Source: Lachnospiraceae bacterium (GTDB taxonomy: Bacteria; Bacillota; Clostridia; Lachnospirales; Lachnospiraceae). Taken from it: 64,000 nt of DNA. The notes under the pieces were generated by a model. It saw only the letters and a list, made by a program, of their open reading frames with translations. It was not told where the DNA came from and did not search any database. The position numbers and the translations under genes are program-made. The stretch covers positions 1 through 64,000 of the forward strand of contig SVED01000001.1 of assembly GCA_015057515.1 (NCBI GenBank). The letters run 5' to 3'. Shown here in pieces: positions 1 to 64,000 of the stretch (positions are counted from its first letter, which is position 1; each line of letters opens with the position of its first letter).

Positions 1-49
1 TATAAAAGTAAAAAGCTGTCAAATGATTCAGTAGTTGATGGAGAATAAT

Positions 50-1033
50 ATGAAGATTGATATTGTAATTCCGTGGGTGGATGGTATGGATCCGGCATGG
101 CAAGAGGTTAAAAATGAATATACTGCCAGTGAAGGTACGGACCATGGTATCAATCGTTATAGGGATTGGGATTTGTTAAAATATTGGTTTCGTGGTGTAG
201 AAAAATTTGCACCTTGGGTAAATAAGATACATTTTATTACCTGGGGTCATACTCCGAAATGGCTAAATAAGGATGCAGATAAGTTAAACATTGTGTTACA
301 TCAGGATTATATTCCTGAGCAGTTTTTACCAGTGTTTTCATCACACCCTATAGAGTTAAATATGCATCGCATAGAGGGGTTGGCTGAGCAGTTTATATAT
401 TTTAATGATGATATGTACCTTATCCGTCAGGTTAAGCCAGAGGATTTTTTTAGAAATGGTCTTCCTGTAGATACAGTTACAGAGGTACCTCTTAGATTTA
501 ATCCTGGAGGTGTGGATCACATTATTGGTAATGACATGCTTATTATAAACAAGCATTTTTCCAAGGGGCAGGTAATATCTTCCAACAAGAAGCAATGGTT
601 TAGTTTAAAGGCAATGAAGTCTACTTTGAAAAATATATATATGAAGCCTGTAAATGGTTTTTCGGCTTTTGATAATCCTCATGTGCCACAGGCTTTTTGT
701 AAAAATGTATTTAATCAGGTTTGGGACAAGGAAAAAGAGTTGCTGGAGCAGACGTCATCTCATCGTTTTAGAAGCAATGAAGATGTAAATCAATGGTTGT
801 TTAGGTATTGGCAGTTTGTTACAGGTCAATTTGTTCAGGTAAAGGATATATCCGGCAAGTTTTTTTCCATAGGAAGAGATAATATAGCCATAGAAGAGGC
901 TATATTAGGTCAAAAATATAATACAATCTGCTTAAGTGATGATGACATAAGTCTTGATTTTGAGGAAGAAAAGAAGAGTCTTCAGGTATTATTTGAAAAA
1001 ATATTACCAGAAAAATCCAGTTTTGAATTATAA
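50..1033 (+). CDS. Stealth-family capsular polysaccharide phosphotransferase
   Basis: N-terminal IDIVIPWVDGMDPAW and downstream YFNDDMYL match Stealth CR1/CR2-type motifs; ATG at 50 follows GGAGAA, so the ORF-track start at 35 is probably too far upstream. Confidence 0.85.
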   Translation: MKIDIVIPWVDGMDPAWQEVKNEYTASEGTDHGINRYRDWDLLKYWFRGVEKFAPWVNKIHFITWGHTPKWLNKDADKLNIVLHQDYIPEQFLPVFSSHPIELNMHRIEGLAEQFIYFNDDMYLIRQVKPEDFFRNGLPVDTVTEVPLRFNPGGVDHIIGNDMLIINKHFSKGQVISSNKKQWFSLKAMKSTLKNIYMKPVNGFSAFDNPHVPQAFCKNVFNQVWDKEKELLEQTSSHRFRSNEDVNQWLFRYWQFVTGQFVQVKDISGKFFSIGRDNIAIEEAILGQKYNTICLSDDDISLDFEEEKKSLQVLFEKILPEKSSFEL

Positions 1034-1042
1034 AGGATAGTT

Positions 1043-2101
1043 ATGAAAAAGTATCAAATTAAGGAAGTAAAAGAAATATATAACCACGCTGGTAGCAAAG
1101 CGGTGGAGGATGCATATAACTTTGCTAAGGAAGCAGGGTATGAAACTTTATATATTAGACAGAGGACAAAGGATACAGGTATTATAACCCTAATAAGGAA
1201 TCAACTGGGATTTTGGTTTGATTGGGTTAAGGTTCTCTTCACTGTTAAAAAGGGTTCAATAGTGCTCATTCAGAATCCATTTAAGAGAAAACATCTTGGT
1301 AGATTTACCATATTAAAACAATTGAAAAAGATAAAAAAATGTAATATTATATCTCTGGTTCACGATATAGAAGAACTGAGAGTATCATACTATAGAGACT
1401 ATAGTACTACAGAGTTTGAATTTATGATGGGGAACTCGGATTACTTTATTATTCACAATGGCAAGATGAAGAACTATCTCATGGAAGAAAGAGGTTTTGC
1501 TGAGGGTAGCCTGGTGGAGCTTGGCATATTTGATTATGGCTTTGATGGTGACTTGAATGACAAAAACACACCGGAAGCAGATGTGGTAATCGCAGGTAAT
1601 TTGGAGTCTCAAAAATGTCCATATATTTACAAGATGTCTGGCTTGGACAATAGATTTTCACTTTATCTATATGGTCCTAACTATGAAGAAAATAATCAAG
1701 ATGAGTATATAAAATACTGTGGCTCCTTTCCTTCCGAGGAAGTGCCAAAGGTACTTTCAGGAAAATATGGACTTATATGGGATGGAGACAGTATACACAA
1801 GTGTACTGGTGACACAGGGAGATATTTGCAGTACAACAATCCTCACAAGACGTCTTTGTATTTGGTGTCGGGAATACCTATTATCATATGGGAAAAGGCA
1901 GCTCTTGCAAATTTTGTGAAGGAAAACAACTTAGGTATAACTATCAATAATCTGGAAGAGATAAAAGAGAAGATATATGCCATATCAGATGAAGAGTATA
2001 GTGGAATGTTATCCAATGTTAAGGATATGTCAAAGAAGCTTCAGTCTGGATATCACTTAAAAAGGGCTCTTGCAGAGTGCGAGAAACGTATAGGCGCGTA
2101 A
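1043..2101 (+). CDS. Galactofuranosyltransferase-like / GT-B sugar transferase
   Basis: Overall pattern including QNPFKRKHLGRF, SLVHDIEELR and a C-terminal YNNPHKTSLYLVSGIPIIIW segment typical of beta-1,6-galactofuranosyltransferase-like proteins. Confidence 0.7.
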   Translation: MKKYQIKEVKEIYNHAGSKAVEDAYNFAKEAGYETLYIRQRTKDTGIITLIRNQLGFWFDWVKVLFTVKKGSIVLIQNPFKRKHLGRFTILKQLKKIKKCNIISLVHDIEELRVSYYRDYSTTEFEFMMGNSDYFIIHNGKMKNYLMEERGFAEGSLVELGIFDYGFDGDLNDKNTPEADVVIAGNLESQKCPYIYKMSGLDNRFSLYLYGPNYEENNQDEYIKYCGSFPSEEVPKVLSGKYGLIWDGDSIHKCTGDTGRYLQYNNPHKTSLYLVSGIPIIIWEKAALANFVKENNLGITINNLEEIKEKIYAISDEEYSGMLSNVKDMSKKLQSGYHLKRALAECEKRIGA

Positions 2102-2140
2102 AACCAATTGGTTTTATACACACTGTAAAGGAGAAAGACA

Positions 2141-3544
2141 ATGCATAAGAAAAAAACAAGTAGAAGTAAACACATAGACTTTATACTGTTAGATATATTA
2201 TGTGTGGAGTTATCCTTCTTGTTAGCATTTTTTATTAGAAGCAAAATGGGAGGTCTGGATGTAGCAAAGGAATACGACATAATAAATGTATTACTTATGC
2301 TTATGCATATATGTGTTGTGTTTTGGACAGAGTGCTATTCAGGCATCATAAGAAGAGGATATTTAAAGGAATTAAAGCAAGTCATACAGCATAACTGTTT
2401 TATATTGGGTGGAGTTCTTATTCTTCTTTTCGTTATAAAAGAGTCAGAAAAATATTCGAGAATACTTATAGGATTGTTTTTTGTAATAAATGTAATCCTT
2501 ATGTATTTGCTTAGATGCATACTGAAGAAATTTATTTTTGCCAGAAACAGAAAGGCAAAGCACAGTAGTAAAGTGATAATTGCTACAAATAGGGTAAGTG
2601 CTGAAGCTATACTAAAAAGATTTGAAGAGTGCGAATATGAAAAAATCACAGTAAAAGGTCTTTTTATTCTTGACACAGATATGAAGGATGAAGAAATATT
2701 AGGGACAAAGGTTCTTGGTGGCAAAGATGAGATGTTTGAGTTTGTCAGAACCAGAGTTACGGACCGAGTATTTCTTGAATATTCTGGCGATGATATGAGA
2801 GAAATTATTGACAACTTATTAGTTATGGGTGTTACAACTCATGTCAGCGTAAATGCATTTTTGGAGGGAGCTCCAAATCTGGTTGTTGAGCATGTAAATG
2901 ACTATACTGTTATAACAACAAGTATCAATCTTATGTCCTTTAAGCAAAAGGTTATTAAGAGAACCATAGATATTTTGTGTTCCATACCTGGATTGCTTAT
3001 TACCTTGCTGCTTACCATTATTCTGGGACCGATTATTTATATTCAGTCTCCAGGGCCAATCTTTTTTAAGCAGACAAGAATTGGAAAAAATGGACGTAAG
3101 TTTAAGATGTATAAGTTCCGTTCCATGTATATGGATGCTGAGGAACGCAAAAAAGAACTTATGGCTCAGAATAAGATGAATGGACTTATGTTTAAAATGG
3201 ACAATGATCCTCGTATTACTCCTATAGGAAGATTTATTCGTAAAACTAGCTTGGATGAATTTCCACAGTTCATTAATATCTTTAAGGGTGATATGAGTAT
3301 GGTGGGCACCAGACCACCAACAGTTGATGAGTATGAGCTTTATGAGATGCACCACAAGAGTAGACTTGCAATTAAGCCAGGTCTTACAGGAATGTGGCAA
3401 TCCTCAGGTCGTAGTGATATCACAGATTTTGAAGAGGTTGTAAGGCTGGACAACGAATACATCAGAAACTTCAGCCTAAGCCTTGATATCAAAATTATTT
3501 TCAAAACCCTTTTATCAGTAGTAAGCCGTAAGGGTTCGGTATAA
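2141..3544 (+). CDS. Exopolysaccharide polyprenyl glycosylphosphotransferase (undecaprenyl-phosphate sugar transferase)
   Basis: N-terminal TM helices; C-terminal KRTIDILCSIPGLL...QTRIGKNGRKFKMYKFRSMYMDAE...GRFIRKTSLDEFPQFINIFKGDMSMVGTRPP bacterial sugar transferase signature. Confidence 0.95.
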   Translation: MHKKKTSRSKHIDFILLDILCVELSFLLAFFIRSKMGGLDVAKEYDIINVLLMLMHICVVFWTECYSGIIRRGYLKELKQVIQHNCFILGGVLILLFVIKESEKYSRILIGLFFVINVILMYLLRCILKKFIFARNRKAKHSSKVIIATNRVSAEAILKRFEECEYEKITVKGLFILDTDMKDEEILGTKVLGGKDEMFEFVRTRVTDRVFLEYSGDDMREIIDNLLVMGVTTHVSVNAFLEGAPNLVVEHVNDYTVITTSINLMSFKQKVIKRTIDILCSIPGLLITLLLTIILGPIIYIQSPGPIFFKQTRIGKNGRKFKMYKFRSMYMDAEERKKELMAQNKMNGLMFKMDNDPRITPIGRFIRKTSLDEFPQFINIFKGDMSMVGTRPPTVDEYELYEMHHKSRLAIKPGLTGMWQSSGRSDITDFEEVVRLDNEYIRNFSLSLDIKIIFKTLLSVVSRKGSV

Positions 3545-4018
3545 CATCCCACCCTTGGCTCTTTGAACGGTATAACTAACCCAGGGCAATATCCCTTGCT
3601 TTGGTGGGCGGTAGATATATAGCATTACCAAACACGCTCTCGCTCGTCTCGAACGCAGGAGTACTAACCTCAAAGAAATAGGGTATGCCACCGGTCAGGA
3701 TATAGGCATAGATATATAAAACCGTTTGAGAACGCGAGCACTTAATGAGTAAAAAATAAGAACAGGAAGAAGTTTCGTAAAAGGATTTTCTTTCTGTTCT
3801 TATTTTTTGCTCATTTAGTACTCCTGCGTTCGAGACGAGCGAGAGCGTGTTTTATATATCTGTGCCTATATCCTGACCGGTGGCATACCCTATTTCTTTT
3901 CGCTAAGTGCTCGCGTTCTCAAACGGTTTGGTAATGCTATATATCTACGGCCCACCAAAGCAAGGGATATTGCCCTGGGTTAGTTATACCGTTCAAAGAG
4001 CTAAGGGCAGGATGTTAT
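3541..4018. repeat. Large imperfect palindrome (arms ~225 bp) between convergent genes, with internal module swap
   Basis: Outer arms 3541-3633 and 3926-4018 are near-perfect reverse complements; inner E/E' 3745-3766 and 3792-3814; C/C' 3668-3722 and 3849-3900; B (34 bp, exact inverted copy 3634-3667 / 3815-3848) and D (22 bp, 3723-3744 / within 3901-3925) exchange positions between arms. Confidence 0.93.
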
Positions 4019-4752
4019 ATAACCCAAACAGTGTATAGAACTGATAAAAGGGTTATGAGAATTATGGTTGATAGGGCGGCTATGATGAAGGTTTTGGTGG
4101 AAACCTTGGCCTCCTTTTTTAATTTGGAGAGGAGTATGCCCAGGGCAAATACACAGAGGACAGTAAGTCCTATCCAGAAAACAAATCCAAAACCATGGTA
4201 ATCGTAAATAAGGTTGTAACATAAGATATCATTTTCGTCTGGAATGTTGTATTCAAAGAAAGGTCCTGCCCATTCTGATACATAAGGAACCATACCAATC
4301 ATAGATGGTGCACTGTTGTCTAAGGCAATAATCTCCATATGATATTGACGCCCTTCTTCTAAAACAAAATCCTCGAAAACAATTCTGGTCATACCGTGGG
4401 ATGAAATAATATCCCCACTGAAGGTTTGTGAGTGTTCCAACTCATAGCTGATGTTGTAAAAATTGATAACATATTCCTGAGACGTTGGTCCTGGAACAAC
4501 AATAGACAATTCAATACCAGTTATAGTTTCCGGAGTGTAAATAACCTGTCTGCAGTGATAGTCAGATGTTGGAATAGCTCGCCAGTACATATTCGCTGCG
4601 ATATCTTCATATGGTGTATCTACACCTTCCTCGTTGTATTCTACAGGAACAGCTACATCAAAAACAATGTGTGTAGGTTCCTTCTTGTCAAAAGAAAAAA
4701 GTATAATAGAAAGAAGTAAATAAATGGAAAGAATAATAGTTATCTTTTTCAT
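4015..4752 (-). CDS. Membrane protein of unknown function (N-terminal TM/signal, ectodomain, two C-terminal TM helices)
   Basis: 245-aa ORF; hydrophobic N-terminus, polar central domain, hydrophobic C-terminus; ATGA overlap with the upstream polymerase-like gene. Confidence 0.75.
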   Translation of the reverse strand: MKKITIILSIYLLLSIILFSFDKKEPTHIVFDVAVPVEYNEEGVDTPYEDIAANMYWRAIPTSDYHCRQVIYTPETITGIELSIVVPGPTSQEYVINFYNISYELEHSQTFSGDIISSHGMTRIVFEDFVLEEGRQYHMEIIALDNSAPSMIGMVPYVSEWAGPFFEYNIPDENDILCYNLIYDYHGFGFVFWIGLTVLCVFALGILLSKLKKEAKVSTKTFIIAALSTIILITLLSVLYTVWVI

Positions 4753-5996
4753 TGTGCTACCTCCTTGTCAATGTTTTTTCTCTTGAAGAAATTAGAAATG
4801 TTAAATCCATAATAACTAGAAAAGAGCAGGAAAATAAATGGATCAAATTGTAAATCCAACAAATGATGCTCCATGATACAGTGTACAGCTATGAGTGCTA
4901 TAATAAATAGTGAAACATAATCCTTTCGCTGTCTGGCCACAATACTTGTGATAAATAAAAGAAGTACTGTGCATATTAAAACAAAGGCGCCATACCTAAA
5001 GAGAATATTAAGGTATGAGGAATCAATAAAATTGTATGCGTCTTTTCCCCGCGACAGGGTGGAACCACCGTTGCCTACCAGAGGTATTTCTTGTCCAAAA
5101 AGCTTAACATCATAATGGTCAAAGGTTGTTCTTCCCAAGCTGAGGCGTCCACTGAAAATAGAATCCAATTTGGAAAATAACACCTTGTCTGGTTTAAAGA
5201 GATAAGAGCTAAAAATAGAAAATGCTCCACACACAGGAATGGCAAAAGTCATTAAAAGTGAAATAACTCTGGTGGATTTTTTTGTAGGAGTATCCTCATT
5301 CTTCTTAGCCATAATAAGTTTATATATAAGAAGGAATGTGGCTAATATTACAAGACAAATGGTACTGGTTCTGGCTACACACATAAAAAGAATAAAGAAA
5401 GCTAAGCCGTAGAAAAGACAGATTTCTATGTAACTTATATACTCCCGTCTGATAAAAGCCCAAACCATACACAGATACAAAACCAGTGCAGAAAAATCTG
5501 TAGGATAGTTAACTCCAAAGGAATATCTCTGGGAGTTTCCCTCGCTTATAAATGTGAGATTGTTTACAATGCCTAGCTGTGAGGAAAGCATTATAATAAG
5601 CAGACTAGTGCCAATGGTACCAAGAAAAACAATGGCTACCTTTTTGAAATCAATGTCTTTAAATAGAACGATAAACAAAATAATCTCTAATAAAATACCG
5701 TGGTAACCCTGTATGTATGCAACTGTATAGCCTAGGGCACAGAGGAACAATAATACATAGGAAGCAATATCGTCAAAGACTTTTACAAAGCTCTTTGTAA
5801 TGACTAAAAGCAATAGAAAAACCTTAAGCACAAAGTGATATTTGGTTGGCCAATCAATGACCATGGTTGTGCTTCTCAAAAAGGCCTCAAAAATAAAAAG
5901 TCCATATAATACAAGAGCAAAATTATCTAATATCTTGACAATTCTCTCAGGATTAGGAATAATATGGGAATGTATTGTTTTGATTTTAGAAAACAT
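4749..5996 (-). CDS. O-antigen polymerase/ligase-like (Wzy-type) polytopic membrane protein
   Basis: ~10 hydrophobic segments, large extracytoplasmic loop containing LVGNGGSTLSRGKDAYNFIDSSYLNILFRYG; genomic context. Confidence 0.7.
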   Translation of the reverse strand: MFSKIKTIHSHIIPNPERIVKILDNFALVLYGLFIFEAFLRSTTMVIDWPTKYHFVLKVFLLLLVITKSFVKVFDDIASYVLLFLCALGYTVAYIQGYHGILLEIILFIVLFKDIDFKKVAIVFLGTIGTSLLIIMLSSQLGIVNNLTFISEGNSQRYSFGVNYPTDFSALVLYLCMVWAFIRREYISYIEICLFYGLAFFILFMCVARTSTICLVILATFLLIYKLIMAKKNEDTPTKKSTRVISLLMTFAIPVCGAFSIFSSYLFKPDKVLFSKLDSIFSGRLSLGRTTFDHYDVKLFGQEIPLVGNGGSTLSRGKDAYNFIDSSYLNILFRYGAFVLICTVLLLFITSIVARQRKDYVSLFIIALIAVHCIMEHHLLDLQFDPFIFLLFSSYYGFNISNFFKRKNIDKEVAQ

Positions 5997-6003
5997 ATGA
6001 TAA

Positions 6004-6046
6004 CCGCCTTATACAAAATAGTTGCTAATATTATATTTTAAGGCGG
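6004..6046. repeat. Inverted repeat in divergent promoter region
   Basis: CCGCCTTA (6004-6011) and TAAGGCGG (6039-6046), exact 8-bp inverted copies; the proximal copy overlaps the Shine-Dalgarno of the minus gene. Confidence 0.7.
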
Positions 6047-6058
6047 GAGAAATTTCAA
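6030..6058 (-). promoter_or_regulatory. Putative promoter for the minus-strand polymerase gene
   Basis: Minus strand TTGAAA (6058-6053), 17-nt spacer, TATAAT (6035-6030). Confidence 0.6.
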
Positions 6059-6100
6059 TACATTATAGTATATTGCTGTTATAGGAAAATGGAGGTAAAA

Positions 6101-6925
6101 ATGAGAGAATTAGATATTAAGGAAACTCAAAAAATTTCCCTGGAAATACTAAAAACAGTTGCTGATATATGTGAAGAAAAGGGTTTTAGATATTGTCTTA
6201 TATATGGAACTTTAATAGGTGCAATAAGACACTCTGGTTATATTCCATGGGATGATGATGTGGATATAATGATGCCTAGAAAAGATTATGAAGAGTTTCT
6301 TAAGTATTTTGGTGAACATATTAGTGATCATCCACATTTGGAGATTTTTAATCCAACAACCTGTGAAAAATATCCATATATGATTACAAGAATAAGTGAT
6401 AATAGATATTCTATAGATATGGCAAATGAAAAGCCATATGGAATGGGTGTATTTATTGACATATATCCATATGATGGTTTGGGAAATACCAGTGAAGAAG
6501 CGTTGAAGTTTGGAATGAAGGGAGATAGATTATCATCTCTGTGTTATCAGGCAACGAGACAAAGGTATGCTGTAGAGACAACAACTTCAGCACTTAGAAA
6601 GGTACTTAAGTTGCCGGTATTCCTTTTTTCAAAGTTGTGTGGAAAAAATGTATTTCAAAGAAAGCTTGCAAAGCTGGCAGGTCAAAAAGCTTATGACGAT
6701 TGCGAGTATGTGGGCTGTGTAGTATGGCTATCTGGTGGCGAGAAGGATATATTTGAGAGACGTATGTTTGATGAGTGTATAATGCATCCTTATGAGAAAT
6801 ATGAATTCCGTGTTCCTAAGGAGTATGATGCAATCCTCAGACATACCTATGGTGATTATATGCAGCTGCCACCTGAAAAGGATCGTGTAGGTCATCACAA
6901 TTACAAAGTTTACGAGAAAAAGTAA
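6101..6925 (+). CDS. licD: LicD-family phosphocholine transferase
   Basis: CEEKGFRYCLIYGTLIGAIRHSGYIPWDDDVDIMMPRKDYEEF is a canonical LicD motif; GGAGGT RBS places the start at 6101. Confidence 0.93.
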   Translation: MRELDIKETQKISLEILKTVADICEEKGFRYCLIYGTLIGAIRHSGYIPWDDDVDIMMPRKDYEEFLKYFGEHISDHPHLEIFNPTTCEKYPYMITRISDNRYSIDMANEKPYGMGVFIDIYPYDGLGNTSEEALKFGMKGDRLSSLCYQATRQRYAVETTTSALRKVLKLPVFLFSKLCGKNVFQRKLAKLAGQKAYDDCEYVGCVVWLSGGEKDIFERRMFDECIMHPYEKYEFRVPKEYDAILRHTYGDYMQLPPEKDRVGHHNYKVYEKK

Positions 6926-6943
6926 GAAAGTTTTTCTTTATTG

Positions 6944-6972
6944 TTGACAAATGGAAGATAAGTGTGTATATT
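6944..6972 (+). promoter_or_regulatory. Putative sigma-A promoter upstream of licCA
   Basis: TTGACA (6944-6949), 17-nt spacer, TATATT (6967-6972). Confidence 0.6.
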
Positions 6973-7010
6973 GTACTTGTCTGTTCACGAAAACAAGAAA
7001 GGATGAGTTT

Positions 7011-8771
7011 ATGAACAAGCAAGAATTTGATTTGATGAACGCAATATATAACCTTGGTTATGAAAACCAAAGAGAGCTTGCGGAAAGCAGTGGTTATTCC
7101 TTGGGAAGTGTTAATAAGTCTCTCAAGGTACTTGTGGACCAGGGTTATCTCAGCGAAGATATGAAGCTGACATCAAAGGCCAATAAAGAATTTAACGATA
7201 AAAAACCTAAAAACGCCGTAATACTTGCAGCAGGCTACGGAATGAGAATGGTTCCTATAAATACAGAAACACCAAAGGGCTTGCTTTGTATAAACAACGA
7301 GGCGCTCATTGAACGTTTAATAAAACAGCTTCATGAGGTGGGAATTACTGAGATTGATGTTGTTGTAGGTTTTATGAAAGAAAATTACGAGTACTTAATA
7401 GATGAGTTTGGTGTAAACCTTGTAGTAAATGAGGAGTACAACAGAAAAAACAATCTTCATTCATTAAGTCTTGTGGCAGATAAAATTTCTAACACATACA
7501 TTGTTCCTTGTGATGTATGGTGCAAGGAGAATCCATTTAGCGAGAGAGAATTGTATTCCTGGTATATGGTAAGTGACTCCATGGATGATGATAGTGATGT
7601 TTATGTAAATAGAAAAAACGAGTTAGTTGCTGTGGGTGGTCAGGAGCCAGGCAATAAGATGATTGGTATTTCTTACATGACTATGCCAGAGGCAAAGATT
7701 TTAGTAGAAAATATTAAGAATCTTTCTAAGTCAAAGAGGTATGACAACTCCTTCTGGGAGGAAGGCTTATACAAAAATGGCAAAATGATAGTTAATTCAA
7801 GGGTAGTGAAGGATGAAAATGCAGTTGAGATAAATACCTTTGAGCAGCTAAGAGAAATAGACAAGGAGTCAAATCATCTTAAATCAGATGCTATAGAGAT
7901 TATTTGTAAGGCCCTCAATGTAAAGATAGATGATATCAAGAATATTGAAACCTTGAAAAAGGGAATGACCAATCGCTCATTTATTTTTTCTGTTGGGGAT
8001 AACAAGTACATTATGAGAATTCCTGGTGAGGGAACTGACAAGATAATTAATCGTAAACAGGAAGCTGCGGTTTATGATGTCATAAATGGAAAAGGTATAT
8101 GTGAAGACATATATTATATGAATCCTGACAATGGATATAAAATAACAAAGTTCCTTTCAAATACCAGGGTTTGTGATTGCGAAAATGAGGAAGATTTAAA
8201 AATTGCTATGGATAAGCTTAGAAAATTCCATGGCATGGAACTTAAAGTTGATCATGTGTTTGATGTGTTTGAAAAAATTGACTATTATGAATCACTTTGG
8301 GGTGATGTGCCATCGGTATATAAGGATCACAAAGAAACTCGAAGAAAAGTATTTGAGCTTAAAGAGTTTATTGATTCTCAGGAGAAGAAATGGACCCTTA
8401 CCCATATAGATGCAGTTGCTGATAATTTCCTTTTTGTTGAGGGAGAGGAAGTTATGCTTATAGACTGGGAATATGCAGGAATGCAGGATCCACATGTAGA
8501 TATTGCCATGTTTTGCATATATGCCATGTATGATAAAGACGCTATTGACAGGCTGATTGATATTTATTTCGAAAATCAGTGTGACGTGGCTACCAGAGCA
8601 AAAATATATTGTTATATTGCAATGTGTGGATTTCTTTGGAGTAACTGGTGCGAGTATAAAAGACAGCTTGGCGTGGAGTTTGGAGAATATACATTAAGGC
8701 AATATAGATACGCCAAAGAGTTTTATGCATATGCCAAAGAGCTTATAGAAAATGACAGGAGTGGCAAATAG
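7011..8771 (+). CDS. HTH + LicC-like nucleotidyltransferase + LicA-type choline kinase fusion
   Basis: N-terminal wHTH-like NLGYENQRELAESSGYSLGSVNKSLKVL; nucleotidyltransferase NAVILAAGYGMRMVPINTETPKGLL; kinase GMTNRSFIF, LTHIDAVADNFLF, MLIDWEYAGMQDPHVDIAMF. Confidence 0.88.
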   Translation: MNKQEFDLMNAIYNLGYENQRELAESSGYSLGSVNKSLKVLVDQGYLSEDMKLTSKANKEFNDKKPKNAVILAAGYGMRMVPINTETPKGLLCINNEALIERLIKQLHEVGITEIDVVVGFMKENYEYLIDEFGVNLVVNEEYNRKNNLHSLSLVADKISNTYIVPCDVWCKENPFSERELYSWYMVSDSMDDDSDVYVNRKNELVAVGGQEPGNKMIGISYMTMPEAKILVENIKNLSKSKRYDNSFWEEGLYKNGKMIVNSRVVKDENAVEINTFEQLREIDKESNHLKSDAIEIICKALNVKIDDIKNIETLKKGMTNRSFIFSVGDNKYIMRIPGEGTDKIINRKQEAAVYDVINGKGICEDIYYMNPDNGYKITKFLSNTRVCDCENEEDLKIAMDKLRKFHGMELKVDHVFDVFEKIDYYESLWGDVPSVYKDHKETRRKVFELKEFIDSQEKKWTLTHIDAVADNFLFVEGEEVMLIDWEYAGMQDPHVDIAMFCIYAMYDKDAIDRLIDIYFENQCDVATRAKIYCYIAMCGFLWSNWCEYKRQLGVEFGEYTLRQYRYAKEFYAYAKELIENDRSGK

Positions 8772-9497
8772 ATGGCAAATAATAAAGTTGAGAGAGCAAT
8801 TATAATGGCTGCCGGGAAAGGGGATCGAATGAGACCACTCACAAATGAAGTGCCTAAGCCTATGGTAAAAGTCAATGGTACAAGAATGATAGATACCGTA
8901 ATTAAAGGATTGCTTAATAACAAAATTACAGAAATCTATGTTGTGGTTGGTTACATGAAGGAGAAATTTTATGAACTTAGGGAAACCTATCCTGAGATAC
9001 AGTTTATAGAAAATCCATATTTTGATGTATGTAACAATATATCATCCCTATACGTCGCAAGGGAGCATATAGAAAACGCCATTATATTAGATGGAGATCA
9101 AGTCATATATAATGATGAGGTGCTTAAAAAAGATTTTGAAAAATCCGGATACAATGCTGTTTGGACTGACTGTGAAACCAATGAGTGGTTGATGCAGGTT
9201 GAAGAAGATAGCGTAACATCCTGTAGCAGAACCGGTGGTAAAGGCGGCTGGCAGTTGTACAGTGTGTCCAGATGGAGTAAAGAGGATGCAGAAAAATTAA
9301 AACGATATGTGGAAATAGAATTTATAGATAAGGAAAATAGAGACATATATTGGGATGATGTAGCCATGTTCCTGCATTTTGATGAATTTGATTTGGGAAT
9401 ACAAAAAATGCAGAGTGGGGATGTTAAAGAAATTGACAGCTTAGAAGAACTGGTTGATATTGATAAAAACTATAAAGAGTATTTGATGAAGGAGTAA
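8772..9497 (+). CDS. licC: CTP:phosphocholine cytidylyltransferase
   Basis: AIIMAAGKGDRMRPLTNEVPKPMVKVNG, CETNEWLM, DIYWDDV; pattern recalled from pneumococcal LicC. Confidence 0.88.
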   Translation: MANNKVERAIIMAAGKGDRMRPLTNEVPKPMVKVNGTRMIDTVIKGLLNNKITEIYVVVGYMKEKFYELRETYPEIQFIENPYFDVCNNISSLYVAREHIENAIILDGDQVIYNDEVLKKDFEKSGYNAVWTDCETNEWLMQVEEDSVTSCSRTGGKGGWQLYSVSRWSKEDAEKLKRYVEIEFIDKENRDIYWDDVAMFLHFDEFDLGIQKMQSGDVKEIDSLEELVDIDKNYKEYLMKE

Positions 9498-9500
9498 GAG

Positions 9501-11027
9501 ATGGGAACAAAAAATGAAAAAAAGAGAAAAATTGACTGGATTATAACTGTAGTTCCAGTTGTAATTATTGTAGGATTAGCAATTTTATTCTTTGTATTTC
9601 CTACACAGTCAAACAATGTTTTAAGTGATGTAAGATTCTTTTTGGGAGATACTTTAGGTACATATTATTTAGTGATTGGATTAGGTATTTTCCTTATATC
9701 GATTTTCTTAGCTACATCTAAGTATGGAAATATTGTTCTTGGTGGAAAGGATGAGAAGCCTAAATATTCATTCTTTACATGGGGAGCAATGATGTTTACC
9801 TGTGGATTAGCAGCAGATATACTTTTTTATTCATTCTCTGAATGGATTTTATATGCAACAGATCCACATATTGCAGAGCTTGGAAGTGTTCAGGACTGGG
9901 CTAGTGTTTTCCCACTATTTCACTGGAGCTTTATTCCATGGGCATTTTATCTTGTATTAGCTGTTGCCTTTGGTTTTATGCTTCATGTTAGAAAAAGACA
10001 TCGTCAAAAATATTCAGAGGCATGTAGACCTATTCTTGGTAAGCACACAGATGGTGTGGCAGGCCGAGTTATAGATTTGTTGGCTGTTTTTGCTTTGTTA
10101 GCCGGAACTGCTACAACCTTTAGTGTAGCAACACCACTTATGGCAAGTGTAATAAATAAGCTTTTTGGTGTTAGCCTTAATACAACTATGGTCACAATAG
10201 TTATCTTAGTTATAACATGTATTATATATACATACACATTACTTCATGGATTTAAAGGAATTGGTATATTAGCAAAGCTTTGTATGTATATGTTCTTCGG
10301 GTTACTCTTATTTGTTTTTATATTTGGTGGAGAGGCAGGATATATTATAGATACAGGAGTTGCTTCTCTCGGTAGAATGATACAAAACTTCTTTGGATTA
10401 GCAACTGAGACCGACCCACTTAGAAACACATCCTTCCCACAGAATTGGACTATATATTACTGGGCATATTGGATGGTATGGTGTGTTGCGACACCATTCT
10501 TCATAGGAAACATATCAAGAGGAAGAACTATAAAGCAGACTATAATAGGTGGATATGTCTTTGGAGTTGGTTCAACATTAGTAAGTTTTATCGTTTTAGG
10601 AAATTACTCACTTGGTAAGCAGCTCAAAGGTGGAGTTGATTTTATAACATCATTTAGCGAGACTGGTGACTTGTATGAATTAATTACGAATATTATTGAT
10701 ACTTTACCATGTGCACCTTTTGTGCTCGTGTTACTGTTGCTGACTATGGTGGCATTTTACGCCACATCCTTTGATTCTATAGCATATACGGCATCTTGCT
10801 ACTGTTATAATAATCTTGATGAAAATGAACAACCACACAAGTTAATTCAGTTAATGTGGTGTATATTATTAATTGTATTGCCTATAGCATTACTTTTCTC
10901 AGAAAGCTCAATGAGCAATATCCAATCTGTAAGTATAATTGCTGCATTCCCAATTGGAATTGTAATGATATTTATAATTTCAAGTTTTATGAAAGATGCA
11001 AAACAATATATGATTTCTGATAAGTAA
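9501..11027 (+). CDS. BCCT-family betaine/carnitine/choline transporter
   Basis: ~12 TM helices; WGAMMFTCGLAADILFYSFSEW and YYWAYWMVWCVATPFFIGNISRGRT BCCT signatures; directly follows licC. Confidence 0.92.
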   Translation: MGTKNEKKRKIDWIITVVPVVIIVGLAILFFVFPTQSNNVLSDVRFFLGDTLGTYYLVIGLGIFLISIFLATSKYGNIVLGGKDEKPKYSFFTWGAMMFTCGLAADILFYSFSEWILYATDPHIAELGSVQDWASVFPLFHWSFIPWAFYLVLAVAFGFMLHVRKRHRQKYSEACRPILGKHTDGVAGRVIDLLAVFALLAGTATTFSVATPLMASVINKLFGVSLNTTMVTIVILVITCIIYTYTLLHGFKGIGILAKLCMYMFFGLLLFVFIFGGEAGYIIDTGVASLGRMIQNFFGLATETDPLRNTSFPQNWTIYYWAYWMVWCVATPFFIGNISRGRTIKQTIIGGYVFGVGSTLVSFIVLGNYSLGKQLKGGVDFITSFSETGDLYELITNIIDTLPCAPFVLVLLLLTMVAFYATSFDSIAYTASCYCYNNLDENEQPHKLIQLMWCILLIVLPIALLFSESSMSNIQSVSIIAAFPIGIVMIFIISSFMKDAKQYMISDK

Positions 11028-11040
11028 AATATAGTTAATG

Positions 11041-11070
11041 AGGGTCTGGCATTTAGCCGGACCCTTTATT
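11041..11070 (+). terminator. Intrinsic terminator after BCCT gene
   Basis: AGGGTCTGGC-ATTTA-GCCGGACCCT then TTTATTTT. Confidence 0.8.
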
Positions 11071-11100
11071 TTCTTTCCCTGTTTTTAGCGTGCGATTTCA

Positions 11101-11129
11101 TTGACAAAATATGACTAAATAGGTATAGT
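11101..11129 (+). promoter_or_regulatory. Putative promoter for CAP/CW protein
   Basis: TTGACA, 17-nt spacer, TATAGT. Confidence 0.65.
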
Positions 11130-11166
11130 TTAATTATAGATTTTGCGGAAGAAGGAGGACTTGAAT

Positions 11167-12363
11167 ATGAAGAATTTTAAGACAAATTTTTCAAGGTTTT
11201 TCGGATTATTTTTTCTAAGTATCTGTTTTGTACTTTTTTGTTATGAGGCGCCTGTTGCTTTTGCGGAAGAAGAGCAGGATCCTTATCTTGTAGAAGATGA
11301 CATTACAGGTTACTGCGATTATGAGCAAGCCTATGAAGTTCTGGCATATGTTAACGTAGAACGTCAAAAGGCAGGACTTAACACTCTTACTATGGACAAG
11401 GAGCTTATGGAGGCAGCCATGCTTCGTTGCGCAGAGATAGTGATAAATTTTGATCATACTCGCCCTGACGGAACAAGATGTTTCACTGTAAGTGATCGAG
11501 CCTATGGCGAGAATATTGCATACGGTCATACAGATTCGTATGATGTTATGTATCGCAATTCTTATGGTGTTGGTTTTATGTATTCACAGGGACATAAAGA
11601 TAACATTTTAAATGAACGTTGGAATTGTGCAGGTATAGGCTGTATCAAGTACAATGGCAGATATTATTGGTGTCAGTTATTTAGTGGATATCAGGCTATA
11701 ACTACCACCAAACCAACTAATGCTAATCGTACTTTTTCTGTAGTAGCCAGTGCTTCGTTTTTCGCACCGGGTTGGCAGTATGGCGGCGGTGATTGGTATT
11801 ATATTTATTCGGATTATTCACTTAAGTCTGGCTGGCAGATGTTAGGCGGCAAGTGGTACTATATGAATAGCAATTATCAGATGCAGACTGGTTGGATTTG
11901 TGATGGTGGCAAGTGGTATTACACTAACTCTAGCGGCGAGATGGTTACTGGCTGGGTATATACCGGAGGAAAATGGTACTATATGAATTCCTCAGGAGCA
12001 ATGCAGACCGGCTGGGTATATACCGGAGGAAAATGGTACTATATGAATTCCTCAGGAGCAATGCAGACCGGCTGGATATACACTGGAGGGAAATGGTACT
12101 ATATGAATTCCTCAGGAGCAATGCAGACTGGCTGGGTATCTATTGGAGGAAAGTGGTACTATATGAATTCTTCGGGAGAAATGCAGACTGGTTGGGTATA
12201 TACTGGAGGCAAATGGTACTATATGGATTCCTCAGGAGTAATGCAGACTGGTTGGAAATATGTAGGAGATAAGTGCTATTATTTCTATGCTAATGGAGCT
12301 ATGGCTGCAAATACATATGTAGAAGGTTACTACCTAAATCCTAGTGGAGTTTGGATTCCATAG
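11167..12363 (+). CDS. Secreted CAP (SCP-like) domain protein with C-terminal choline-binding/CW repeats
   Basis: Signal peptide; CAP-type LAYVNVERQKAGLNTLTMDKELMEAAMLRCAEI...FDHTRPDG...GENIAYG; 20-aa repeats TGWVYTGGKWYYMNSSGAMQ. Confidence 0.93.
   Translation: MKNFKTNFSRFFGLFFLSICFVLFCYEAPVAFAEEEQDPYLVEDDITGYCDYEQAYEVLAYVNVERQKAGLNTLTMDKELMEAAMLRCAEIVINFDHTRPDGTRCFTVSDRAYGENIAYGHTDSYDVMYRNSYGVGFMYSQGHKDNILNERWNCAGIGCIKYNGRYYWCQLFSGYQAITTTKPTNANRTFSVVASASFFAPGWQYGGGDWYYIYSDYSLKSGWQMLGGKWYYMNSNYQMQTGWICDGGKWYYTNSSGEMVTGWVYTGGKWYYMNSSGAMQTGWVYTGGKWYYMNSSGAMQTGWIYTGGKWYYMNSSGAMQTGWVSIGGKWYYMNSSGEMQTGWVYTGGKWYYMDSSGVMQTGWKYVGDKCYYFYANGAMAANTYVEGYYLNPSGVWIP
11821..12300 (+). repeat. 60-bp tandem coding repeats (CW-binding units)
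   Basis: Successive 60-bp blocks align by eye; 11941-12000 and 12001-12060 are almost identical. Confidence 0.95.
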
Positions 12364-12388
12364 TATTTGATCAAATATAAAATATAGC

Positions 12389-12433
12389 AACACCTTCAAT
12401 GTTATATTCTTAATGCATTGAAGGTGTTTTTGT
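12389..12433 (+). terminator. Intrinsic terminator
   Basis: AACACCTTCAAT...ATTGAAGGTGTT followed by T-run. Confidence 0.85.
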
Positions 12434-12458
12434 GTGTTTAAGGACTTGCAGTGGTGAA

Positions 12459-12487
12459 TTGACAAATATGAATGGACTTTGTATAGT
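12459..12487 (+). promoter_or_regulatory. Putative promoter for LRR-CAP-CW protein
   Basis: TTGACA (12459-12464), 17-nt spacer, TATAGT (12482-12487); same boxes as the 11101 promoter. Confidence 0.65.
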
Positions 12488-12534
12488 TGTTATTAAGGAG
12501 AATGTGTACAAATTACAAGAAGAGGAGGAACTAT

Positions 12535-14931
12535 ATGAAGAGGATATTAAACAAATATTTTAAACAGTTTGGTATTTTGATTACTGCTTTTTGTCTGGCG
12601 ATATTTTTGAACTGTGTTCCTGTCTATGCCGGTGAGATTGGCGAGGCAGAGCAGAAAGAAGCAGATGGTGAAATACCACAGCGACCATCAGGATATATTG
12701 TTGATGGGGATGTAGACTATGATACTGAAGTTGCGGCAGCTCAGCGGGGAAACACTACAATTACAAATACTTACACAGTTAGCGACACCATAACCGCAGA
12801 GCTGGATTCCGATGGTGTTCTTACTATCAGAGGATACGGAGCTATAAATGCTGCTGATAATGGTTATCCTGTGTGGTATAGTCAGCGCAGTAAGATAAAA
12901 GAAGTTATTATTATATCTGATACCAGCGTCTCTCCACAGGGTATTCATACAATTGGAGATTCTGCATTCTATTATTGTTCTTATCTCACAAAGATAACTA
13001 TACCTTCAACAGTAACCACCATAGGTGATGGTGCTTTTGCAAATACATCCCTCATTACTATTGAAGGAATGGAAGGTGTTAAAACTTTTGGTGAATATGC
13101 TTTTCAAGGTGCAGATATGACGAGCTTTACTTTCCCTAAGAGCACCACAACAATTGGCAATTATATATTTTATAATGCAACTAGTTTGTCATCTATATAT
13201 ATCCCTGCATCTGTAACATCTATGGGACCAGTCTCCTATGGTAGTACAGCCGTGGAGATAAATGTAGATAGTGCTAACACAACTTATTCTTCCTCGGATG
13301 GAGTGTTATTTAATAAGAAAAAGACTGAATTATTGGATTATCCAAAGTATAAGACAAACACTTCTTATACTATTCCATCTACCGTAACATCTATATCAGC
13401 TTATTGTTTTTATAATCAGAAATATTTGACATCAGTTACAGTACCATCTTCTGTAACAAGTATAGGTACATATGCATTTGCGTATATGCCTTCATTGAAG
13501 TCTTTGACAATACCATCCAGTGTTACCAAAATGGATTGGGGTGTGTGTAATGAAAACGAAGCAATGGAAACCTTTACTTGCTATGCAAAGGTTGAAACAA
13601 CCCCAGGATATATGTGTGGTGGTTGTGATGCATTGACAAAGGTAGTTATAGATGGTCCTAAAAAATTGAGTTACGGTGAATTTGAAGGTTGTACAAAATT
13701 GACAGACGTTTCTCTTTCCAAAACGGTAACAGAAATAGGCAATATGGCATTTTACGGTTGTACTAGCTTAAAGAATATACATTTTCCTGTTTCCATTAGA
13801 AAGATATATAAGAGTGCTTTTACAAATACATTAGTGAGTGATTTTCCAGAATATCTTACTGATACAAATAGCGAAATGTATCAGTTGGTTTATAAAAAGA
13901 GCGTAACCGGAACCTGCAACTATGAAGAAGCTTTCGATGTGTTAGAACTGGTTAATGAAGAAAGAAAGGCAGCAGGTTTGAGCCCTCTTACAATGGATAA
14001 AGATTTGTTAGAGGCGGCTATGTTAAGAGCAGCGGAAACTAGCATAATCTTTTCTCATACAAGACCTGATGGAAGCTCATGCATGACTGCATGTGATAAA
14101 ATGTGGGGCGAAAATATTGCTTGGGGATATGCTTCGGCAGAGTCTGCTATGTCTGCATGGATGAATTCGTCAGGCCATAAGGGTAATATATTGGGAAGTG
14201 GCTATACTTCAATAGGTATAGGTTGTTACAACGGCTTTTATTGGGTGCAGTGTTTTGGTAATGGAGATGTAGTAGCAGCTACAGAACAGGCAGATTCTAC
14301 CAGAACCTTCAGCGTAAATATGTCAATAGAAGATCCGGGTTGGTATTTAATCAATAATGGTTGGTATTATTTTTACAAGGATTTGTCTCTCAAAACAGGA
14401 TGGCAGATGATAGATGGTAAATGGTATTTCATGAATGAAAATGCCAAGATGCAGACTGGTTGGGTAAATGATGGAGGCAAGTGGTACTATATGAATTCCT
14501 CAGGAGCAATGCAGACTGGTTGGATATATACTGGAGGTAAGTGGTATTACATGAATTCTTCGGGAGCAATGCAGACCGGTTGGGTATATACCGGAGGCAA
14601 GTGGTATTATATGAATTCCTCAGGAGCAATGCAGACTGGTTGGGTATCTACTGGAGGCAAATGGTATTATATGAATTCCTCAGGAGCGATGCAGACCGGT
14701 TGGGTAAATGATGGAGGCAAGTGGTACTACCTGGACGCTTCGGGAGCAATGCAAACAGGCTGGCTCAATATTAAAGGTATATGGTATTATACAAATGCTT
14801 CGGGCGCAATGGTTACTGGATGGCAGTATATTGATGGAAAGTGTTATTACTTCTATTCAGGGGGAGCAATGGCATACAGTACTTATGTAGAGGGCTATTA
14901 TCTGGATGCCAGCGGAGCATGGGTTAAATAA
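12535..14931 (+). CDS. Secreted BspA-type leucine-rich repeat + CAP domain + choline-binding repeats
   Basis: Signal peptide; IGDSAFYYCSYLTKITIPSTVTTIGDGAF LRR_5 repeats; LELVNEERKAAGLSPLTMDKDLLEAAMLRAAET CAP domain; TGWVYTGGKWYYMNSSGAMQ repeats. Confidence 0.93.
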   Translation: MKRILNKYFKQFGILITAFCLAIFLNCVPVYAGEIGEAEQKEADGEIPQRPSGYIVDGDVDYDTEVAAAQRGNTTITNTYTVSDTITAELDSDGVLTIRGYGAINAADNGYPVWYSQRSKIKEVIIISDTSVSPQGIHTIGDSAFYYCSYLTKITIPSTVTTIGDGAFANTSLITIEGMEGVKTFGEYAFQGADMTSFTFPKSTTTIGNYIFYNATSLSSIYIPASVTSMGPVSYGSTAVEINVDSANTTYSSSDGVLFNKKKTELLDYPKYKTNTSYTIPSTVTSISAYCFYNQKYLTSVTVPSSVTSIGTYAFAYMPSLKSLTIPSSVTKMDWGVCNENEAMETFTCYAKVETTPGYMCGGCDALTKVVIDGPKKLSYGEFEGCTKLTDVSLSKTVTEIGNMAFYGCTSLKNIHFPVSIRKIYKSAFTNTLVSDFPEYLTDTNSEMYQLVYKKSVTGTCNYEEAFDVLELVNEERKAAGLSPLTMDKDLLEAAMLRAAETSIIFSHTRPDGSSCMTACDKMWGENIAWGYASAESAMSAWMNSSGHKGNILGSGYTSIGIGCYNGFYWVQCFGNGDVVAATEQADSTRTFSVNMSIEDPGWYLINNGWYYFYKDLSLKTGWQMIDGKWYFMNENAKMQTGWVNDGGKWYYMNSSGAMQTGWIYTGGKWYYMNSSGAMQTGWVYTGGKWYYMNSSGAMQTGWVSTGGKWYYMNSSGAMQTGWVNDGGKWYYLDASGAMQTGWLNIKGIWYYTNASGAMVTGWQYIDGKCYYFYSGGAMAYSTYVEGYYLDASGAWVK
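14390..14870 (+). repeat. 60-bp tandem coding repeats, near-identical to those in the preceding gene
   Basis: Period-60 blocks sharing long identical stretches with 11941-12240. Confidence 0.93.
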
Positions 14932-14942
14932 TTAGATATCAG

Positions 14943-14983
14943 AAACACTGTACATGTAATTTATGTGTACAGTGTTTTTTTAT
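14943..14983 (+). terminator. Intrinsic terminator
   Basis: AAACACTGTACA...TGTACAGTGTTT followed by T-run. Confidence 0.85.
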
Positions 14984-15135
14984 TGACAATTCATATATAG
15001 TATGATACGCTATGTGTAGCATATTTCTGTTGTTCAATATTTCATTAGTGGCAACTGTTCTAGTTGCAAGATTCAAAGAAATCTATGCTAAAAATCACAA
15101 CACAAATAGCAGGGGATTTCACTGAACACACAAAG

Positions 15136-15161
15136 AATTCTCCTGCAGAGAAAGGAGAATT
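15136..15161 (+). promoter_or_regulatory. Putative RBS-sequestering hairpin
   Basis: AATTCTCCT / AGGAGAATT perfect 9-bp stem, 8-nt loop, contains AGGAG 8 nt before ATG 15166. Confidence 0.7.
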
Positions 15162-15165
15162 TATT

Positions 15166-16200
15166 ATGAAACAAGAAAATTATGCTGAGGAATTAACGCC
15201 TCAAGAACTTGAGGCGAGATATGAAAATCTGACTATTAGTGATGATTTCATATTTTGCAAGGTTATGCAAGAAAAGGATAACTGCATTGGTATGTTACAG
15301 TGTCTCACCGGGGTGGATGTTTCGGGAGATATATTTGTAAATAGTCAGCAGACGGTAAAACTGGCTATTGATGGAAAGGGTGTCAGATATGACATATACG
15401 TCGAAGATGGTGGAAAAGCAATGTTTGATACGGAAATGCAACGTAGTAAGGATAAGCAGGTGTTGTCAAAACGTTCGCGATTTTATCAGGGGTTAATGGA
15501 TCTGAAGTTTCTGGAGATGGGTGATGAGTACTGCAATTTAGCAGATAGTTACGTTATATTTATTTGTACTTACGATCCTTTTGGTAAGGGACTGTATTGT
15601 TATGAATTTGAAAATAATTGTCCAGGTTTTAAGGAAATATCCAATACAGCTTTGGGTGATGGACGTAAGATTCTTATATATAATACAAAGGGTACTGTAG
15701 TAAATGTAAAAGAGAATACGTTAAACTTTCTTAGATTTATTGAAGGAGGGGAGGCTTTAGATGACTTTACCAATAGACTTCAAAAAGCTGTAACAAGGGC
15801 CAAAATAAACAGGGAATGGAAGGTGGAATATATGAAAACCTATGCACATTATGTAGATGCTAAACGGGCCGGACGAGAAGAAGGGTTAGAGATCGGACGA
15901 GAAGAAGGCTTTGAGATTGGGCGAGCAGAAGGGCGAGCAGAAGGGCGAGCAGAAGGGCGAGCAGAAGGACGAGCAGAAGGACGAGAAGAAGGAAAAGTAC
16001 TAGGGAAATATATGACAATTATCGAATTTGTATGTCGTAAGTTGAAAAAAGGAATGGAAGCAAAAGAGATAGCCAAAGAACTTGAGGAAGATGAAAATTT
16101 CATAAAAAACATATGTAGTCTTGCAAAAAAATATGAATCTGATTACGACGTAGAAGAAATATATAATGAATTTTCAAAAATACATATTCAAAATCAATAG
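15166..16200 (+). CDS. Rpn / PD-(D/E)XK nuclease family transposase-like protein
   Basis: NLTISDDFIFCKVMQ N-terminus, VRYDIYVEDGGKAMFDTEMQ PD-(D/E)XK-like core, C-terminal GRAEGRAEGRAEGREEGK repeat typical of this family. Confidence 0.88.
   Translation: MKQENYAEELTPQELEARYENLTISDDFIFCKVMQEKDNCIGMLQCLTGVDVSGDIFVNSQQTVKLAIDGKGVRYDIYVEDGGKAMFDTEMQRSKDKQVLSKRSRFYQGLMDLKFLEMGDEYCNLADSYVIFICTYDPFGKGLYCYEFENNCPGFKEISNTALGDGRKILIYNTKGTVVNVKENTLNFLRFIEGGEALDDFTNRLQKAVTRAKINREWKVEYMKTYAHYVDAKRAGREEGLEIGREEGFEIGRAEGRAEGRAEGRAEGRAEGREEGKVLGKYMTIIEFVCRKLKKGMEAKEIAKELEEDENFIKNICSLAKKYESDYDVEEIYNEFSKIHIQNQ
15868..15999 (+). repeat. 12-bp tandem coding repeat (GRAE)n
   Basis: Repeated gggcgagcagaa units. 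Confidence 0.9.
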
Positions 16201-16210
16201 GGGTTATTCG

Positions 16211-16239
16211 TTGAATATTTCAAAGATAATTGATATAAT
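16211..16239 (+). promoter_or_regulatory. Putative promoter of giant CW-repeat gene 1
   Basis: TTGAAT (16211-16216), 17-nt spacer, TATAAT (16234-16239). Confidence 0.65.
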
Positions 16240-16272
16240 GAGGATACGGTTAATATGTAAAGGAGGTACGAC

Positions 16273-19185
16273 ATGAAGAAGTCAAGAATAAGAATATTGC
16301 TGGTGCTTGCATTTATGCTTAGTATGATTGTGAGTATTCCAGTGTGCGCAGCAGAAGCTGGCGATGTAGAGGTTCTTGCAGAGACCACAGATGGCTGGGT
16401 TGAAAACTCTGATGGAACTTGGTCCTACTATATTAGTGGGTCAAAGGTAATCAACAAAGTTATTAAAATTGGCAATGATTACTATGGATTTGATGGCAAT
16501 GGACGTATGTATGAGGAGTGTACATTTAGTATATGGAATTCTACAACATATCAAAATGATTGCTATCGAGCTGATGCTAACGGAGTATTGTATAATGACG
16601 GTTGGTATCAGGATCAAAACCTTAATTGGTTTTATTATTATGACAATGCTATATGTGTTAACGGCTGGCTTAATCTTGGAAGTTCAAAATACTATATCAA
16701 TCAGTGGAGTGGTATGTTTATTGATTCTATAGCCACAATTGAGGGTGCAACATACCATTTTTCTAGGGATGGTGTAGCTACAGAGCTTAAAGAAAAGGCA
16801 TGGACCCAAGTAGGTAGTGATTGGTACTATATCTTTGAGGGTAATGATATTCCTTATAACCAGATTCGTGAAATAGGTGGCAATTTATATTATTTTGATT
16901 GGACTGGCAAGCTGTATTCAGATGGACTCACTGGACAGTATATAAATAATTTAAGTAGCTACGAAACAATTTGTGCAGATGCAAACGGTGTGCTTGCCCG
17001 CAACAAATGGGTTAAACAGATTAACCAGGGCAGGGATATGTGGTATTATTTTGGCAACGATGGTGTAGCACTTAAGGGTATGCATACCATAGCTGGAAAA
17101 AAGTATTTCTTCAATACTAGTATGATGACAGATGGAGTTTACTATTATAACGGCAAGCAATACCTTATAAATGCTGCTGGTGAAGTGATTACCGGAAAAT
17201 CAGGCTGGTATAAGTACAGTGGAAGATGGTACTATATTTATGAGGATGGTTCATTATATGAAGGTTTACTAAACATAAACGGAACCAAGTATTATATGCA
17301 ACCAGATATGATGTGTAATTCAAACTTTATCATTGAGGGCGGAGTGTTATATCAGGCAAAGGATACATCAGGCGTTTTAACACCTATCACAAAGGATGGA
17401 TGGTACGAAGATGGCGTTAGAACTTACTACATAAAGAATGGAGCACCTTACGTTGGATGGGTGCAGAGCGGAAACAGCTGGTACTATGTAGACCCTGTTA
17501 TGTGTATCAGTGGAGTTTACCAGATTGATGGTGAATTCTACAAGTTTGATTCCACAGGAAAAATGTATGCAAACACATGGATTGTTTGTGGTGATACATA
17601 CTATTATGCTACCGCTTCAGGTGCATTTGCAAAGGGCGAATACAAGGTTGGAAATGTAACTTATCAGTTTGATGATTATGGATATCTGATAGAAGGTAAT
17701 GTAACATCAGGAGCAACTCTGGTTGTAAGTACTGATACCGGAAGCAAGAAATATTCTCTTAAAGAGGGCTGGAACCAGATAGGAACAGATTATTACTATG
17801 TGTTTAATGGCAATATTCTAGTAAATACAACAATGACTATAGGTGGATTTACTTATGGCTTTGATATTGATGGAAAAATGTATACTAACCGGGTAGCTCA
17901 TGGAAGATATTTTGATGGAAATGGTGCAGCAAAAACTGGTTGGATACAGTACGACGGTTCATGGTTATATGCGAGAGAAGATGGACAGCTTTGTAGTTGG
18001 AGTTTGTATTTAATTGATGGTATAGAATACTATTTTACATCTTACAGAATGTCAACTAAGGATGTCATATATAATAACGATATAATTCTTAAAATTAATT
18101 CCTCAGGTGTAGTTACAGATAAGGTTGCATTCAATCCAAATGGATGGAATTATGTAGATTATACACCAATTTATTTTAAAGATGGCGAGAGATATACAGG
18201 ATGGCTTGGTAATTCATACATTAGAGATGGACGTAAAATATATACAGAAGTGATTTATGACCAGACATATGAAGCCTTTTACTATATAGAAAAAGGTAGC
18301 TGTGTATATGGAAGATGGTGTGGTCCTGACAACTTCTTCTATGCAAAATCAAATGGTAAGCTTGCTTTCCATGAGTGGGTGCAGTTAGGAGGAGTATGGT
18401 ATTACTTTGATGAGTATTGGGCTGTGACAGGAGCGCAGTACATAGATGGAGTGAACTACTACTTTGATGATTATGGCCGACTTAAAAATACATATACATC
18501 TCTTTCAAATGGTTGGTATAGTGTAGATGGCAAGTGGCTTTATGCTAGAGATGGCAGATTTGTGAAAGAGTCTACATTGTATGTTGGCGGAGTATGGTAC
18601 TACATGGACGGTAAAGGAGCTATGAAGAACTACTACGATTACCAGTCAAATGGCTACGAGCGTCCAATGGGATGGCATTGTTTGGATGGTAAGTGGTATT
18701 ACGCAAATCTAGAAGGTGAGTTTGTATGGGGATGGCATACTATTGGTGGTGTTGAGTACTATTTCGATGCTGCCATGTTTACAGGATATCATGCTTTCGG
18801 CAACGAGCTTCATTACTTTGATGCCTCAGGTGCTCACAAAGGAAAGGTTGGAATTCAAAATGGCTGGTACAGCGCTGGTGGCGAATGGTACTATTTCATA
18901 GATGGTGAATTACAGGTTCAGACCAATCTTCTCATTGGTGGTTTAAGATATGCCTTTGATTATGAGGGCCGTATGATAACTAATATGACAACCTATGTGG
19001 ATGAAGGATATATGTACTTTGGTTCTAACGGTGTACAGGTTAAGAAAGCTGGAATTTACACTGACAAAAATGGTGAGCAGGTATATGTTTCACCAGATGG
19101 TTATGCTCATATAGATTATATTTACCTAAATGGCAGTATTGTTTATATGACAGGTGATGCATTATGGAGTGCACATAGATACTAA
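16273..19185 (+). CDS. Giant secreted CW/choline-binding-repeat protein 1 (970 aa)
   Basis: Signal peptide ...MIVSIPVCAAEA; repeated GW..x..WYY..dG and YYF...G motifs throughout; no other domain recognised. Confidence 0.88.
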   Translation: MKKSRIRILLVLAFMLSMIVSIPVCAAEAGDVEVLAETTDGWVENSDGTWSYYISGSKVINKVIKIGNDYYGFDGNGRMYEECTFSIWNSTTYQNDCYRADANGVLYNDGWYQDQNLNWFYYYDNAICVNGWLNLGSSKYYINQWSGMFIDSIATIEGATYHFSRDGVATELKEKAWTQVGSDWYYIFEGNDIPYNQIREIGGNLYYFDWTGKLYSDGLTGQYINNLSSYETICADANGVLARNKWVKQINQGRDMWYYFGNDGVALKGMHTIAGKKYFFNTSMMTDGVYYYNGKQYLINAAGEVITGKSGWYKYSGRWYYIYEDGSLYEGLLNINGTKYYMQPDMMCNSNFIIEGGVLYQAKDTSGVLTPITKDGWYEDGVRTYYIKNGAPYVGWVQSGNSWYYVDPVMCISGVYQIDGEFYKFDSTGKMYANTWIVCGDTYYYATASGAFAKGEYKVGNVTYQFDDYGYLIEGNVTSGATLVVSTDTGSKKYSLKEGWNQIGTDYYYVFNGNILVNTTMTIGGFTYGFDIDGKMYTNRVAHGRYFDGNGAAKTGWIQYDGSWLYAREDGQLCSWSLYLIDGIEYYFTSYRMSTKDVIYNNDIILKINSSGVVTDKVAFNPNGWNYVDYTPIYFKDGERYTGWLGNSYIRDGRKIYTEVIYDQTYEAFYYIEKGSCVYGRWCGPDNFFYAKSNGKLAFHEWVQLGGVWYYFDEYWAVTGAQYIDGVNYYFDDYGRLKNTYTSLSNGWYSVDGKWLYARDGRFVKESTLYVGGVWYYMDGKGAMKNYYDYQSNGYERPMGWHCLDGKWYYANLEGEFVWGWHTIGGVEYYFDAAMFTGYHAFGNELHYFDASGAHKGKVGIQNGWYSAGGEWYYFIDGELQVQTNLLIGGLRYAFDYEGRMITNMTTYVDEGYMYFGSNGVQVKKAGIYTDKNGEQVYVSPDGYAHIDYIYLNGSIVYMTGDALWSAHRY

Positions 19186-19226
19186 TACTATATTTAACAT
19201 TTATATCATAATGTAAGTTTTTACAG

Positions 19227-19255
19227 GGTCCGGGACTTTTGTCTCGGACCTTTTT
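19227..19255 (+). terminator. Intrinsic terminator
   Basis: GGTCCGGGAC-TTTT-GTCTCGGACC-TTTTT. Confidence 0.88.
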
Positions 19256-19275
19256 ATATGGAATAAAAACGAATA

Positions 19276-19304
19276 TTGAAAAAATATGGAAATAGAGTTA
19301 GAAT
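19276..19304 (+). promoter_or_regulatory. Putative promoter of giant CW-repeat gene 2
   Basis: TTGAAA, 17-nt spacer, TAGAAT. Confidence 0.65.
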
Positions 19305-19339
19305 AGTTACACTATTGGCAAAAGAAGGAGGTATTTTAA

Positions 19340-22300
19340 ATGAAGAAATTCAAGCTAAAGCTTATGCTTGCACTGTCGTTTGTGATGGGTTTAATTATAT
19401 GTGTTCCAGTGTGTGCAGCAGAAGCAGATGCAGTGACTACAGACACTGAAGTTGTAGCGGAAGATTCTTCTGACGAAGCAGCTGTAGCTGAAGCAGATTC
19501 TCAGGAAGAAGCAGTAGTGCTGGCAGCAACAACAAATGGCTGGGTAGAGAATTCTGATGGAACTTGGTCATACTATCAGAATGGTACTATGGCAAAAAGT
19601 AAGGTTTTAAAAATCGGTAATTACTATTATGGCTTTGATAGTAATGGTAAAATGTATGAGGATACTACATTCTACATGACCAACTTATATATTGGCAGAT
19701 ACGCACAACATCGTGCTAAGGCGGATGGTTCGTTGTATGTAAATACATGGTATGAAGATGATTATGGAAATTGGTATTACTATGGTGAAGCTGGTGGAGG
19801 TCTTAATGGTCTTCAGGTCATAGGTGGAATAACTTACTATTTTAATCATGGATATATGTTTAGTGAGAGGACTGTTTACTACAATGGCAATTACTACTAT
19901 GCAAAAAAATCAGGAGCAATAGTTTCTCTCAACAAACAAGGCTGGACACAGATAGAGGATAATTGGGTGTTCTGTGTGGACGGTGAACCAATATCTGATG
20001 AGCTTTGGAAGATAGGCAACTACTATTATGGTTTTGACTATTATGGAAATCTTATAAAAGATCAGTTTGTAAGCTTTCAGGATAACACAACTGGATACAG
20101 ATATGTGTACATGGCTACTTCTGATGGATCTATGTACACTAAGGGATGGTATCAGGATGAGTATGGCTACTGGTATTTCTTCTACTCAGATGGTAAGGCT
20201 GCAACTGGTTTGGTTAATCTAGGTGGTTCTACTTACTATTTCAATGTGTCGACTTATGACCCATATATGCACACAGAGACATTCTTGACTACGGGTGGTG
20301 TTAAGTACTATGTCAGCAAATCCGGTGTTGTAATAAAATTAATTGACAACGCATGGAACCTCCTTGATGGCAAGTGGTACTATATGAAAAATGGTTCAAA
20401 GTTAATGAATGGCATATATGAGGTAGATGGAGAACAGTATCGCTTCGATCACTCTGGAGCCATATATACTAATTATTATTTCAGCTTAACTACATCAGGT
20501 ACAACTTACTACTATTACGCTGATGATAGCGGTAAGTTAGCCAGAAATGAATGGGTATATCGTAATGACGGGTGGTATTACTTTGATGATAACTGTCATG
20601 CTGTGAATGGAGTACAGACTATTAATGGCAAGACATACTATTTCTATTCTCGTCAAATGCAAACTGACGAGATGTGCTCCTATAATGGTGCTTATCGATT
20701 GTTTGATATGAATGGTGTCATGGTAGAGGGCAAGACAGGCTGGTATCTACAGAACGGTGAGTGGTATTACTTTAAAGAGTCAGGTAAACTTTATAACGGT
20801 ATGCTTACTTTAGGTGGCAATCAGTTCTACTTAAATCCTAGATTATATCAAAATGGTGACTATTTAATATACAGCGATAAGCTTTATCTTGCACAGGATA
20901 AGACGGGAGCTCTTACACCTATCACAAAGGATGGATGGTATGAGGATGGTTCATACACTTATTATGTTAAGAATGGACAACCATTATATAAGGGTTGGGT
21001 AACCTCAGGTAGTAGCAAGTACTATATCAGCAATTATAGAATGGTGATAAATACCACACATTGTTATATTGATGGCAAGTACTATGCCTTTGATTCAACC
21101 GGTAAGATGTACACCAATACTTGGTTAAACAGTGGAACTACATATGTTTATGCTACATCAACAGGTGCATTAGCTACAGGTAAGCAGACTATAGGTGGAG
21201 TAGCCTATGAGTTTGAAACTTCAGGATATCTTAAAGAGGGATATAGTTATTCAGGAACAAAACTTACTGTTTACACAGATAATGGTACAAAGAGCTACAC
21301 TCTAAAGGAAGGCTGGAATGAGATAGAAGAAAGCTGGTATTATGTATTTAATGGAAGCATTGTTCGAAGCCAAAGTCTTACCATAGGTGGTTTTTCATAT
21401 TCCTTTGACAGTGACGGTAAGATGCGTAGAGATGTTATATATAATGATTGCTACTTCGATAAAAATGGTGCAATGAAGCAGAGCGCATGGATACCTTATG
21501 GCAAGGATTGGATGTACGCTTTTGAAGATGGTGAGCTTGCTTATTATGGTATTTATGAAATAGATGGTAAAGAGTACTATTTTTATGACTATTGTATGTC
21601 AACCTATGCAAAAATGTATGGTGGCAGTATATTGACCTTTAATTCTGATGGCTCCATTAAGGAGAGAAAAGCGCTTAATCCAAATGGCTGGAATTATATT
21701 GATTGTGTGCCGGTATATTACCAGAATGGTAGTTCTTATACAGGTTGGCTTGGAAATTCATACCTTCGTTATGGTGAGAAAATATACAACGGTATTATCT
21801 ATGACTATGATGAAGGTGCCCACTACTGTATAGATCGTGGAAGCTGTGTATATAACAAGTGGTGTAACGAAAACTATTCCTATGCAAAGGCAGATGGTAA
21901 GTTAGCTTATGACGAGTGGATATGTCTCAATGGAACTTGGTTCTATTTGGATGGATATTATTATGTAACAGGTCTTCAAGAGATAGACGGAGTTACATAT
22001 TACTTTGATGATTATGGTAGACTTGTAAAGACATTTACTACTATAGCAGATGGTTGGCAGCAGTTAGGTAATGACTGGTACTATGGAAGAGATGGTGTGT
22101 TTGTGCGCGATGAGTATGTATACATCAATGGTATTTGGTACTTCTTCTACAGTGATGGCGCTATGGCAAATGAGGTCAACTATACTGCAGATGGTAGAGA
22201 AGCATCAATGGGATGGCATTACTATAAACCAGCAACTACAGGCGAGGCAGCGGAATATTACGCTGGTATCTCTGGATGGGTTTATGTAAATATCGAGGGA

Positions 22301-22771
22301 GATACCGTAAGTGGCTGGCAGAAAATAGATGGAGTTACATATTACTTTGAATATCCATATATGGTGACTGGAACTCACAGATTAAATGATGAGCTTCATC
22401 GTTTTGCTGATTCAGGTGCCTATATAGGAGAAGTAACTACTAAGAATGGCTGGTACTATGACGGCAAGGACTATTTCTACTTCAAGGATGGAAAAGTTGT
22501 ATATGATCAGGTATTAGTTATCGATGGATACAAATACAGCTTTGATTATGTTAATGGTACAATGATGAAGAATGAGATTGCTTATGATGACACTGTAGGT
22601 GGTTATTGCTTCTTTGGTTCATCAGGTGCCCAGGTAACTACTCCTGGCTTCTATACAGACAAGTATGGTGATAGCTTCTATGTTGGCAAGGACGGTTTAG
22701 TATATGCCGGATATGTATATGTAAGTGGTCAGATGGTAGGTACAACTCTTGGTTCCAATTATTATTATTAA
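19340..22771 (+). CDS. Giant secreted CW-repeat protein 2 (1143 aa)
   Basis: Signal peptide and CW-like repeats throughout; close paralog of 22889-26287. Confidence 0.88.
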   Translation: MKKFKLKLMLALSFVMGLIICVPVCAAEADAVTTDTEVVAEDSSDEAAVAEADSQEEAVVLAATTNGWVENSDGTWSYYQNGTMAKSKVLKIGNYYYGFDSNGKMYEDTTFYMTNLYIGRYAQHRAKADGSLYVNTWYEDDYGNWYYYGEAGGGLNGLQVIGGITYYFNHGYMFSERTVYYNGNYYYAKKSGAIVSLNKQGWTQIEDNWVFCVDGEPISDELWKIGNYYYGFDYYGNLIKDQFVSFQDNTTGYRYVYMATSDGSMYTKGWYQDEYGYWYFFYSDGKAATGLVNLGGSTYYFNVSTYDPYMHTETFLTTGGVKYYVSKSGVVIKLIDNAWNLLDGKWYYMKNGSKLMNGIYEVDGEQYRFDHSGAIYTNYYFSLTTSGTTYYYYADDSGKLARNEWVYRNDGWYYFDDNCHAVNGVQTINGKTYYFYSRQMQTDEMCSYNGAYRLFDMNGVMVEGKTGWYLQNGEWYYFKESGKLYNGMLTLGGNQFYLNPRLYQNGDYLIYSDKLYLAQDKTGALTPITKDGWYEDGSYTYYVKNGQPLYKGWVTSGSSKYYISNYRMVINTTHCYIDGKYYAFDSTGKMYTNTWLNSGTTYVYATSTGALATGKQTIGGVAYEFETSGYLKEGYSYSGTKLTVYTDNGTKSYTLKEGWNEIEESWYYVFNGSIVRSQSLTIGGFSYSFDSDGKMRRDVIYNDCYFDKNGAMKQSAWIPYGKDWMYAFEDGELAYYGIYEIDGKEYYFYDYCMSTYAKMYGGSILTFNSDGSIKERKALNPNGWNYIDCVPVYYQNGSSYTGWLGNSYLRYGEKIYNGIIYDYDEGAHYCIDRGSCVYNKWCNENYSYAKADGKLAYDEWICLNGTWFYLDGYYYVTGLQEIDGVTYYFDDYGRLVKTFTTIADGWQQLGNDWYYGRDGVFVRDEYVYINGIWYFFYSDGAMANEVNYTADGREASMGWHYYKPATTGEAAEYYAGISGWVYVNIEGDTVSGWQKIDGVTYYFEYPYMVTGTHRLNDELHRFADSGAYIGEVTTKNGWYYDGKDYFYFKDGKVVYDQVLVIDGYKYSFDYVNGTMMKNEIAYDDTVGGYCFFGSSGAQVTTPGFYTDKYGDSFYVGKDGLVYAGYVYVSGQMVGTTLGSNYYY

Positions 22772-22785
22772 TACATACACTTTAA

Positions 22786-22817
22786 GACTCAGGGAATTTT
22801 CCCTGGGTCTTTTTTTT
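22786..22817 (+). terminator. Intrinsic terminator
   Basis: GACTCAGGGAA-TT-TTCCCTGGGTC followed by T-run. Confidence 0.9.
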
Positions 22818-22826
22818 GGTAATATA

Positions 22827-22855
22827 TTGAAAAAAGTATTCAAACTTGATAGAAT
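22827..22855 (+). promoter_or_regulatory. Putative promoter of giant CW-repeat gene 3
   Basis: TTGAAA, 17-nt spacer, TAGAAT. Confidence 0.65.
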
Positions 22856-22888
22856 TAACTCACTATGTAAAAAAAGGAGGTATTTTAA

Positions 22889-25800
22889 ATGAAGAAATTC
22901 AAGCTAAAGCTTATGCTTGCATTGTCGTTTATGATGAGTTTAATTATAAGTGTTCCAGTATGTGCAGCAGAAGCAGATGCAGTAGCTACAGACACAGAAG
23001 CTGTAGTAGAAGAATCTTCTAATGAAGAAGCTGTTGTTCTTGCAGAAACAACAAATGGCTGGGTAGAGAATTCTGATGGAACTTGGTCATATTATCAGAA
23101 CGGTACTATGGCAAAAAACAAGGTCGTAAAAATCGGCAATTACTATTATGGCTTTAACAGTAGCGGTAAAATGTATGAGAATACTACATTTTACGTAAAC
23201 AACTCATATCTTGGCAAATATGCAGAACATCGTGCTAAGGCAGATGGTTCACTGTATGTTAACACATGGTATGAAGACAAATATGGAGATTGGTATTACT
23301 ATGGTGAAGCCGGTGGTGGCTTTAGTGGTCTTCAGGTCATAGGGGGAATAACTTACTATTTTAGTTATGGATATATGTATAGTGATGAAATTGTCTACTA
23401 CAATGGCAATTACTACTATGCAAAAGAATCAGGTTCAATAGTTTCTCTCAACAAGCAGGGCTGGACACAGATTGAAGATGATTGGGTATACTGTGTGAAC
23501 GGTGAACCAATATATGATGAACTATGGAAGATAGGTAACTATTATTATGGATTTGATTACGATGGAAAACTTATAAAAGATGAGTTTGTAAGCTTTCAGG
23601 ATAACACAACTGGAAATAGGTATTGCTATAGGGCTACCGCTGATGGATCCATGTACACTAAGGGCTGGTATCAGGATGAGTATGGCTACTGGTATTTCTT
23701 TTATTCAGATGGTAAGGCTGCAACAGGTCTGGTTAATCTAGGTGGTACTAATTATTATTTTAGTAGTAGCTACTATGATCCATATATGTATACAGAGTCA
23801 TTTGTTACTATAAATGGTAGTAAGTACTATGCCAACAAATCTGGTGTTGTGACAAAATTAACTGACAACGCATGGAATATGCTTGATGGCAAGTGGTTCT
23901 ATTTGAAAAATGGTACATTGCTGTCCAGTGGTATACATGAGATAGATGGAGAAAAGTATTACTTCAGTTACTCTGGAGCTTTAAATACAAATTATTATTT
24001 CAATTTAAATTCTTCAGGTACAACTTACTATTATTACGCTGATAAAAGCGGTGCATTAGCAAAAAATGAATGGGTATATTATGATGATGCATGGTACTAC
24101 TTTGATAATAACTGTCATGCTGTAAATGGAATACAGACTATTAATGGCAAGACATACTATTTCTCAAGTCGTCGGATGCAAACAGACACATATTATTACA
24201 GTGGTGGAGTTTATCGATTGTTTGATATGAATGGTGTCATGGTTGAGGGTAAGACAGGCTGGTACTTACAGAACGGTAAGTGGTATTACTTTAAGGAAGC
24301 TGGAAAGCTTTATACAGGAATGCTTACTTTAGGTGGCAATCAGTTCTACTTAAATCCTAGATTATATCAAAATGGGAACTATTTAGTATACAGCGGCACG
24401 CTTTATCTTGCACAGGATAAGACAGGTGCTCTTACACCTATCACAAAGGATGGCTGGTATGAGGATGGCGAAAGTACTTATTATGTTAAGGATGGAAAAC
24501 CATTATATTACGGTTGGGTAACCTCAGGTAGTAGCAAGTACTATATCGATTATTACGAAATGGTTATCAATAACTCACATTATTATATTGATGGCAAGTA
24601 CTATGCCTTTGATTCAACTGGTAAGATGTATACCAATACTTGGTTGAATAGTGGAACTACATATGTATATGCTACATCAACAGGTGCATTAGCTACAGGT
24701 AAGCAGACTATTGGTGGTGTAGCCTATGAGTTTGATAGTTCAGGACGTCTTAAAGAGGGATATAGTTATTCAGGAGCAAAGCTTACTGTTTACACAGATA
24801 ATGGTACAAAGAGCTACACTCTTAAGGAAGGCTGGAATGAGATAGAGGGAAGCTGGTATTATGTATTTAATGGAACCATTGTTAAAAGTCAAAACTTTAT
24901 TATAGGTGGTTTTACATATTCCTTTGATAATGATGGTAAGATGCGTAGAGATGTTGTATATGACGAGTGTTACTATGATAAGAATGGTGCAATGAAGCAG
25001 AACGCATGGATACCTTATGGTAAGGATTGGATGTACGCACTTGAAGATGGCGAGTTAGCTTATTATGGTATTTATGAAATAGGTGGTAAAGAGTACTATT
25101 TTTATGACTATTGTATGTCAACCTATGCCAAAATGTATAATGGCAGTATATTGACCTTTAATTCAGATGGTTCCATTAAGGAGAGAAAATCACTTAATCC
25201 AAATGGCTGGAATTATATTGATTGTGTGCCGGTATATTACCAGAATTATAGTCCTTATACAGGCTGGCTTGGAAATTCATACATTGACTATGGTGAGAAA
25301 ATATACAACGGTGTTATTCGTGACTATGATGCAGATGCATACTACTGTATAGAACGTGGAAACTGTGTATATAACAAGTGGTGTAACGGCAACTCTTCCT
25401 ATGCAAAGGCAGATGGAAAGTTGGCTTATAACGAGTGGATATGTCTTAATGGAACATGGTTTTATCTGAATGGATATTATTATGTAACAGGTCTTCAAGA
25501 GATAGACGGAGTTACATATTACTTTGATGATTACGGCAGACTTGTAAAGACATTTACTACTATAGCAGATGGTTGGCATCAGTTAGGCAATGACTGGTAC
25601 TATGGAAGAGATGGTGTATTTGTATCTAGTGAGTATGTATACATCAATGGTATTTGGTACTACTTCTATAGTGATGGTGCTATGGCAAATAAGGGCAACT
25701 ATACAGCAGATGGTAAAGAAGCGTCAATGGGCTGGCATTACTACAAACCAGCAGCTACAGGTGAGGCAGCTGAATATTACGCTGGTATTTCTGGATGGTT

Positions 25801-26287
25801 TTATGTAAATCTTGAGGGAGATACCGTAAATGGCTGGCAGAAAATAGATGGAGTTACATATTACTTTGATTATCCATATATGGTTACTGGAACCTATAGA
25901 TTAGGCGATGAGCTTCACCGTTTTGCTGATTCAGGTGCCTATATAGGAGAAGTAACTACTAAGAATGGCTGGTACTATGACGGCAAGGACTATTTCTACT
26001 TCAAGGATGGAGAAGTAGTATATGACGAGATATTAGCTATCGATGGTTATAAGTATAGCTTTGACTATAATGGCAATATGATGAAGAATGAGGTTCGCTA
26101 TGATTACTTAGCAGGTGGTAATTGCTTCTTTGGTTCATCAGGTGCACAGGTAACTACTCCTGGCTTCTATACAGACAAGTATGGTGACAGCTTCTATGTT
26201 GGTAAGGACGGTTTAGTATATACCGGATATGTATATATAAGTGGCCAGATGATAGGTACAACTCTTGGTTCCAATTATTATTATTAA
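22889..26287 (+). CDS. Giant secreted CW-repeat protein 3 (1132 aa)
   Basis: Near full-length paralog of 19340-22771. Confidence 0.88.
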   Translation: MKKFKLKLMLALSFMMSLIISVPVCAAEADAVATDTEAVVEESSNEEAVVLAETTNGWVENSDGTWSYYQNGTMAKNKVVKIGNYYYGFNSSGKMYENTTFYVNNSYLGKYAEHRAKADGSLYVNTWYEDKYGDWYYYGEAGGGFSGLQVIGGITYYFSYGYMYSDEIVYYNGNYYYAKESGSIVSLNKQGWTQIEDDWVYCVNGEPIYDELWKIGNYYYGFDYDGKLIKDEFVSFQDNTTGNRYCYRATADGSMYTKGWYQDEYGYWYFFYSDGKAATGLVNLGGTNYYFSSSYYDPYMYTESFVTINGSKYYANKSGVVTKLTDNAWNMLDGKWFYLKNGTLLSSGIHEIDGEKYYFSYSGALNTNYYFNLNSSGTTYYYYADKSGALAKNEWVYYDDAWYYFDNNCHAVNGIQTINGKTYYFSSRRMQTDTYYYSGGVYRLFDMNGVMVEGKTGWYLQNGKWYYFKEAGKLYTGMLTLGGNQFYLNPRLYQNGNYLVYSGTLYLAQDKTGALTPITKDGWYEDGESTYYVKDGKPLYYGWVTSGSSKYYIDYYEMVINNSHYYIDGKYYAFDSTGKMYTNTWLNSGTTYVYATSTGALATGKQTIGGVAYEFDSSGRLKEGYSYSGAKLTVYTDNGTKSYTLKEGWNEIEGSWYYVFNGTIVKSQNFIIGGFTYSFDNDGKMRRDVVYDECYYDKNGAMKQNAWIPYGKDWMYALEDGELAYYGIYEIGGKEYYFYDYCMSTYAKMYNGSILTFNSDGSIKERKSLNPNGWNYIDCVPVYYQNYSPYTGWLGNSYIDYGEKIYNGVIRDYDADAYYCIERGNCVYNKWCNGNSSYAKADGKLAYNEWICLNGTWFYLNGYYYVTGLQEIDGVTYYFDDYGRLVKTFTTIADGWHQLGNDWYYGRDGVFVSSEYVYINGIWYYFYSDGAMANKGNYTADGKEASMGWHYYKPAATGEAAEYYAGISGWFYVNLEGDTVNGWQKIDGVTYYFDYPYMVTGTYRLGDELHRFADSGAYIGEVTTKNGWYYDGKDYFYFKDGEVVYDEILAIDGYKYSFDYNGNMMKNEVRYDYLAGGNCFFGSSGAQVTTPGFYTDKYGDSFYVGKDGLVYTGYVYISGQMIGTTLGSNYYY

Positions 26288-26301
26288 TACATACACTTTA
26301 A

Positions 26302-26333
26302 GACTCAGGGGATTTCCCCTGGGTCTTTTTTTT
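26302..26333 (+). terminator. Intrinsic terminator
   Basis: GACTCAGGGGA-TT-TCCCCTGGGTC followed by T-run. Confidence 0.9.
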
Positions 26334-26342
26334 AGTAATATA

Positions 26343-26371
26343 TTGAAAAAAGATGGAAATAGGGGTAGAAT
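26343..26371 (+). promoter_or_regulatory. Putative promoter of giant CW-repeat genes 4/5
   Basis: TTGAAA, 17-nt spacer, TAGAAT. Confidence 0.65.
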
Positions 26372-26406
26372 AGAAACATTATCAGCAAAAAAAGGAGGTA
26401 TTTTAA

Positions 26407-29400
26407 ATGAAGAAATTCAAGCTAAAGCTTATGCTTGCATTGTCGTTTATGATGAGTTTAATTATAAGCGTTCCAGTATGTGCAGCAGAAGCAGATGCAG
26501 TAGCTACAGACACAGAAGCTGTGGCAGAAGATTCTTTTGTTGAGGAAGAAACAGAGAAAGTAGAAGCTGACACCCAGGGGGTAGATGAGGCTAAGCTTAC
26601 AGAATCTGCGGAGGTTCTTGCAGCGACTACAAATGGTTGGGTGGAGAACTCAAATGGTACATGGTCCTACTACAAAAATGGCACCATGGTAAAGAGTAAA
26701 ATATTAAAGATTGGTAATTATTATTACGGATTTAACAGTAGCGGTATAATGTATGAGGATACTACTTTTAGTATGACCAATCCATATACTGGTATTTACA
26801 GCTACCATCGTGCAAAATATGATGGTACCTTATACGTAAATACTTGGTATGAGGATATATATAATGGTTGGTATTATTATGGTGAGGCCGGCTATGGATA
26901 TGATGGTATATACACAATAGGTGGTATTACATATTTCTTTGATTACGGAAAAATGTTATATGACTGCGCTATTTCTTATAATGGTTCACCTTACTATGTT
27001 AGAAAATCAGGTTCAGTAGTTGCCCTTAACTATAACGGCTGGACTCAGGTTGATGGCAATTGGTTATATACTGAAAATGGAAAGCCTGTTACTAATCAAA
27101 GGAAGAAAATTGGTGGATATTATTATGGCTTTGGTTCCAATGGTGTAATGCTAACTGATAAAGTACAGGGCTTTTATAACGAAAATGACGTATATAAATA
27201 CTACTTGTTTACTTCAGATGGAACTATGAATACTAAGGGATGGTACAAGGATCCAATCTATGGTGATTGGTACTTTAGTTATTCCGATGGTACTGTGGCT
27301 AGAGGACTTACTATCCTGAATGGTGTTACATACTTCTTTAGTGAGTATTCATATTACATGTATGCCAATACCAAGTTTACATATAATGGTGAACACTATT
27401 ATGCAGATTCATCAGGTGTAGTTACTAAATTTAGCAACAATAAGTGGAATCTGTGTAATGGAAGATGGTATTATATGAAGGATGGCGCTCTCCTTACCAA
27501 TGGTATATATGAGATAGATGGTGAAAACTATTGGTTTGATTATAATGGCGTCGTTTATACAAACTATTATGGCTATAGGAATGTTAATAATAAGACCACT
27601 TATTATTACGCAGATGCTAATGGTGTTTTAGCTAGAAATGAGTGGGTATATTACAATGATAGTTGGTACTACTTTGATAACAATTGTAATCCTGTAAATG
27701 GTGCCCAGACTATAGGTGGTAAAAACTATTATTTTTATAATAACAGAATGCAATCAGATACATATCAGTCTGTAAATGGTTATCGCCGTTTGTATGATAT
27801 GAATGGTGTAATGGTAGTGGACAAAACAGGCTGGTATCTGCAAAACGGAGTATGGTATTATTTTTCAAGTCCCGGTGTTCTTGCAAGTGGATTAATCACC
27901 GTAAATGGCAGTACATATTACTTACAGCCAGGGTTATATCAAGAAGGAAACTACCTACGATATAGTAATAAGTTGTACCGTGTTAAGGATAATTCGGGTG
28001 CCCTTACAGAGATGACACAGAATGGTTGGTATGAGGATGGCACAAATACTTTCTATATTAAGGATGGGAAACTACTGTCTAACGGCTGGGTAGAATCTGG
28101 TACCAGCAAATATTACATTTATGATTATCTTTTATGTGCTTCAGGCAGATATTATGTTGACGGAGGTTATTGCATATTTGATCCGTCAGGCAAGGTATAC
28201 ACAAATACATGGTTAAAGTATGGTTCATCATATGTTTACGCTTCATCCACAGGAAAGCTGGTTACAGGAAAGCAGACTATAGGTGGAGTTTCATATGATT
28301 TTGATTCATATGGAAGCCTTAAGACAGGTTATCAGTATTCAGGTGCATCTTTGACTGTATACACAGAAAATGGTACTAAGGTTTACAGCTTAAAGGAAGG
28401 CTGGAACCAGGTAGATGGAAGCTGGTACTATGTTTTTAATGGAAGTATAGTACGTAGTCAGGAGCTTACAATAAGTGGCTTCACATATCGTTTCGATAGT
28501 TATGGTAAGATGTATACGGATTATATATATAACGACTACTACTATGATAAAAATGGAGCTATGGTAAAAGGTGCCTGGATACAGCAGGGTAAGGACTGGA
28601 TGTATGCAAAAGAAGACGGCAAGTTGGTAGAAAATTCCACATACAAAATAAAGGATAAGGTATATTTGTTTGATGGTTATTACATGACTACAGTAAATGA
28701 TTATTATTATTCTTCTTATTATTATGTATTCAATACAGATGGTTCCATAAAATCACAATTAAAAATAAATCCAAATGGATGGAACTATATCGAACATAGG
28801 GCTATATATATGAAAGAAGGAAGTCCTTATTATGGTTGGATGGGCAATGCTTATTTCGAAGATGGTTACAAGGTATATAATGATGTTATCTATGACGATG
28901 ATGCAGAAGCATATTATTGTATAGAGCGTGGAAACTGTGTATACAACAAGTGGTGTAACGATAATTCTTCCTACGCAAAGGCTGATGGAAAGTTAGCGTA
29001 CAACGAGTGGGTATGTCTTAATGGAACCTGGTATTATTTAGATGATATATATTATGTAACAGGTCTTCAGACTATAGGTGGAGTTACATATTACTTTGAT
29101 GACTATGGTAGACTTGTAAAAACCTTTACTACTATAGCAGATGGCTGGCATCAGCTAGGTGATGATTGGTACTATGGAAGAAATGGTGCTTTCGTAGCAG
29201 GTGAATATGTATACGATGGAGGTAGTTGGTATTATTTCAATTATGATGGTGCTATGGCAAATAGTGGCCAATATATGTCCAATGGTAAACAGCGTTCATT
29301 TGGATGGGCAAGTGATACAGTAACTATTCCTGCAGAGCAAAGAGCTGATTATGATGGAGCAACAACTATTACAAACTGGTATTACATAGATGTAGAAGGC

Positions 29401-29865
29401 AATCCAGTATATGGATGGCAAAAAATTGGTGGTGTTACCTATTATTTTGATTATGCAATGGTCACAGGAACAGTTAAGATATATAATGAATTACACAGAT
29501 TTGCCAGCACAGGAGCTTATATCGGAAAAGTAACTACCAAGAACGGCTGGTACTATGACGGCAAGGATTATTACTACTTCAAGGATGGAAAATTAATATA
29601 CGATGAAGTAATGGTTATTGATGGTGTAAGATATGGCTTTGACACAGATGGTAAAATGGTAACAAATGAAACAATGATGGACAATTATACTATTTTTTAT
29701 TATTTCTTTGGTTCATCAGGTGCCCAAGTGACAACTCCTGGTATCTATACAGATAAGTATGGTGATACACTTTACGTTGGAAAGGATGGAAAAGTGTATG
29801 ATGGCTATGTTTATGTCAGTGGACAGATGGTTGGAACAACCATACAGATATATTATAAATATTAG
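26407..29865 (+). CDS. Giant secreted CW-repeat protein 4 (1152 aa)
   Basis: Signal-peptide DNA nearly identical to 22889 gene, more divergent body; same architecture. Confidence 0.88.
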   Translation: MKKFKLKLMLALSFMMSLIISVPVCAAEADAVATDTEAVAEDSFVEEETEKVEADTQGVDEAKLTESAEVLAATTNGWVENSNGTWSYYKNGTMVKSKILKIGNYYYGFNSSGIMYEDTTFSMTNPYTGIYSYHRAKYDGTLYVNTWYEDIYNGWYYYGEAGYGYDGIYTIGGITYFFDYGKMLYDCAISYNGSPYYVRKSGSVVALNYNGWTQVDGNWLYTENGKPVTNQRKKIGGYYYGFGSNGVMLTDKVQGFYNENDVYKYYLFTSDGTMNTKGWYKDPIYGDWYFSYSDGTVARGLTILNGVTYFFSEYSYYMYANTKFTYNGEHYYADSSGVVTKFSNNKWNLCNGRWYYMKDGALLTNGIYEIDGENYWFDYNGVVYTNYYGYRNVNNKTTYYYADANGVLARNEWVYYNDSWYYFDNNCNPVNGAQTIGGKNYYFYNNRMQSDTYQSVNGYRRLYDMNGVMVVDKTGWYLQNGVWYYFSSPGVLASGLITVNGSTYYLQPGLYQEGNYLRYSNKLYRVKDNSGALTEMTQNGWYEDGTNTFYIKDGKLLSNGWVESGTSKYYIYDYLLCASGRYYVDGGYCIFDPSGKVYTNTWLKYGSSYVYASSTGKLVTGKQTIGGVSYDFDSYGSLKTGYQYSGASLTVYTENGTKVYSLKEGWNQVDGSWYYVFNGSIVRSQELTISGFTYRFDSYGKMYTDYIYNDYYYDKNGAMVKGAWIQQGKDWMYAKEDGKLVENSTYKIKDKVYLFDGYYMTTVNDYYYSSYYYVFNTDGSIKSQLKINPNGWNYIEHRAIYMKEGSPYYGWMGNAYFEDGYKVYNDVIYDDDAEAYYCIERGNCVYNKWCNDNSSYAKADGKLAYNEWVCLNGTWYYLDDIYYVTGLQTIGGVTYYFDDYGRLVKTFTTIADGWHQLGDDWYYGRNGAFVAGEYVYDGGSWYYFNYDGAMANSGQYMSNGKQRSFGWASDTVTIPAEQRADYDGATTITNWYYIDVEGNPVYGWQKIGGVTYYFDYAMVTGTVKIYNELHRFASTGAYIGKVTTKNGWYYDGKDYYYFKDGKLIYDEVMVIDGVRYGFDTDGKMVTNETMMDNYTIFYYFFGSSGAQVTTPGIYTDKYGDTLYVGKDGKVYDGYVYVSGQMVGTTIQIYYKY

Positions 29866-29893
29866 GCAATAGCTTTGGAAAGGAGGTTATGCA

Positions 29894-32800
29894 ATGAAAA
29901 AATTTAAGCTCAGGCTTGCAGTGTTGATGTCCCTTATGACCAGTTTGTTTATAGGTGTTCCAGTATGTGCTGCAGAAGCTGATGGAGTGAATATAGAAGC
30001 AGAGGAAAGTACTGAGACAAGCATTGAAGAAGTGGCAGAAAGCACTGAGATAAGTGTGGAAGAAGCGGAAGTGCTTGCTGCAACTACCAATGGCTGGGTA
30101 GAGAACTCAGACGGTACTTGGTCATACTACGAAAATGGTACCATGGCAAAAAGTAAGATACTTTGCATAGGCGGTTTATACTATGGTTTTGATTACACTG
30201 GTGTGATGTATGAAAATACTTTATTTCAGGGGATTAATCAATATGCAGATCAATATGTATCTTATCATTACGCAAAGGCAGATGGTTCTCTGTTAGTAAA
30301 TAGCTGGTATGAAGATTCTTACGGTGAATGGTATTATTTTGGTGAGGCAGGATCTGGACACAATGGTACAAAAAAAATAAATAATGTACTGTATTATTTT
30401 AGCGGTGGTCATATGCTTACGGATACGGTTGTTGGATATGAATACTGCCCTTATTATGTATCAGATTTAGGTGTTGCAACCCCTATAAATGCCAATGGCT
30501 GGACTCAGATTGGCAATGAATGGTTTTATGCTCGTGGCGGACAGCCTGTGAGTAATAAAGTAGTATTGATAAACGGCTCTTATTATGCTTTTGGCGGTGA
30601 TGGACATATGTTGTCCAATGAAGCGGCATCTGTTTATGTATACTTTTCTGATTATGGAAGTAACATGTATACAGTTTGTGCAAAAGCAGATGGTACGCTA
30701 TATACCAACAGCTGGTATCAGGACGCCTATGGCAATTGGTACTATTGTAGAGAGGATGGTACAGTTCCAAGTGGATTATGTACAATCAATGGCAAGCAGT
30801 ACTATTTTGATACTTATGATGGATATATGTATACTAATAGGAGTTTTACACGTAACAAAGTATCTTATTATGCAGATGAGGACGGTATAGTCACAGAGAT
30901 TAAGAATAATACCTGGATTAAGGTCAACGGTATGTGGCGTTACTATAGAGATGGCGCTTACCTTAAAAGCGGTATATATCAGATAGGTTCAGAGTCATAT
31001 TATTTCGATTATAATGCAACATGATGTCTAATTACCGTTTCTCGTATAATGTATCAGGAGTTGGAAGTCGCTATTTTTATGCTAAATCAAGTGGAGCTCT
31101 GGCAAAGAATGAATGGGTATACTCAGATGGTGAATGGTACTATTTTGACGCAAATGGATATGGTTTATCTGGTGAAAAAACTATAGACGGAAAAACATAC
31201 TATTTCTCATCTGGACGTATGATGACTAATTATGCTGTTAGCAATCGTCTCTATGGAGCCGATGGAGTTAAGGTAGAAGGAAAAACAGGTTGGTACCTAC
31301 TTGATGGTGAATGGTACTATTTCAAAAGCTCTGGTGTGTTATATTATGGCATGCTTACCCTAAATGGCAATAAGTATTATTTGAATCCTTCCCTATATCA
31401 AAACTCTAATTATTTCGTCGTTAGCGGTATTTTATACCAAGCAAAGGATAAAAACGGTGTTCTTACGGCTATAACAAAGGATGGTTGGTATGAGGATGGC
31501 TCATATACCTACTATGTTAAGGATGGAAAGGTATTTAGTAATGGTTGGGTAACCTCAGGTACCAGCAAATACTATATAGCCGGTAATCATATGGTATGCA
31601 ATAATTATCATTTCTATATATCTGGTAGCTACTATGCCTTTGATGCCACAGGTAAGATGTTTACAAACACCTGGTTAAAGTATAACTCATCTTATGTATA
31701 TGCTTCATCCACAGGTGCTCTTGTTACCGGAAAGCAGGTTATAGGTGGTGTTACATATGAATTTAATACTGATGGAACTTTAAAGGATAGTCTTAGTGTT
31801 TCTGGAGCTGTAATAACTGAATGTACAGATTATGGCACCAAAACCTATACCCTTAAAGCAGGCTGGAATGAGATAAATGGAGTATGGTACTACGTTTTTA
31901 ATGGAGCAGTGGTTAAAGGTACTACCATGAATATAGGCGGGTTTACTTATCGCTTTGATTCCATGGGAATGATGTACAAAAATGTAGTATATGGTGGATG
32001 TTATTATGATGCTAACGGAGCAATGAAAAAGAATTGCTGGATAGAACATAATGGAAAATGGATGTATGCCCAAGAAAGTGGAAGTCTTGCTTCTTATGGT
32101 GTATATGAAATAGGTGGAAAAGAATACTTTTTCATAGATTATTATATGGTTGAAGAAGATTTTGCCTATGGTTTCTACATCTATACATTGAATTCAGATG
32201 ATTCAATCAAATCAATAAAACATACCAGCGATGACGGCTGGTATTACGTAAATAATATACCATATATGATAGTTGATGGTAATTTCTACACCGGTTGGAT
32301 AAATGATGCCTATTTTGAAAGAGGTAGAAAGGTATACAACAGCTTACTAACCAAGAACTCAACCTACGGAAAGGATACCTACTACTGCATAGAAAATGGA
32401 AGCCTCGTTCGAAATGCGTGGTGTAATGATGATAGTTCCTATGCAAAGGCAGATGGAACCCTGGCTTGTGATGAGTGGATAAATCTGGGCGGAACCTGGT
32501 ATTATCTTGATGACATTTATTATGTTACAGGTCTTAGGGAAATAGATGGTGTGACCTACTACTTTGATAAGTATGGCAGACTCAGTAAGACATATACCAC
32601 AATATCAGATGGCTGGCATCAGCTTGATACTGGCTGGTATTACGGCAGAGATGGCGTCTTTGTGAAAAATGAGCATGTATATATAGGTGGATATTGGTAT
32701 TACTTTGATTCCAATGGTAGAATGCTGGATTATTATGGCTTAACTGACGGAAGAGAATGGTCTATGGGCTGGCATAAGGTTACAGTACAAAAAACAACTG

Positions 32801-33348
32801 ATGGATATTACAAATTCCCTGATGAAGCTCAGACTGTAACTGGCTGGATATATGTTGATATTGAGGGTAATTCGGTAACTGGCTGGCAAAATATAGGTGG
32901 AGTAACTTATTATTTTGATGACGGCATTATGGTTACAGGTGCTAAATATATTAACGGTGATTTGCATCGCTTCGCAGACTCAGGTGCATACATAGGAAAG
33001 GTCGCTACAAAAGATGGCTGGTACTATGATGGAAAGAATTATTTCTACATATGTAATTATCTTGTATATTACAACAGAATAGAAATAATTGATGGCATAA
33101 GATATGGATTTGATTCTGAAGGTGTTATGGTTACCAATGCAGCTTTTTCGCCTTATTCAAGTTACGATAGTTATGACTTTTATTACTTTGGCTCATCAGG
33201 AGCACAGGTAACAAAAGAAGGTGTATACACAGACAAGTATGGCGATACTGTTTATGTTGATGGAAATGGTCATGCTTATACAGGATATGTGTATATAAGT
33301 GGTAAATTTGTGGGCATGACAAAGCAAAAAAATCTTGATATCTACTAA
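29894..33348 (+). pseudogene. Giant secreted CW-repeat protein 5, interrupted by a 1-nt frameshift near 31016
   Basis: ORFs 29894-31024 and 31021-33348 together match one full-length paralog; inserting one G (aatgcaac to aatggcaac) fuses them as ...YFDYNGNMMSNYRFSYN... Confidence 0.85.
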
Positions 33349-33383
33349 TCTTAACATCTGTTAATATTTGATTATAGGCTATT

Positions 33384-33413
33384 GGCTCAGGGGGAATCCC
33401 CTGGGCCTTTTTT
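33384..33413 (+). terminator. Intrinsic terminator
   Basis: GGCTCAGGGG...CCCCTGGGCC followed by TTTTTT. Confidence 0.88.
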
Positions 33414-33500
33414 GATGCATAAGTAAATATATATTTACTTTTCTTGTTGGTGGAAAAATGGTAAAATATCATTACAATTTTTTAAGAAGGAGGTAGATAT

Positions 33501-36500
33501 ATGAGAAAGTTTAATCTTAAACTTATGCTTGTGCTTTCACTTGTGATGTGTCTTTTTGCGAGCGTCCCTGTATGTGCGGCAGAAGCAGATGGGGGTGAGG
33601 TTCTTGCTGAGACCACAGATGGTTGGGTTGAGAATTCAGACGGCTCATGGTCATACTATGTTGATGGTGCGATGGTATACGACCAGGTATACTATATTGG
33701 TGGTTTCTATTATGCCTTTGATAGTTATGGCAAGATGGTTACTAACGATATGATATATTGTTATAATCCTTATTTTGATAATTCTTGTAATCATTATGCA
33801 AAAGCAGATGGAACCTTATATGTTAATTCATGGTATGAGTATAAGGACGAGTATGGCGATTGCTATTGGTACTATTTTGGTAAGTATGGTAACGGAGTCA
33901 CGGGCTTACAAAATATAGGAGGTACTACATACTTTTTCTGGTATGATGGTTATATGGCTGAAGATACGATTATATATGATTATCAAAAGGAAAGATCATA
34001 TCGTATTACAGATTCAGGTGTTGCTGTAGAATTAAAGGCTAACGGTTGGACTCAGGTGGGCAAAGATTGGTTCTACTGCGTTGATGGTGACTTTTATTCC
34101 GGAGATATTTATAAGATTGGCAACAGCTACTATGGTTTCGATTACGATGGTACGATGTGGGCTGATTGTACATTCTGGCATTACGACCAAGAGACTTATG
34201 AAGATGCCCTTTACGCCGCAAAGGCAGATGGAGCATTATATATGAATGCTTGGTACTTTGATGAAAGAGTGGATGACTGGTATTATCTTGGTGCAGATTG
34301 TAAAGCAGTAGGCGGTCTTCAGACTATAGGCGGAAAGCAGTATTACTTTGGTGAATCTAGTTTCGATATGTACGAGAATTGTTATGTCGACGCTGGTGAC
34401 AAGTGGTTAATTTGCGATGAGTCAGGTGTATGTACTCCCCTTGCTAACAACGTATGGACCAGTTTGAATGGCGACTGGTATTATGTTTTAAACGGTGAAA
34501 TGTGCATTGGTGGCATCTATGAAATAGGTGGCAAAAAGTACAGCTTTGATGGTGAGGGTGTATTAAACACAAATACTATGTATTTTGAGTACACCGACGA
34601 AGGAGAAGTATGCTATTATGCTGATGCTAATGGTGTGCTTGTAGCTAATCAGTGGGTATATGTTAACGAATACAGCTACATGGAGCCTGACTGGTATTAT
34701 TTCGGTGCAGATAGTGCCCGTGTAAAAGGAAAAATCGATATTGGCGGCAAGACATACATCCTTGCACCTTATATGGTAACTGATGAAACTTGGTATGTAG
34801 ACGGAGCCTGGTATCTTGTTGATGAATCAGGTGTGGTTGTAACTGGCAAGACAGGCTGGTATATGCAGTCTGGCAAATGGTATTACATATATAAGGATGG
34901 TTCTTTGTACGAAGGCGTATTATCCCTTGGCGGAACAAAGTACTATATGGTACCAGAAATGGTCTGTAACTCAGATTACATTATTATAGACGACGTGTTA
35001 TATCAGGCAAAGGACACAACAGGTGCTCTTACAGCTATTACTAAGGATGGTTGGTATCAGGATAGTTACTCTTCTTACTATGTGAAGAATGGAAAAGTCT
35101 ACACAGGCTGGGTACAGAGTGGAAATACTTGGTATTATGTAAATCCTAATATGGTTACTGATGATAGAGTATATGAAGATGGCAAGATGTATGAGTTTGA
35201 CAAGGATGGCAAGATGTATGCCAATACATGGATACATATATCAGATGGTTATATGTATGCAACAGCTTCAGGTGCTCTTGCTACAGGAGAATACAAAATA
35301 GGCGGAGTTACTTACAACTTCAATGATTATGGATACCTTATGCAGGGTACTGAAGATGAGGGTACTACACTTACTGTATATACAACTTCAGGAACTGAAA
35401 CTGTTAAGCTAAGTCCAGGTTGGAATCAGGTTAAATCAAAATGGTATTATGTTGTTGACAATCATATAGTTACAGGAACTTTAAATATTGGTAATAACAC
35501 ATTCCGCTTTGATGCTTATGGAGCTATGTATACTGATTGCATAGTAAGCAATTCTTACTACGACAAAAATGGTGCCCTTGTTAAGGATGGTTGGATATCA
35601 TACAATGGCCATTGGATGTATGCAGAAGATGGACGTCTGTACAGCTATGGTATATATGAGATAGGCGGTGTAGAATACTTCTTTAGTGAGTATTATATGG
35701 CTACCTCAGATGTGGATAGTGGTGATCGTATCATACGTATAAATTCGAATGGTGCAATAAAATCATGGGATCCTGTTAATCAAAATGGCTGGAATAATAT
35801 AGCTGGCGAAGCGTATTATTACAAAAATGGAGAACGCTATACCGGATGGGTAGGAGATTCATATTTTGATAATGGATACAAGGTGTATGAAGGTTCTATA
35901 TACGATTCTAACAGTCAGGCTTATTACTACATGGAAGACGGCAAATGTGTCTATAATGCTTGGTGTGGCTGGGGTGATATGTGTTTTGCTCAGGCAAATG
36001 GTAAATTAGTAGACAAGGGATGGCTTAACAAGGGTGGTACATGGTACTACTTTGAAGATTGTTATGCTGTGACTGGTGCAAGATGTATTGATGGAGTGAA
36101 CTATTACTTCGATAGATATGGTAGACTTGTAAAGACATTTACATCTTTATCAAATGGCTGGTATAGCGTAGACGGCAACTGGCTTTATGCAAGAGATGGA
36201 AGATTTGTAAGAGAAGAAACTATATATGTTGGCGGTTACTGGTATTATATGGATTACGAAGGTGTTATGAAGACCTATGGTAATCGTAATAAAGATGGTA
36301 GATTAATCTGTTCTTCATGGGTATATGAAGATGACAAATGGTACTATTACGGTGCAGATGGTGATAACGTTAATGGCTGGCATAAGATTGCTGGTGTATG
36401 GTATTATTTTGACGGTGCTATGGTTACCGGTTGTTTCTTGATTGAAGATAAGCTTTACAAGTTTGCTGATTCAGGTGCATACATTGGAGAAGTTAATATG

Positions 36501-36842
36501 AATACCGGTTGGTACAAGGACGGATCAGAATATTATTACTTTGAAAATGGCGAAGTAGTTAAAGGACAGATTAAGACCATAGGCGGCATTATGTATGGTT
36601 TTGGTAGAGATGGTGTTATGATGGCTAATCAAGCGACAAATACATATCTGGGAGTTTACTATTTCGGCGCAAATGGTGCAAGAGTCACAAAATCCGGTAC
36701 ATATACAGATGCAGATGGTGGAACCATATATGTGGATTCAAGGGGAATGGCTCATACAGGTTATACTTATGTGAATAACAGCATCGTATATATGACTGGT
36801 TACACATGGGATTGGTTAAATATTGGACAAGTTAAGTATTAA
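33501..36842 (+). CDS. Giant secreted CW-repeat protein 6 (1113 aa)
   Basis: Signal peptide SVPVCAAEADG; CW-like repeats throughout; C-terminal SIVYMTG shared with protein 1. Confidence 0.88.
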   Translation: MRKFNLKLMLVLSLVMCLFASVPVCAAEADGGEVLAETTDGWVENSDGSWSYYVDGAMVYDQVYYIGGFYYAFDSYGKMVTNDMIYCYNPYFDNSCNHYAKADGTLYVNSWYEYKDEYGDCYWYYFGKYGNGVTGLQNIGGTTYFFWYDGYMAEDTIIYDYQKERSYRITDSGVAVELKANGWTQVGKDWFYCVDGDFYSGDIYKIGNSYYGFDYDGTMWADCTFWHYDQETYEDALYAAKADGALYMNAWYFDERVDDWYYLGADCKAVGGLQTIGGKQYYFGESSFDMYENCYVDAGDKWLICDESGVCTPLANNVWTSLNGDWYYVLNGEMCIGGIYEIGGKKYSFDGEGVLNTNTMYFEYTDEGEVCYYADANGVLVANQWVYVNEYSYMEPDWYYFGADSARVKGKIDIGGKTYILAPYMVTDETWYVDGAWYLVDESGVVVTGKTGWYMQSGKWYYIYKDGSLYEGVLSLGGTKYYMVPEMVCNSDYIIIDDVLYQAKDTTGALTAITKDGWYQDSYSSYYVKNGKVYTGWVQSGNTWYYVNPNMVTDDRVYEDGKMYEFDKDGKMYANTWIHISDGYMYATASGALATGEYKIGGVTYNFNDYGYLMQGTEDEGTTLTVYTTSGTETVKLSPGWNQVKSKWYYVVDNHIVTGTLNIGNNTFRFDAYGAMYTDCIVSNSYYDKNGALVKDGWISYNGHWMYAEDGRLYSYGIYEIGGVEYFFSEYYMATSDVDSGDRIIRINSNGAIKSWDPVNQNGWNNIAGEAYYYKNGERYTGWVGDSYFDNGYKVYEGSIYDSNSQAYYYMEDGKCVYNAWCGWGDMCFAQANGKLVDKGWLNKGGTWYYFEDCYAVTGARCIDGVNYYFDRYGRLVKTFTSLSNGWYSVDGNWLYARDGRFVREETIYVGGYWYYMDYEGVMKTYGNRNKDGRLICSSWVYEDDKWYYYGADGDNVNGWHKIAGVWYYFDGAMVTGCFLIEDKLYKFADSGAYIGEVNMNTGWYKDGSEYYYFENGEVVKGQIKTIGGIMYGFGRDGVMMANQATNTYLGVYYFGANGARVTKSGTYTDADGGTIYVDSRGMAHTGYTYVNNSIVYMTGYTWDWLNIGQVKY

Positions 36843-36870
36843 TAAATCAAATATTTTCCAGCTAAAGATT

Positions 36871-36898
36871 CTCGGGACGAAAGTCCCGGGGATTTTTT
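36871..36898 (+). terminator. Intrinsic terminator
   Basis: CTCGGGAC-GAAA-GTCCCGGG followed by T-run. Confidence 0.88.
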
Positions 36899-36940
36899 TG
36901 CCCTTTTTGAGAGAAAATGATACATAGAACCTTGATTTGC

Positions 36941-36972
36941 TTGACAGGTTTTGTCAGATGGAATAATATAAT
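36941..36972 (+). promoter_or_regulatory. Putative promoter of rhamnose/glycan operon
   Basis: TTGACA (36941-36946) with TAATAT at 17-nt spacing (overlapping TATAAT). Confidence 0.6.
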
Positions 36973-37023
36973 GATGAGTTTTTATGTCCATTAGAAAGTA
37001 TTTAATTATAAAGGAGTATATAC

Positions 37024-37920
37024 ATGAAGGGAATTATACTTGCCGGAGGCTCTGGCACTCGACTTTACCCATTGACAAAGGTAACATCTAAGCAGCTGCT
37101 ACCAATATATGATAAGCCTATGATATATTATCCTATGTCCGTGCTTATGAATGCAGGAATTAGGGATATACTTATTATATCTACACCACAGGATACACCT
37201 AGATTTGAGGATCTTTTAGGAGATGGTCATCAATTTGGTGTGAATTTGAGTTATGCTGTACAGCCATCACCGGATGGACTTGCTCAGGCATTTATTATTG
37301 GTGCAGAGTTTGTGGGGGATGACTCAGTGGCTATGGTGCTGGGTGATAATATTTTTGCCGGTCATGGTCTTAAGAAGAGACTTAAGGCAGCAGTTGAAAA
37401 TGCAGAGTCAGGCAAGGGAGCAACTGTGTTTGGATACTATGTTGATGATCCGGAAAGATTTGGTATTGTAGAGTTTGATGCTGAGGGAAGAGCCATTTCA
37501 ATTGAGGAAAAGCCGGCTAAGCCAAAGAGTAACTACTGTGTTACAGGCCTTTATTTCTACGATAATAAGGTTGTTGAATACGCTAAGAACCTTAAACCAT
37601 CAGCCAGAGGCGAGCTGGAAATAACAGATTTAAATCGCATATATTTGGAAGAGGGTAAGCTTAATGTGGAACTTTTAGGACAGGGCTTTACATGGCTTGA
37701 TACAGGCACTCACGAGAGCCTGGTGGATGCTACAAACTTTGTTAAAACCGTGGAGACTCATCAGCATCGTAAGATAGCTTGCCTTGAGGAGATAGCTTAT
37801 CTCAATGGTTGGATATCAAAGGATGATATTATGGAAGTATATGAGGTTCTAAAAAAGAATCAGTATGGACAATATCTCAAGGATGTTGTTGATGGAAAAT
37901 ATAGAGACGAGCTTAGATAA
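37024..37920 (+). CDS. rfbA: Glucose-1-phosphate thymidylyltransferase
   Basis: [37 protein letters not shown]. Confidence 0.97.
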
Positions 37921-37946
37921 GAAAAGGCGTATGGAGGAAATATAAC

Positions 37947-38972
37947 ATGAGCAAGACAATTATAGTAACAGGTGGAGCAGGATTTATAGGAAGCAATTTT
38001 GTGTTTCATATGTTAAATAAATATCCGGACTATAGAATTATTTGTTTGGATTGCCTTACCTATGCAGGTAATTTGAGTACTTTGGAACCAGTTATGGATA
38101 ACCCAAACTTTAGATTTGTAAAGGAAAGCATTACAGATAGAGAAGCGGTATATAAGCTTTTTGAGGAAGAAAAGCCAGATGTGGTGGTTAATTTTGCGGC
38201 GGAAAGTCATGTGGACCGTTCAATTGAGAATCCTGAGGTTTTCTTGGATACTAATATAAAGGGTACAGCTGTGCTTATGGATGCATGTCGTAAATATGGT
38301 ATTGAGAGATATCATCAGGTATCTACAGATGAGGTATATGGTGACCTTCCACTTGATAGACCTGACCTTTTCTTTACAGAGGAGACACCTATTCATACAA
38401 GTAGTCCTTATAGTAGTTCTAAGGCGGCAGCAGACCTTCTTGTTCTCGCCTACCACAGAACTTATGGACTTCCTGTAACTATTTCAAGATGTTCAAATAA
38501 CTATGGACCATATCATTTTCCAGAGAAGCTTATTCCTCTTATGATTGCAAATGCACTCAACGATAAGCCACTTCCTGTATATGGTGAGGGTCTTAATGTG
38601 CGTGATTGGTTATATGTAGAGGACCACTGTAAGGCTATAGATTTAATTATTCACAATGGCAAGGTTGGAGAGGTTTACAACATAGGTGGCCACAACGAGA
38701 TGAAGAATATTGATATAGTAAAGATTATATGTAAGGAGCTTGGAAAACCAGAGAGCCTTATCACATATGTAACCGACAGAAAGGGTCATGATATGCGTTA
38801 TGCTATCGATCCAACAAAGATTCACAGTGAGCTTGGCTGGTTGCCAGAGACTATGTTTGCAGATGGCATTAAGAAGACTATACAGTGGTATCTTGATAAC
38901 CGTGATTGGTGGGAGACTATCATTTCCGGTGAGTATAAAAACTACTACGAGAAGATGTATGGGGATAGATAG
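37947..38972 (+). CDS. rfbB: dTDP-glucose 4,6-dehydratase
   Basis: TGGAGFIGSNFV, FAAESHVDRSI, STDEVYGDL, YSSSKAAADLLV. Confidence 0.97.
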   Translation: MSKTIIVTGGAGFIGSNFVFHMLNKYPDYRIICLDCLTYAGNLSTLEPVMDNPNFRFVKESITDREAVYKLFEEEKPDVVVNFAAESHVDRSIENPEVFLDTNIKGTAVLMDACRKYGIERYHQVSTDEVYGDLPLDRPDLFFTEETPIHTSSPYSSSKAAADLLVLAYHRTYGLPVTISRCSNNYGPYHFPEKLIPLMIANALNDKPLPVYGEGLNVRDWLYVEDHCKAIDLIIHNGKVGEVYNIGGHNEMKNIDIVKIICKELGKPESLITYVTDRKGHDMRYAIDPTKIHSELGWLPETMFADGIKKTIQWYLDNRDWWETIISGEYKNYYEKMYGDR

Positions 38973-38987
38973 CATAGGAGAATTACG

Positions 38988-39380
38988 ATGAAGAGAGTTA
39001 TAACCTACGGAACATTTGATTTGCTGCATTACGGACATATAAATATATTGAGACGAGCAAAAGAATTAGGTGATTATTTAGTGGTTGTTTTGTCTACAGA
39101 TGAGTTTAACTGGGAGCAAAAACAAAAAAAGTGTTATTTTACCTACGAGCAAAGAAAAATGTTATTAGAGTCCATTAGATATGTAGACTTAGTTATTCCT
39201 GAAACAAGTTGGGAACAGAAAAAAACGGATGTTTATGAATATCATATAGATACATTTGTAATGGGAGACGACTGGACGGGAAAGTTTGACTTCCTTAAGG
39301 ACGAAGGTGTTGAGGTTGTGTATCTTCCTAGAACACCGGAAATTAGCACTACACAAATAAAAAGTGATCTTAATCAGTAA
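38988..39380 (+). CDS. tagD: Glycerol-3-phosphate cytidylyltransferase (TagD-like)
   Basis: VITYGTFDLLHYGHINILRRAKELGDYL and ISTTQIK motifs. Confidence 0.88.
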   Translation: MKRVITYGTFDLLHYGHINILRRAKELGDYLVVVLSTDEFNWEQKQKKCYFTYEQRKMLLESIRYVDLVIPETSWEQKKTDVYEYHIDTFVMGDDWTGKFDFLKDEGVEVVYLPRTPEISTTQIKSDLNQ

Positions 39381-39389
39381 AGAGGTAAA

Positions 39390-40301
39390 ATGATGAAAAT
39401 TTTAGTAACAGGTGTGGCAGGTCAGCTTGGACACGATGTAGTAAATGAATTGGTGTCTAGGGGACATATTGCTATTGGTAGTGATATTTCAGATAAGTAT
39501 AGTGGAATAGAAGATGGAAGTGCTGTGACTACAGCAAAATACATTTCTATGGATATAACTGACGCAGAGACTGTCAGAGCAAGAGTAATATATGAGCAGC
39601 CGGATGCAGTTATTCACTGTGCAGCATGGACAGCGGTAGATGCTGCTGAGGAGGATGACAATAAAGCTAAGGTTAGATCCGTTAATTTCGTGGGAACCAA
39701 GAATATAGCAAAAACCTGTGGAGAGTTAGATATTCCGGTTATGTATATATCCACTGACTATGTGTTCAACGGTCAGGGCGAGGAACCATGGAAAGCAGAT
39801 TGCAAGGAGTTTGCTCCTCTCAATTACTATGGAGAAACCAAGCTTATGGGTGAAAATGTGGTAGCTGCCAATACAGATAAGTTCTTCATAGTTCGTATTG
39901 CCTGGGTGTTTGGAGTAAATGGAAACAATTTCATAAAAACTATGCTGAACGTGGGTAAAAAATATGACACCCTTCGTGTTGTAAATGACCAGATAGGTAC
40001 ACCAACTTATACCTATGATTTGGCAAGATTGCTTGTAGATATGATAGAGACAGATAAATATGGATACTATCATGCTACAAATGAGGGTGGGTATATCAGT
40101 TGGTATGATTTTGCCTGTGAGATATTTAAACAGGCAGGGTATACAACTAATGTAATTCCTGTAACTACAGAGGAATATGGTCTTTCTAAAGCAGCAAGAC
40201 CTTTTAATAGCAGACTTGATAAGAGTAAACTCATTGAGGAAGGATTTGAAGTTCTTCCAACCTGGCAGGATGCTCTTGCAAGATATTTAAAGGAAATATA
40301 A
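39390..40301 (+). CDS. rfbD: dTDP-4-dehydrorhamnose reductase
   Basis: ILVTGVAGQLGHDV, HCAAWTAVDAAE, STDYVFNG, YYGETKLMGE. Confidence 0.95.
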   Translation: MMKILVTGVAGQLGHDVVNELVSRGHIAIGSDISDKYSGIEDGSAVTTAKYISMDITDAETVRARVIYEQPDAVIHCAAWTAVDAAEEDDNKAKVRSVNFVGTKNIAKTCGELDIPVMYISTDYVFNGQGEEPWKADCKEFAPLNYYGETKLMGENVVAANTDKFFIVRIAWVFGVNGNNFIKTMLNVGKKYDTLRVVNDQIGTPTYTYDLARLLVDMIETDKYGYYHATNEGGYISWYDFACEIFKQAGYTTNVIPVTTEEYGLSKAARPFNSRLDKSKLIEEGFEVLPTWQDALARYLKEI

Positions 40302-40332
40302 GGGATATTACCCCTTATTTCTTGGAGGCATT

Positions 40333-41769
40333 ATGGTATTTAGTAATTCAGTATTTTTGTTTGTATTTCTACCGTTGGTTGTTTTGGGATATTATCTCAT
40401 AAGACATGAGCTTAGAAATTATTGGTTGTTGGCAGTAAGTATAGTGTTCTATGCATGGAATGAGCCATCCTTCACATATATACTTATCGCTAGCATTATA
40501 ATCAACTATATAGGAGCGTTGTTGATAGATAAGTTAAAGTTTAAAAAGCTTATGCTATTTCTTACAATGGCGGCGAATCTAGGAGTGCTTTTTTATTTCA
40601 AGTACTTCAATTTTGCTGTGGATATATTTAATCGTTTCTTTGATAGAAACCTCCAGTTTGCAGAGGTTATTCTTCCGATAGGTATATCCTTTTTCACTTT
40701 CCAGGGAATGTCTTATGTGGTGGATGTCTATAGGCAGGATGTTTTGGCCCAGACAAATCCTTTCAAGCTGGGTATGTATATAAGTATGTTCCCACAGCTT
40801 GTGGCAGGACCTATTGTCAGATACAAGGATATTGCTGCTGAGATAGAGAGCCGTAAGGTAGATATGGAAGACCTTGCTTATGGTGTTCAGAGATTTATTA
40901 TCGGTTTGTTTAAGAAGATTATAATTGCAGATAATATGGCTGTTATGGCAGATGCCATATTTAAGCTTGACCCTATACTTAACTCTGTGCCTATGGCGTG
41001 GCTTGGTATAGTGTCATATACATTGCAGATATTCTTTGACTTTGCAGGTTACAGTGATATGGCCATTGGTCTTGGCAGGATGTTTGGATTCCACTTCCTG
41101 GAGAATTTTAACTATCCATATATATCAAAGTCAATAACTGAATTTTGGAGAAGATGGCATATGTCATTGTCAACCTTCTTTAGAGATTATGTGTATATTC
41201 CTTTAGGTGGAAATAGAAAACATGTATACTTAAATGTTGCCATTGTTTTCCTTCTTACAGGTATATGGCATGGTGCTGCTTTCGCCTTTATATTCTGGGG
41301 TATATGGCACGGATTTTTCAACATAATGGAAAAGCTTATTAAGGACGTCAAAAAGAAAAAGGGTGTTGTAGAGGAAGAGAATACTAAAAAGGATGCTAAG
41401 TATTATCTGATTTCTGCCTTACAACATATCTACACTATGGCTGTTGTTATGGTGGGATGGGTATTCTTTAGAGCGCCGGGCATGACTCATGGGTTCAATT
41501 ACCTAAAGTCTATGTTTGGCCTGCATAATCCGGAGGTGTCCGCCTATAACGTATGGCTTTACTTGAATAAGTGGAGTCTTCTAATTATGATACTTGCCCT
41601 TTTCATGTGTACGCCTATTTTCAAAAAGCTTTATGGCGTTGCTAAGAAAAAGATTAATGAGAATATACTTATCCCTATAAAATACTTAGTGTTATTAGGG
41701 GCATTGCTTTTATGTGTACTGCAGGTAGCGTCTAACACATATTCAGCATTTATATATTTCCAGTTCTAA
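40333..41769 (+). CDS. MBOAT-family O-acyltransferase (AlgI/DltB-like)
   Basis: MVFSNSVFLFVFLPLV, FFDFAGYSDMAIGLGRMFGF, EFWRRWHMSLSTFFRDYVYIPLGGN, GIWHG. Confidence 0.95.
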   Translation: MVFSNSVFLFVFLPLVVLGYYLIRHELRNYWLLAVSIVFYAWNEPSFTYILIASIIINYIGALLIDKLKFKKLMLFLTMAANLGVLFYFKYFNFAVDIFNRFFDRNLQFAEVILPIGISFFTFQGMSYVVDVYRQDVLAQTNPFKLGMYISMFPQLVAGPIVRYKDIAAEIESRKVDMEDLAYGVQRFIIGLFKKIIIADNMAVMADAIFKLDPILNSVPMAWLGIVSYTLQIFFDFAGYSDMAIGLGRMFGFHFLENFNYPYISKSITEFWRRWHMSLSTFFRDYVYIPLGGNRKHVYLNVAIVFLLTGIWHGAAFAFIFWGIWHGFFNIMEKLIKDVKKKKGVVEEENTKKDAKYYLISALQHIYTMAVVMVGWVFFRAPGMTHGFNYLKSMFGLHNPEVSAYNVWLYLNKWSLLIMILALFMCTPIFKKLYGVAKKKINENILIPIKYLVLLGALLLCVLQVASNTYSAFIYFQF

Positions 41770-41782
41770 TAGGAGTGATAGT

Positions 41783-42934
41783 ATGGCAAAAAAGATTTAT
41801 AATTTTATATTTATATTTGCATTCTGGGCTATATTGGCTATTCCTATGGTATTTGCTGATTATAGCAGTGGTGGAGTGTCAGAGGATGAAAATAGAAACC
41901 TGGCCAAGTTCCCTGATTTGGTGGTAGAGGGTAATTTTAACCAGGAGTTCACTAGGGAGTTTGAAACTTGGTTTATGGACCATATGGGCTACAGACAGGA
42001 AATGATTACTGCAAACGCCAAGCTTCAGTATTACGTTTTTGGTCGTATGTTAGAGACCTCTGAGTATTATCTTGGTAGACATGGTGATGTAAATTATGCT
42101 ACAGAGGCTATGCTCCTTGACTATGCACATCTTAACCTTAGAAGCGAGGAGGATGTTGCTCGTATTGGAGACAGCTATCAGTATGTGAGTGACTGGTGTC
42201 ATGAGCAGGGGATACAGTTTTATTATGTTCAGTGCTTCGACAAGCACTCTATATATCCTGAGCAGTTTATGGCATCTGTAAATCAGATAGGTGATGTATC
42301 AAAGACTGATCAGATAATTAACTATTTGAAGGAAGAAACTGATGTAAAGGTATTTTCCATGAAGGATGTTCTTCTTGATAGCAAGGATGAGTACGAGGTG
42401 TATAGTAACTGGGGTGACCCAACTCACTGGACTCATAGAGGTGCATTTATAGGATATCAGTACATTATGGAAGGTGTAAATGCGGAAAATAACAACAAGT
42501 ATCCTATCCTCACAGAGGAAGATTACAACATAACAGTGTCTAATCAGGCCATTACTTTAAATGGATTTATCACAGAGGAGGATATGCTAGAAACCTTTGT
42601 GTTAAAGGATCCGAAGGCTACAAAAGAAGATGTTACTGTTATGGGCTATTATGGTGCAGATACTAGACATAGTCGCTGGGTAAATGAGAGCGTTGACAAC
42701 GATACAAAGCTACTTTTAATGTGTGACAGCTACTTTAATAACTATCTTATAGAAGACTTTGCAGAGTCCTTTTCGGAGGTTTGGTTGGTGTGGGGAGATT
42801 ACACTAAGGAATTAGATTATGTGGTTGAAATGTATCAGCCTGATATTATTATATATGAGGCGGCAGAGAGAGTAGACAGAAGTGAAGGTATGTATAAGTT
42901 TGCTCAGAAGCTTCAGGGTAATATTATAGAATAG
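41783..42934 (+). CDS. AlgX/AlgJ-DHHW-like SGNH-type accessory protein
   Basis: N-terminal TM; ENRNLAKFPDL; GDPTHWTHRGAFIGY; pairs with MBOAT gene. Confidence 0.8.
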   Translation: MAKKIYNFIFIFAFWAILAIPMVFADYSSGGVSEDENRNLAKFPDLVVEGNFNQEFTREFETWFMDHMGYRQEMITANAKLQYYVFGRMLETSEYYLGRHGDVNYATEAMLLDYAHLNLRSEEDVARIGDSYQYVSDWCHEQGIQFYYVQCFDKHSIYPEQFMASVNQIGDVSKTDQIINYLKEETDVKVFSMKDVLLDSKDEYEVYSNWGDPTHWTHRGAFIGYQYIMEGVNAENNNKYPILTEEDYNITVSNQAITLNGFITEEDMLETFVLKDPKATKEDVTVMGYYGADTRHSRWVNESVDNDTKLLLMCDSYFNNYLIEDFAESFSEVWLVWGDYTKELDYVVEMYQPDIIIYEAAERVDRSEGMYKFAQKLQGNIIE

Positions 42935-42946
42935 AGAGGATATATT

Positions 42947-43549
42947 ATGGGTCAGATAAAGGTGACAAAATGTCCTATAGAGGGACTATATGTAATAGAA
43001 CCAGCGGTTCACGGAGATAATCGTGGATATTTTATGGAGACATATAATCAAAACGATATGAAGGAAGCAGGTCTTGATATGGTGTTTGTTCAGGACAACC
43101 AGAGTATGTCTGTCAAGGGTGTGCTGCGAGGTCTTCATTTCCAAAAAGAATACCCACAGGGAAAGCTGGTTAGAGCTATTAAAGGACGAGTATTCGACGT
43201 GGCAGTAGATCTTCGTTCAGGAAGTGAAACCTATGGCAAGTGGTATGGCGTAGAGCTGACTGAAGAAAATAAAAAGCAATTTTATATATCAGAGGGCTTT
43301 GCACATGGTTTTTTAGTGTTAAGTGAGACAGCAGAATTTTGCTACAAGTGTACTGATTTTTATCATCCAGGTGATGAGGGTGGTCTTGCATGGAATGATC
43401 CTGAGATTGGTATAAAGTGGCCGGAGCTTGTTGGAGATTACAAGGGAGATGCCAGTGCAGAGGGATACACTTTAGCAGATGGTACACCACTCAATTTAAG
43501 CGATAAGGATCAAAAGTGGCAGGGCTTAAAGGATACATTTAAGTTTTAA
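42947..43549 (+). CDS. rfbC: dTDP-4-dehydrorhamnose 3,5-epimerase
   Basis: GDNRGYFMETYNQND, QDNQSMSVKGVLRGLHFQ, GRVFDVAVDLR, EGFAHGFLVLS. Confidence 0.97.
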   Translation: MGQIKVTKCPIEGLYVIEPAVHGDNRGYFMETYNQNDMKEAGLDMVFVQDNQSMSVKGVLRGLHFQKEYPQGKLVRAIKGRVFDVAVDLRSGSETYGKWYGVELTEENKKQFYISEGFAHGFLVLSETAEFCYKCTDFYHPGDEGGLAWNDPEIGIKWPELVGDYKGDASAEGYTLADGTPLNLSDKDQKWQGLKDTFKF

Positions 43550-43588
43550 ACAAACAAGATAAGAATAGGGTGACTAGGAGATATTATT

Positions 43589-44791
43589 ATGCAACATATA
43601 TTTATAGTGGGCTCAAAATCTATTGGTGCCTATGGTGGATATGAGACATTTGTATATAAGCTGACAGAATATCATGAAAAGGACAATGATATTAAGTATC
43701 ACATTGCCTGTAAGGCTAACGGTGATGGATGTATGGATGAGTCTAAGCTGGATAATGTAAAAAGCTTAGGAGAAAATGAGTTTGAGTTCCATAACGCCCA
43801 TTGCTTTAAGCTGGATATTCCAAGTATAGGACCTGCCCAGGCCATATATTACGACGTGGCAGCCCTTAAGTATTGCTGCAGGTATATTAAGGAGCATAAT
43901 ATTGAAAGTCCTATTGTATACATCCTTGCATGCCGTATTGGACCATTTATGGGACGCTATGTGAGAAAGATTCATAAGCTTGGTGGAAAAGCATTTGTCA
44001 ATCCGGACGGTCACGAGTGGAAACGTGCAAAGTGGAGTGCACCAATAAGAAAATATTGGAAGGTCTCAGAGAAGATGATGGTAAAAAGGGCAGACCTTCT
44101 TATATGTGACAGTAAGAATATTGAGAAATATATAAAAGAAGAATATAGCAGATACAACCCAAAGACTACCTTTATTGCTTACGGCTCAGATACTGTGCCA
44201 TCAACCTTAAAGAATGATGATGAGAAATTTAATTCATGGCTTAAGGAAAAGTCTCTTAGAGCTATGGAGTATTATCTTGTAGTAGGAAGATTTGTTCCGG
44301 AAAATAATTACGAAACTATGATTAGAGAATTTATGCGCTCTAATACGAAAAAGGATTTTGCCCTTATATGTAATGTAAGTGACAAGTTCTTGGAGGAGCT
44401 TACGGCTAAGACAGGTTTTGATAAAGATAGCAGAATTAAGTTTGTTGGAACAGTGTATGACCAGGAGCTTTTGAAGAAAATCAGAGAGAATGCTTATGGT
44501 TATTTCCACGGACATGAGGTAGGTGGAACAAATCCTAGCTTGCTTGAAGCTTTAGGCTACACAAAGCTTAACTTGCTTTTGGACGTAGGATTTAACAAAG
44601 AGGTTGCTGAGGAGGCTGCAGTATACTGGAATAAAGAAACCGGAAATCTTGCAGGTGTTATAGATAAGGCAGATAATATGGAGGCTTCTTTGCTTGATAG
44701 CTACGGAGAAAAAGCAAAGGCTAGAATCAGAGAAGCTTATAGCTGGGAATATATTTCCGGATTATATAAAGAGGTATTTTTACATGAATAA
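43589..44791 (+). CDS. Glycosyltransferase (DUF1972/rhamnosyltransferase-like, GT4-like)
   Basis: IFIVGSKSIGAYGGYETFVYKLTEYH N-terminus and GYFHGHEVGGTNPSLLEAL C-terminal motif. Confidence 0.88.
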   Translation: MQHIFIVGSKSIGAYGGYETFVYKLTEYHEKDNDIKYHIACKANGDGCMDESKLDNVKSLGENEFEFHNAHCFKLDIPSIGPAQAIYYDVAALKYCCRYIKEHNIESPIVYILACRIGPFMGRYVRKIHKLGGKAFVNPDGHEWKRAKWSAPIRKYWKVSEKMMVKRADLLICDSKNIEKYIKEEYSRYNPKTTFIAYGSDTVPSTLKNDDEKFNSWLKEKSLRAMEYYLVVGRFVPENNYETMIREFMRSNTKKDFALICNVSDKFLEELTAKTGFDKDSRIKFVGTVYDQELLKKIRENAYGYFHGHEVGGTNPSLLEALGYTKLNLLLDVGFNKEVAEEAAVYWNKETGNLAGVIDKADNMEASLLDSYGEKAKARIREAYSWEYISGLYKEVFLHE

Positions 44792-45737
44792 ATTTATGAG
44801 ATTATTCAAAAAAGTGGGTGGAAAGGATGTGTTAAAGCAATATCTTAGAGCTCACGTATTCTTGTTTGCCTGTGTGCAGGCACTCCTTCTTGGATTTTCA
44901 AAGAAGTCCCTGGAGATACTTCGCCTTGCTGTCAGCAACAAGATTTTGAAGAAGCTTAGAAAAAAGTACAGAAAATTTATAGAAGGATATGTGGCTGCTG
45001 CAGATAACAAGGACCTTCAAAGAGTAAAGTCTAATAAGGTTTGGGTATGTTGGTTCCAGGGTATTGAACAGGCCCCATATATCGTGAAAAAGTGTTATCA
45101 GTCTTTGCAGGATAATTTAAAGGATAAAGAGATAATACTCCTTACTGATGACAATTATAGGGATTATGTCACATTTCCAAATCATGTTCAGGAAAAGATT
45201 GATAAGGGATATATATCTAAGACTCATATGTCAGACCTTCTTAGGTTGGAATTATTGGCTAACTATGGTGGAACATGGATAGATGCGACTGTATTTTTAT
45301 CTGGAGATAACTATCCAGACTATATTTTTGATTCAGACTTATTCCTTTTTCAGGATTTGAAACCAGGGTTAGATGGTCACCCAACCTGCATATCAAGCTG
45401 GTTTATGACGGCAACCACTAACAATCCTATTATACTTCTCACAAGAGATTTACTTTATGAGTACTGGAGAAAAAATAAATCCTTGATAGATTACTTTTTG
45501 GTACACGATATGTTTCAGCTTGCAATTGAAACATATCCAGAGGAATGGGATAAAAATATGCCATTTAGCAATTCCTTGCCGCACATTCTCCTGCTTAGAA
45601 TGTTTGATAAGTACGAGGAAAAAACTTGGGAGGCTATTAAAAATCAGACAGCTGTCCACAAGATGACATACAAATTTGACGAGAAGGATACCCTGCTGGA
45701 AGGCACCTATTACCACGTCATATTTAAGGAAGGGTAA
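44784..45737 (+). CDS. Capsular polysaccharide synthesis protein (Caps_synth/GT32-like glycosyltransferase)
   Basis: VWVCWFQGIEQAPYIVKKC, DLLRLELLANYGGTWIDATV; start at 44784 (8-bp overlap with the upstream gene) preferred over track start 44694. Confidence 0.88.
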   Translation: MNKFMRLFKKVGGKDVLKQYLRAHVFLFACVQALLLGFSKKSLEILRLAVSNKILKKLRKKYRKFIEGYVAAADNKDLQRVKSNKVWVCWFQGIEQAPYIVKKCYQSLQDNLKDKEIILLTDDNYRDYVTFPNHVQEKIDKGYISKTHMSDLLRLELLANYGGTWIDATVFLSGDNYPDYIFDSDLFLFQDLKPGLDGHPTCISSWFMTATTNNPIILLTRDLLYEYWRKNKSLIDYFLVHDMFQLAIETYPEEWDKNMPFSNSLPHILLLRMFDKYEEKTWEAIKNQTAVHKMTYKFDEKDTLLEGTYYHVIFKEG

Positions 45738-45742
45738 TATTT

Positions 45743-46648
45743 ATGAAAATTGCTGTATTGATGTCAACCTACAATGGTGAACAATATATTGCTGAACAGA
45801 TTGACAGCATATTAGCTCAAGAGGGAGACTTTGATTTAGAACTTCACATAAGAGATGATGGTTCTAAGGATGGGACAATAAATATTCTTAGCAGATACGA
45901 GGAAGAAGGTAAGCTTAGATGGTACAATAATGAGAATCTTGGCCCTGCAAAAAGCTTTATGGACCTTATATTTAGTTGTGGCGAATATGATTTGTATTCC
46001 CTTGCTGATCAGGATGACTACTGGGAAAAGGACAAGCTTGCAAAAGCTGTTAAGTCTATAGGAGAAAAAACTTCTCCCGCCTTGTATTTTTCAAATGCTA
46101 TGTTGGTGGATTCAAGGCTAGAGTCACTCGGAAGTGTAGTGTACAAAAAATCTCCTAAGATAGATTTTAAAACAGTCAGCTGTGCCGGTGGACTACTTGG
46201 ATGTACAATGGTTTTCAACAATGCCTTGGCTACCCTGTTAAGAGATAAGGGTATGCCAGAGATTATGGTGATGCATGATTTTTATATTGCCCAGGTGTGT
46301 CTTTGCTTTGATGGTGATATAGTATATGATGATGCATGCTCCATGAAATACAGACAGCATGGAGGAAATGTTGTTGGAGTATCCTATGGGCTTTGGGGAA
46401 AGATTAAGTCCAGATTTAGCGAAATAACTACCAAGCAAAGGGTAAGTATTGCCAGCCAGGCCAAAAGTATACTCAAGCTTTACGGTGAGGATATGAGCAA
46501 GGAAAAAAAGCAGTGGCTTGATTCGGTGGCTGAATATCGAAAAAATATTTTCACCAGAATAAAGTTGGCCTTCTCTTTTAAGACCAGGTATATCAATTTT
46601 AATATGGGACTAAAAAACAGGTTATCAATTTTATTTGGCAACAGATAA
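45743..46648 (+). CDS. GT2 family glycosyltransferase
   Basis: IAVLMSTYNGEQYIAEQIDSILAQ, RDDGSKDGT, LADQDDYW. Confidence 0.95.
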   Translation: MKIAVLMSTYNGEQYIAEQIDSILAQEGDFDLELHIRDDGSKDGTINILSRYEEEGKLRWYNNENLGPAKSFMDLIFSCGEYDLYSLADQDDYWEKDKLAKAVKSIGEKTSPALYFSNAMLVDSRLESLGSVVYKKSPKIDFKTVSCAGGLLGCTMVFNNALATLLRDKGMPEIMVMHDFYIAQVCLCFDGDIVYDDACSMKYRQHGGNVVGVSYGLWGKIKSRFSEITTKQRVSIASQAKSILKLYGEDMSKEKKQWLDSVAEYRKNIFTRIKLAFSFKTRYINFNMGLKNRLSILFGNR

Positions 46649-46660
46649 TCTGTGTAACAG

Positions 46661-48013
46661 GTGATTATAATGAAATTAGCAATTGTAGCTTTACTTTTTT
46701 TACCAATTATTATAAAGGCACTTAAGCAAGACAAATGGTACATTTATCTTGTCTTTGCTTTTTATGCAATTTTGCCTGATACATTTGCTATTGAAATATC
46801 CGGAAGTCTGCCGCTTATAACAGGCTCAAGAATGCTTATTCTTATGCTTTTTGCAGTATGGATATACAAAAAATCCTCCGAGATGAATGCCTATATTCCG
46901 GCAGGATTAGTGGTGTATATAGGCATTTCGGTTGCTCTTTCGCTGATTCACCTTGACAATGGAATAGGAGAAATCAATTCATTATTTATTATATTGTTTG
47001 AACAGTTACTTCTCACGCTATTATTGGTCAATCTGATTGATAATAAAAGAGAGTTTGAGCTGTGCATAGATTTTATGATATATGGATGTCTGGCGGTTGC
47101 GGTTATGGCAGTTATGCAGACAGTACTTAGCTTTGATGTGACTACGTCTCTTGATATTGTGGCAACTCGTGTAAATCAAGAGATTACTGACCGTATGGGT
47201 ATGATACGTGCCGGTGGTACTACAAATCCAATATCCTATGGATGCTACTGTGCATTTATGGCACTGGTTATTTTATATAAGTTTGAAAATACAAAGAAAA
47301 TCAAATATATGATTTTCCTTTTAATAGATATGCTGGCTTTTGTGTGCACTATGTCCAGAAGCTCACTTCTTTGCTTTGCTATAGTGATATTTGCACAGCT
47401 GATTATTAGAAATATAAAGTTTATCAGACCATATTTAATATATGTTCCTTTTGTTGTTGTTGGAATTATAGTGATATTTATGGCTAGTCCGGGGTTAAGA
47501 GATTCCGTAAGTGAGATGTTTAAATCCGTGCTCAATTCCCTTGGAATTGGACGATATGAGTTATCCTCAGAGTTTGGATTAAACGCCGACAATGCAGCCT
47601 ATTCACGTATGGTGCAGTGGTCAGCCATAGAGCATATGGAAATGGATGGTGAACTCCTTTTTGGATATGGATATAACGCTATCTCAAGAGGAGAGGTGTA
47701 CTACTACTTTAAACAATTTGGTACCTGGACAAGAACCTCATCTGTGGATGTTGGTTTTGTAAGAGCAGCTACAGATTATGGTTTGTGTGGACTCATTTTA
47801 AATATTGGTCTTGTGTTGGGGGTTATATTTAATTCCTTCATCAGAAAATCTAGGGAGCAAAAGTACGATTTCTATAATCTGGCCATATATGCAATGATGT
47901 TATATATTGTGCTGAATATTGCCTCAGCATTTTATGCTACAACAGTATTTTGGCTGTTTATGTCACTTTTCTTTGTGTATAGAAAAGTTCGATGTAGCGA
48001 GGAAACAGCATAA
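46661..48013 (+). CDS. O-antigen polymerase (Wzy-like)
   Basis: Polytopic membrane protein with long periplasmic-type loop; locus context. Confidence 0.75.
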   Translation: MIIMKLAIVALLFLPIIIKALKQDKWYIYLVFAFYAILPDTFAIEISGSLPLITGSRMLILMLFAVWIYKKSSEMNAYIPAGLVVYIGISVALSLIHLDNGIGEINSLFIILFEQLLLTLLLVNLIDNKREFELCIDFMIYGCLAVAVMAVMQTVLSFDVTTSLDIVATRVNQEITDRMGMIRAGGTTNPISYGCYCAFMALVILYKFENTKKIKYMIFLLIDMLAFVCTMSRSSLLCFAIVIFAQLIIRNIKFIRPYLIYVPFVVVGIIVIFMASPGLRDSVSEMFKSVLNSLGIGRYELSSEFGLNADNAAYSRMVQWSAIEHMEMDGELLFGYGYNAISRGEVYYYFKQFGTWTRTSSVDVGFVRAATDYGLCGLILNIGLVLGVIFNSFIRKSREQKYDFYNLAIYAMMLYIVLNIASAFYATTVFWLFMSLFFVYRKVRCSEETA

Positions 48014-48030
48014 TTGGAAAGGGAAGAGAA

Positions 48031-48996
48031 ATGAAAAAAATAGAGATATCTGTGATTGTTCTCACATATTTTCCAAAATGGACAGAATTGAAAAAAACCT
48101 TGTTGTCAATTATACATCAAGAGGGCATCAATTATGAAATCTTAATTGCAGACGATGGCTCAGATAATTACTGCATTGAGGAAATTACAGATTTTTTCAA
48201 AGAATATAATTATGATAATTATGAGGTTGTACATCAGGAAAAGAATGTTGGTACCTGTAAAAACTGCCTGGCTGCCATAAAAGTTGCCAAGGGCGAGTAT
48301 GTACGACTTATATCTCCGGGAGATTATATTAGCACTTCCAACAATTTGCGTGATTGGTATGAGTTTATGCAGAGTAACAATGCTGATGCATCATTTGGAA
48401 ATGCCATATACTATAATATGCAGGACGGAAAATACAATATAATAACAAAAAAAGGAACTGCACCTATTGTAACTAATATATATGATGCAAAAAAATACAA
48501 ATCACAATGGGTGGGTATATTTAATCTGGTTTTGTATGATTCCATTTTAGGAGCTGCATTTCTAACAAAAAGGGATTTAATGCAGCGATATTGTGAAGAA
48601 GTTGTAGAGGCAAATATTATTTATACAGAAGACAAAATGTATAAATTTATGATAATGGATGAAATGAAAATCCTACATTATCCATTGGATGTTGTTATAT
48701 ATGAATATGGCGAGGGTATATCCACATCCTCCAATGAAGCAAGTATTCTCCGTATGGCCAAGGATGAGGAAAGCTTTAACAAAAGAGTGCTACAGAGAAA
48801 CAGTACTTTTTCAATGGGCAAGAATTATAAAAAATATATATTGTCAAAGACAAATGGTAAAGGGAAAATTAGAAAATTTATTTTGTTCCCAAGATTACTG
48901 TTGGCACAAATATATATAAAAATAAAAACTAGTTCATCAAAATCAAACAACTTAGTAGACCAAAAATTCTTAAACAAGATAGAGGAGAATGAGTAA
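48031..48996 (+). CDS. GT2 family glycosyltransferase
   Basis: ISVIVLTYFPKWTELKKTLLSII, ILIADDGSDN. Confidence 0.92.
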   Translation: MKKIEISVIVLTYFPKWTELKKTLLSIIHQEGINYEILIADDGSDNYCIEEITDFFKEYNYDNYEVVHQEKNVGTCKNCLAAIKVAKGEYVRLISPGDYISTSNNLRDWYEFMQSNNADASFGNAIYYNMQDGKYNIITKKGTAPIVTNIYDAKKYKSQWVGIFNLVLYDSILGAAFLTKRDLMQRYCEEVVEANIIYTEDKMYKFMIMDEMKILHYPLDVVIYEYGEGISTSSNEASILRMAKDEESFNKRVLQRNSTFSMGKNYKKYILSKTNGKGKIRKFILFPRLLLAQIYIKIKTSSSKSNNLVDQKFLNKIEENE

Positions 48997-49403
48997 TGCA
49001 AGTAGTAAAATATGTATTTCAACCACATGGTGATGATAGAGGTCAGTTGGTTGCCTTAGAGGAATTTAAGGATATTCCGTTTGAAATTAAAAGAGTATAT
49101 TACATTTATGATACCCTTGAAGGTGTAAGAAGAGGTTTTCATGCCCATAAAAATCTTGAGCAGATTTTAATATGCATTCATGGTTCTTGTAAGGTTATGT
49201 TGGACAATGGTAAGGAAAAGAAAATAGTGCCATTGGAAAAACCATATGAGGGATTATATATTGCCAATAATATGTGGAGAGAAATGTATGATTTTTCACC
49301 AGACGCAGTTTTGTTAGTATTGGCATCTGAAATATATGATGAATCAGATTACATTCGAAATTATGATGAATTTTTAAAGATGGTAAGCGAGGAGAATAAT
49401 TAG
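48996..49403 (+). CDS. dTDP-4-oxo-6-deoxyglucose 3,4-ketoisomerase (FdtA/QdtA, WxcM-like cupin)
   Basis: [44 protein letters not shown]. Confidence 0.93.
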
Positions 49404-49405
49404 GT

Positions 49406-50503
49406 ATGAATATTCCTTTTGTTAGTTTTAAACCAATGGAAAAAGAATTGGATGCAGAGCTTCGTGCTGCATTTAACAGAGTGTTTGACAATAGCTGGTA
49501 CATTGATGGCAAAGAGGATGCCGCATTTGAAGAAAGCTTTGCCGGATTTTGCAATAGTAAGTACTGTGTTGGAACCGGAAACGGTTTAGATGCTTTAGTG
49601 CTTCCTCTTAAGGCTTTGGGAATAGGTGAAGGTGACGAGGTTATTGTGCCATCTAATACATATATTGCTACAGCCTTAGCTGTTACTTATGTAGGTGCAA
49701 AGCCTGTTTTTGTGGAGCCAATTATTGATACATTTAATATTGATCCAACCAAGATAGAAGAAAAAATTACAGATAAGACTAAGGCTATTATGCCGGTTCA
49801 TCTTTATGGACAGCCTTGTGATATGGATCCAATTATGGAAATTGCGAAAAAGCATAATCTTTATGTTATAGAGGACTGTGCACAGGCCCATGGTGCAACA
49901 TATAAGGGACGGGTTGTGGGCAGCTTTGGTGATGCGGCAGGATTTAGCTTTTACCCTGGTAAAAATCTTGGCGCTTTGGGAGACGCTGGTGCAACAGTAA
50001 CAAATGATGAGGAATTGGCAAAGAAGGTAAGAGCTCTTGGCAACTATGGCTCTGACTATAAATATCATCACATTTACAAGGGTAATAATACTCGTCTGGA
50101 CGAGCTGCAAGCAGCCTTTTTGTCCGCTAAATTACCTCATATGGACAGGATGAATGAAGAGAGAAGACGTATAGCTAACAGATATTTGTCAGGGATTAAT
50201 AATCCTTTGATTGTGTTGCCATTTGTTAGAGAGGATGTTGTTCCTGTATGGCATATTTTTGCAGTCCGTTGTGAGGATAGAGCCAGATTAGAAAGATATC
50301 TTAGTGACAACAATATAGGCACAAACAAGCACTATCCGATTCCAATTCATATGCAGGAATGTTATAGTGATTTGAATATCAAAGAAGGTCAGTTGCCAAT
50401 TGCAGAGGAAATAAGTGCAACAGAGCTCAGTCTGCCAATGTATTATGGTATGACAGAAGAAGAGATAGACTATGTAATAGAAATAGTTAATAATTTCAAA
50501 TAA
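49406..50503 (+). CDS. DegT/DnrJ/EryC1 aminotransferase (FdtB/QdtB-like)
   Basis: [64 protein letters not shown]; adjacent to fdtA-like gene. Confidence 0.93.
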
Positions 50504-50518
50504 AAAGGTAAAGATAAT

Positions 50519-51958
50519 ATGTTAAAAATATTAAAGCGTTATAAGGATATGCCTATAACAGCAAAGGTTTCAATTGCATATGCTGTTTGTAGCATTTTAC
50601 AAAAATGTCTGTCCTTTATAACTCTTCCGTTGTTTACAAGATTACTCACCACGGAGCAGTATGGTCAGTACAATGTATATACCTCCTGGTCCGCTATAAT
50701 CACCATATTTGTAACCCTTAATCTTGCCTACGGTTCTTTTTCTAAGGCTATGGTTAAATTTGAGGATGACAGAGATGCTTACATTGCATCTATTCAAGGA
50801 ATAAGCACAGTATTAGGTGTTGCTTTTCTTTTGATATATTTTCCTTTTAGAAAGTATCTCAATAAGCTCTTTGAACTGCCAACAGAGCTGGTGATTTTAA
50901 TGGTTGCTGAAATAGTTATGTTAAATGCTATTCTCTGTTGGAATGGTAAGAAAAGATTTGAGTTTAAGTATAAGGGCGTAGTTGCTATTACTCTTTTAAT
51001 GTCTGTTATTTCACCGGTGCTTGCATATTTTATGGTGGTTAACAGCGAAGAAAAAGGATATGCCAGAATAGTAGGTTATGCTGCCATTACCATTTTTGTT
51101 GGCTTGGTTTTATATATTGTCAATCTGTTAAAGGGTAAAAGCTTCATTAATAAGACATATTGGAAGTATGCCTTAGGATTTAATGTTCCACTTATAGTTT
51201 ATTATCTGTCTCAGGTTATATTTAATCAAAGCGACAGGATAATGATAAGTCACATGGTGGGCACAGATAAGGCTGGAATATATGGTGTTGCATATTCACT
51301 TGCCATTATTCTTAATTTCGTTTTAAATTCCATTAACAATTCTTATCAACCATGGTTTTATGGAAAGATAAAAGCCGGTGAGGAACATGAGAATAAAAAG
51401 ATTTCCAATGGTATAGCTGTTCTAATGGGAATTTTGTTACTGGGAATTATTGCAATGGCTCCTGAAATTATTCTCATTATGGCAGGAAAAAAATATGCAG
51501 AGGCTGTATGGATTGTCCCACCAGTGGCAGGGAGTATACTTCTCCTTTTATACTCACAGTACTGTATTAATATAGAGTTTTATTACGAAAAAAAGAAAAA
51601 ACTGGTTTATGCATCCATAGCCGCGGCAATCTTAAATATTTTACTTAATGCAATGCTTATCCCTGTATTTGGATATATTGTCGCGGGATATACTACATGG
51701 ATAAGCTATATAGTATTTGTTTTGATGAATTATATTGAGATGCTAAAAATATTAAAAGAAGATAATAAAGAACAAAATATTTATGATGTGCGTTTTCTTT
51801 TGACGTTCTTTGCTTTGTTCACATTAGCGTCGATAATCTTTTTGGTTTTTTATAAGTTATATATAATTCGTTATGCATTGGTTTTGCTTTTTGGTCTTAT
51901 ATGTTTTTTGTGTCGCAAAAGACTACTTAAAGTGTATAATTCCATACTGAAAAAGTAG
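50519..51958 (+). CDS. Polysaccharide flippase (Wzx/MATE-like)
   Basis: SIAYAVCSILQKCLSFITLPLFTRLLTTEQYGQYNVYTSW; ~12-14 TM helices. Confidence 0.92.
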   Translation: MLKILKRYKDMPITAKVSIAYAVCSILQKCLSFITLPLFTRLLTTEQYGQYNVYTSWSAIITIFVTLNLAYGSFSKAMVKFEDDRDAYIASIQGISTVLGVAFLLIYFPFRKYLNKLFELPTELVILMVAEIVMLNAILCWNGKKRFEFKYKGVVAITLLMSVISPVLAYFMVVNSEEKGYARIVGYAAITIFVGLVLYIVNLLKGKSFINKTYWKYALGFNVPLIVYYLSQVIFNQSDRIMISHMVGTDKAGIYGVAYSLAIILNFVLNSINNSYQPWFYGKIKAGEEHENKKISNGIAVLMGILLLGIIAMAPEIILIMAGKKYAEAVWIVPPVAGSILLLLYSQYCINIEFYYEKKKKLVYASIAAAILNILLNAMLIPVFGYIVAGYTTWISYIVFVLMNYIEMLKILKEDNKEQNIYDVRFLLTFFALFTLASIIFLVFYKLYIIRYALVLLFGLICFLCRKRLLKVYNSILKK

Positions 51959-51973
51959 GCGAGGTTTTGAAGT

Positions 51974-53209
51974 ATGAAGGTTAAAAGTTTAGTAAAAAAA
52001 ATATTGCCCAGTTCAGCGATAAATTTTTTGAAAAAAACTAAAACATTGCCATATGATATAGTAGCCAGACATTATTTAAAGAAGGTTAAAAATAAGAAAA
52101 AACATAATGGCATTATAAGAGTAGGATTCTGTGCAGACTTTACTACTGTTTGGGACAAAACAGCACCGGTTTTTGAGTTGATGAAAACAGACAGTAGATT
52201 TAAGGTGATTTTATTCATAACAAAAACCTTATACACAAAAACCGAAGAAGAGTTTTTAAAAGTGCAGAAGTTTTTTAAAGAGCTATATCCGGATGCAGAA
52301 TATATAATATGGGATGAGAGCTTATCTATTAAGAACTATGACATGGATTATTTCTTCTATCAAAGACCATATGCTGATTTGTATCCAGAGAATTTGAGAG
52401 TTCAGGAAGTTAGGAAATATGCAAAAATTTGCTATATTCCATATGGATATGCGGGTTCAGATGTATTCAATGCAGGAAATACCAATAAACTTTTCTTTAG
52501 AAATGTATATTTAGGATTCATTGAAATAGCAGCAGAGTTAAAAATACTCAATGAACAATTTAAACATAATATCAAAAAAGGTTACCAGTCTTTTGAAAAG
52601 CTTGGATATCCTTCATTTGAAAAATATTTTAATTTACCAAAAAAAGATTTTCAGGGAAAGGTCTTGTGGACCCCAAGGTGGACAGTAGATGATGAAGTGG
52701 GTGGAAGCCATTTCTTTGAGTATAAAGATGATTTTATTGAGGTTGCAGAAAAAATTGATTTTATATTCAGACCTCACCCTTTGATGTTTACTAATTTTAT
52801 TGATAAGGGCATAATGTCAAAGGAGAGTGTTGATGAATATGTTGGATTGCTTAAAAAACAGAATGTTGAATATAGTGAAGGTAATCCTATAGAAAAAGAT
52901 TTTATGAATGCCGATGTACTATTGACAGACTATTCTTCTATAATTGTTGAGTATTTTCTTACAGGTAAACCTATTATATATTGTAAGGCTCATTATGAGA
53001 TGAATGAGGAGTACAACAACCTTATGAAGGGTATATATATTGCCGATACATGGGAGGATGTTAAGAGATATCTGGATGATATATTGAACGGAAGAGATTA
53101 TCTAAAGGATGAACGAACAAGGATTATATCCAACCAATATGCAGATGTTCAGGGGGCATCAAAGAGGATCGTGCAGAGAATAGTAGATGATTATAGCAAT
53201 CATGAGTAA
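51974..53209 (+). CDS. CDP-glycerol glycerophosphotransferase family protein (TagB/TagF-like)
   Basis: FRPHPLMF and NADVLLTDYSSIIVEYFLTGKPIIYC motifs. Confidence 0.88.
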   Translation: MKVKSLVKKILPSSAINFLKKTKTLPYDIVARHYLKKVKNKKKHNGIIRVGFCADFTTVWDKTAPVFELMKTDSRFKVILFITKTLYTKTEEEFLKVQKFFKELYPDAEYIIWDESLSIKNYDMDYFFYQRPYADLYPENLRVQEVRKYAKICYIPYGYAGSDVFNAGNTNKLFFRNVYLGFIEIAAELKILNEQFKHNIKKGYQSFEKLGYPSFEKYFNLPKKDFQGKVLWTPRWTVDDEVGGSHFFEYKDDFIEVAEKIDFIFRPHPLMFTNFIDKGIMSKESVDEYVGLLKKQNVEYSEGNPIEKDFMNADVLLTDYSSIIVEYFLTGKPIIYCKAHYEMNEEYNNLMKGIYIADTWEDVKRYLDDILNGRDYLKDERTRIISNQYADVQGASKRIVQRIVDDYSNHE

Positions 53210-53275
53210 GTTTGTCTGTAATCAAAAATGGCAGATGAATTATCTATAGAATTTTTTGGAGATTAATGAAAAATA

Positions 53276-53773
53276 ATGAAACTAAGAAAGCTTGAACAAA
53301 AAGATGCACCCCTTATGCTAGAGTGGATGCACGATAAAGATGTAACTGAAAATTTACAGGCAAACTTTGCTTCTAAGACTATTGAAGACTGTGAGGCTTT
53401 TATAGAGTCAAGCCTTGAGGATAAGGACAATATTCACATGGCTGTTGTTGATGAAAGTGATGAGTATATGGGTACAGTAAGCCTAAAAAATATCAAGGAT
53501 GGTACAGCGGAATTTGCAATATCTATGAGAACTAAATCAATGGGTAAAGGCTATTCTAAGTATGGTATGGCAGAAATTATTCGTATTGCTTTGGAAGATA
53601 TGGGCTTAAGTGAAGTGTATTGGTGTGTCTCTCCGGATAACAAAAGAGCAGTCAGATTCTATGATAAGAATGGATATTCCAGAGTGAAAGGTTATATTGA
53701 TACGGGAATGTACTCTAAGGAGCAAAGTGAGTATTATATTTGGTATAGAGTTACAAAAAAACAAGAAAGCTAA
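53276..53773 (+). CDS. GNAT acetyltransferase (RimJ/RimL-like)
   Basis: MRTKSMGKGYSKYGMAEIIRIALEDMG...VSPDNKRAVRFYDKNGY. Confidence 0.9.
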   Translation: MKLRKLEQKDAPLMLEWMHDKDVTENLQANFASKTIEDCEAFIESSLEDKDNIHMAVVDESDEYMGTVSLKNIKDGTAEFAISMRTKSMGKGYSKYGMAEIIRIALEDMGLSEVYWCVSPDNKRAVRFYDKNGYSRVKGYIDTGMYSKEQSEYYIWYRVTKKQES

Positions 53774-53795
53774 TCTTTAATATAGTGGTGCAAGG

Positions 53796-55331
53796 ATGAA
53801 TAAGATTAATGTTTTAAACAAAATTGAACATAGATATAAGATAGCTTTTCTTAGTACACTTATTTTTGGATTAATCGCTCAGGGAATGGCTTTGTTTAAC
53901 AAGTTTTCCTTTCATGATGATGTGGCTGAACTGTTTGGAGTTGGAGCCACAACTTCTTCAGGAAGATGGATGTTAGAACTATTATCCCAGATGTAAAAGA
54001 GTATATTTGGAGATGGACATTATAGCTTGCCAATTATGAATGGTCTTTTTTCTATTGCATGTATTGGTATAGCGGCTGTGCTGATAGTTTATCTATTGGA
54101 GATAAATCTAGATATTGCATGTATATTTGTGGGCGCTATAATGGTAGTTTTCCCTATGATTACCAGTCTTTTTTCATATATGTTCACCGCTCCCTTTTAT
54201 ATGCTGGCTCTGTGCGTGAGTGTATGTGGTGTGGTGCTTGTCTGTAAAAGAAAAAGAATGATAGCAGGAGCAATATTAATCGCATGTGCCATTGGGGTGT
54301 ACCAGGCATTTATTCCAGTAGTGCTTAGTTTGATGCTAATGTATTTTATAAAGCTTCTTATGTATGAGAATGTGGAGGCAAAAGAGGCATTTTCTAAAAT
54401 GCTAATGCTCCTTGGCAGCTGTGTGTTGTTTATGGCAATTTACCTAATTATGAATAAAATATTCTTGAACATATATGATGTGGAACTGACGTCGTACCAA
54501 GGTATATCTACTATGGGTGCAGGGACATCAGCTACTGAATATATTGAGAGAATAGGGTATGCATATAAGGATTTTATTTTTCCGACAAAAGATACATCTT
54601 ACAATATGTATCCTATGAACACATATAAATGGTATATGATTTCTCTTGTTATTATGCTTGTTTTACTCATCCATAGATGTATAAGAGTTTTTAAGAACAA
54701 TAAATTAAAGGGAATAATGTTTGTTGTTGCAGCATTATGTATTCCTCTTGCTGTGAATTTTATTTTTGTTATGGTGGACCCAATATATGTACATTCTCTA
54801 ATGACATATGGGCAAGTATTTTACTATGTACTGTTTGTATTGATTGTAGAACAGACAATGTCCCTTTTGAGCAGTGAAAAGGTTAAAAAATATCTTAATA
54901 TAGCAGTAATTATTTCGACTATGCTTTTGGTTATTATGTATGCAAGATTTGATAACCAATGTTATTTGAAAGCAACCTTTGTAAGGGAAGAAGTAAATAC
55001 ATATATGACGACCTTGGTTACTCAGATAAAATCAACAGATGGTTATAAGGATGAATATCCAGTTGTATTTATGAATCAGTGTAATATCCAGGATATGACT
55101 GTTTACGATATGCCTGAACTTTCTCATATCAACATAATAACTTATGCTGATATGGAAGGATATATAAATAGTTATGTTTGGACGATATATATGAATAGAT
55201 GGTGTGGTTATAATCCGATTCAAGGAGATCCGTCATTATTTTATGGATTGCCTGAATATGAAGAAATGCCTCATTATCCAGATGATGGCTCTATAAAGGT
55301 AATCGATGAAACGGTAGTTGTGAAGTTTTAG
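53796..55331 (+). pseudogene. GtrII-like glucosyltransferase-domain membrane protein interrupted by in-frame TAA
   Basis: ORFs 53796-53996 and 54027-55331 are in the same frame; read-through gives ...RWMLELLSQM*KSIFGDGHYSLPIMNGLFS..., typical GtrII-like N-terminal layout. Confidence 0.8.
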
Positions 55332-55350
55332 TACAGTGTAGGAGGCGCTT

Positions 55351-57363
55351 ATGAAGGCACTTATTTTAAACTCAGGTCTGGGTAGTCGTATGGGTGTGCT
55401 TACATCAGAACATCCAAAATGTATGACTGAGATTACATCAAAGGATACTATACTTAGCCGCCAACTCAAGCAGATTGTTGAGGCTGGTATTACAGAAGTG
55501 GTTATGACTACGGGGGCTTTTGATGAAGTTCTTGTGGAATATTGCAACGGATTAGATTTGCCGATTCACTTTACTTTTGTTAAGAATCCCTTGTATGCTG
55601 AGACAAACTACATATATTCAATATACTGTGCTAAGGAATATTTGATGGATGATGATATTGTTCTTATGCACGGTGACTTAGTTTTTGATAATTTAGTTTT
55701 TGATAAGGTGCTTTCCAGTGAGACAAGCTGTATGACTACAAGCTCCACCATCCCTTTGCCGGAAAAAGATTTTAAGGCAGTTATTGAAAAAGGAAAGATA
55801 ACTAAAGTAGGAATAGAATATTTTGATAGCGCAATGAGCGCTCAGCCACTTTACAAAATACTTTTGAAGGATTGGAAGATTTGGCTTGATAATATAATAG
55901 ATTTCTGCAAAAATGATAACAGAAAATGTTATGCTGAAAATGCCTTTAATCAGGTGTCAGATAGGTGTAGTATATATCCTTTAGATGTGAAGGATATGCT
56001 TTGTAATGAAATTGATAACCCAGAGGACTTAGCTATGGTTTCAGAAAAAGTTAATGAATTAGAAAATAAAACAGTATATATGAGTTTTTCTACTGATATG
56101 GTTCACAGTGGTCACATTGATATTATTAAGAAGGCGAAAAAACTCGGTAAGCTTATCATAGGTGTTTTATCTGATGAGGCAGTTGCCAGTTATAAGCGCT
56201 ATCCTCTTATGCCATTTTCAGAGAGAAAAGTAATGTTTGAAAATATTTCTGGTGTTCATAAGGTTGTTGAGCAAAAAACCTTAAGCTACAAGGAAAATCT
56301 TGAGATGCTTAAACCGGATTATGTGGTTCATGGAGATGATTGGGTAGCTGGTTTTCAAAAGCCTATTCGTGACGAGGTTGTATCGACTTTGGCAACTTAT
56401 GGAGGCGAATTAGTAGAGTTTCCTTACACTCATAGCGAAAAATTGAAGGTGCTTGAACAACGCTCCAGAGCAGAACTTTCTTTGCCTCATATGCGTCGTG
56501 CTCGTTTGAAAAAGGTTATAGAAATGAAAGGAACTATAAGTGCAATGGAGGCTCACAGCGGTCTTACCGGACTTATAGTAGAAGATACAGTAGTATATCA
56601 AAATGGCGAAGCCAGACAGTTTGATGCTATGTGGATAAGTTCTCTTTGCGATTCTACTGCAAAGGGGAAGCCGGATATTGAGCTTGTTGATATGACTTCA
56701 AGATTCCGTACAATTGATGATATTATGGAGGTTACCACTAAGCCAATTATTTTCGATGGTGATACAGGCGGGCTTACTGAGCATTTTGTGTATACTGTAA
56801 AGACACTTGAGCGTATGGGTGTTTCTATGGTTATTATAGAGGACAAGACTGGCCTCAAGAAGAATTCTCTTTTTGGTACAGAGGTTCAGCAGACTCAGGA
56901 TTCTATTCCGAACTTCTGCGAAAAAATCAAGGCTGGTAAAAAGGCACAAAAGACAAAGGATTTTATGATTTGTGCCCGTATAGAGAGTCTTATTCTTGAG
57001 CAGGGTATGGAGGATGCCTTAGAGCGTGCATTTGCTTTTGCCGGTGCTGGTGCTGATGCTGTTATGATTCACAGTCGTAAGAAAGATCCGTCAGAGATTT
57101 TCGAATTTGTTGAGAACTTTAGAGCAAAGGATAAAACAACACCTATTGTTGTAGTTCCAACTTCTTTCAATACAGTAACAGAGGAAGAGTTTAAAGACAG
57201 AGGTGTAAATATAGTTATTTATGCTAATCAGCTTACAAGAACTGCTTTCCCTGCAATGCAAAACGCAGCAAAGCTTATTTTAGAGAACCACAGAGCTAAG
57301 GAATGTGATGATATTTGTATGCCATTTAAGGACATTATCACTCTTATTCCAGAGGACAATTAA
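55351..57363 (+). CDS. Triple fusion: LicC-like nucleotidyltransferase + cytidylyltransferase-like domain + phosphoenolpyruvate mutase
   Basis: MKALILNSGLGSRMGVLTSEHPKCMTEI; DMVHSGHIDIIKKAKKLGKLIIGVLSD; PEP mutase EDKTGLKKNSLFG (EDKxGxxxNS) and FDGDTGG. Confidence 0.92.
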   Translation: MKALILNSGLGSRMGVLTSEHPKCMTEITSKDTILSRQLKQIVEAGITEVVMTTGAFDEVLVEYCNGLDLPIHFTFVKNPLYAETNYIYSIYCAKEYLMDDDIVLMHGDLVFDNLVFDKVLSSETSCMTTSSTIPLPEKDFKAVIEKGKITKVGIEYFDSAMSAQPLYKILLKDWKIWLDNIIDFCKNDNRKCYAENAFNQVSDRCSIYPLDVKDMLCNEIDNPEDLAMVSEKVNELENKTVYMSFSTDMVHSGHIDIIKKAKKLGKLIIGVLSDEAVASYKRYPLMPFSERKVMFENISGVHKVVEQKTLSYKENLEMLKPDYVVHGDDWVAGFQKPIRDEVVSTLATYGGELVEFPYTHSEKLKVLEQRSRAELSLPHMRRARLKKVIEMKGTISAMEAHSGLTGLIVEDTVVYQNGEARQFDAMWISSLCDSTAKGKPDIELVDMTSRFRTIDDIMEVTTKPIIFDGDTGGLTEHFVYTVKTLERMGVSMVIIEDKTGLKKNSLFGTEVQQTQDSIPNFCEKIKAGKKAQKTKDFMICARIESLILEQGMEDALERAFAFAGAGADAVMIHSRKKDPSEIFEFVENFRAKDKTTPIVVVPTSFNTVTEEEFKDRGVNIVIYANQLTRTAFPAMQNAAKLILENHRAKECDDICMPFKDIITLIPEDN

Positions 57364-57384
57364 TTTATAGAGAGGTCGTAGAGT

Positions 57385-58554
57385 ATGGTTGAACAAAAGG
57401 TTTTAATTGCAAGTTCAGACTATGCCCAGCTAGATGACTATATTAGGGAAAACGGTTTTAAAACCGTTTTTCTTGTATGTGATGCATCTCTGGGATTTCT
57501 AAAATTAAATGACTACTTTAATAAGGTGGAGGACCGCCTTGGTATTAGGTTAATAAAGTTTACAGATTTCAAGCCAAATCCATTGTATGAGTCTGTGGAA
57601 AAAGGCGTTGCCATATTTAATAAGGAGAAGTGTGATGCTATTTTTGCCGTAGGTGGAGGTAGTGCCATGGATGTAGCAAAATGCATTAAACTGTATTCAA
57701 ATATGGACCATACTAAGAATTATTTAGTCCAGGAGATTGTGCCAAATGAGGTGCCCCTTTTTGCAGTGCCTACTACAGCCGGTACAGGCAGTGAGGCGAC
57801 AAGATATGCCGTTATATATTTCAATGGAGAAAAGCAGTCTGTGGCAGATGTAAGCTGTATTCCGTCTACTGTTTTAATGGATGCATCTGTACTTAATACT
57901 TTGCCTCTATACCAGAAAAAGGCAACCATGTTAGATGCCTTTTGCCATGCCATAGAGTCTTTTTGGTCGGTGAATTCCACTGAGGAGAGTATGGCGTATT
58001 CCAAGGAGGCCATAGAGCTTATAATGGTGAAAAAGGAAGCATATCTTGCCAACGAGGAAGCGGGCAATGCTGCAATGCTAAGAGCCGCTAATATTGCAGG
58101 TAAGGCTATTAATATTACCCAGACAACAGCAGGACATGCCATGTGCTATAAGCTTACCAGCCTGTATGGTATTGCTCATGGTCATGCAGCTGCGTTATGT
58201 CTTTCGAAACTTTGGCGTTATATGCTTGAAAAGACGAATGAGATGTATGAAGATATTAAGACCCTTGGCGAAGGAACGGTAAATACCCATATGTGCATGG
58301 ACTCTAGGGGAGTAGAACATGTAAAGAATGTATTTGAACATATTGCAGAGGCAATGGGATGTAACGGTGCAGCTGAAGCAGTAAAGGTGTTCAATGAATT
58401 TTTAGATAGCCTGAATTTTGAGGATTTAAAGGCGAAGGAAGAGGATTATGATGTATTATGCAATTCGGTTAATCCAGTCCGTCTGAAAAATAACCCAATT
58501 GGTTTAGATAAGGCAGCTATTGATTTGTTGTATAGACAGATATGTAAAATTTAG
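57385..58554 (+). CDS. Iron-containing alcohol dehydrogenase, probable phosphonoacetaldehyde reductase
   Basis: AVGGGSAMDVAKCIKLY, VPTTAGTGSEATRYAV, HAIESFWSVNST, GIAHGHAAALCL; location between pepM and ppd. Confidence 0.9.
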   Translation: MVEQKVLIASSDYAQLDDYIRENGFKTVFLVCDASLGFLKLNDYFNKVEDRLGIRLIKFTDFKPNPLYESVEKGVAIFNKEKCDAIFAVGGGSAMDVAKCIKLYSNMDHTKNYLVQEIVPNEVPLFAVPTTAGTGSEATRYAVIYFNGEKQSVADVSCIPSTVLMDASVLNTLPLYQKKATMLDAFCHAIESFWSVNSTEESMAYSKEAIELIMVKKEAYLANEEAGNAAMLRAANIAGKAINITQTTAGHAMCYKLTSLYGIAHGHAAALCLSKLWRYMLEKTNEMYEDIKTLGEGTVNTHMCMDSRGVEHVKNVFEHIAEAMGCNGAAEAVKVFNEFLDSLNFEDLKAKEEDYDVLCNSVNPVRLKNNPIGLDKAAIDLLYRQICKI

Positions 58555-58578
58555 TTTAGGTGATTCAAGGAGGCAAGT

Positions 58579-59703
58579 ATGAAAGTAGAAAAGTTAGTTG
58601 AAATTATAGGTTCAGATTTTTATACAGGTGTACCGGATTCACAGCTTAGAGCTTTATGTGACTATCTGATGGATACCTATGGTATTGATAAGAAGCATCA
58701 TATGATAGCCGCCAACGAGGGTAACTGTGCAGCTTTGGCAGCAGGTTACCATCTTGCAACAGGGAAGGTACCTGTTGTATATATGCAGAATTCTGGCGAA
58801 GGTAATATTATTAATCCGGTAGCATCTCTTTTGAATGACAAGGTGTATGCCATTCCAGTGATTTTTATTGTGGGGTGGAGAGGTGAACCGGGAGTTCATG
58901 ATGAGCCACAGCACATATATCAGGGTGAAGTCACTGTTAAGCTTTTAGAAGATATGGATATTAAGCCCTTTGTTATTGGAAAGGAAACTACGGAGGAAGA
59001 GCTTCTTCAGGTGATGGAGGATTATAAAAAGATACTTGCTGTTGGCAAGAATGTTGCCTTTGTTATTCGTAAGGGAGCTATATCTTACGACAAGAAAGTC
59101 GCTTACAAAAATGACAATTCTATGGTTCGTGAAGATATTATCAAGCACATTATAGCTGTTACAGGAGAGGACCCTATTGTATCTACAACAGGAAAGGCAA
59201 GTCGTGAGCTTTTTGAGGCAAGAGAGGCTTTAGCCCAGGGACATAAGTATGATTTTCTCACTGTAGGTTCCATGGGACACAGTTCATCCATAGCTCTTGG
59301 AGTAGCTATTAACAAGCCAGAAACTAAGGTATGGTGTGTTGACGGGGATGGAGCAGTGCTTATGCACATGGGTTCTATGGCGGTTCTCGGTGCGAATGCT
59401 CCGGCAAACATGGTTCATGTAATTATTAACAATGGTGCTCATGAGACAGTGGGAGGTATGCCGACGGTTGCAGCTAATATAGACTTTGTGGCAATTGCAA
59501 AGGCATGTGGATATCCGTACGCCGTTTCTGTAGATAACTTTGAAGAATTGGATAGTGAGCTTAAAGATGCAAAGACAAGAAATACGCTTAGTATGATTGA
59601 GGTTAAGTGCTCCATAGGTGCAAGAGAAGACTTGGGAAGGCCTACAACAACAGCCTTGGAGAATAAGCAAAATTTTATGGATTATTTGAAAGTTTGTAAA
59701 TAA
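58579..59703 (+). CDS. Phosphonopyruvate decarboxylase (TPP-dependent)
   Basis: FYTGVPDSQLRALCDYL, ANEGNCAALAAGYHLATGK, VGWRGEPGVHDEPQH, GSMGHSSSIALG. Confidence 0.96.
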   Translation: MKVEKLVEIIGSDFYTGVPDSQLRALCDYLMDTYGIDKKHHMIAANEGNCAALAAGYHLATGKVPVVYMQNSGEGNIINPVASLLNDKVYAIPVIFIVGWRGEPGVHDEPQHIYQGEVTVKLLEDMDIKPFVIGKETTEEELLQVMEDYKKILAVGKNVAFVIRKGAISYDKKVAYKNDNSMVREDIIKHIIAVTGEDPIVSTTGKASRELFEAREALAQGHKYDFLTVGSMGHSSSIALGVAINKPETKVWCVDGDGAVLMHMGSMAVLGANAPANMVHVIINNGAHETVGGMPTVAANIDFVAIAKACGYPYAVSVDNFEELDSELKDAKTRNTLSMIEVKCSIGAREDLGRPTTTALENKQNFMDYLKVCK

Positions 59704-59709
59704 AAAAGT

Positions 59710-59750
59710 AAATCCACCAGTGGCATTTGCCACAGGTGGATTTATTTTTT
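59710..59750. terminator. Bidirectional intrinsic terminator between convergent genes
   Basis: AAATCCACC-a-GTGGC-ATTT-GCCAC-a-GGTGGATTT flanked by A- and T-rich runs. Confidence 0.9.
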
Positions 59751-61211
59751 AAACTTGTGTAGAAGTTGACTGCTTAATTCCAGAGTAAGCTTATCTTTGG
59801 TTATAAATAGTGTAACTATATAAACTCCAAAGAATATAGCTGCACCTATTAACAAGGTCATAAAAATACCAAGATTCAGCTGCCATCCTATAATGACGGT
59901 AAGGCTTGCAATAAGGCCTGTTAGGGCAATTTTGAATAGTGGAATTTGCGAGAACAATTGTACCAGCTTATCTCTTATAAAAAACAGCTGAATGAAAAGT
60001 ACTACAAACTCTGCAACCAAGGTGCCTATAGCGGCACCGGCCACGCCATAATCCGGAATAAGAATAAAGTTAAGGACAAGGTCAACTATTGCTCCAGCAA
60101 TTTCGGATATTAGTACCTGTTTTTCCATTCCAAGAGGAATCATCATCTGTATACCGGTTAAATTACTTATGCCAATAAGTATAAGGGTTGGCATAATAAT
60201 TTGCATAGGTAAAACAGCGTCTATATACTCCTTGCCAGACAAAAGTAAAATGCTTTCCCTGGCATAAAGGCCAAAGAAAAGTGCCATAGGGATAGCTGCA
60301 AGTAATATAAAATGCATAGTCTTTTTTAGAATTCTGTAAAATTCATCCATCATTCCCTTTTCAACATACTGGGATGCCCTAGGAAGCAATACTACACTGG
60401 CAGAGGTTACAATGCTAGTTAAAATAATTCTAATTTTTACTGCGGCTGTATATATACCAACCTCCGCATCCCCCTTCATAAATCCCAGCATAACGCTGTC
60501 AAGATTTGTATAAATAGTTGTGGCCACAGACATGAAGAAAAAGGTGAGCATAGGTTTGATGTGTTTTTTTAATGTATAGCCACCTAAAGGTTTTAAAATA
60601 ATTTTTTTTCTAAGGTTGATAAAGTTTAAAATATTTGAGGCGGAAGTCGCAAATATAGTTACGCCACCATAGATTATATAATCATTCTGGTTGTGAATAA
60701 GGGCAAACATAGCGATTATGCCTATAACCTTGAAGATGATGGAACGAAGCGTTATATAGGTATATTCCTCTAATGCTTTGTATAGCCATTCTACGCCAAG
60801 GGCATTTAAAAGTATTGTGATGCACATAACGAAAAACAATTCTTTTTCCCGGCTAAAGCGAGGTATAGAGGCAATGGAGATGCCAAAGGCTATATATGCA
60901 AGAATTACCATAACTAGATTTATGATAAGTAATTCGTGAACAGTCTTAGAAAGTTTTTCCTTATCGTCTCTTACTTTGGCGCAAGCCCTTATGCCATAAG
61001 TAGGTATACCGAGCTGTGCAAACATAGAAAAATACGCAATTATGGACGTGACAAAAGAAACCCTGCCTGTGCCTACCGGTAACAGAACCCTTGTTGCATA
61101 AGGGAATGTAATAAGTGGAAATATAATAGTAGACAGAGTGAGTATTCCGTTCATTATCATATTAAATTTAATGGATTTTGTTTTTGTACTCATAATAAAT
61201 AATTGTAGCAC
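59742..61211 (-). CDS. Polysaccharide flippase (Wzx-like), second copy
   Basis: IKFNMIMNGILTLSTIIFPLITFPYATRVLLPVGTGRVSFVTSIIAYF; ~14 TM helices. Confidence 0.93.
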   Translation of the reverse strand: MLQLFIMSTKTKSIKFNMIMNGILTLSTIIFPLITFPYATRVLLPVGTGRVSFVTSIIAYFSMFAQLGIPTYGIRACAKVRDDKEKLSKTVHELLIINLVMVILAYIAFGISIASIPRFSREKELFFVMCITILLNALGVEWLYKALEEYTYITLRSIIFKVIGIIAMFALIHNQNDYIIYGGVTIFATSASNILNFINLRKKIILKPLGGYTLKKHIKPMLTFFFMSVATTIYTNLDSVMLGFMKGDAEVGIYTAAVKIRIILTSIVTSASVVLLPRASQYVEKGMMDEFYRILKKTMHFILLAAIPMALFFGLYARESILLLSGKEYIDAVLPMQIIMPTLILIGISNLTGIQMMIPLGMEKQVLISEIAGAIVDLVLNFILIPDYGVAGAAIGTLVAEFVVLFIQLFFIRDKLVQLFSQIPLFKIALTGLIASLTVIIGWQLNLGIFMTLLIGAAIFFGVYIVTLFITKDKLTLELSSQLLHKFKK

Positions 61212-61255
61212 GTTACTGTACTTAGTTCAAATATTTTAAAATATTGTTTAAACCG

Positions 61256-61284
61256 TTGACATAAAAGCGTTCAGTAGATAAAAT
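61256..61284 (+). promoter_or_regulatory. Putative promoter of Wzz-like gene
   Basis: TTGACA (61256-61261), 17-nt spacer, TAAAAT (61279-61284). Confidence 0.6.
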
Positions 61285-61336
61285 TACAGTATCTGTGTTA
61301 AGAACTAATGATAGTATGTATGAAAGGAAGAAATAT

Positions 61337-62755
61337 ATGAAAAACTATAACGATGCCAGAGAGATTAACCTTGTTGATATGCTCTGGTCCATATGCCTTA
61401 AGTGGCGTTCCATTATTCTCTGGGGAATTATAATTGCCCTTATCGCCGGAGGACTTGGATACTATAATGCCACAAAGGTTATAGATATTGAAACCATTGA
61501 ACTTAAGGAAGATGAGGAGCAGGATATTGAATATTATCTCGCATACAAGAGCCTCTACGAAACTCAGGAGGATTACAATGATTATGCGCCTCTTATGACT
61601 CTGGATGCAAACGATTTTTATTCAAATGTACTTATCTACTATGTTGATAACCATTACGCAGTGGAATATCCGGTAGTAGATGAAAAAGATAACATAGCAT
61701 CTTTAATACAAGCATACAAGGGGTCAATTAAGACGGAGGCTATGGCTGATGACATCGCTTCGACACTTGATATGGATGTAAAGTCTATATCTTATGCAAC
61801 TGAATATATTGATTTGGATAACGTCTATGGAGACACAGTTATTCATAAATCTATAGATGAGAACAATTCATTCGTTATAACTATATATGGTGATACTAAG
61901 GAGTCCTGTCAGCAAATTTCTGATTTAGTTATAGCTACAATAGCGAATGGTCAACCTGCTATGGTTGAACAATTTGGGGAACATGATATTACACTTGTGA
62001 GTCAGGATTTACAAAAAGTGGCTGATATAGATTTAGCTACATACCAGAAGAAAAATATTGATAACCTTACTAGCTATAAGGTTTCTTTAGAAACAAAAGC
62101 AGAGGGCTTATCAAGAGCTGCAGCGGACTATGTAAACGCAGTTGTAAAGGCAGAAGAGGAAGAAGAGGAAGAAAGCAACCTGGGAACTATAGTTAAATAT
62201 GCTATTATAGGATTTATCCTTGGAATGTTCCTTGCGTTCTTTATTATTGCACTCAAGTATATTATTTCTAACAGACTCCGTATTACAGATGGCTTTGAGA
62301 AGATGTTTGATGTAAAGCTTTTAGGCTGTCTTCCAAACCAATCACAGGGCAAGAAGAAAATATTTAGATTTATAGATAATATATTTATTAAAAAGATTAA
62401 TAAGAACAAGCGTATAATTGCAACTGAGGACTCTCTGTCCATGATAGTTTCTCAGATAGGTCTTCTCGCCAAGAAAGACAATATTACAGATATATTTGCA
62501 ACGGGTACTACTATATCTGAGCTTGGTGAGGAGTTAGCTAAAGAGTTATCAAAATCCCTCAAGGAAAAGGATATTGATTTATCAGTGGGACAGTCTATAT
62601 TAAGTGACGCTTCCTCACTTGAGAAAGCTACAAATGCTTCCGGTATTCTTCTTTTTGAAAAGGCAAATAAAGCACACTACGGTGATATAAGTAGACAGTT
62701 GGATACTTGTGAGAGACTTAATCTTAAGGTTGTTGGAGCTGTTGTCATAGAATAG
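61337..62755 (+). CDS. Wzz/chain-length-determinant-like protein with C-terminal kinase-like domain lacking a recognisable Walker A
   Basis: Two TM helices flanking an extracytoplasmic domain; C-terminus resembles CpsD/BY-kinase fold ending but no GxxGxGK(S/T) motif visible. Confidence 0.75.
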   Translation: MKNYNDAREINLVDMLWSICLKWRSIILWGIIIALIAGGLGYYNATKVIDIETIELKEDEEQDIEYYLAYKSLYETQEDYNDYAPLMTLDANDFYSNVLIYYVDNHYAVEYPVVDEKDNIASLIQAYKGSIKTEAMADDIASTLDMDVKSISYATEYIDLDNVYGDTVIHKSIDENNSFVITIYGDTKESCQQISDLVIATIANGQPAMVEQFGEHDITLVSQDLQKVADIDLATYQKKNIDNLTSYKVSLETKAEGLSRAAADYVNAVVKAEEEEEEESNLGTIVKYAIIGFILGMFLAFFIIALKYIISNRLRITDGFEKMFDVKLLGCLPNQSQGKKKIFRFIDNIFIKKINKNKRIIATEDSLSMIVSQIGLLAKKDNITDIFATGTTISELGEELAKELSKSLKEKDIDLSVGQSILSDASSLEKATNASGILLFEKANKAHYGDISRQLDTCERLNLKVVGAVVIE

Positions 62756-62760
62756 TATAA

Positions 62761-62814
62761 AAAAGAAATAGAGGGATGTGGACAGTTATTGTTCGCATCC
62801 TTCTATTTCTTTTT
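62761..62814. terminator. Bidirectional terminator
   Basis: AAAAGAAATAGA...TCTATTTCTTTT. Confidence 0.8.
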
Positions 62815-62839
62815 AAGGGTATTTTAAATTAAGAATATT

Positions 62840-63898
62840 TTATGAGTTTATGGCATCTATAATTGTATTAACTAATAAATCGTTTTGCGTTGGCTTCATA
62901 AAACAAAATCTTATATAGGTGTTGTCAAGGCCTCTGATGTTTTCACAGTTTCTGATTACGATTCCTTTTAACTTGCAGGCATCTACAATTTTTTGAGCTG
63001 TGGTCTCAACATCCAGTAATTTAACTAACATAAAGTTGGCGAAAGGCTTGTAGAGTTTAACCTTTTTGCAGGTTGCCATAGCAGAATATATAAGGTTACG
63101 TTCAGTATAAATCTGAGAACGAGACTCTTCAATGTACTTGGTATCACGGAACATAGTGAGGCAGGCAACAGCAGTAAGTGAAGAAATGCTGTTAGTTGTT
63201 GCCTTAGTTTCGATAGTGGACATATGCTCTTTGTTGTTCATAATAGCATAGGCAAGTCTAAGTCCAGGAACTGCAAAGAACTTAGAAACACTTCGTAAAA
63301 CAGCTATGTTGTCGTATTCTTCTACAAGAGGAACAGATGTTAAATCTTTGTAATCCTCTGTAAACTCTATATACATTTCGTCAATGATTAAGAAAATATC
63401 TAATTCCTTACATACTTCAGCCAGAGTCTCTAAATCATCCCTGCTGATAATTTGGGATGTAGGGTTGTTAGGGTTGCCAATAATAATCATATCCAAAGAA
63501 GAATCAAGGCTGCCTACAAAATCAGCCAAGTCAAACTGATAATTTTTGGACTCTTCCAGCTCGTAATAAACCATCTCGCAGTCGTGAGTTTTTAGAACTG
63601 TTTCATATTCAGAAAATGTTGGAACCAAAACCATTGCTCTTTTTGGCTCGATGGCAATAGCGTACTTGTGAAGTAAGTCGGCAGAACCATTTGCAAGTAC
63701 TATGTGATCGGCGTCACATTTGAGGTAAACTGCAATAGCTGACTTGAGGTTGCCGTAGTAATCGCCAGGGTAGCGAATAACAGCATCCATATTGTCACTT
63801 AAAGCCTTTGTTACAGAATCAGGCACTCCCATTGGATTAAGGTTTGCGTTGTATAAAATAGTATCGTATTGTTCTAATCGAAGTGGTGCTTTACTCAT
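62840..63898 (-). CDS. PLP-dependent class I/II aminotransferase-fold enzyme (HisC/CobD-like)
   Basis: NANLNPMGVPDSVTKALSD, IIIGNPNNPTSQ, LIIDEMYIEF, SVSKFFAVPGLRLAY PLP-lysine motif. Confidence 0.9.
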   Translation of the reverse strand: MSKAPLRLEQYDTILYNANLNPMGVPDSVTKALSDNMDAVIRYPGDYYGNLKSAIAVYLKCDADHIVLANGSADLLHKYAIAIEPKRAMVLVPTFSEYETVLKTHDCEMVYYELEESKNYQFDLADFVGSLDSSLDMIIIGNPNNPTSQIISRDDLETLAEVCKELDIFLIIDEMYIEFTEDYKDLTSVPLVEEYDNIAVLRSVSKFFAVPGLRLAYAIMNNKEHMSTIETKATTNSISSLTAVACLTMFRDTKYIEESRSQIYTERNLIYSAMATCKKVKLYKPFANFMLVKLLDVETTAQKIVDACKLKGIVIRNCENIRGLDNTYIRFCFMKPTQNDLLVNTIIDAINS

Positions 63899-64000
63899 AA
63901 TTTGTCCCCCTAAATATCTTTTTAAAAAATACCCCTAATTACTTTTAAATTTAGTGCACTTTGTGTTATAATGTAGTTTGTGATAAAATATAGACTTACT

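Follow-up and report, generated by a model that had tools for sequence, protein, structure and literature searches.

A probable Lic-type phosphocholine operon beside two classes of secreted repeat proteins in a Lachnospiraceae surface-polysaccharide locus

Bacteria known to display phosphocholine together with choline-binding proteins are chiefly pneumococcus and its relatives. The 64,000-nucleotide stretch of Lachnospiraceae DNA analysed here (the window) carries a block of lic genes from 6089 to 11027, comprising LicD, an HTH-LicC-LicA fusion, a second LicC and a BCCT transporter, and directly downstream, from 11143 to 36842, a series of secreted repeat proteins. Does this locus encode a surface ligand side by side with the proteins that read it, and if so, which of the proteins are readers? 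An earlier note on this DNA had suggested a self-contained ~31-kb module with eight putative choline readers, and the lic, BCCT and repeat-protein genes that it named are all present in the block, as judged from Pfam matches and open reading frame coordinates. Our preferred reading, to which we assign a probability of roughly 0.7, is that a phosphocholine-decoration (Lic-type) operon lies within a surface-polysaccharide locus, and that surface proteins are encoded after it, next to the genes for the ligand on which they dock, with the six largest forming a second class that is most likely glycan-bound.

The lic operon and its surroundings

The lic genes, the terminator-like hairpin after them, the repeat-protein genes and the polysaccharide gene set all lie on the forward (+) strand. 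The first gene, at 6089-6925, encodes a LicD-family phosphotransferase (Pfam LicD, E 1.5e-43) that we propose transfers phosphocholine from CDP-choline to a glycan. The Pfam match covers the full 227-position profile and is a family-level assignment; LicD proteins can transfer phospho-groups other than phosphocholine. This is one of two LicD genes in the genome. The next gene, at 7008-8771, encodes a fusion of a wHTH domain, a LicC-like nucleotidyltransferase and a LicA choline kinase (Pfam; Choline_kinase E 2e-20). Its longest open reading frame runs from 6951 to 8771, and the true start is likely at 7008 because this position is conserved in an alignment (A1) and a promoter-like site occupies 6944-6972. 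Among solved structures the kinase part is closest to S. pneumoniae LicA (4r77, 107 bits), and alignment to this structure shows that it retains the HID..NF and DWEY motifs. In the LicC-like domain of the fusion, P-C-D and FWE take the place of the D-A-D and YWD of LicC.

The separate LicC at 8772-9497, a probable CTP:phosphocholine cytidylyltransferase, has LicC 1jyk as its best solved relative (122 bits, against 41 to PntC) and, when aligned to it, keeps the D-x-D, TNEW and YWD motifs. The choline-specific acidic residues of LicC are D105 and D192, according to the published account (PMC6697681). With these residue numbers mapped onto the 1jyk alignment with an offset of 20, the equivalent acidic residues are present in the separate LicC and absent from the fused LicC-like domain. 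The block ends with a BCCT-family transporter at 9501-11027 (Pfam BCCT, E 6e-126), the proposed choline importer. Of the solved proteins, DddT is the nearest to it (293 bits, against 179 for choline transporters), so that a choline substrate is suggested by the genomic context. Sequence homology bears out the proposal that the locus holds homologues for every step from the import of choline through its activation to its transfer. When 68 upstream regions were scanned for palindromes as a possible operator for the wHTH upstream of licCA, most of what emerged were terminator-like hairpins, and no element was shared.

The lic operon is closed by an intrinsic terminator-like hairpin at 11040-11066, with an 11-pair stem and a T-rich tail, and similar hairpins stand between most of the large repeat genes. 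These features rule out the block as one operon. Together with promoter-like sites they divide it into several transcription units. Nor is the module self-contained, since the second LicD and another three choline-repeat proteins, one of them a GH25 muramidase, are encoded elsewhere in the genome, and a polysaccharide gene set (Pfam) flanks the block at 37024-53209. This set contains dTDP-rhamnose genes, a TagD-like gene, an MBOAT, glycosyltransferases, a Wzy-like protein, a flippase and a CDP-glycerol-type transferase, and its position makes its product the candidate acceptor polymer.

Two classes of secreted repeat protein

Two-tryptophan hairpins number 8-12 per repeat protein, compared with 0.35-1.11 in shuffled sequence. 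The choline-binding-type repeats noted earlier are therefore far above chance, but the term lumps two different architectures: the first two of the eight proteins carry canonical choline-binding repeats and the other six are a tandem paralogue family. The series is broken up by an Rpn-type nuclease/transposase gene at 15064-16200. The count of eight holds if the open reading frames at 29894-31024 and 31021-33348 are one split gene, and otherwise does not; we retain it because the two jointly align end to end with the paralogues.

The canonical pair consists of a secreted CAP-domain protein at 11143-12363 (CAP E 1.5e-10, Choline_bind_1 E 2e-46), with eight two-tryptophan hairpins, and a secreted LRR_5 and CAP protein at 12487-14931 (LRR_5 E 1.6e-59, CAP E 1.5e-15, Choline_bind_1 E 1.6e-47). 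In each, consecutive 20-residue repeats carry both tryptophans, with a spacing of 20 in 7/7 cases. The predicted fold of the 11143-12363 repeat domain has Pce, CbpJ and CbpF as its top six matches, and the pair also matches these proteins in sequence. On these grounds the CAP and LRR-CAP proteins probably dock on a surface phosphocholine polymer.

The remaining proteins are secreted and consist of repeats throughout. Protein 1 (16273-19185, 970 aa) has a superrepeat of ~66 residues and is 44-49% identical to the other five. Protein 2 (19340-22771, 1143 aa) is 84.5% identical to protein 3 (22889-26287, 1132 aa), to which protein 4 (26407-29865, 1152 aa) is 63% identical. Protein 5 (29894-33348) is the one with split reading frames; a frameshift near 31021 puts its halves in different frames, and together they form one contiguous alignment with the paralogues. 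Protein 6 (33501-36842, 1113 aa) is 45-49% identical to the others. Each of the six has 10-12 two-tryptophan hairpins at a main spacing near 66 residues, with only 0-1 consecutive pairs of about 10 at the 20-residue spacing.

The six match Pfam Choline_bind_3, and a whole-genome profile search with PF01473 (E<=0.001) gave few matches in them overall and none in protein 1. The best sequence matches of protein 3 are to CROP (137 bits), followed by GTF-S (97) and CbpF (41). Against the TIGR04035 model for the glucan-binding 65-residue repeat, the two proteins scored, 1 and 6, reach 66 and 112 bits, under the curated cut-off of 147.7. Protein 3 is predicted to form a beta-solenoid (pLDDT 90.7), for which Foldseek places CROP domains and the LytB choline-binding module close together, with LytB at rank 4, so that the fold by itself cannot decide the ligand. 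Taken by sequence, the six appear more like carbohydrate-binding CROP and glucan-binding solenoids than choline modules. Eight equivalent choline-binding proteins are thus unsupported on repeat spacing and best matches: of the eight putative readers in the earlier note, two have canonical choline-binding repeats and six lack that architecture.

Recurrence of the linkage in other genomes

Strong choline repeats occur in 4/37 genomes of the genus (G000, G002, G020 and G027), all of which carry lic genes (one-sided Fisher p = 2.3e-4), and in 4/4 a choline-repeat gene adjoins the lic genes (the window; L134, L026 and L028). In RUG460, all 23 choline-repeat matches fall within two genes beside lic. 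Candidatus Mediterraneibacter vanvlietii has, next to its lic operon, a protein with choline repeats that is related to Pce, the phosphorylcholine esterase of pneumococcus. The linkage is found again in Lachnospiraceae, Ruminococcaceae and Coriobacteriales, and the arrangement is not unique to the window, being present also at L051, L052 and others. The synteny search proposed earlier thus finds the linkage both in other members of the genus and in gut lineages unrelated to it, and it is not due to chance, although it could arise partly from tandem duplication within a variable polysaccharide locus. A search for a Pce homologue in the genus gave no match in a set that lacks a positive control, and is hence uninformative.

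The module of LicC/LicA fusion, LicC and BCCT transporter is itself widespread, appearing in records titled Lachnospiraceae, Ruminococcaceae, Erysipelotrichaceae, Coriobacteriales and spirochaetes. Linked choline-repeat proteins are present at 13/80 lic loci of the same type, and 35/58 lic genomes have no strong choline-repeat match anywhere, so that docking cannot be read from the operon by itself. Culturable carriers of the operon include Faecalicatena contorta ET51 (L119), where choline-repeat genes are linked to it, and Butyrivibrio sp. X503 (L112), where none is. The open-access literature searched, which leaves most subscription journals outside, held no description of choline-repeat proteins linked to lic in gut clostridia.

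Interpretation and biological meaning

In the mechanism that we favour, choline would enter through the BCCT protein, be phosphorylated by the kinase domain of the fusion and be converted to CDP-choline by the separate LicC. LicD would then move phosphocholine onto a polymer whose synthesis the flanking glycan genes encode. Both the CAP and the LRR-CAP protein would be held on this polymer non-covalently through their canonical repeats, in the manner of pneumococcal choline-binding proteins, and the distant GH25 muramidase may be anchored by the same phosphocholine handle. The large six would be secreted beta-solenoids with approximately one binding hairpin in three, resting most likely on glycan, which could be this polymer or a sugar from the host or the diet; choline may be bound at a few sites. 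The analysis establishes the gene content, the domain families and the repeat classes, along with predicted folds and a linkage that recurs, and from these each catalytic step, the acceptor polymer and every ligand are inferred.

How the large six relate to lic is the point on which other readings diverge. They could be glycan-binding adhesins functionally unrelated to lic, gathered, like other surface genes, by a variable polysaccharide locus. Their CROP/glucan-type similarity, their own terminators and promoter-like sites, the Rpn-type transposase-like gene between them and the canonical pair, and the occurrence in G002 of a distant relative on a contig of 7.4 kb that carries no lic genes are all consistent with this; however, a strong relative occurs in only one other genome among 61 relatives, and anchorless all-repeat proteins need a surface ligand, which this locus would make. 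We give this account somewhat less than even odds. It is more doubtful that all eight proteins bind choline on the polymer, each two-tryptophan hairpin of the large six pairing with the next hairpin as a choline site. The Choline_bind_3 matches, the retention of so many such hairpins, the lack of any other visible anchor and the LytB likeness of the model argue for it, but those hairpins are almost never consecutive, PF01473 matches above cut-off are few, and CbpF trails far behind the CROP match. Less likely again is that the large solenoids form a novel group of readers, in which the binding hairpins, one per three, line one solenoid face and grip the locus-encoded polymer through choline and a backbone sugar, and that gut clostridia with the locus co-inherit a phosphocholine polymer and dedicated surface proteins. 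Finally, the operon might serve a lipid or another glycan (phosphatidylcholine, for example, or a capsule outside the wall), its choline-repeat neighbours being coincidental. LicD does match the NCBIfam diacylglycerol cholinephosphotransferase model, with a score below the model cut-off, and a choline-repeat gene is linked to only a minority of lic operons. Yet within the genus every genome with strong choline repeats is also a lic genome, the two are physically linked in each case, and one lineage has a Pce-like neighbour, all of which makes this improbable.

Among known systems, pneumococcal lic1/lic2 share LicA, LicC and LicD homologues with the window, and pneumococcal choline-binding proteins resemble its secreted proteins with canonical 20-residue repeats, down to a choline-repeat muramidase in the same genome and a Pce-like protein in the lic locus of another lineage. 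Unlike the pneumococcal system, that of the window would import choline by BCCT rather than LicB, its LicA is part of a fusion with a wHTH and an atypical LicC-like domain, and its ligand genes stand beside two choline-repeat genes; the polymer genes also differ. Phosphonate tailoring (pnt) clusters near lic (PMC6697681) resemble the window in having a PepM triple fusion, an Fe-ADH and a TPP decarboxylase in the same locus, and in CTP-activated head-group chemistry, whereas the lic set of the window is itself LicC-like, not PntC-like, and choline-repeat proteins fall outside the pnt description in the accessible part of that source. The large six share a beta-hairpin solenoid and sequence similarity with CROP and glucan-binding (GTF domain V) solenoids, but lack a toxin or glucansucrase catalytic domain, the whole secreted protein being repeat, and proteins 1 and 6 score under the glucan-binding cut-off. 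With CbpF and the LytB choline-binding module they have in common a composition mostly of canonical and non-canonical repeats, but their two-tryptophan hairpins are non-consecutive and the similarity to CbpF is weak.

The locus shows a pneumococcus-like arrangement in a gut-type clostridial genome, and this arrangement recurs in several other gut bacteria. Phosphocholine is recognised by C-reactive protein and by natural anti-phosphocholine antibodies. If our reading is confirmed, many gut commensals would show a molecule that these host factors bind, and culturable strains would be available for joint deletion of ligand and reader. Choline, a dietary nutrient, could then set which surface proteins gut commensals retain.

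Gene block and setting

The earlier note had described lic genes and a series of repeat proteins as a single block, and this gene content is borne out, the genes being found at 6089-36842. LicD, an HTH-LicC-LicA fusion, a separate LicC and a BCCT transporter (6089-11027) are followed by a CAP-domain protein (11143-12363) and an LRR_5 + CAP protein (12487-14931). An Rpn-type gene (15064-16200) then precedes the genes for six large secreted proteins, which extend to 36842. Large protein 5 is broken into two frames at ~31021 (31015-31025), and its halves are contiguous when aligned with its paralogues; the break may reflect an assembly error, a pseudogene or phase variation. The source is a draft genome of 2.15 Mb in 117 contigs, 85% complete.

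A strong terminator-like hairpin (11040-11066) lies directly 3' of the BCCT gene, near-identical TTGACA-17-TATAGT sites precede the two canonical choline-repeat genes, CAP and LRR-CAP (11101 and 12459), and terminators separate most of the large-protein genes. All of these promoter and terminator calls are consensus matches, giving predicted starts and ends. The favoured reading of the block is a single lic operon together with a number of surface genes that would be transcribed separately.

Polysaccharide genes flank the block on both sides. The polysaccharide locus has at its left end a Stealth-family protein of the sugar-phosphate transferase type (35-1033), and it also contains a phosphonate tailoring set (55351-59703) of a PepM triple fusion, an Fe-ADH and a TPP decarboxylase. 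The triple fusion, composed of NTP_transf_3, CTP_transf_like and PEP mutase, is of a known kind, with 42 proteins given in PMC6697681. An aminotransferase (59% identical) borders the polysaccharide loci of both the window and the same-genus genome G020 (L021:2841-7643; L026:17581-19998), and beyond it both have a long gene that begins similarly in the two, containing DUF5717 in the source genome. This arrangement suggests that a single conserved site in the chromosome holds a variable locus. The source genome has another LicD-family gene outside the window (G000:C62:36202-36876).

Lic enzymes

We place the conserved start of the fusion at 7008 rather than 6951, since alignment A1 starts at MNxxE and a promoter-like site (6944-6972) overlaps the longer start. 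The best solved relative of its kinase domain is S. pneumoniae LicA; its N-terminal wHTH recurs in most named relatives. The separate LicC matches pneumococcal LicC at 122 bits versus 41 bits for PntC, with the D-x-D, TNEW and YWD motifs all retained. According to PMC6697681, LicC differs from PntC at D105 and D192, which by hand count on the alignment to 1jyk correspond to the first Asp of D-A-D and to that of YWD. At the specificity positions the fused LicC-like domain (fusion 7008-8771) instead has P-C-D and FWE; P186, C187, D188, W269 and E270, in numbering from the 6951 start, do not vary across a five-genome alignment. Since the LicC specificity residues are kept in the separate LicC and replaced in the fused domain, it is the separate LicC that more probably acts as the phosphocholine cytidylyltransferase. 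The nearest solved structure to the BCCT transporter is DddT, and the substrate of the transporter would, from context, be choline.

Two classes of repeat protein

The repeat proteins fall into two classes, the canonical pair versus the six large ones. In the CAP and LRR-CAP proteins the two-tryptophan hairpins are spaced by exactly 20 residues (7/7 in each protein); shuffling the sequences gives an expectation of 0.35-0.55 such hairpins. The six best solved matches to the model of their repeat domain (pLDDT 84) are Pce, CbpJ and CbpF, at 36-41% identity. Both proteins fit the standard choline site, in which two aromatics from one repeat, as a rule tryptophans, combine with a single aromatic, mostly tyrosine, from the repeat that follows (PMC4929436).

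End to end, the six large proteins share 44-85% identity with one another, and outside the repeats Pfam detects no domain above threshold. Their two-tryptophan hairpins are mostly ~66 residues apart and almost never consecutive. Large protein 3 matches CROP domains (137 bits) and GTF-S (97) above CbpF (41). A 439-residue segment is predicted to be a beta-solenoid (pLDDT 90.7), with a fold about as near to the LytB choline module and GTF-S as to CROP domains. Taken as an inference, the phosphocholine and choline-binding reading of the earlier note stands for the lic genes and the canonical pair. For the six large proteins choline is one candidate ligand, and hairpin spacing and match order point in part to the alternative, named in the note, that the repeats bind glucan or another ligand.

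Linkage of lic genes and choline repeats

Strong choline repeats (PF01473 at E<=1e-6) occur in 4/37 genomes of the genus (G000, the source genome, G002, G020 and G027), and LicA/LicC-type genes of the operon in six, these four plus G019 and G026. This complete nesting has a one-sided p of 2.3e-4, a value that ignores shared ancestry. A choline-repeat gene adjoins the lic genes in 4/4 cases: the window and the fetched lic loci L134 (G002), L026 (G020) and L028 (G027).

We scanned a wider set of 80 named loci, counting a locus as linked where the flanking sequence fetched contained a canonical choline-repeat protein. The fusion and BCCT are commonly paired (BCCT in 66/80 loci); linkage is seen in 13/80 loci, and in 12/54 of those of at least 15 kb. 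At the thresholds used, whole-genome searches gave no strong choline-repeat match in 35/58 lic genomes, a rough count because ten of the 58 were picked for having linked genes and the linked protein of locus L062 was missed. All 23 repeat matches of RUG460 lie in two genes beside lic, and in some other carriers linkage means little because dozens of choline-repeat proteins occur genome-wide. One lic operon, in a genome very rich in such repeats, is ringed by six choline-repeat proteins (L052:7055-20866).

Further genes add support. Lic-linked LRR_5 + choline-repeat proteins are found in the window and at L146/L051, L044 and L052. Beside the lic operon of Candidatus Mediterraneibacter vanvlietii, a choline-repeat protein (L120:6174-8768) is a relative of the phosphorylcholine esterase Pce, its N-terminal domain scoring 152 bits against the pneumococcal protein. 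On a contig of the source genome other than that of the window lies the gene for a choline-repeat GH25 muramidase. The system varies the known arrangement of phosphocholine and choline-binding proteins; it recurs, yet is atypical among lic operons.
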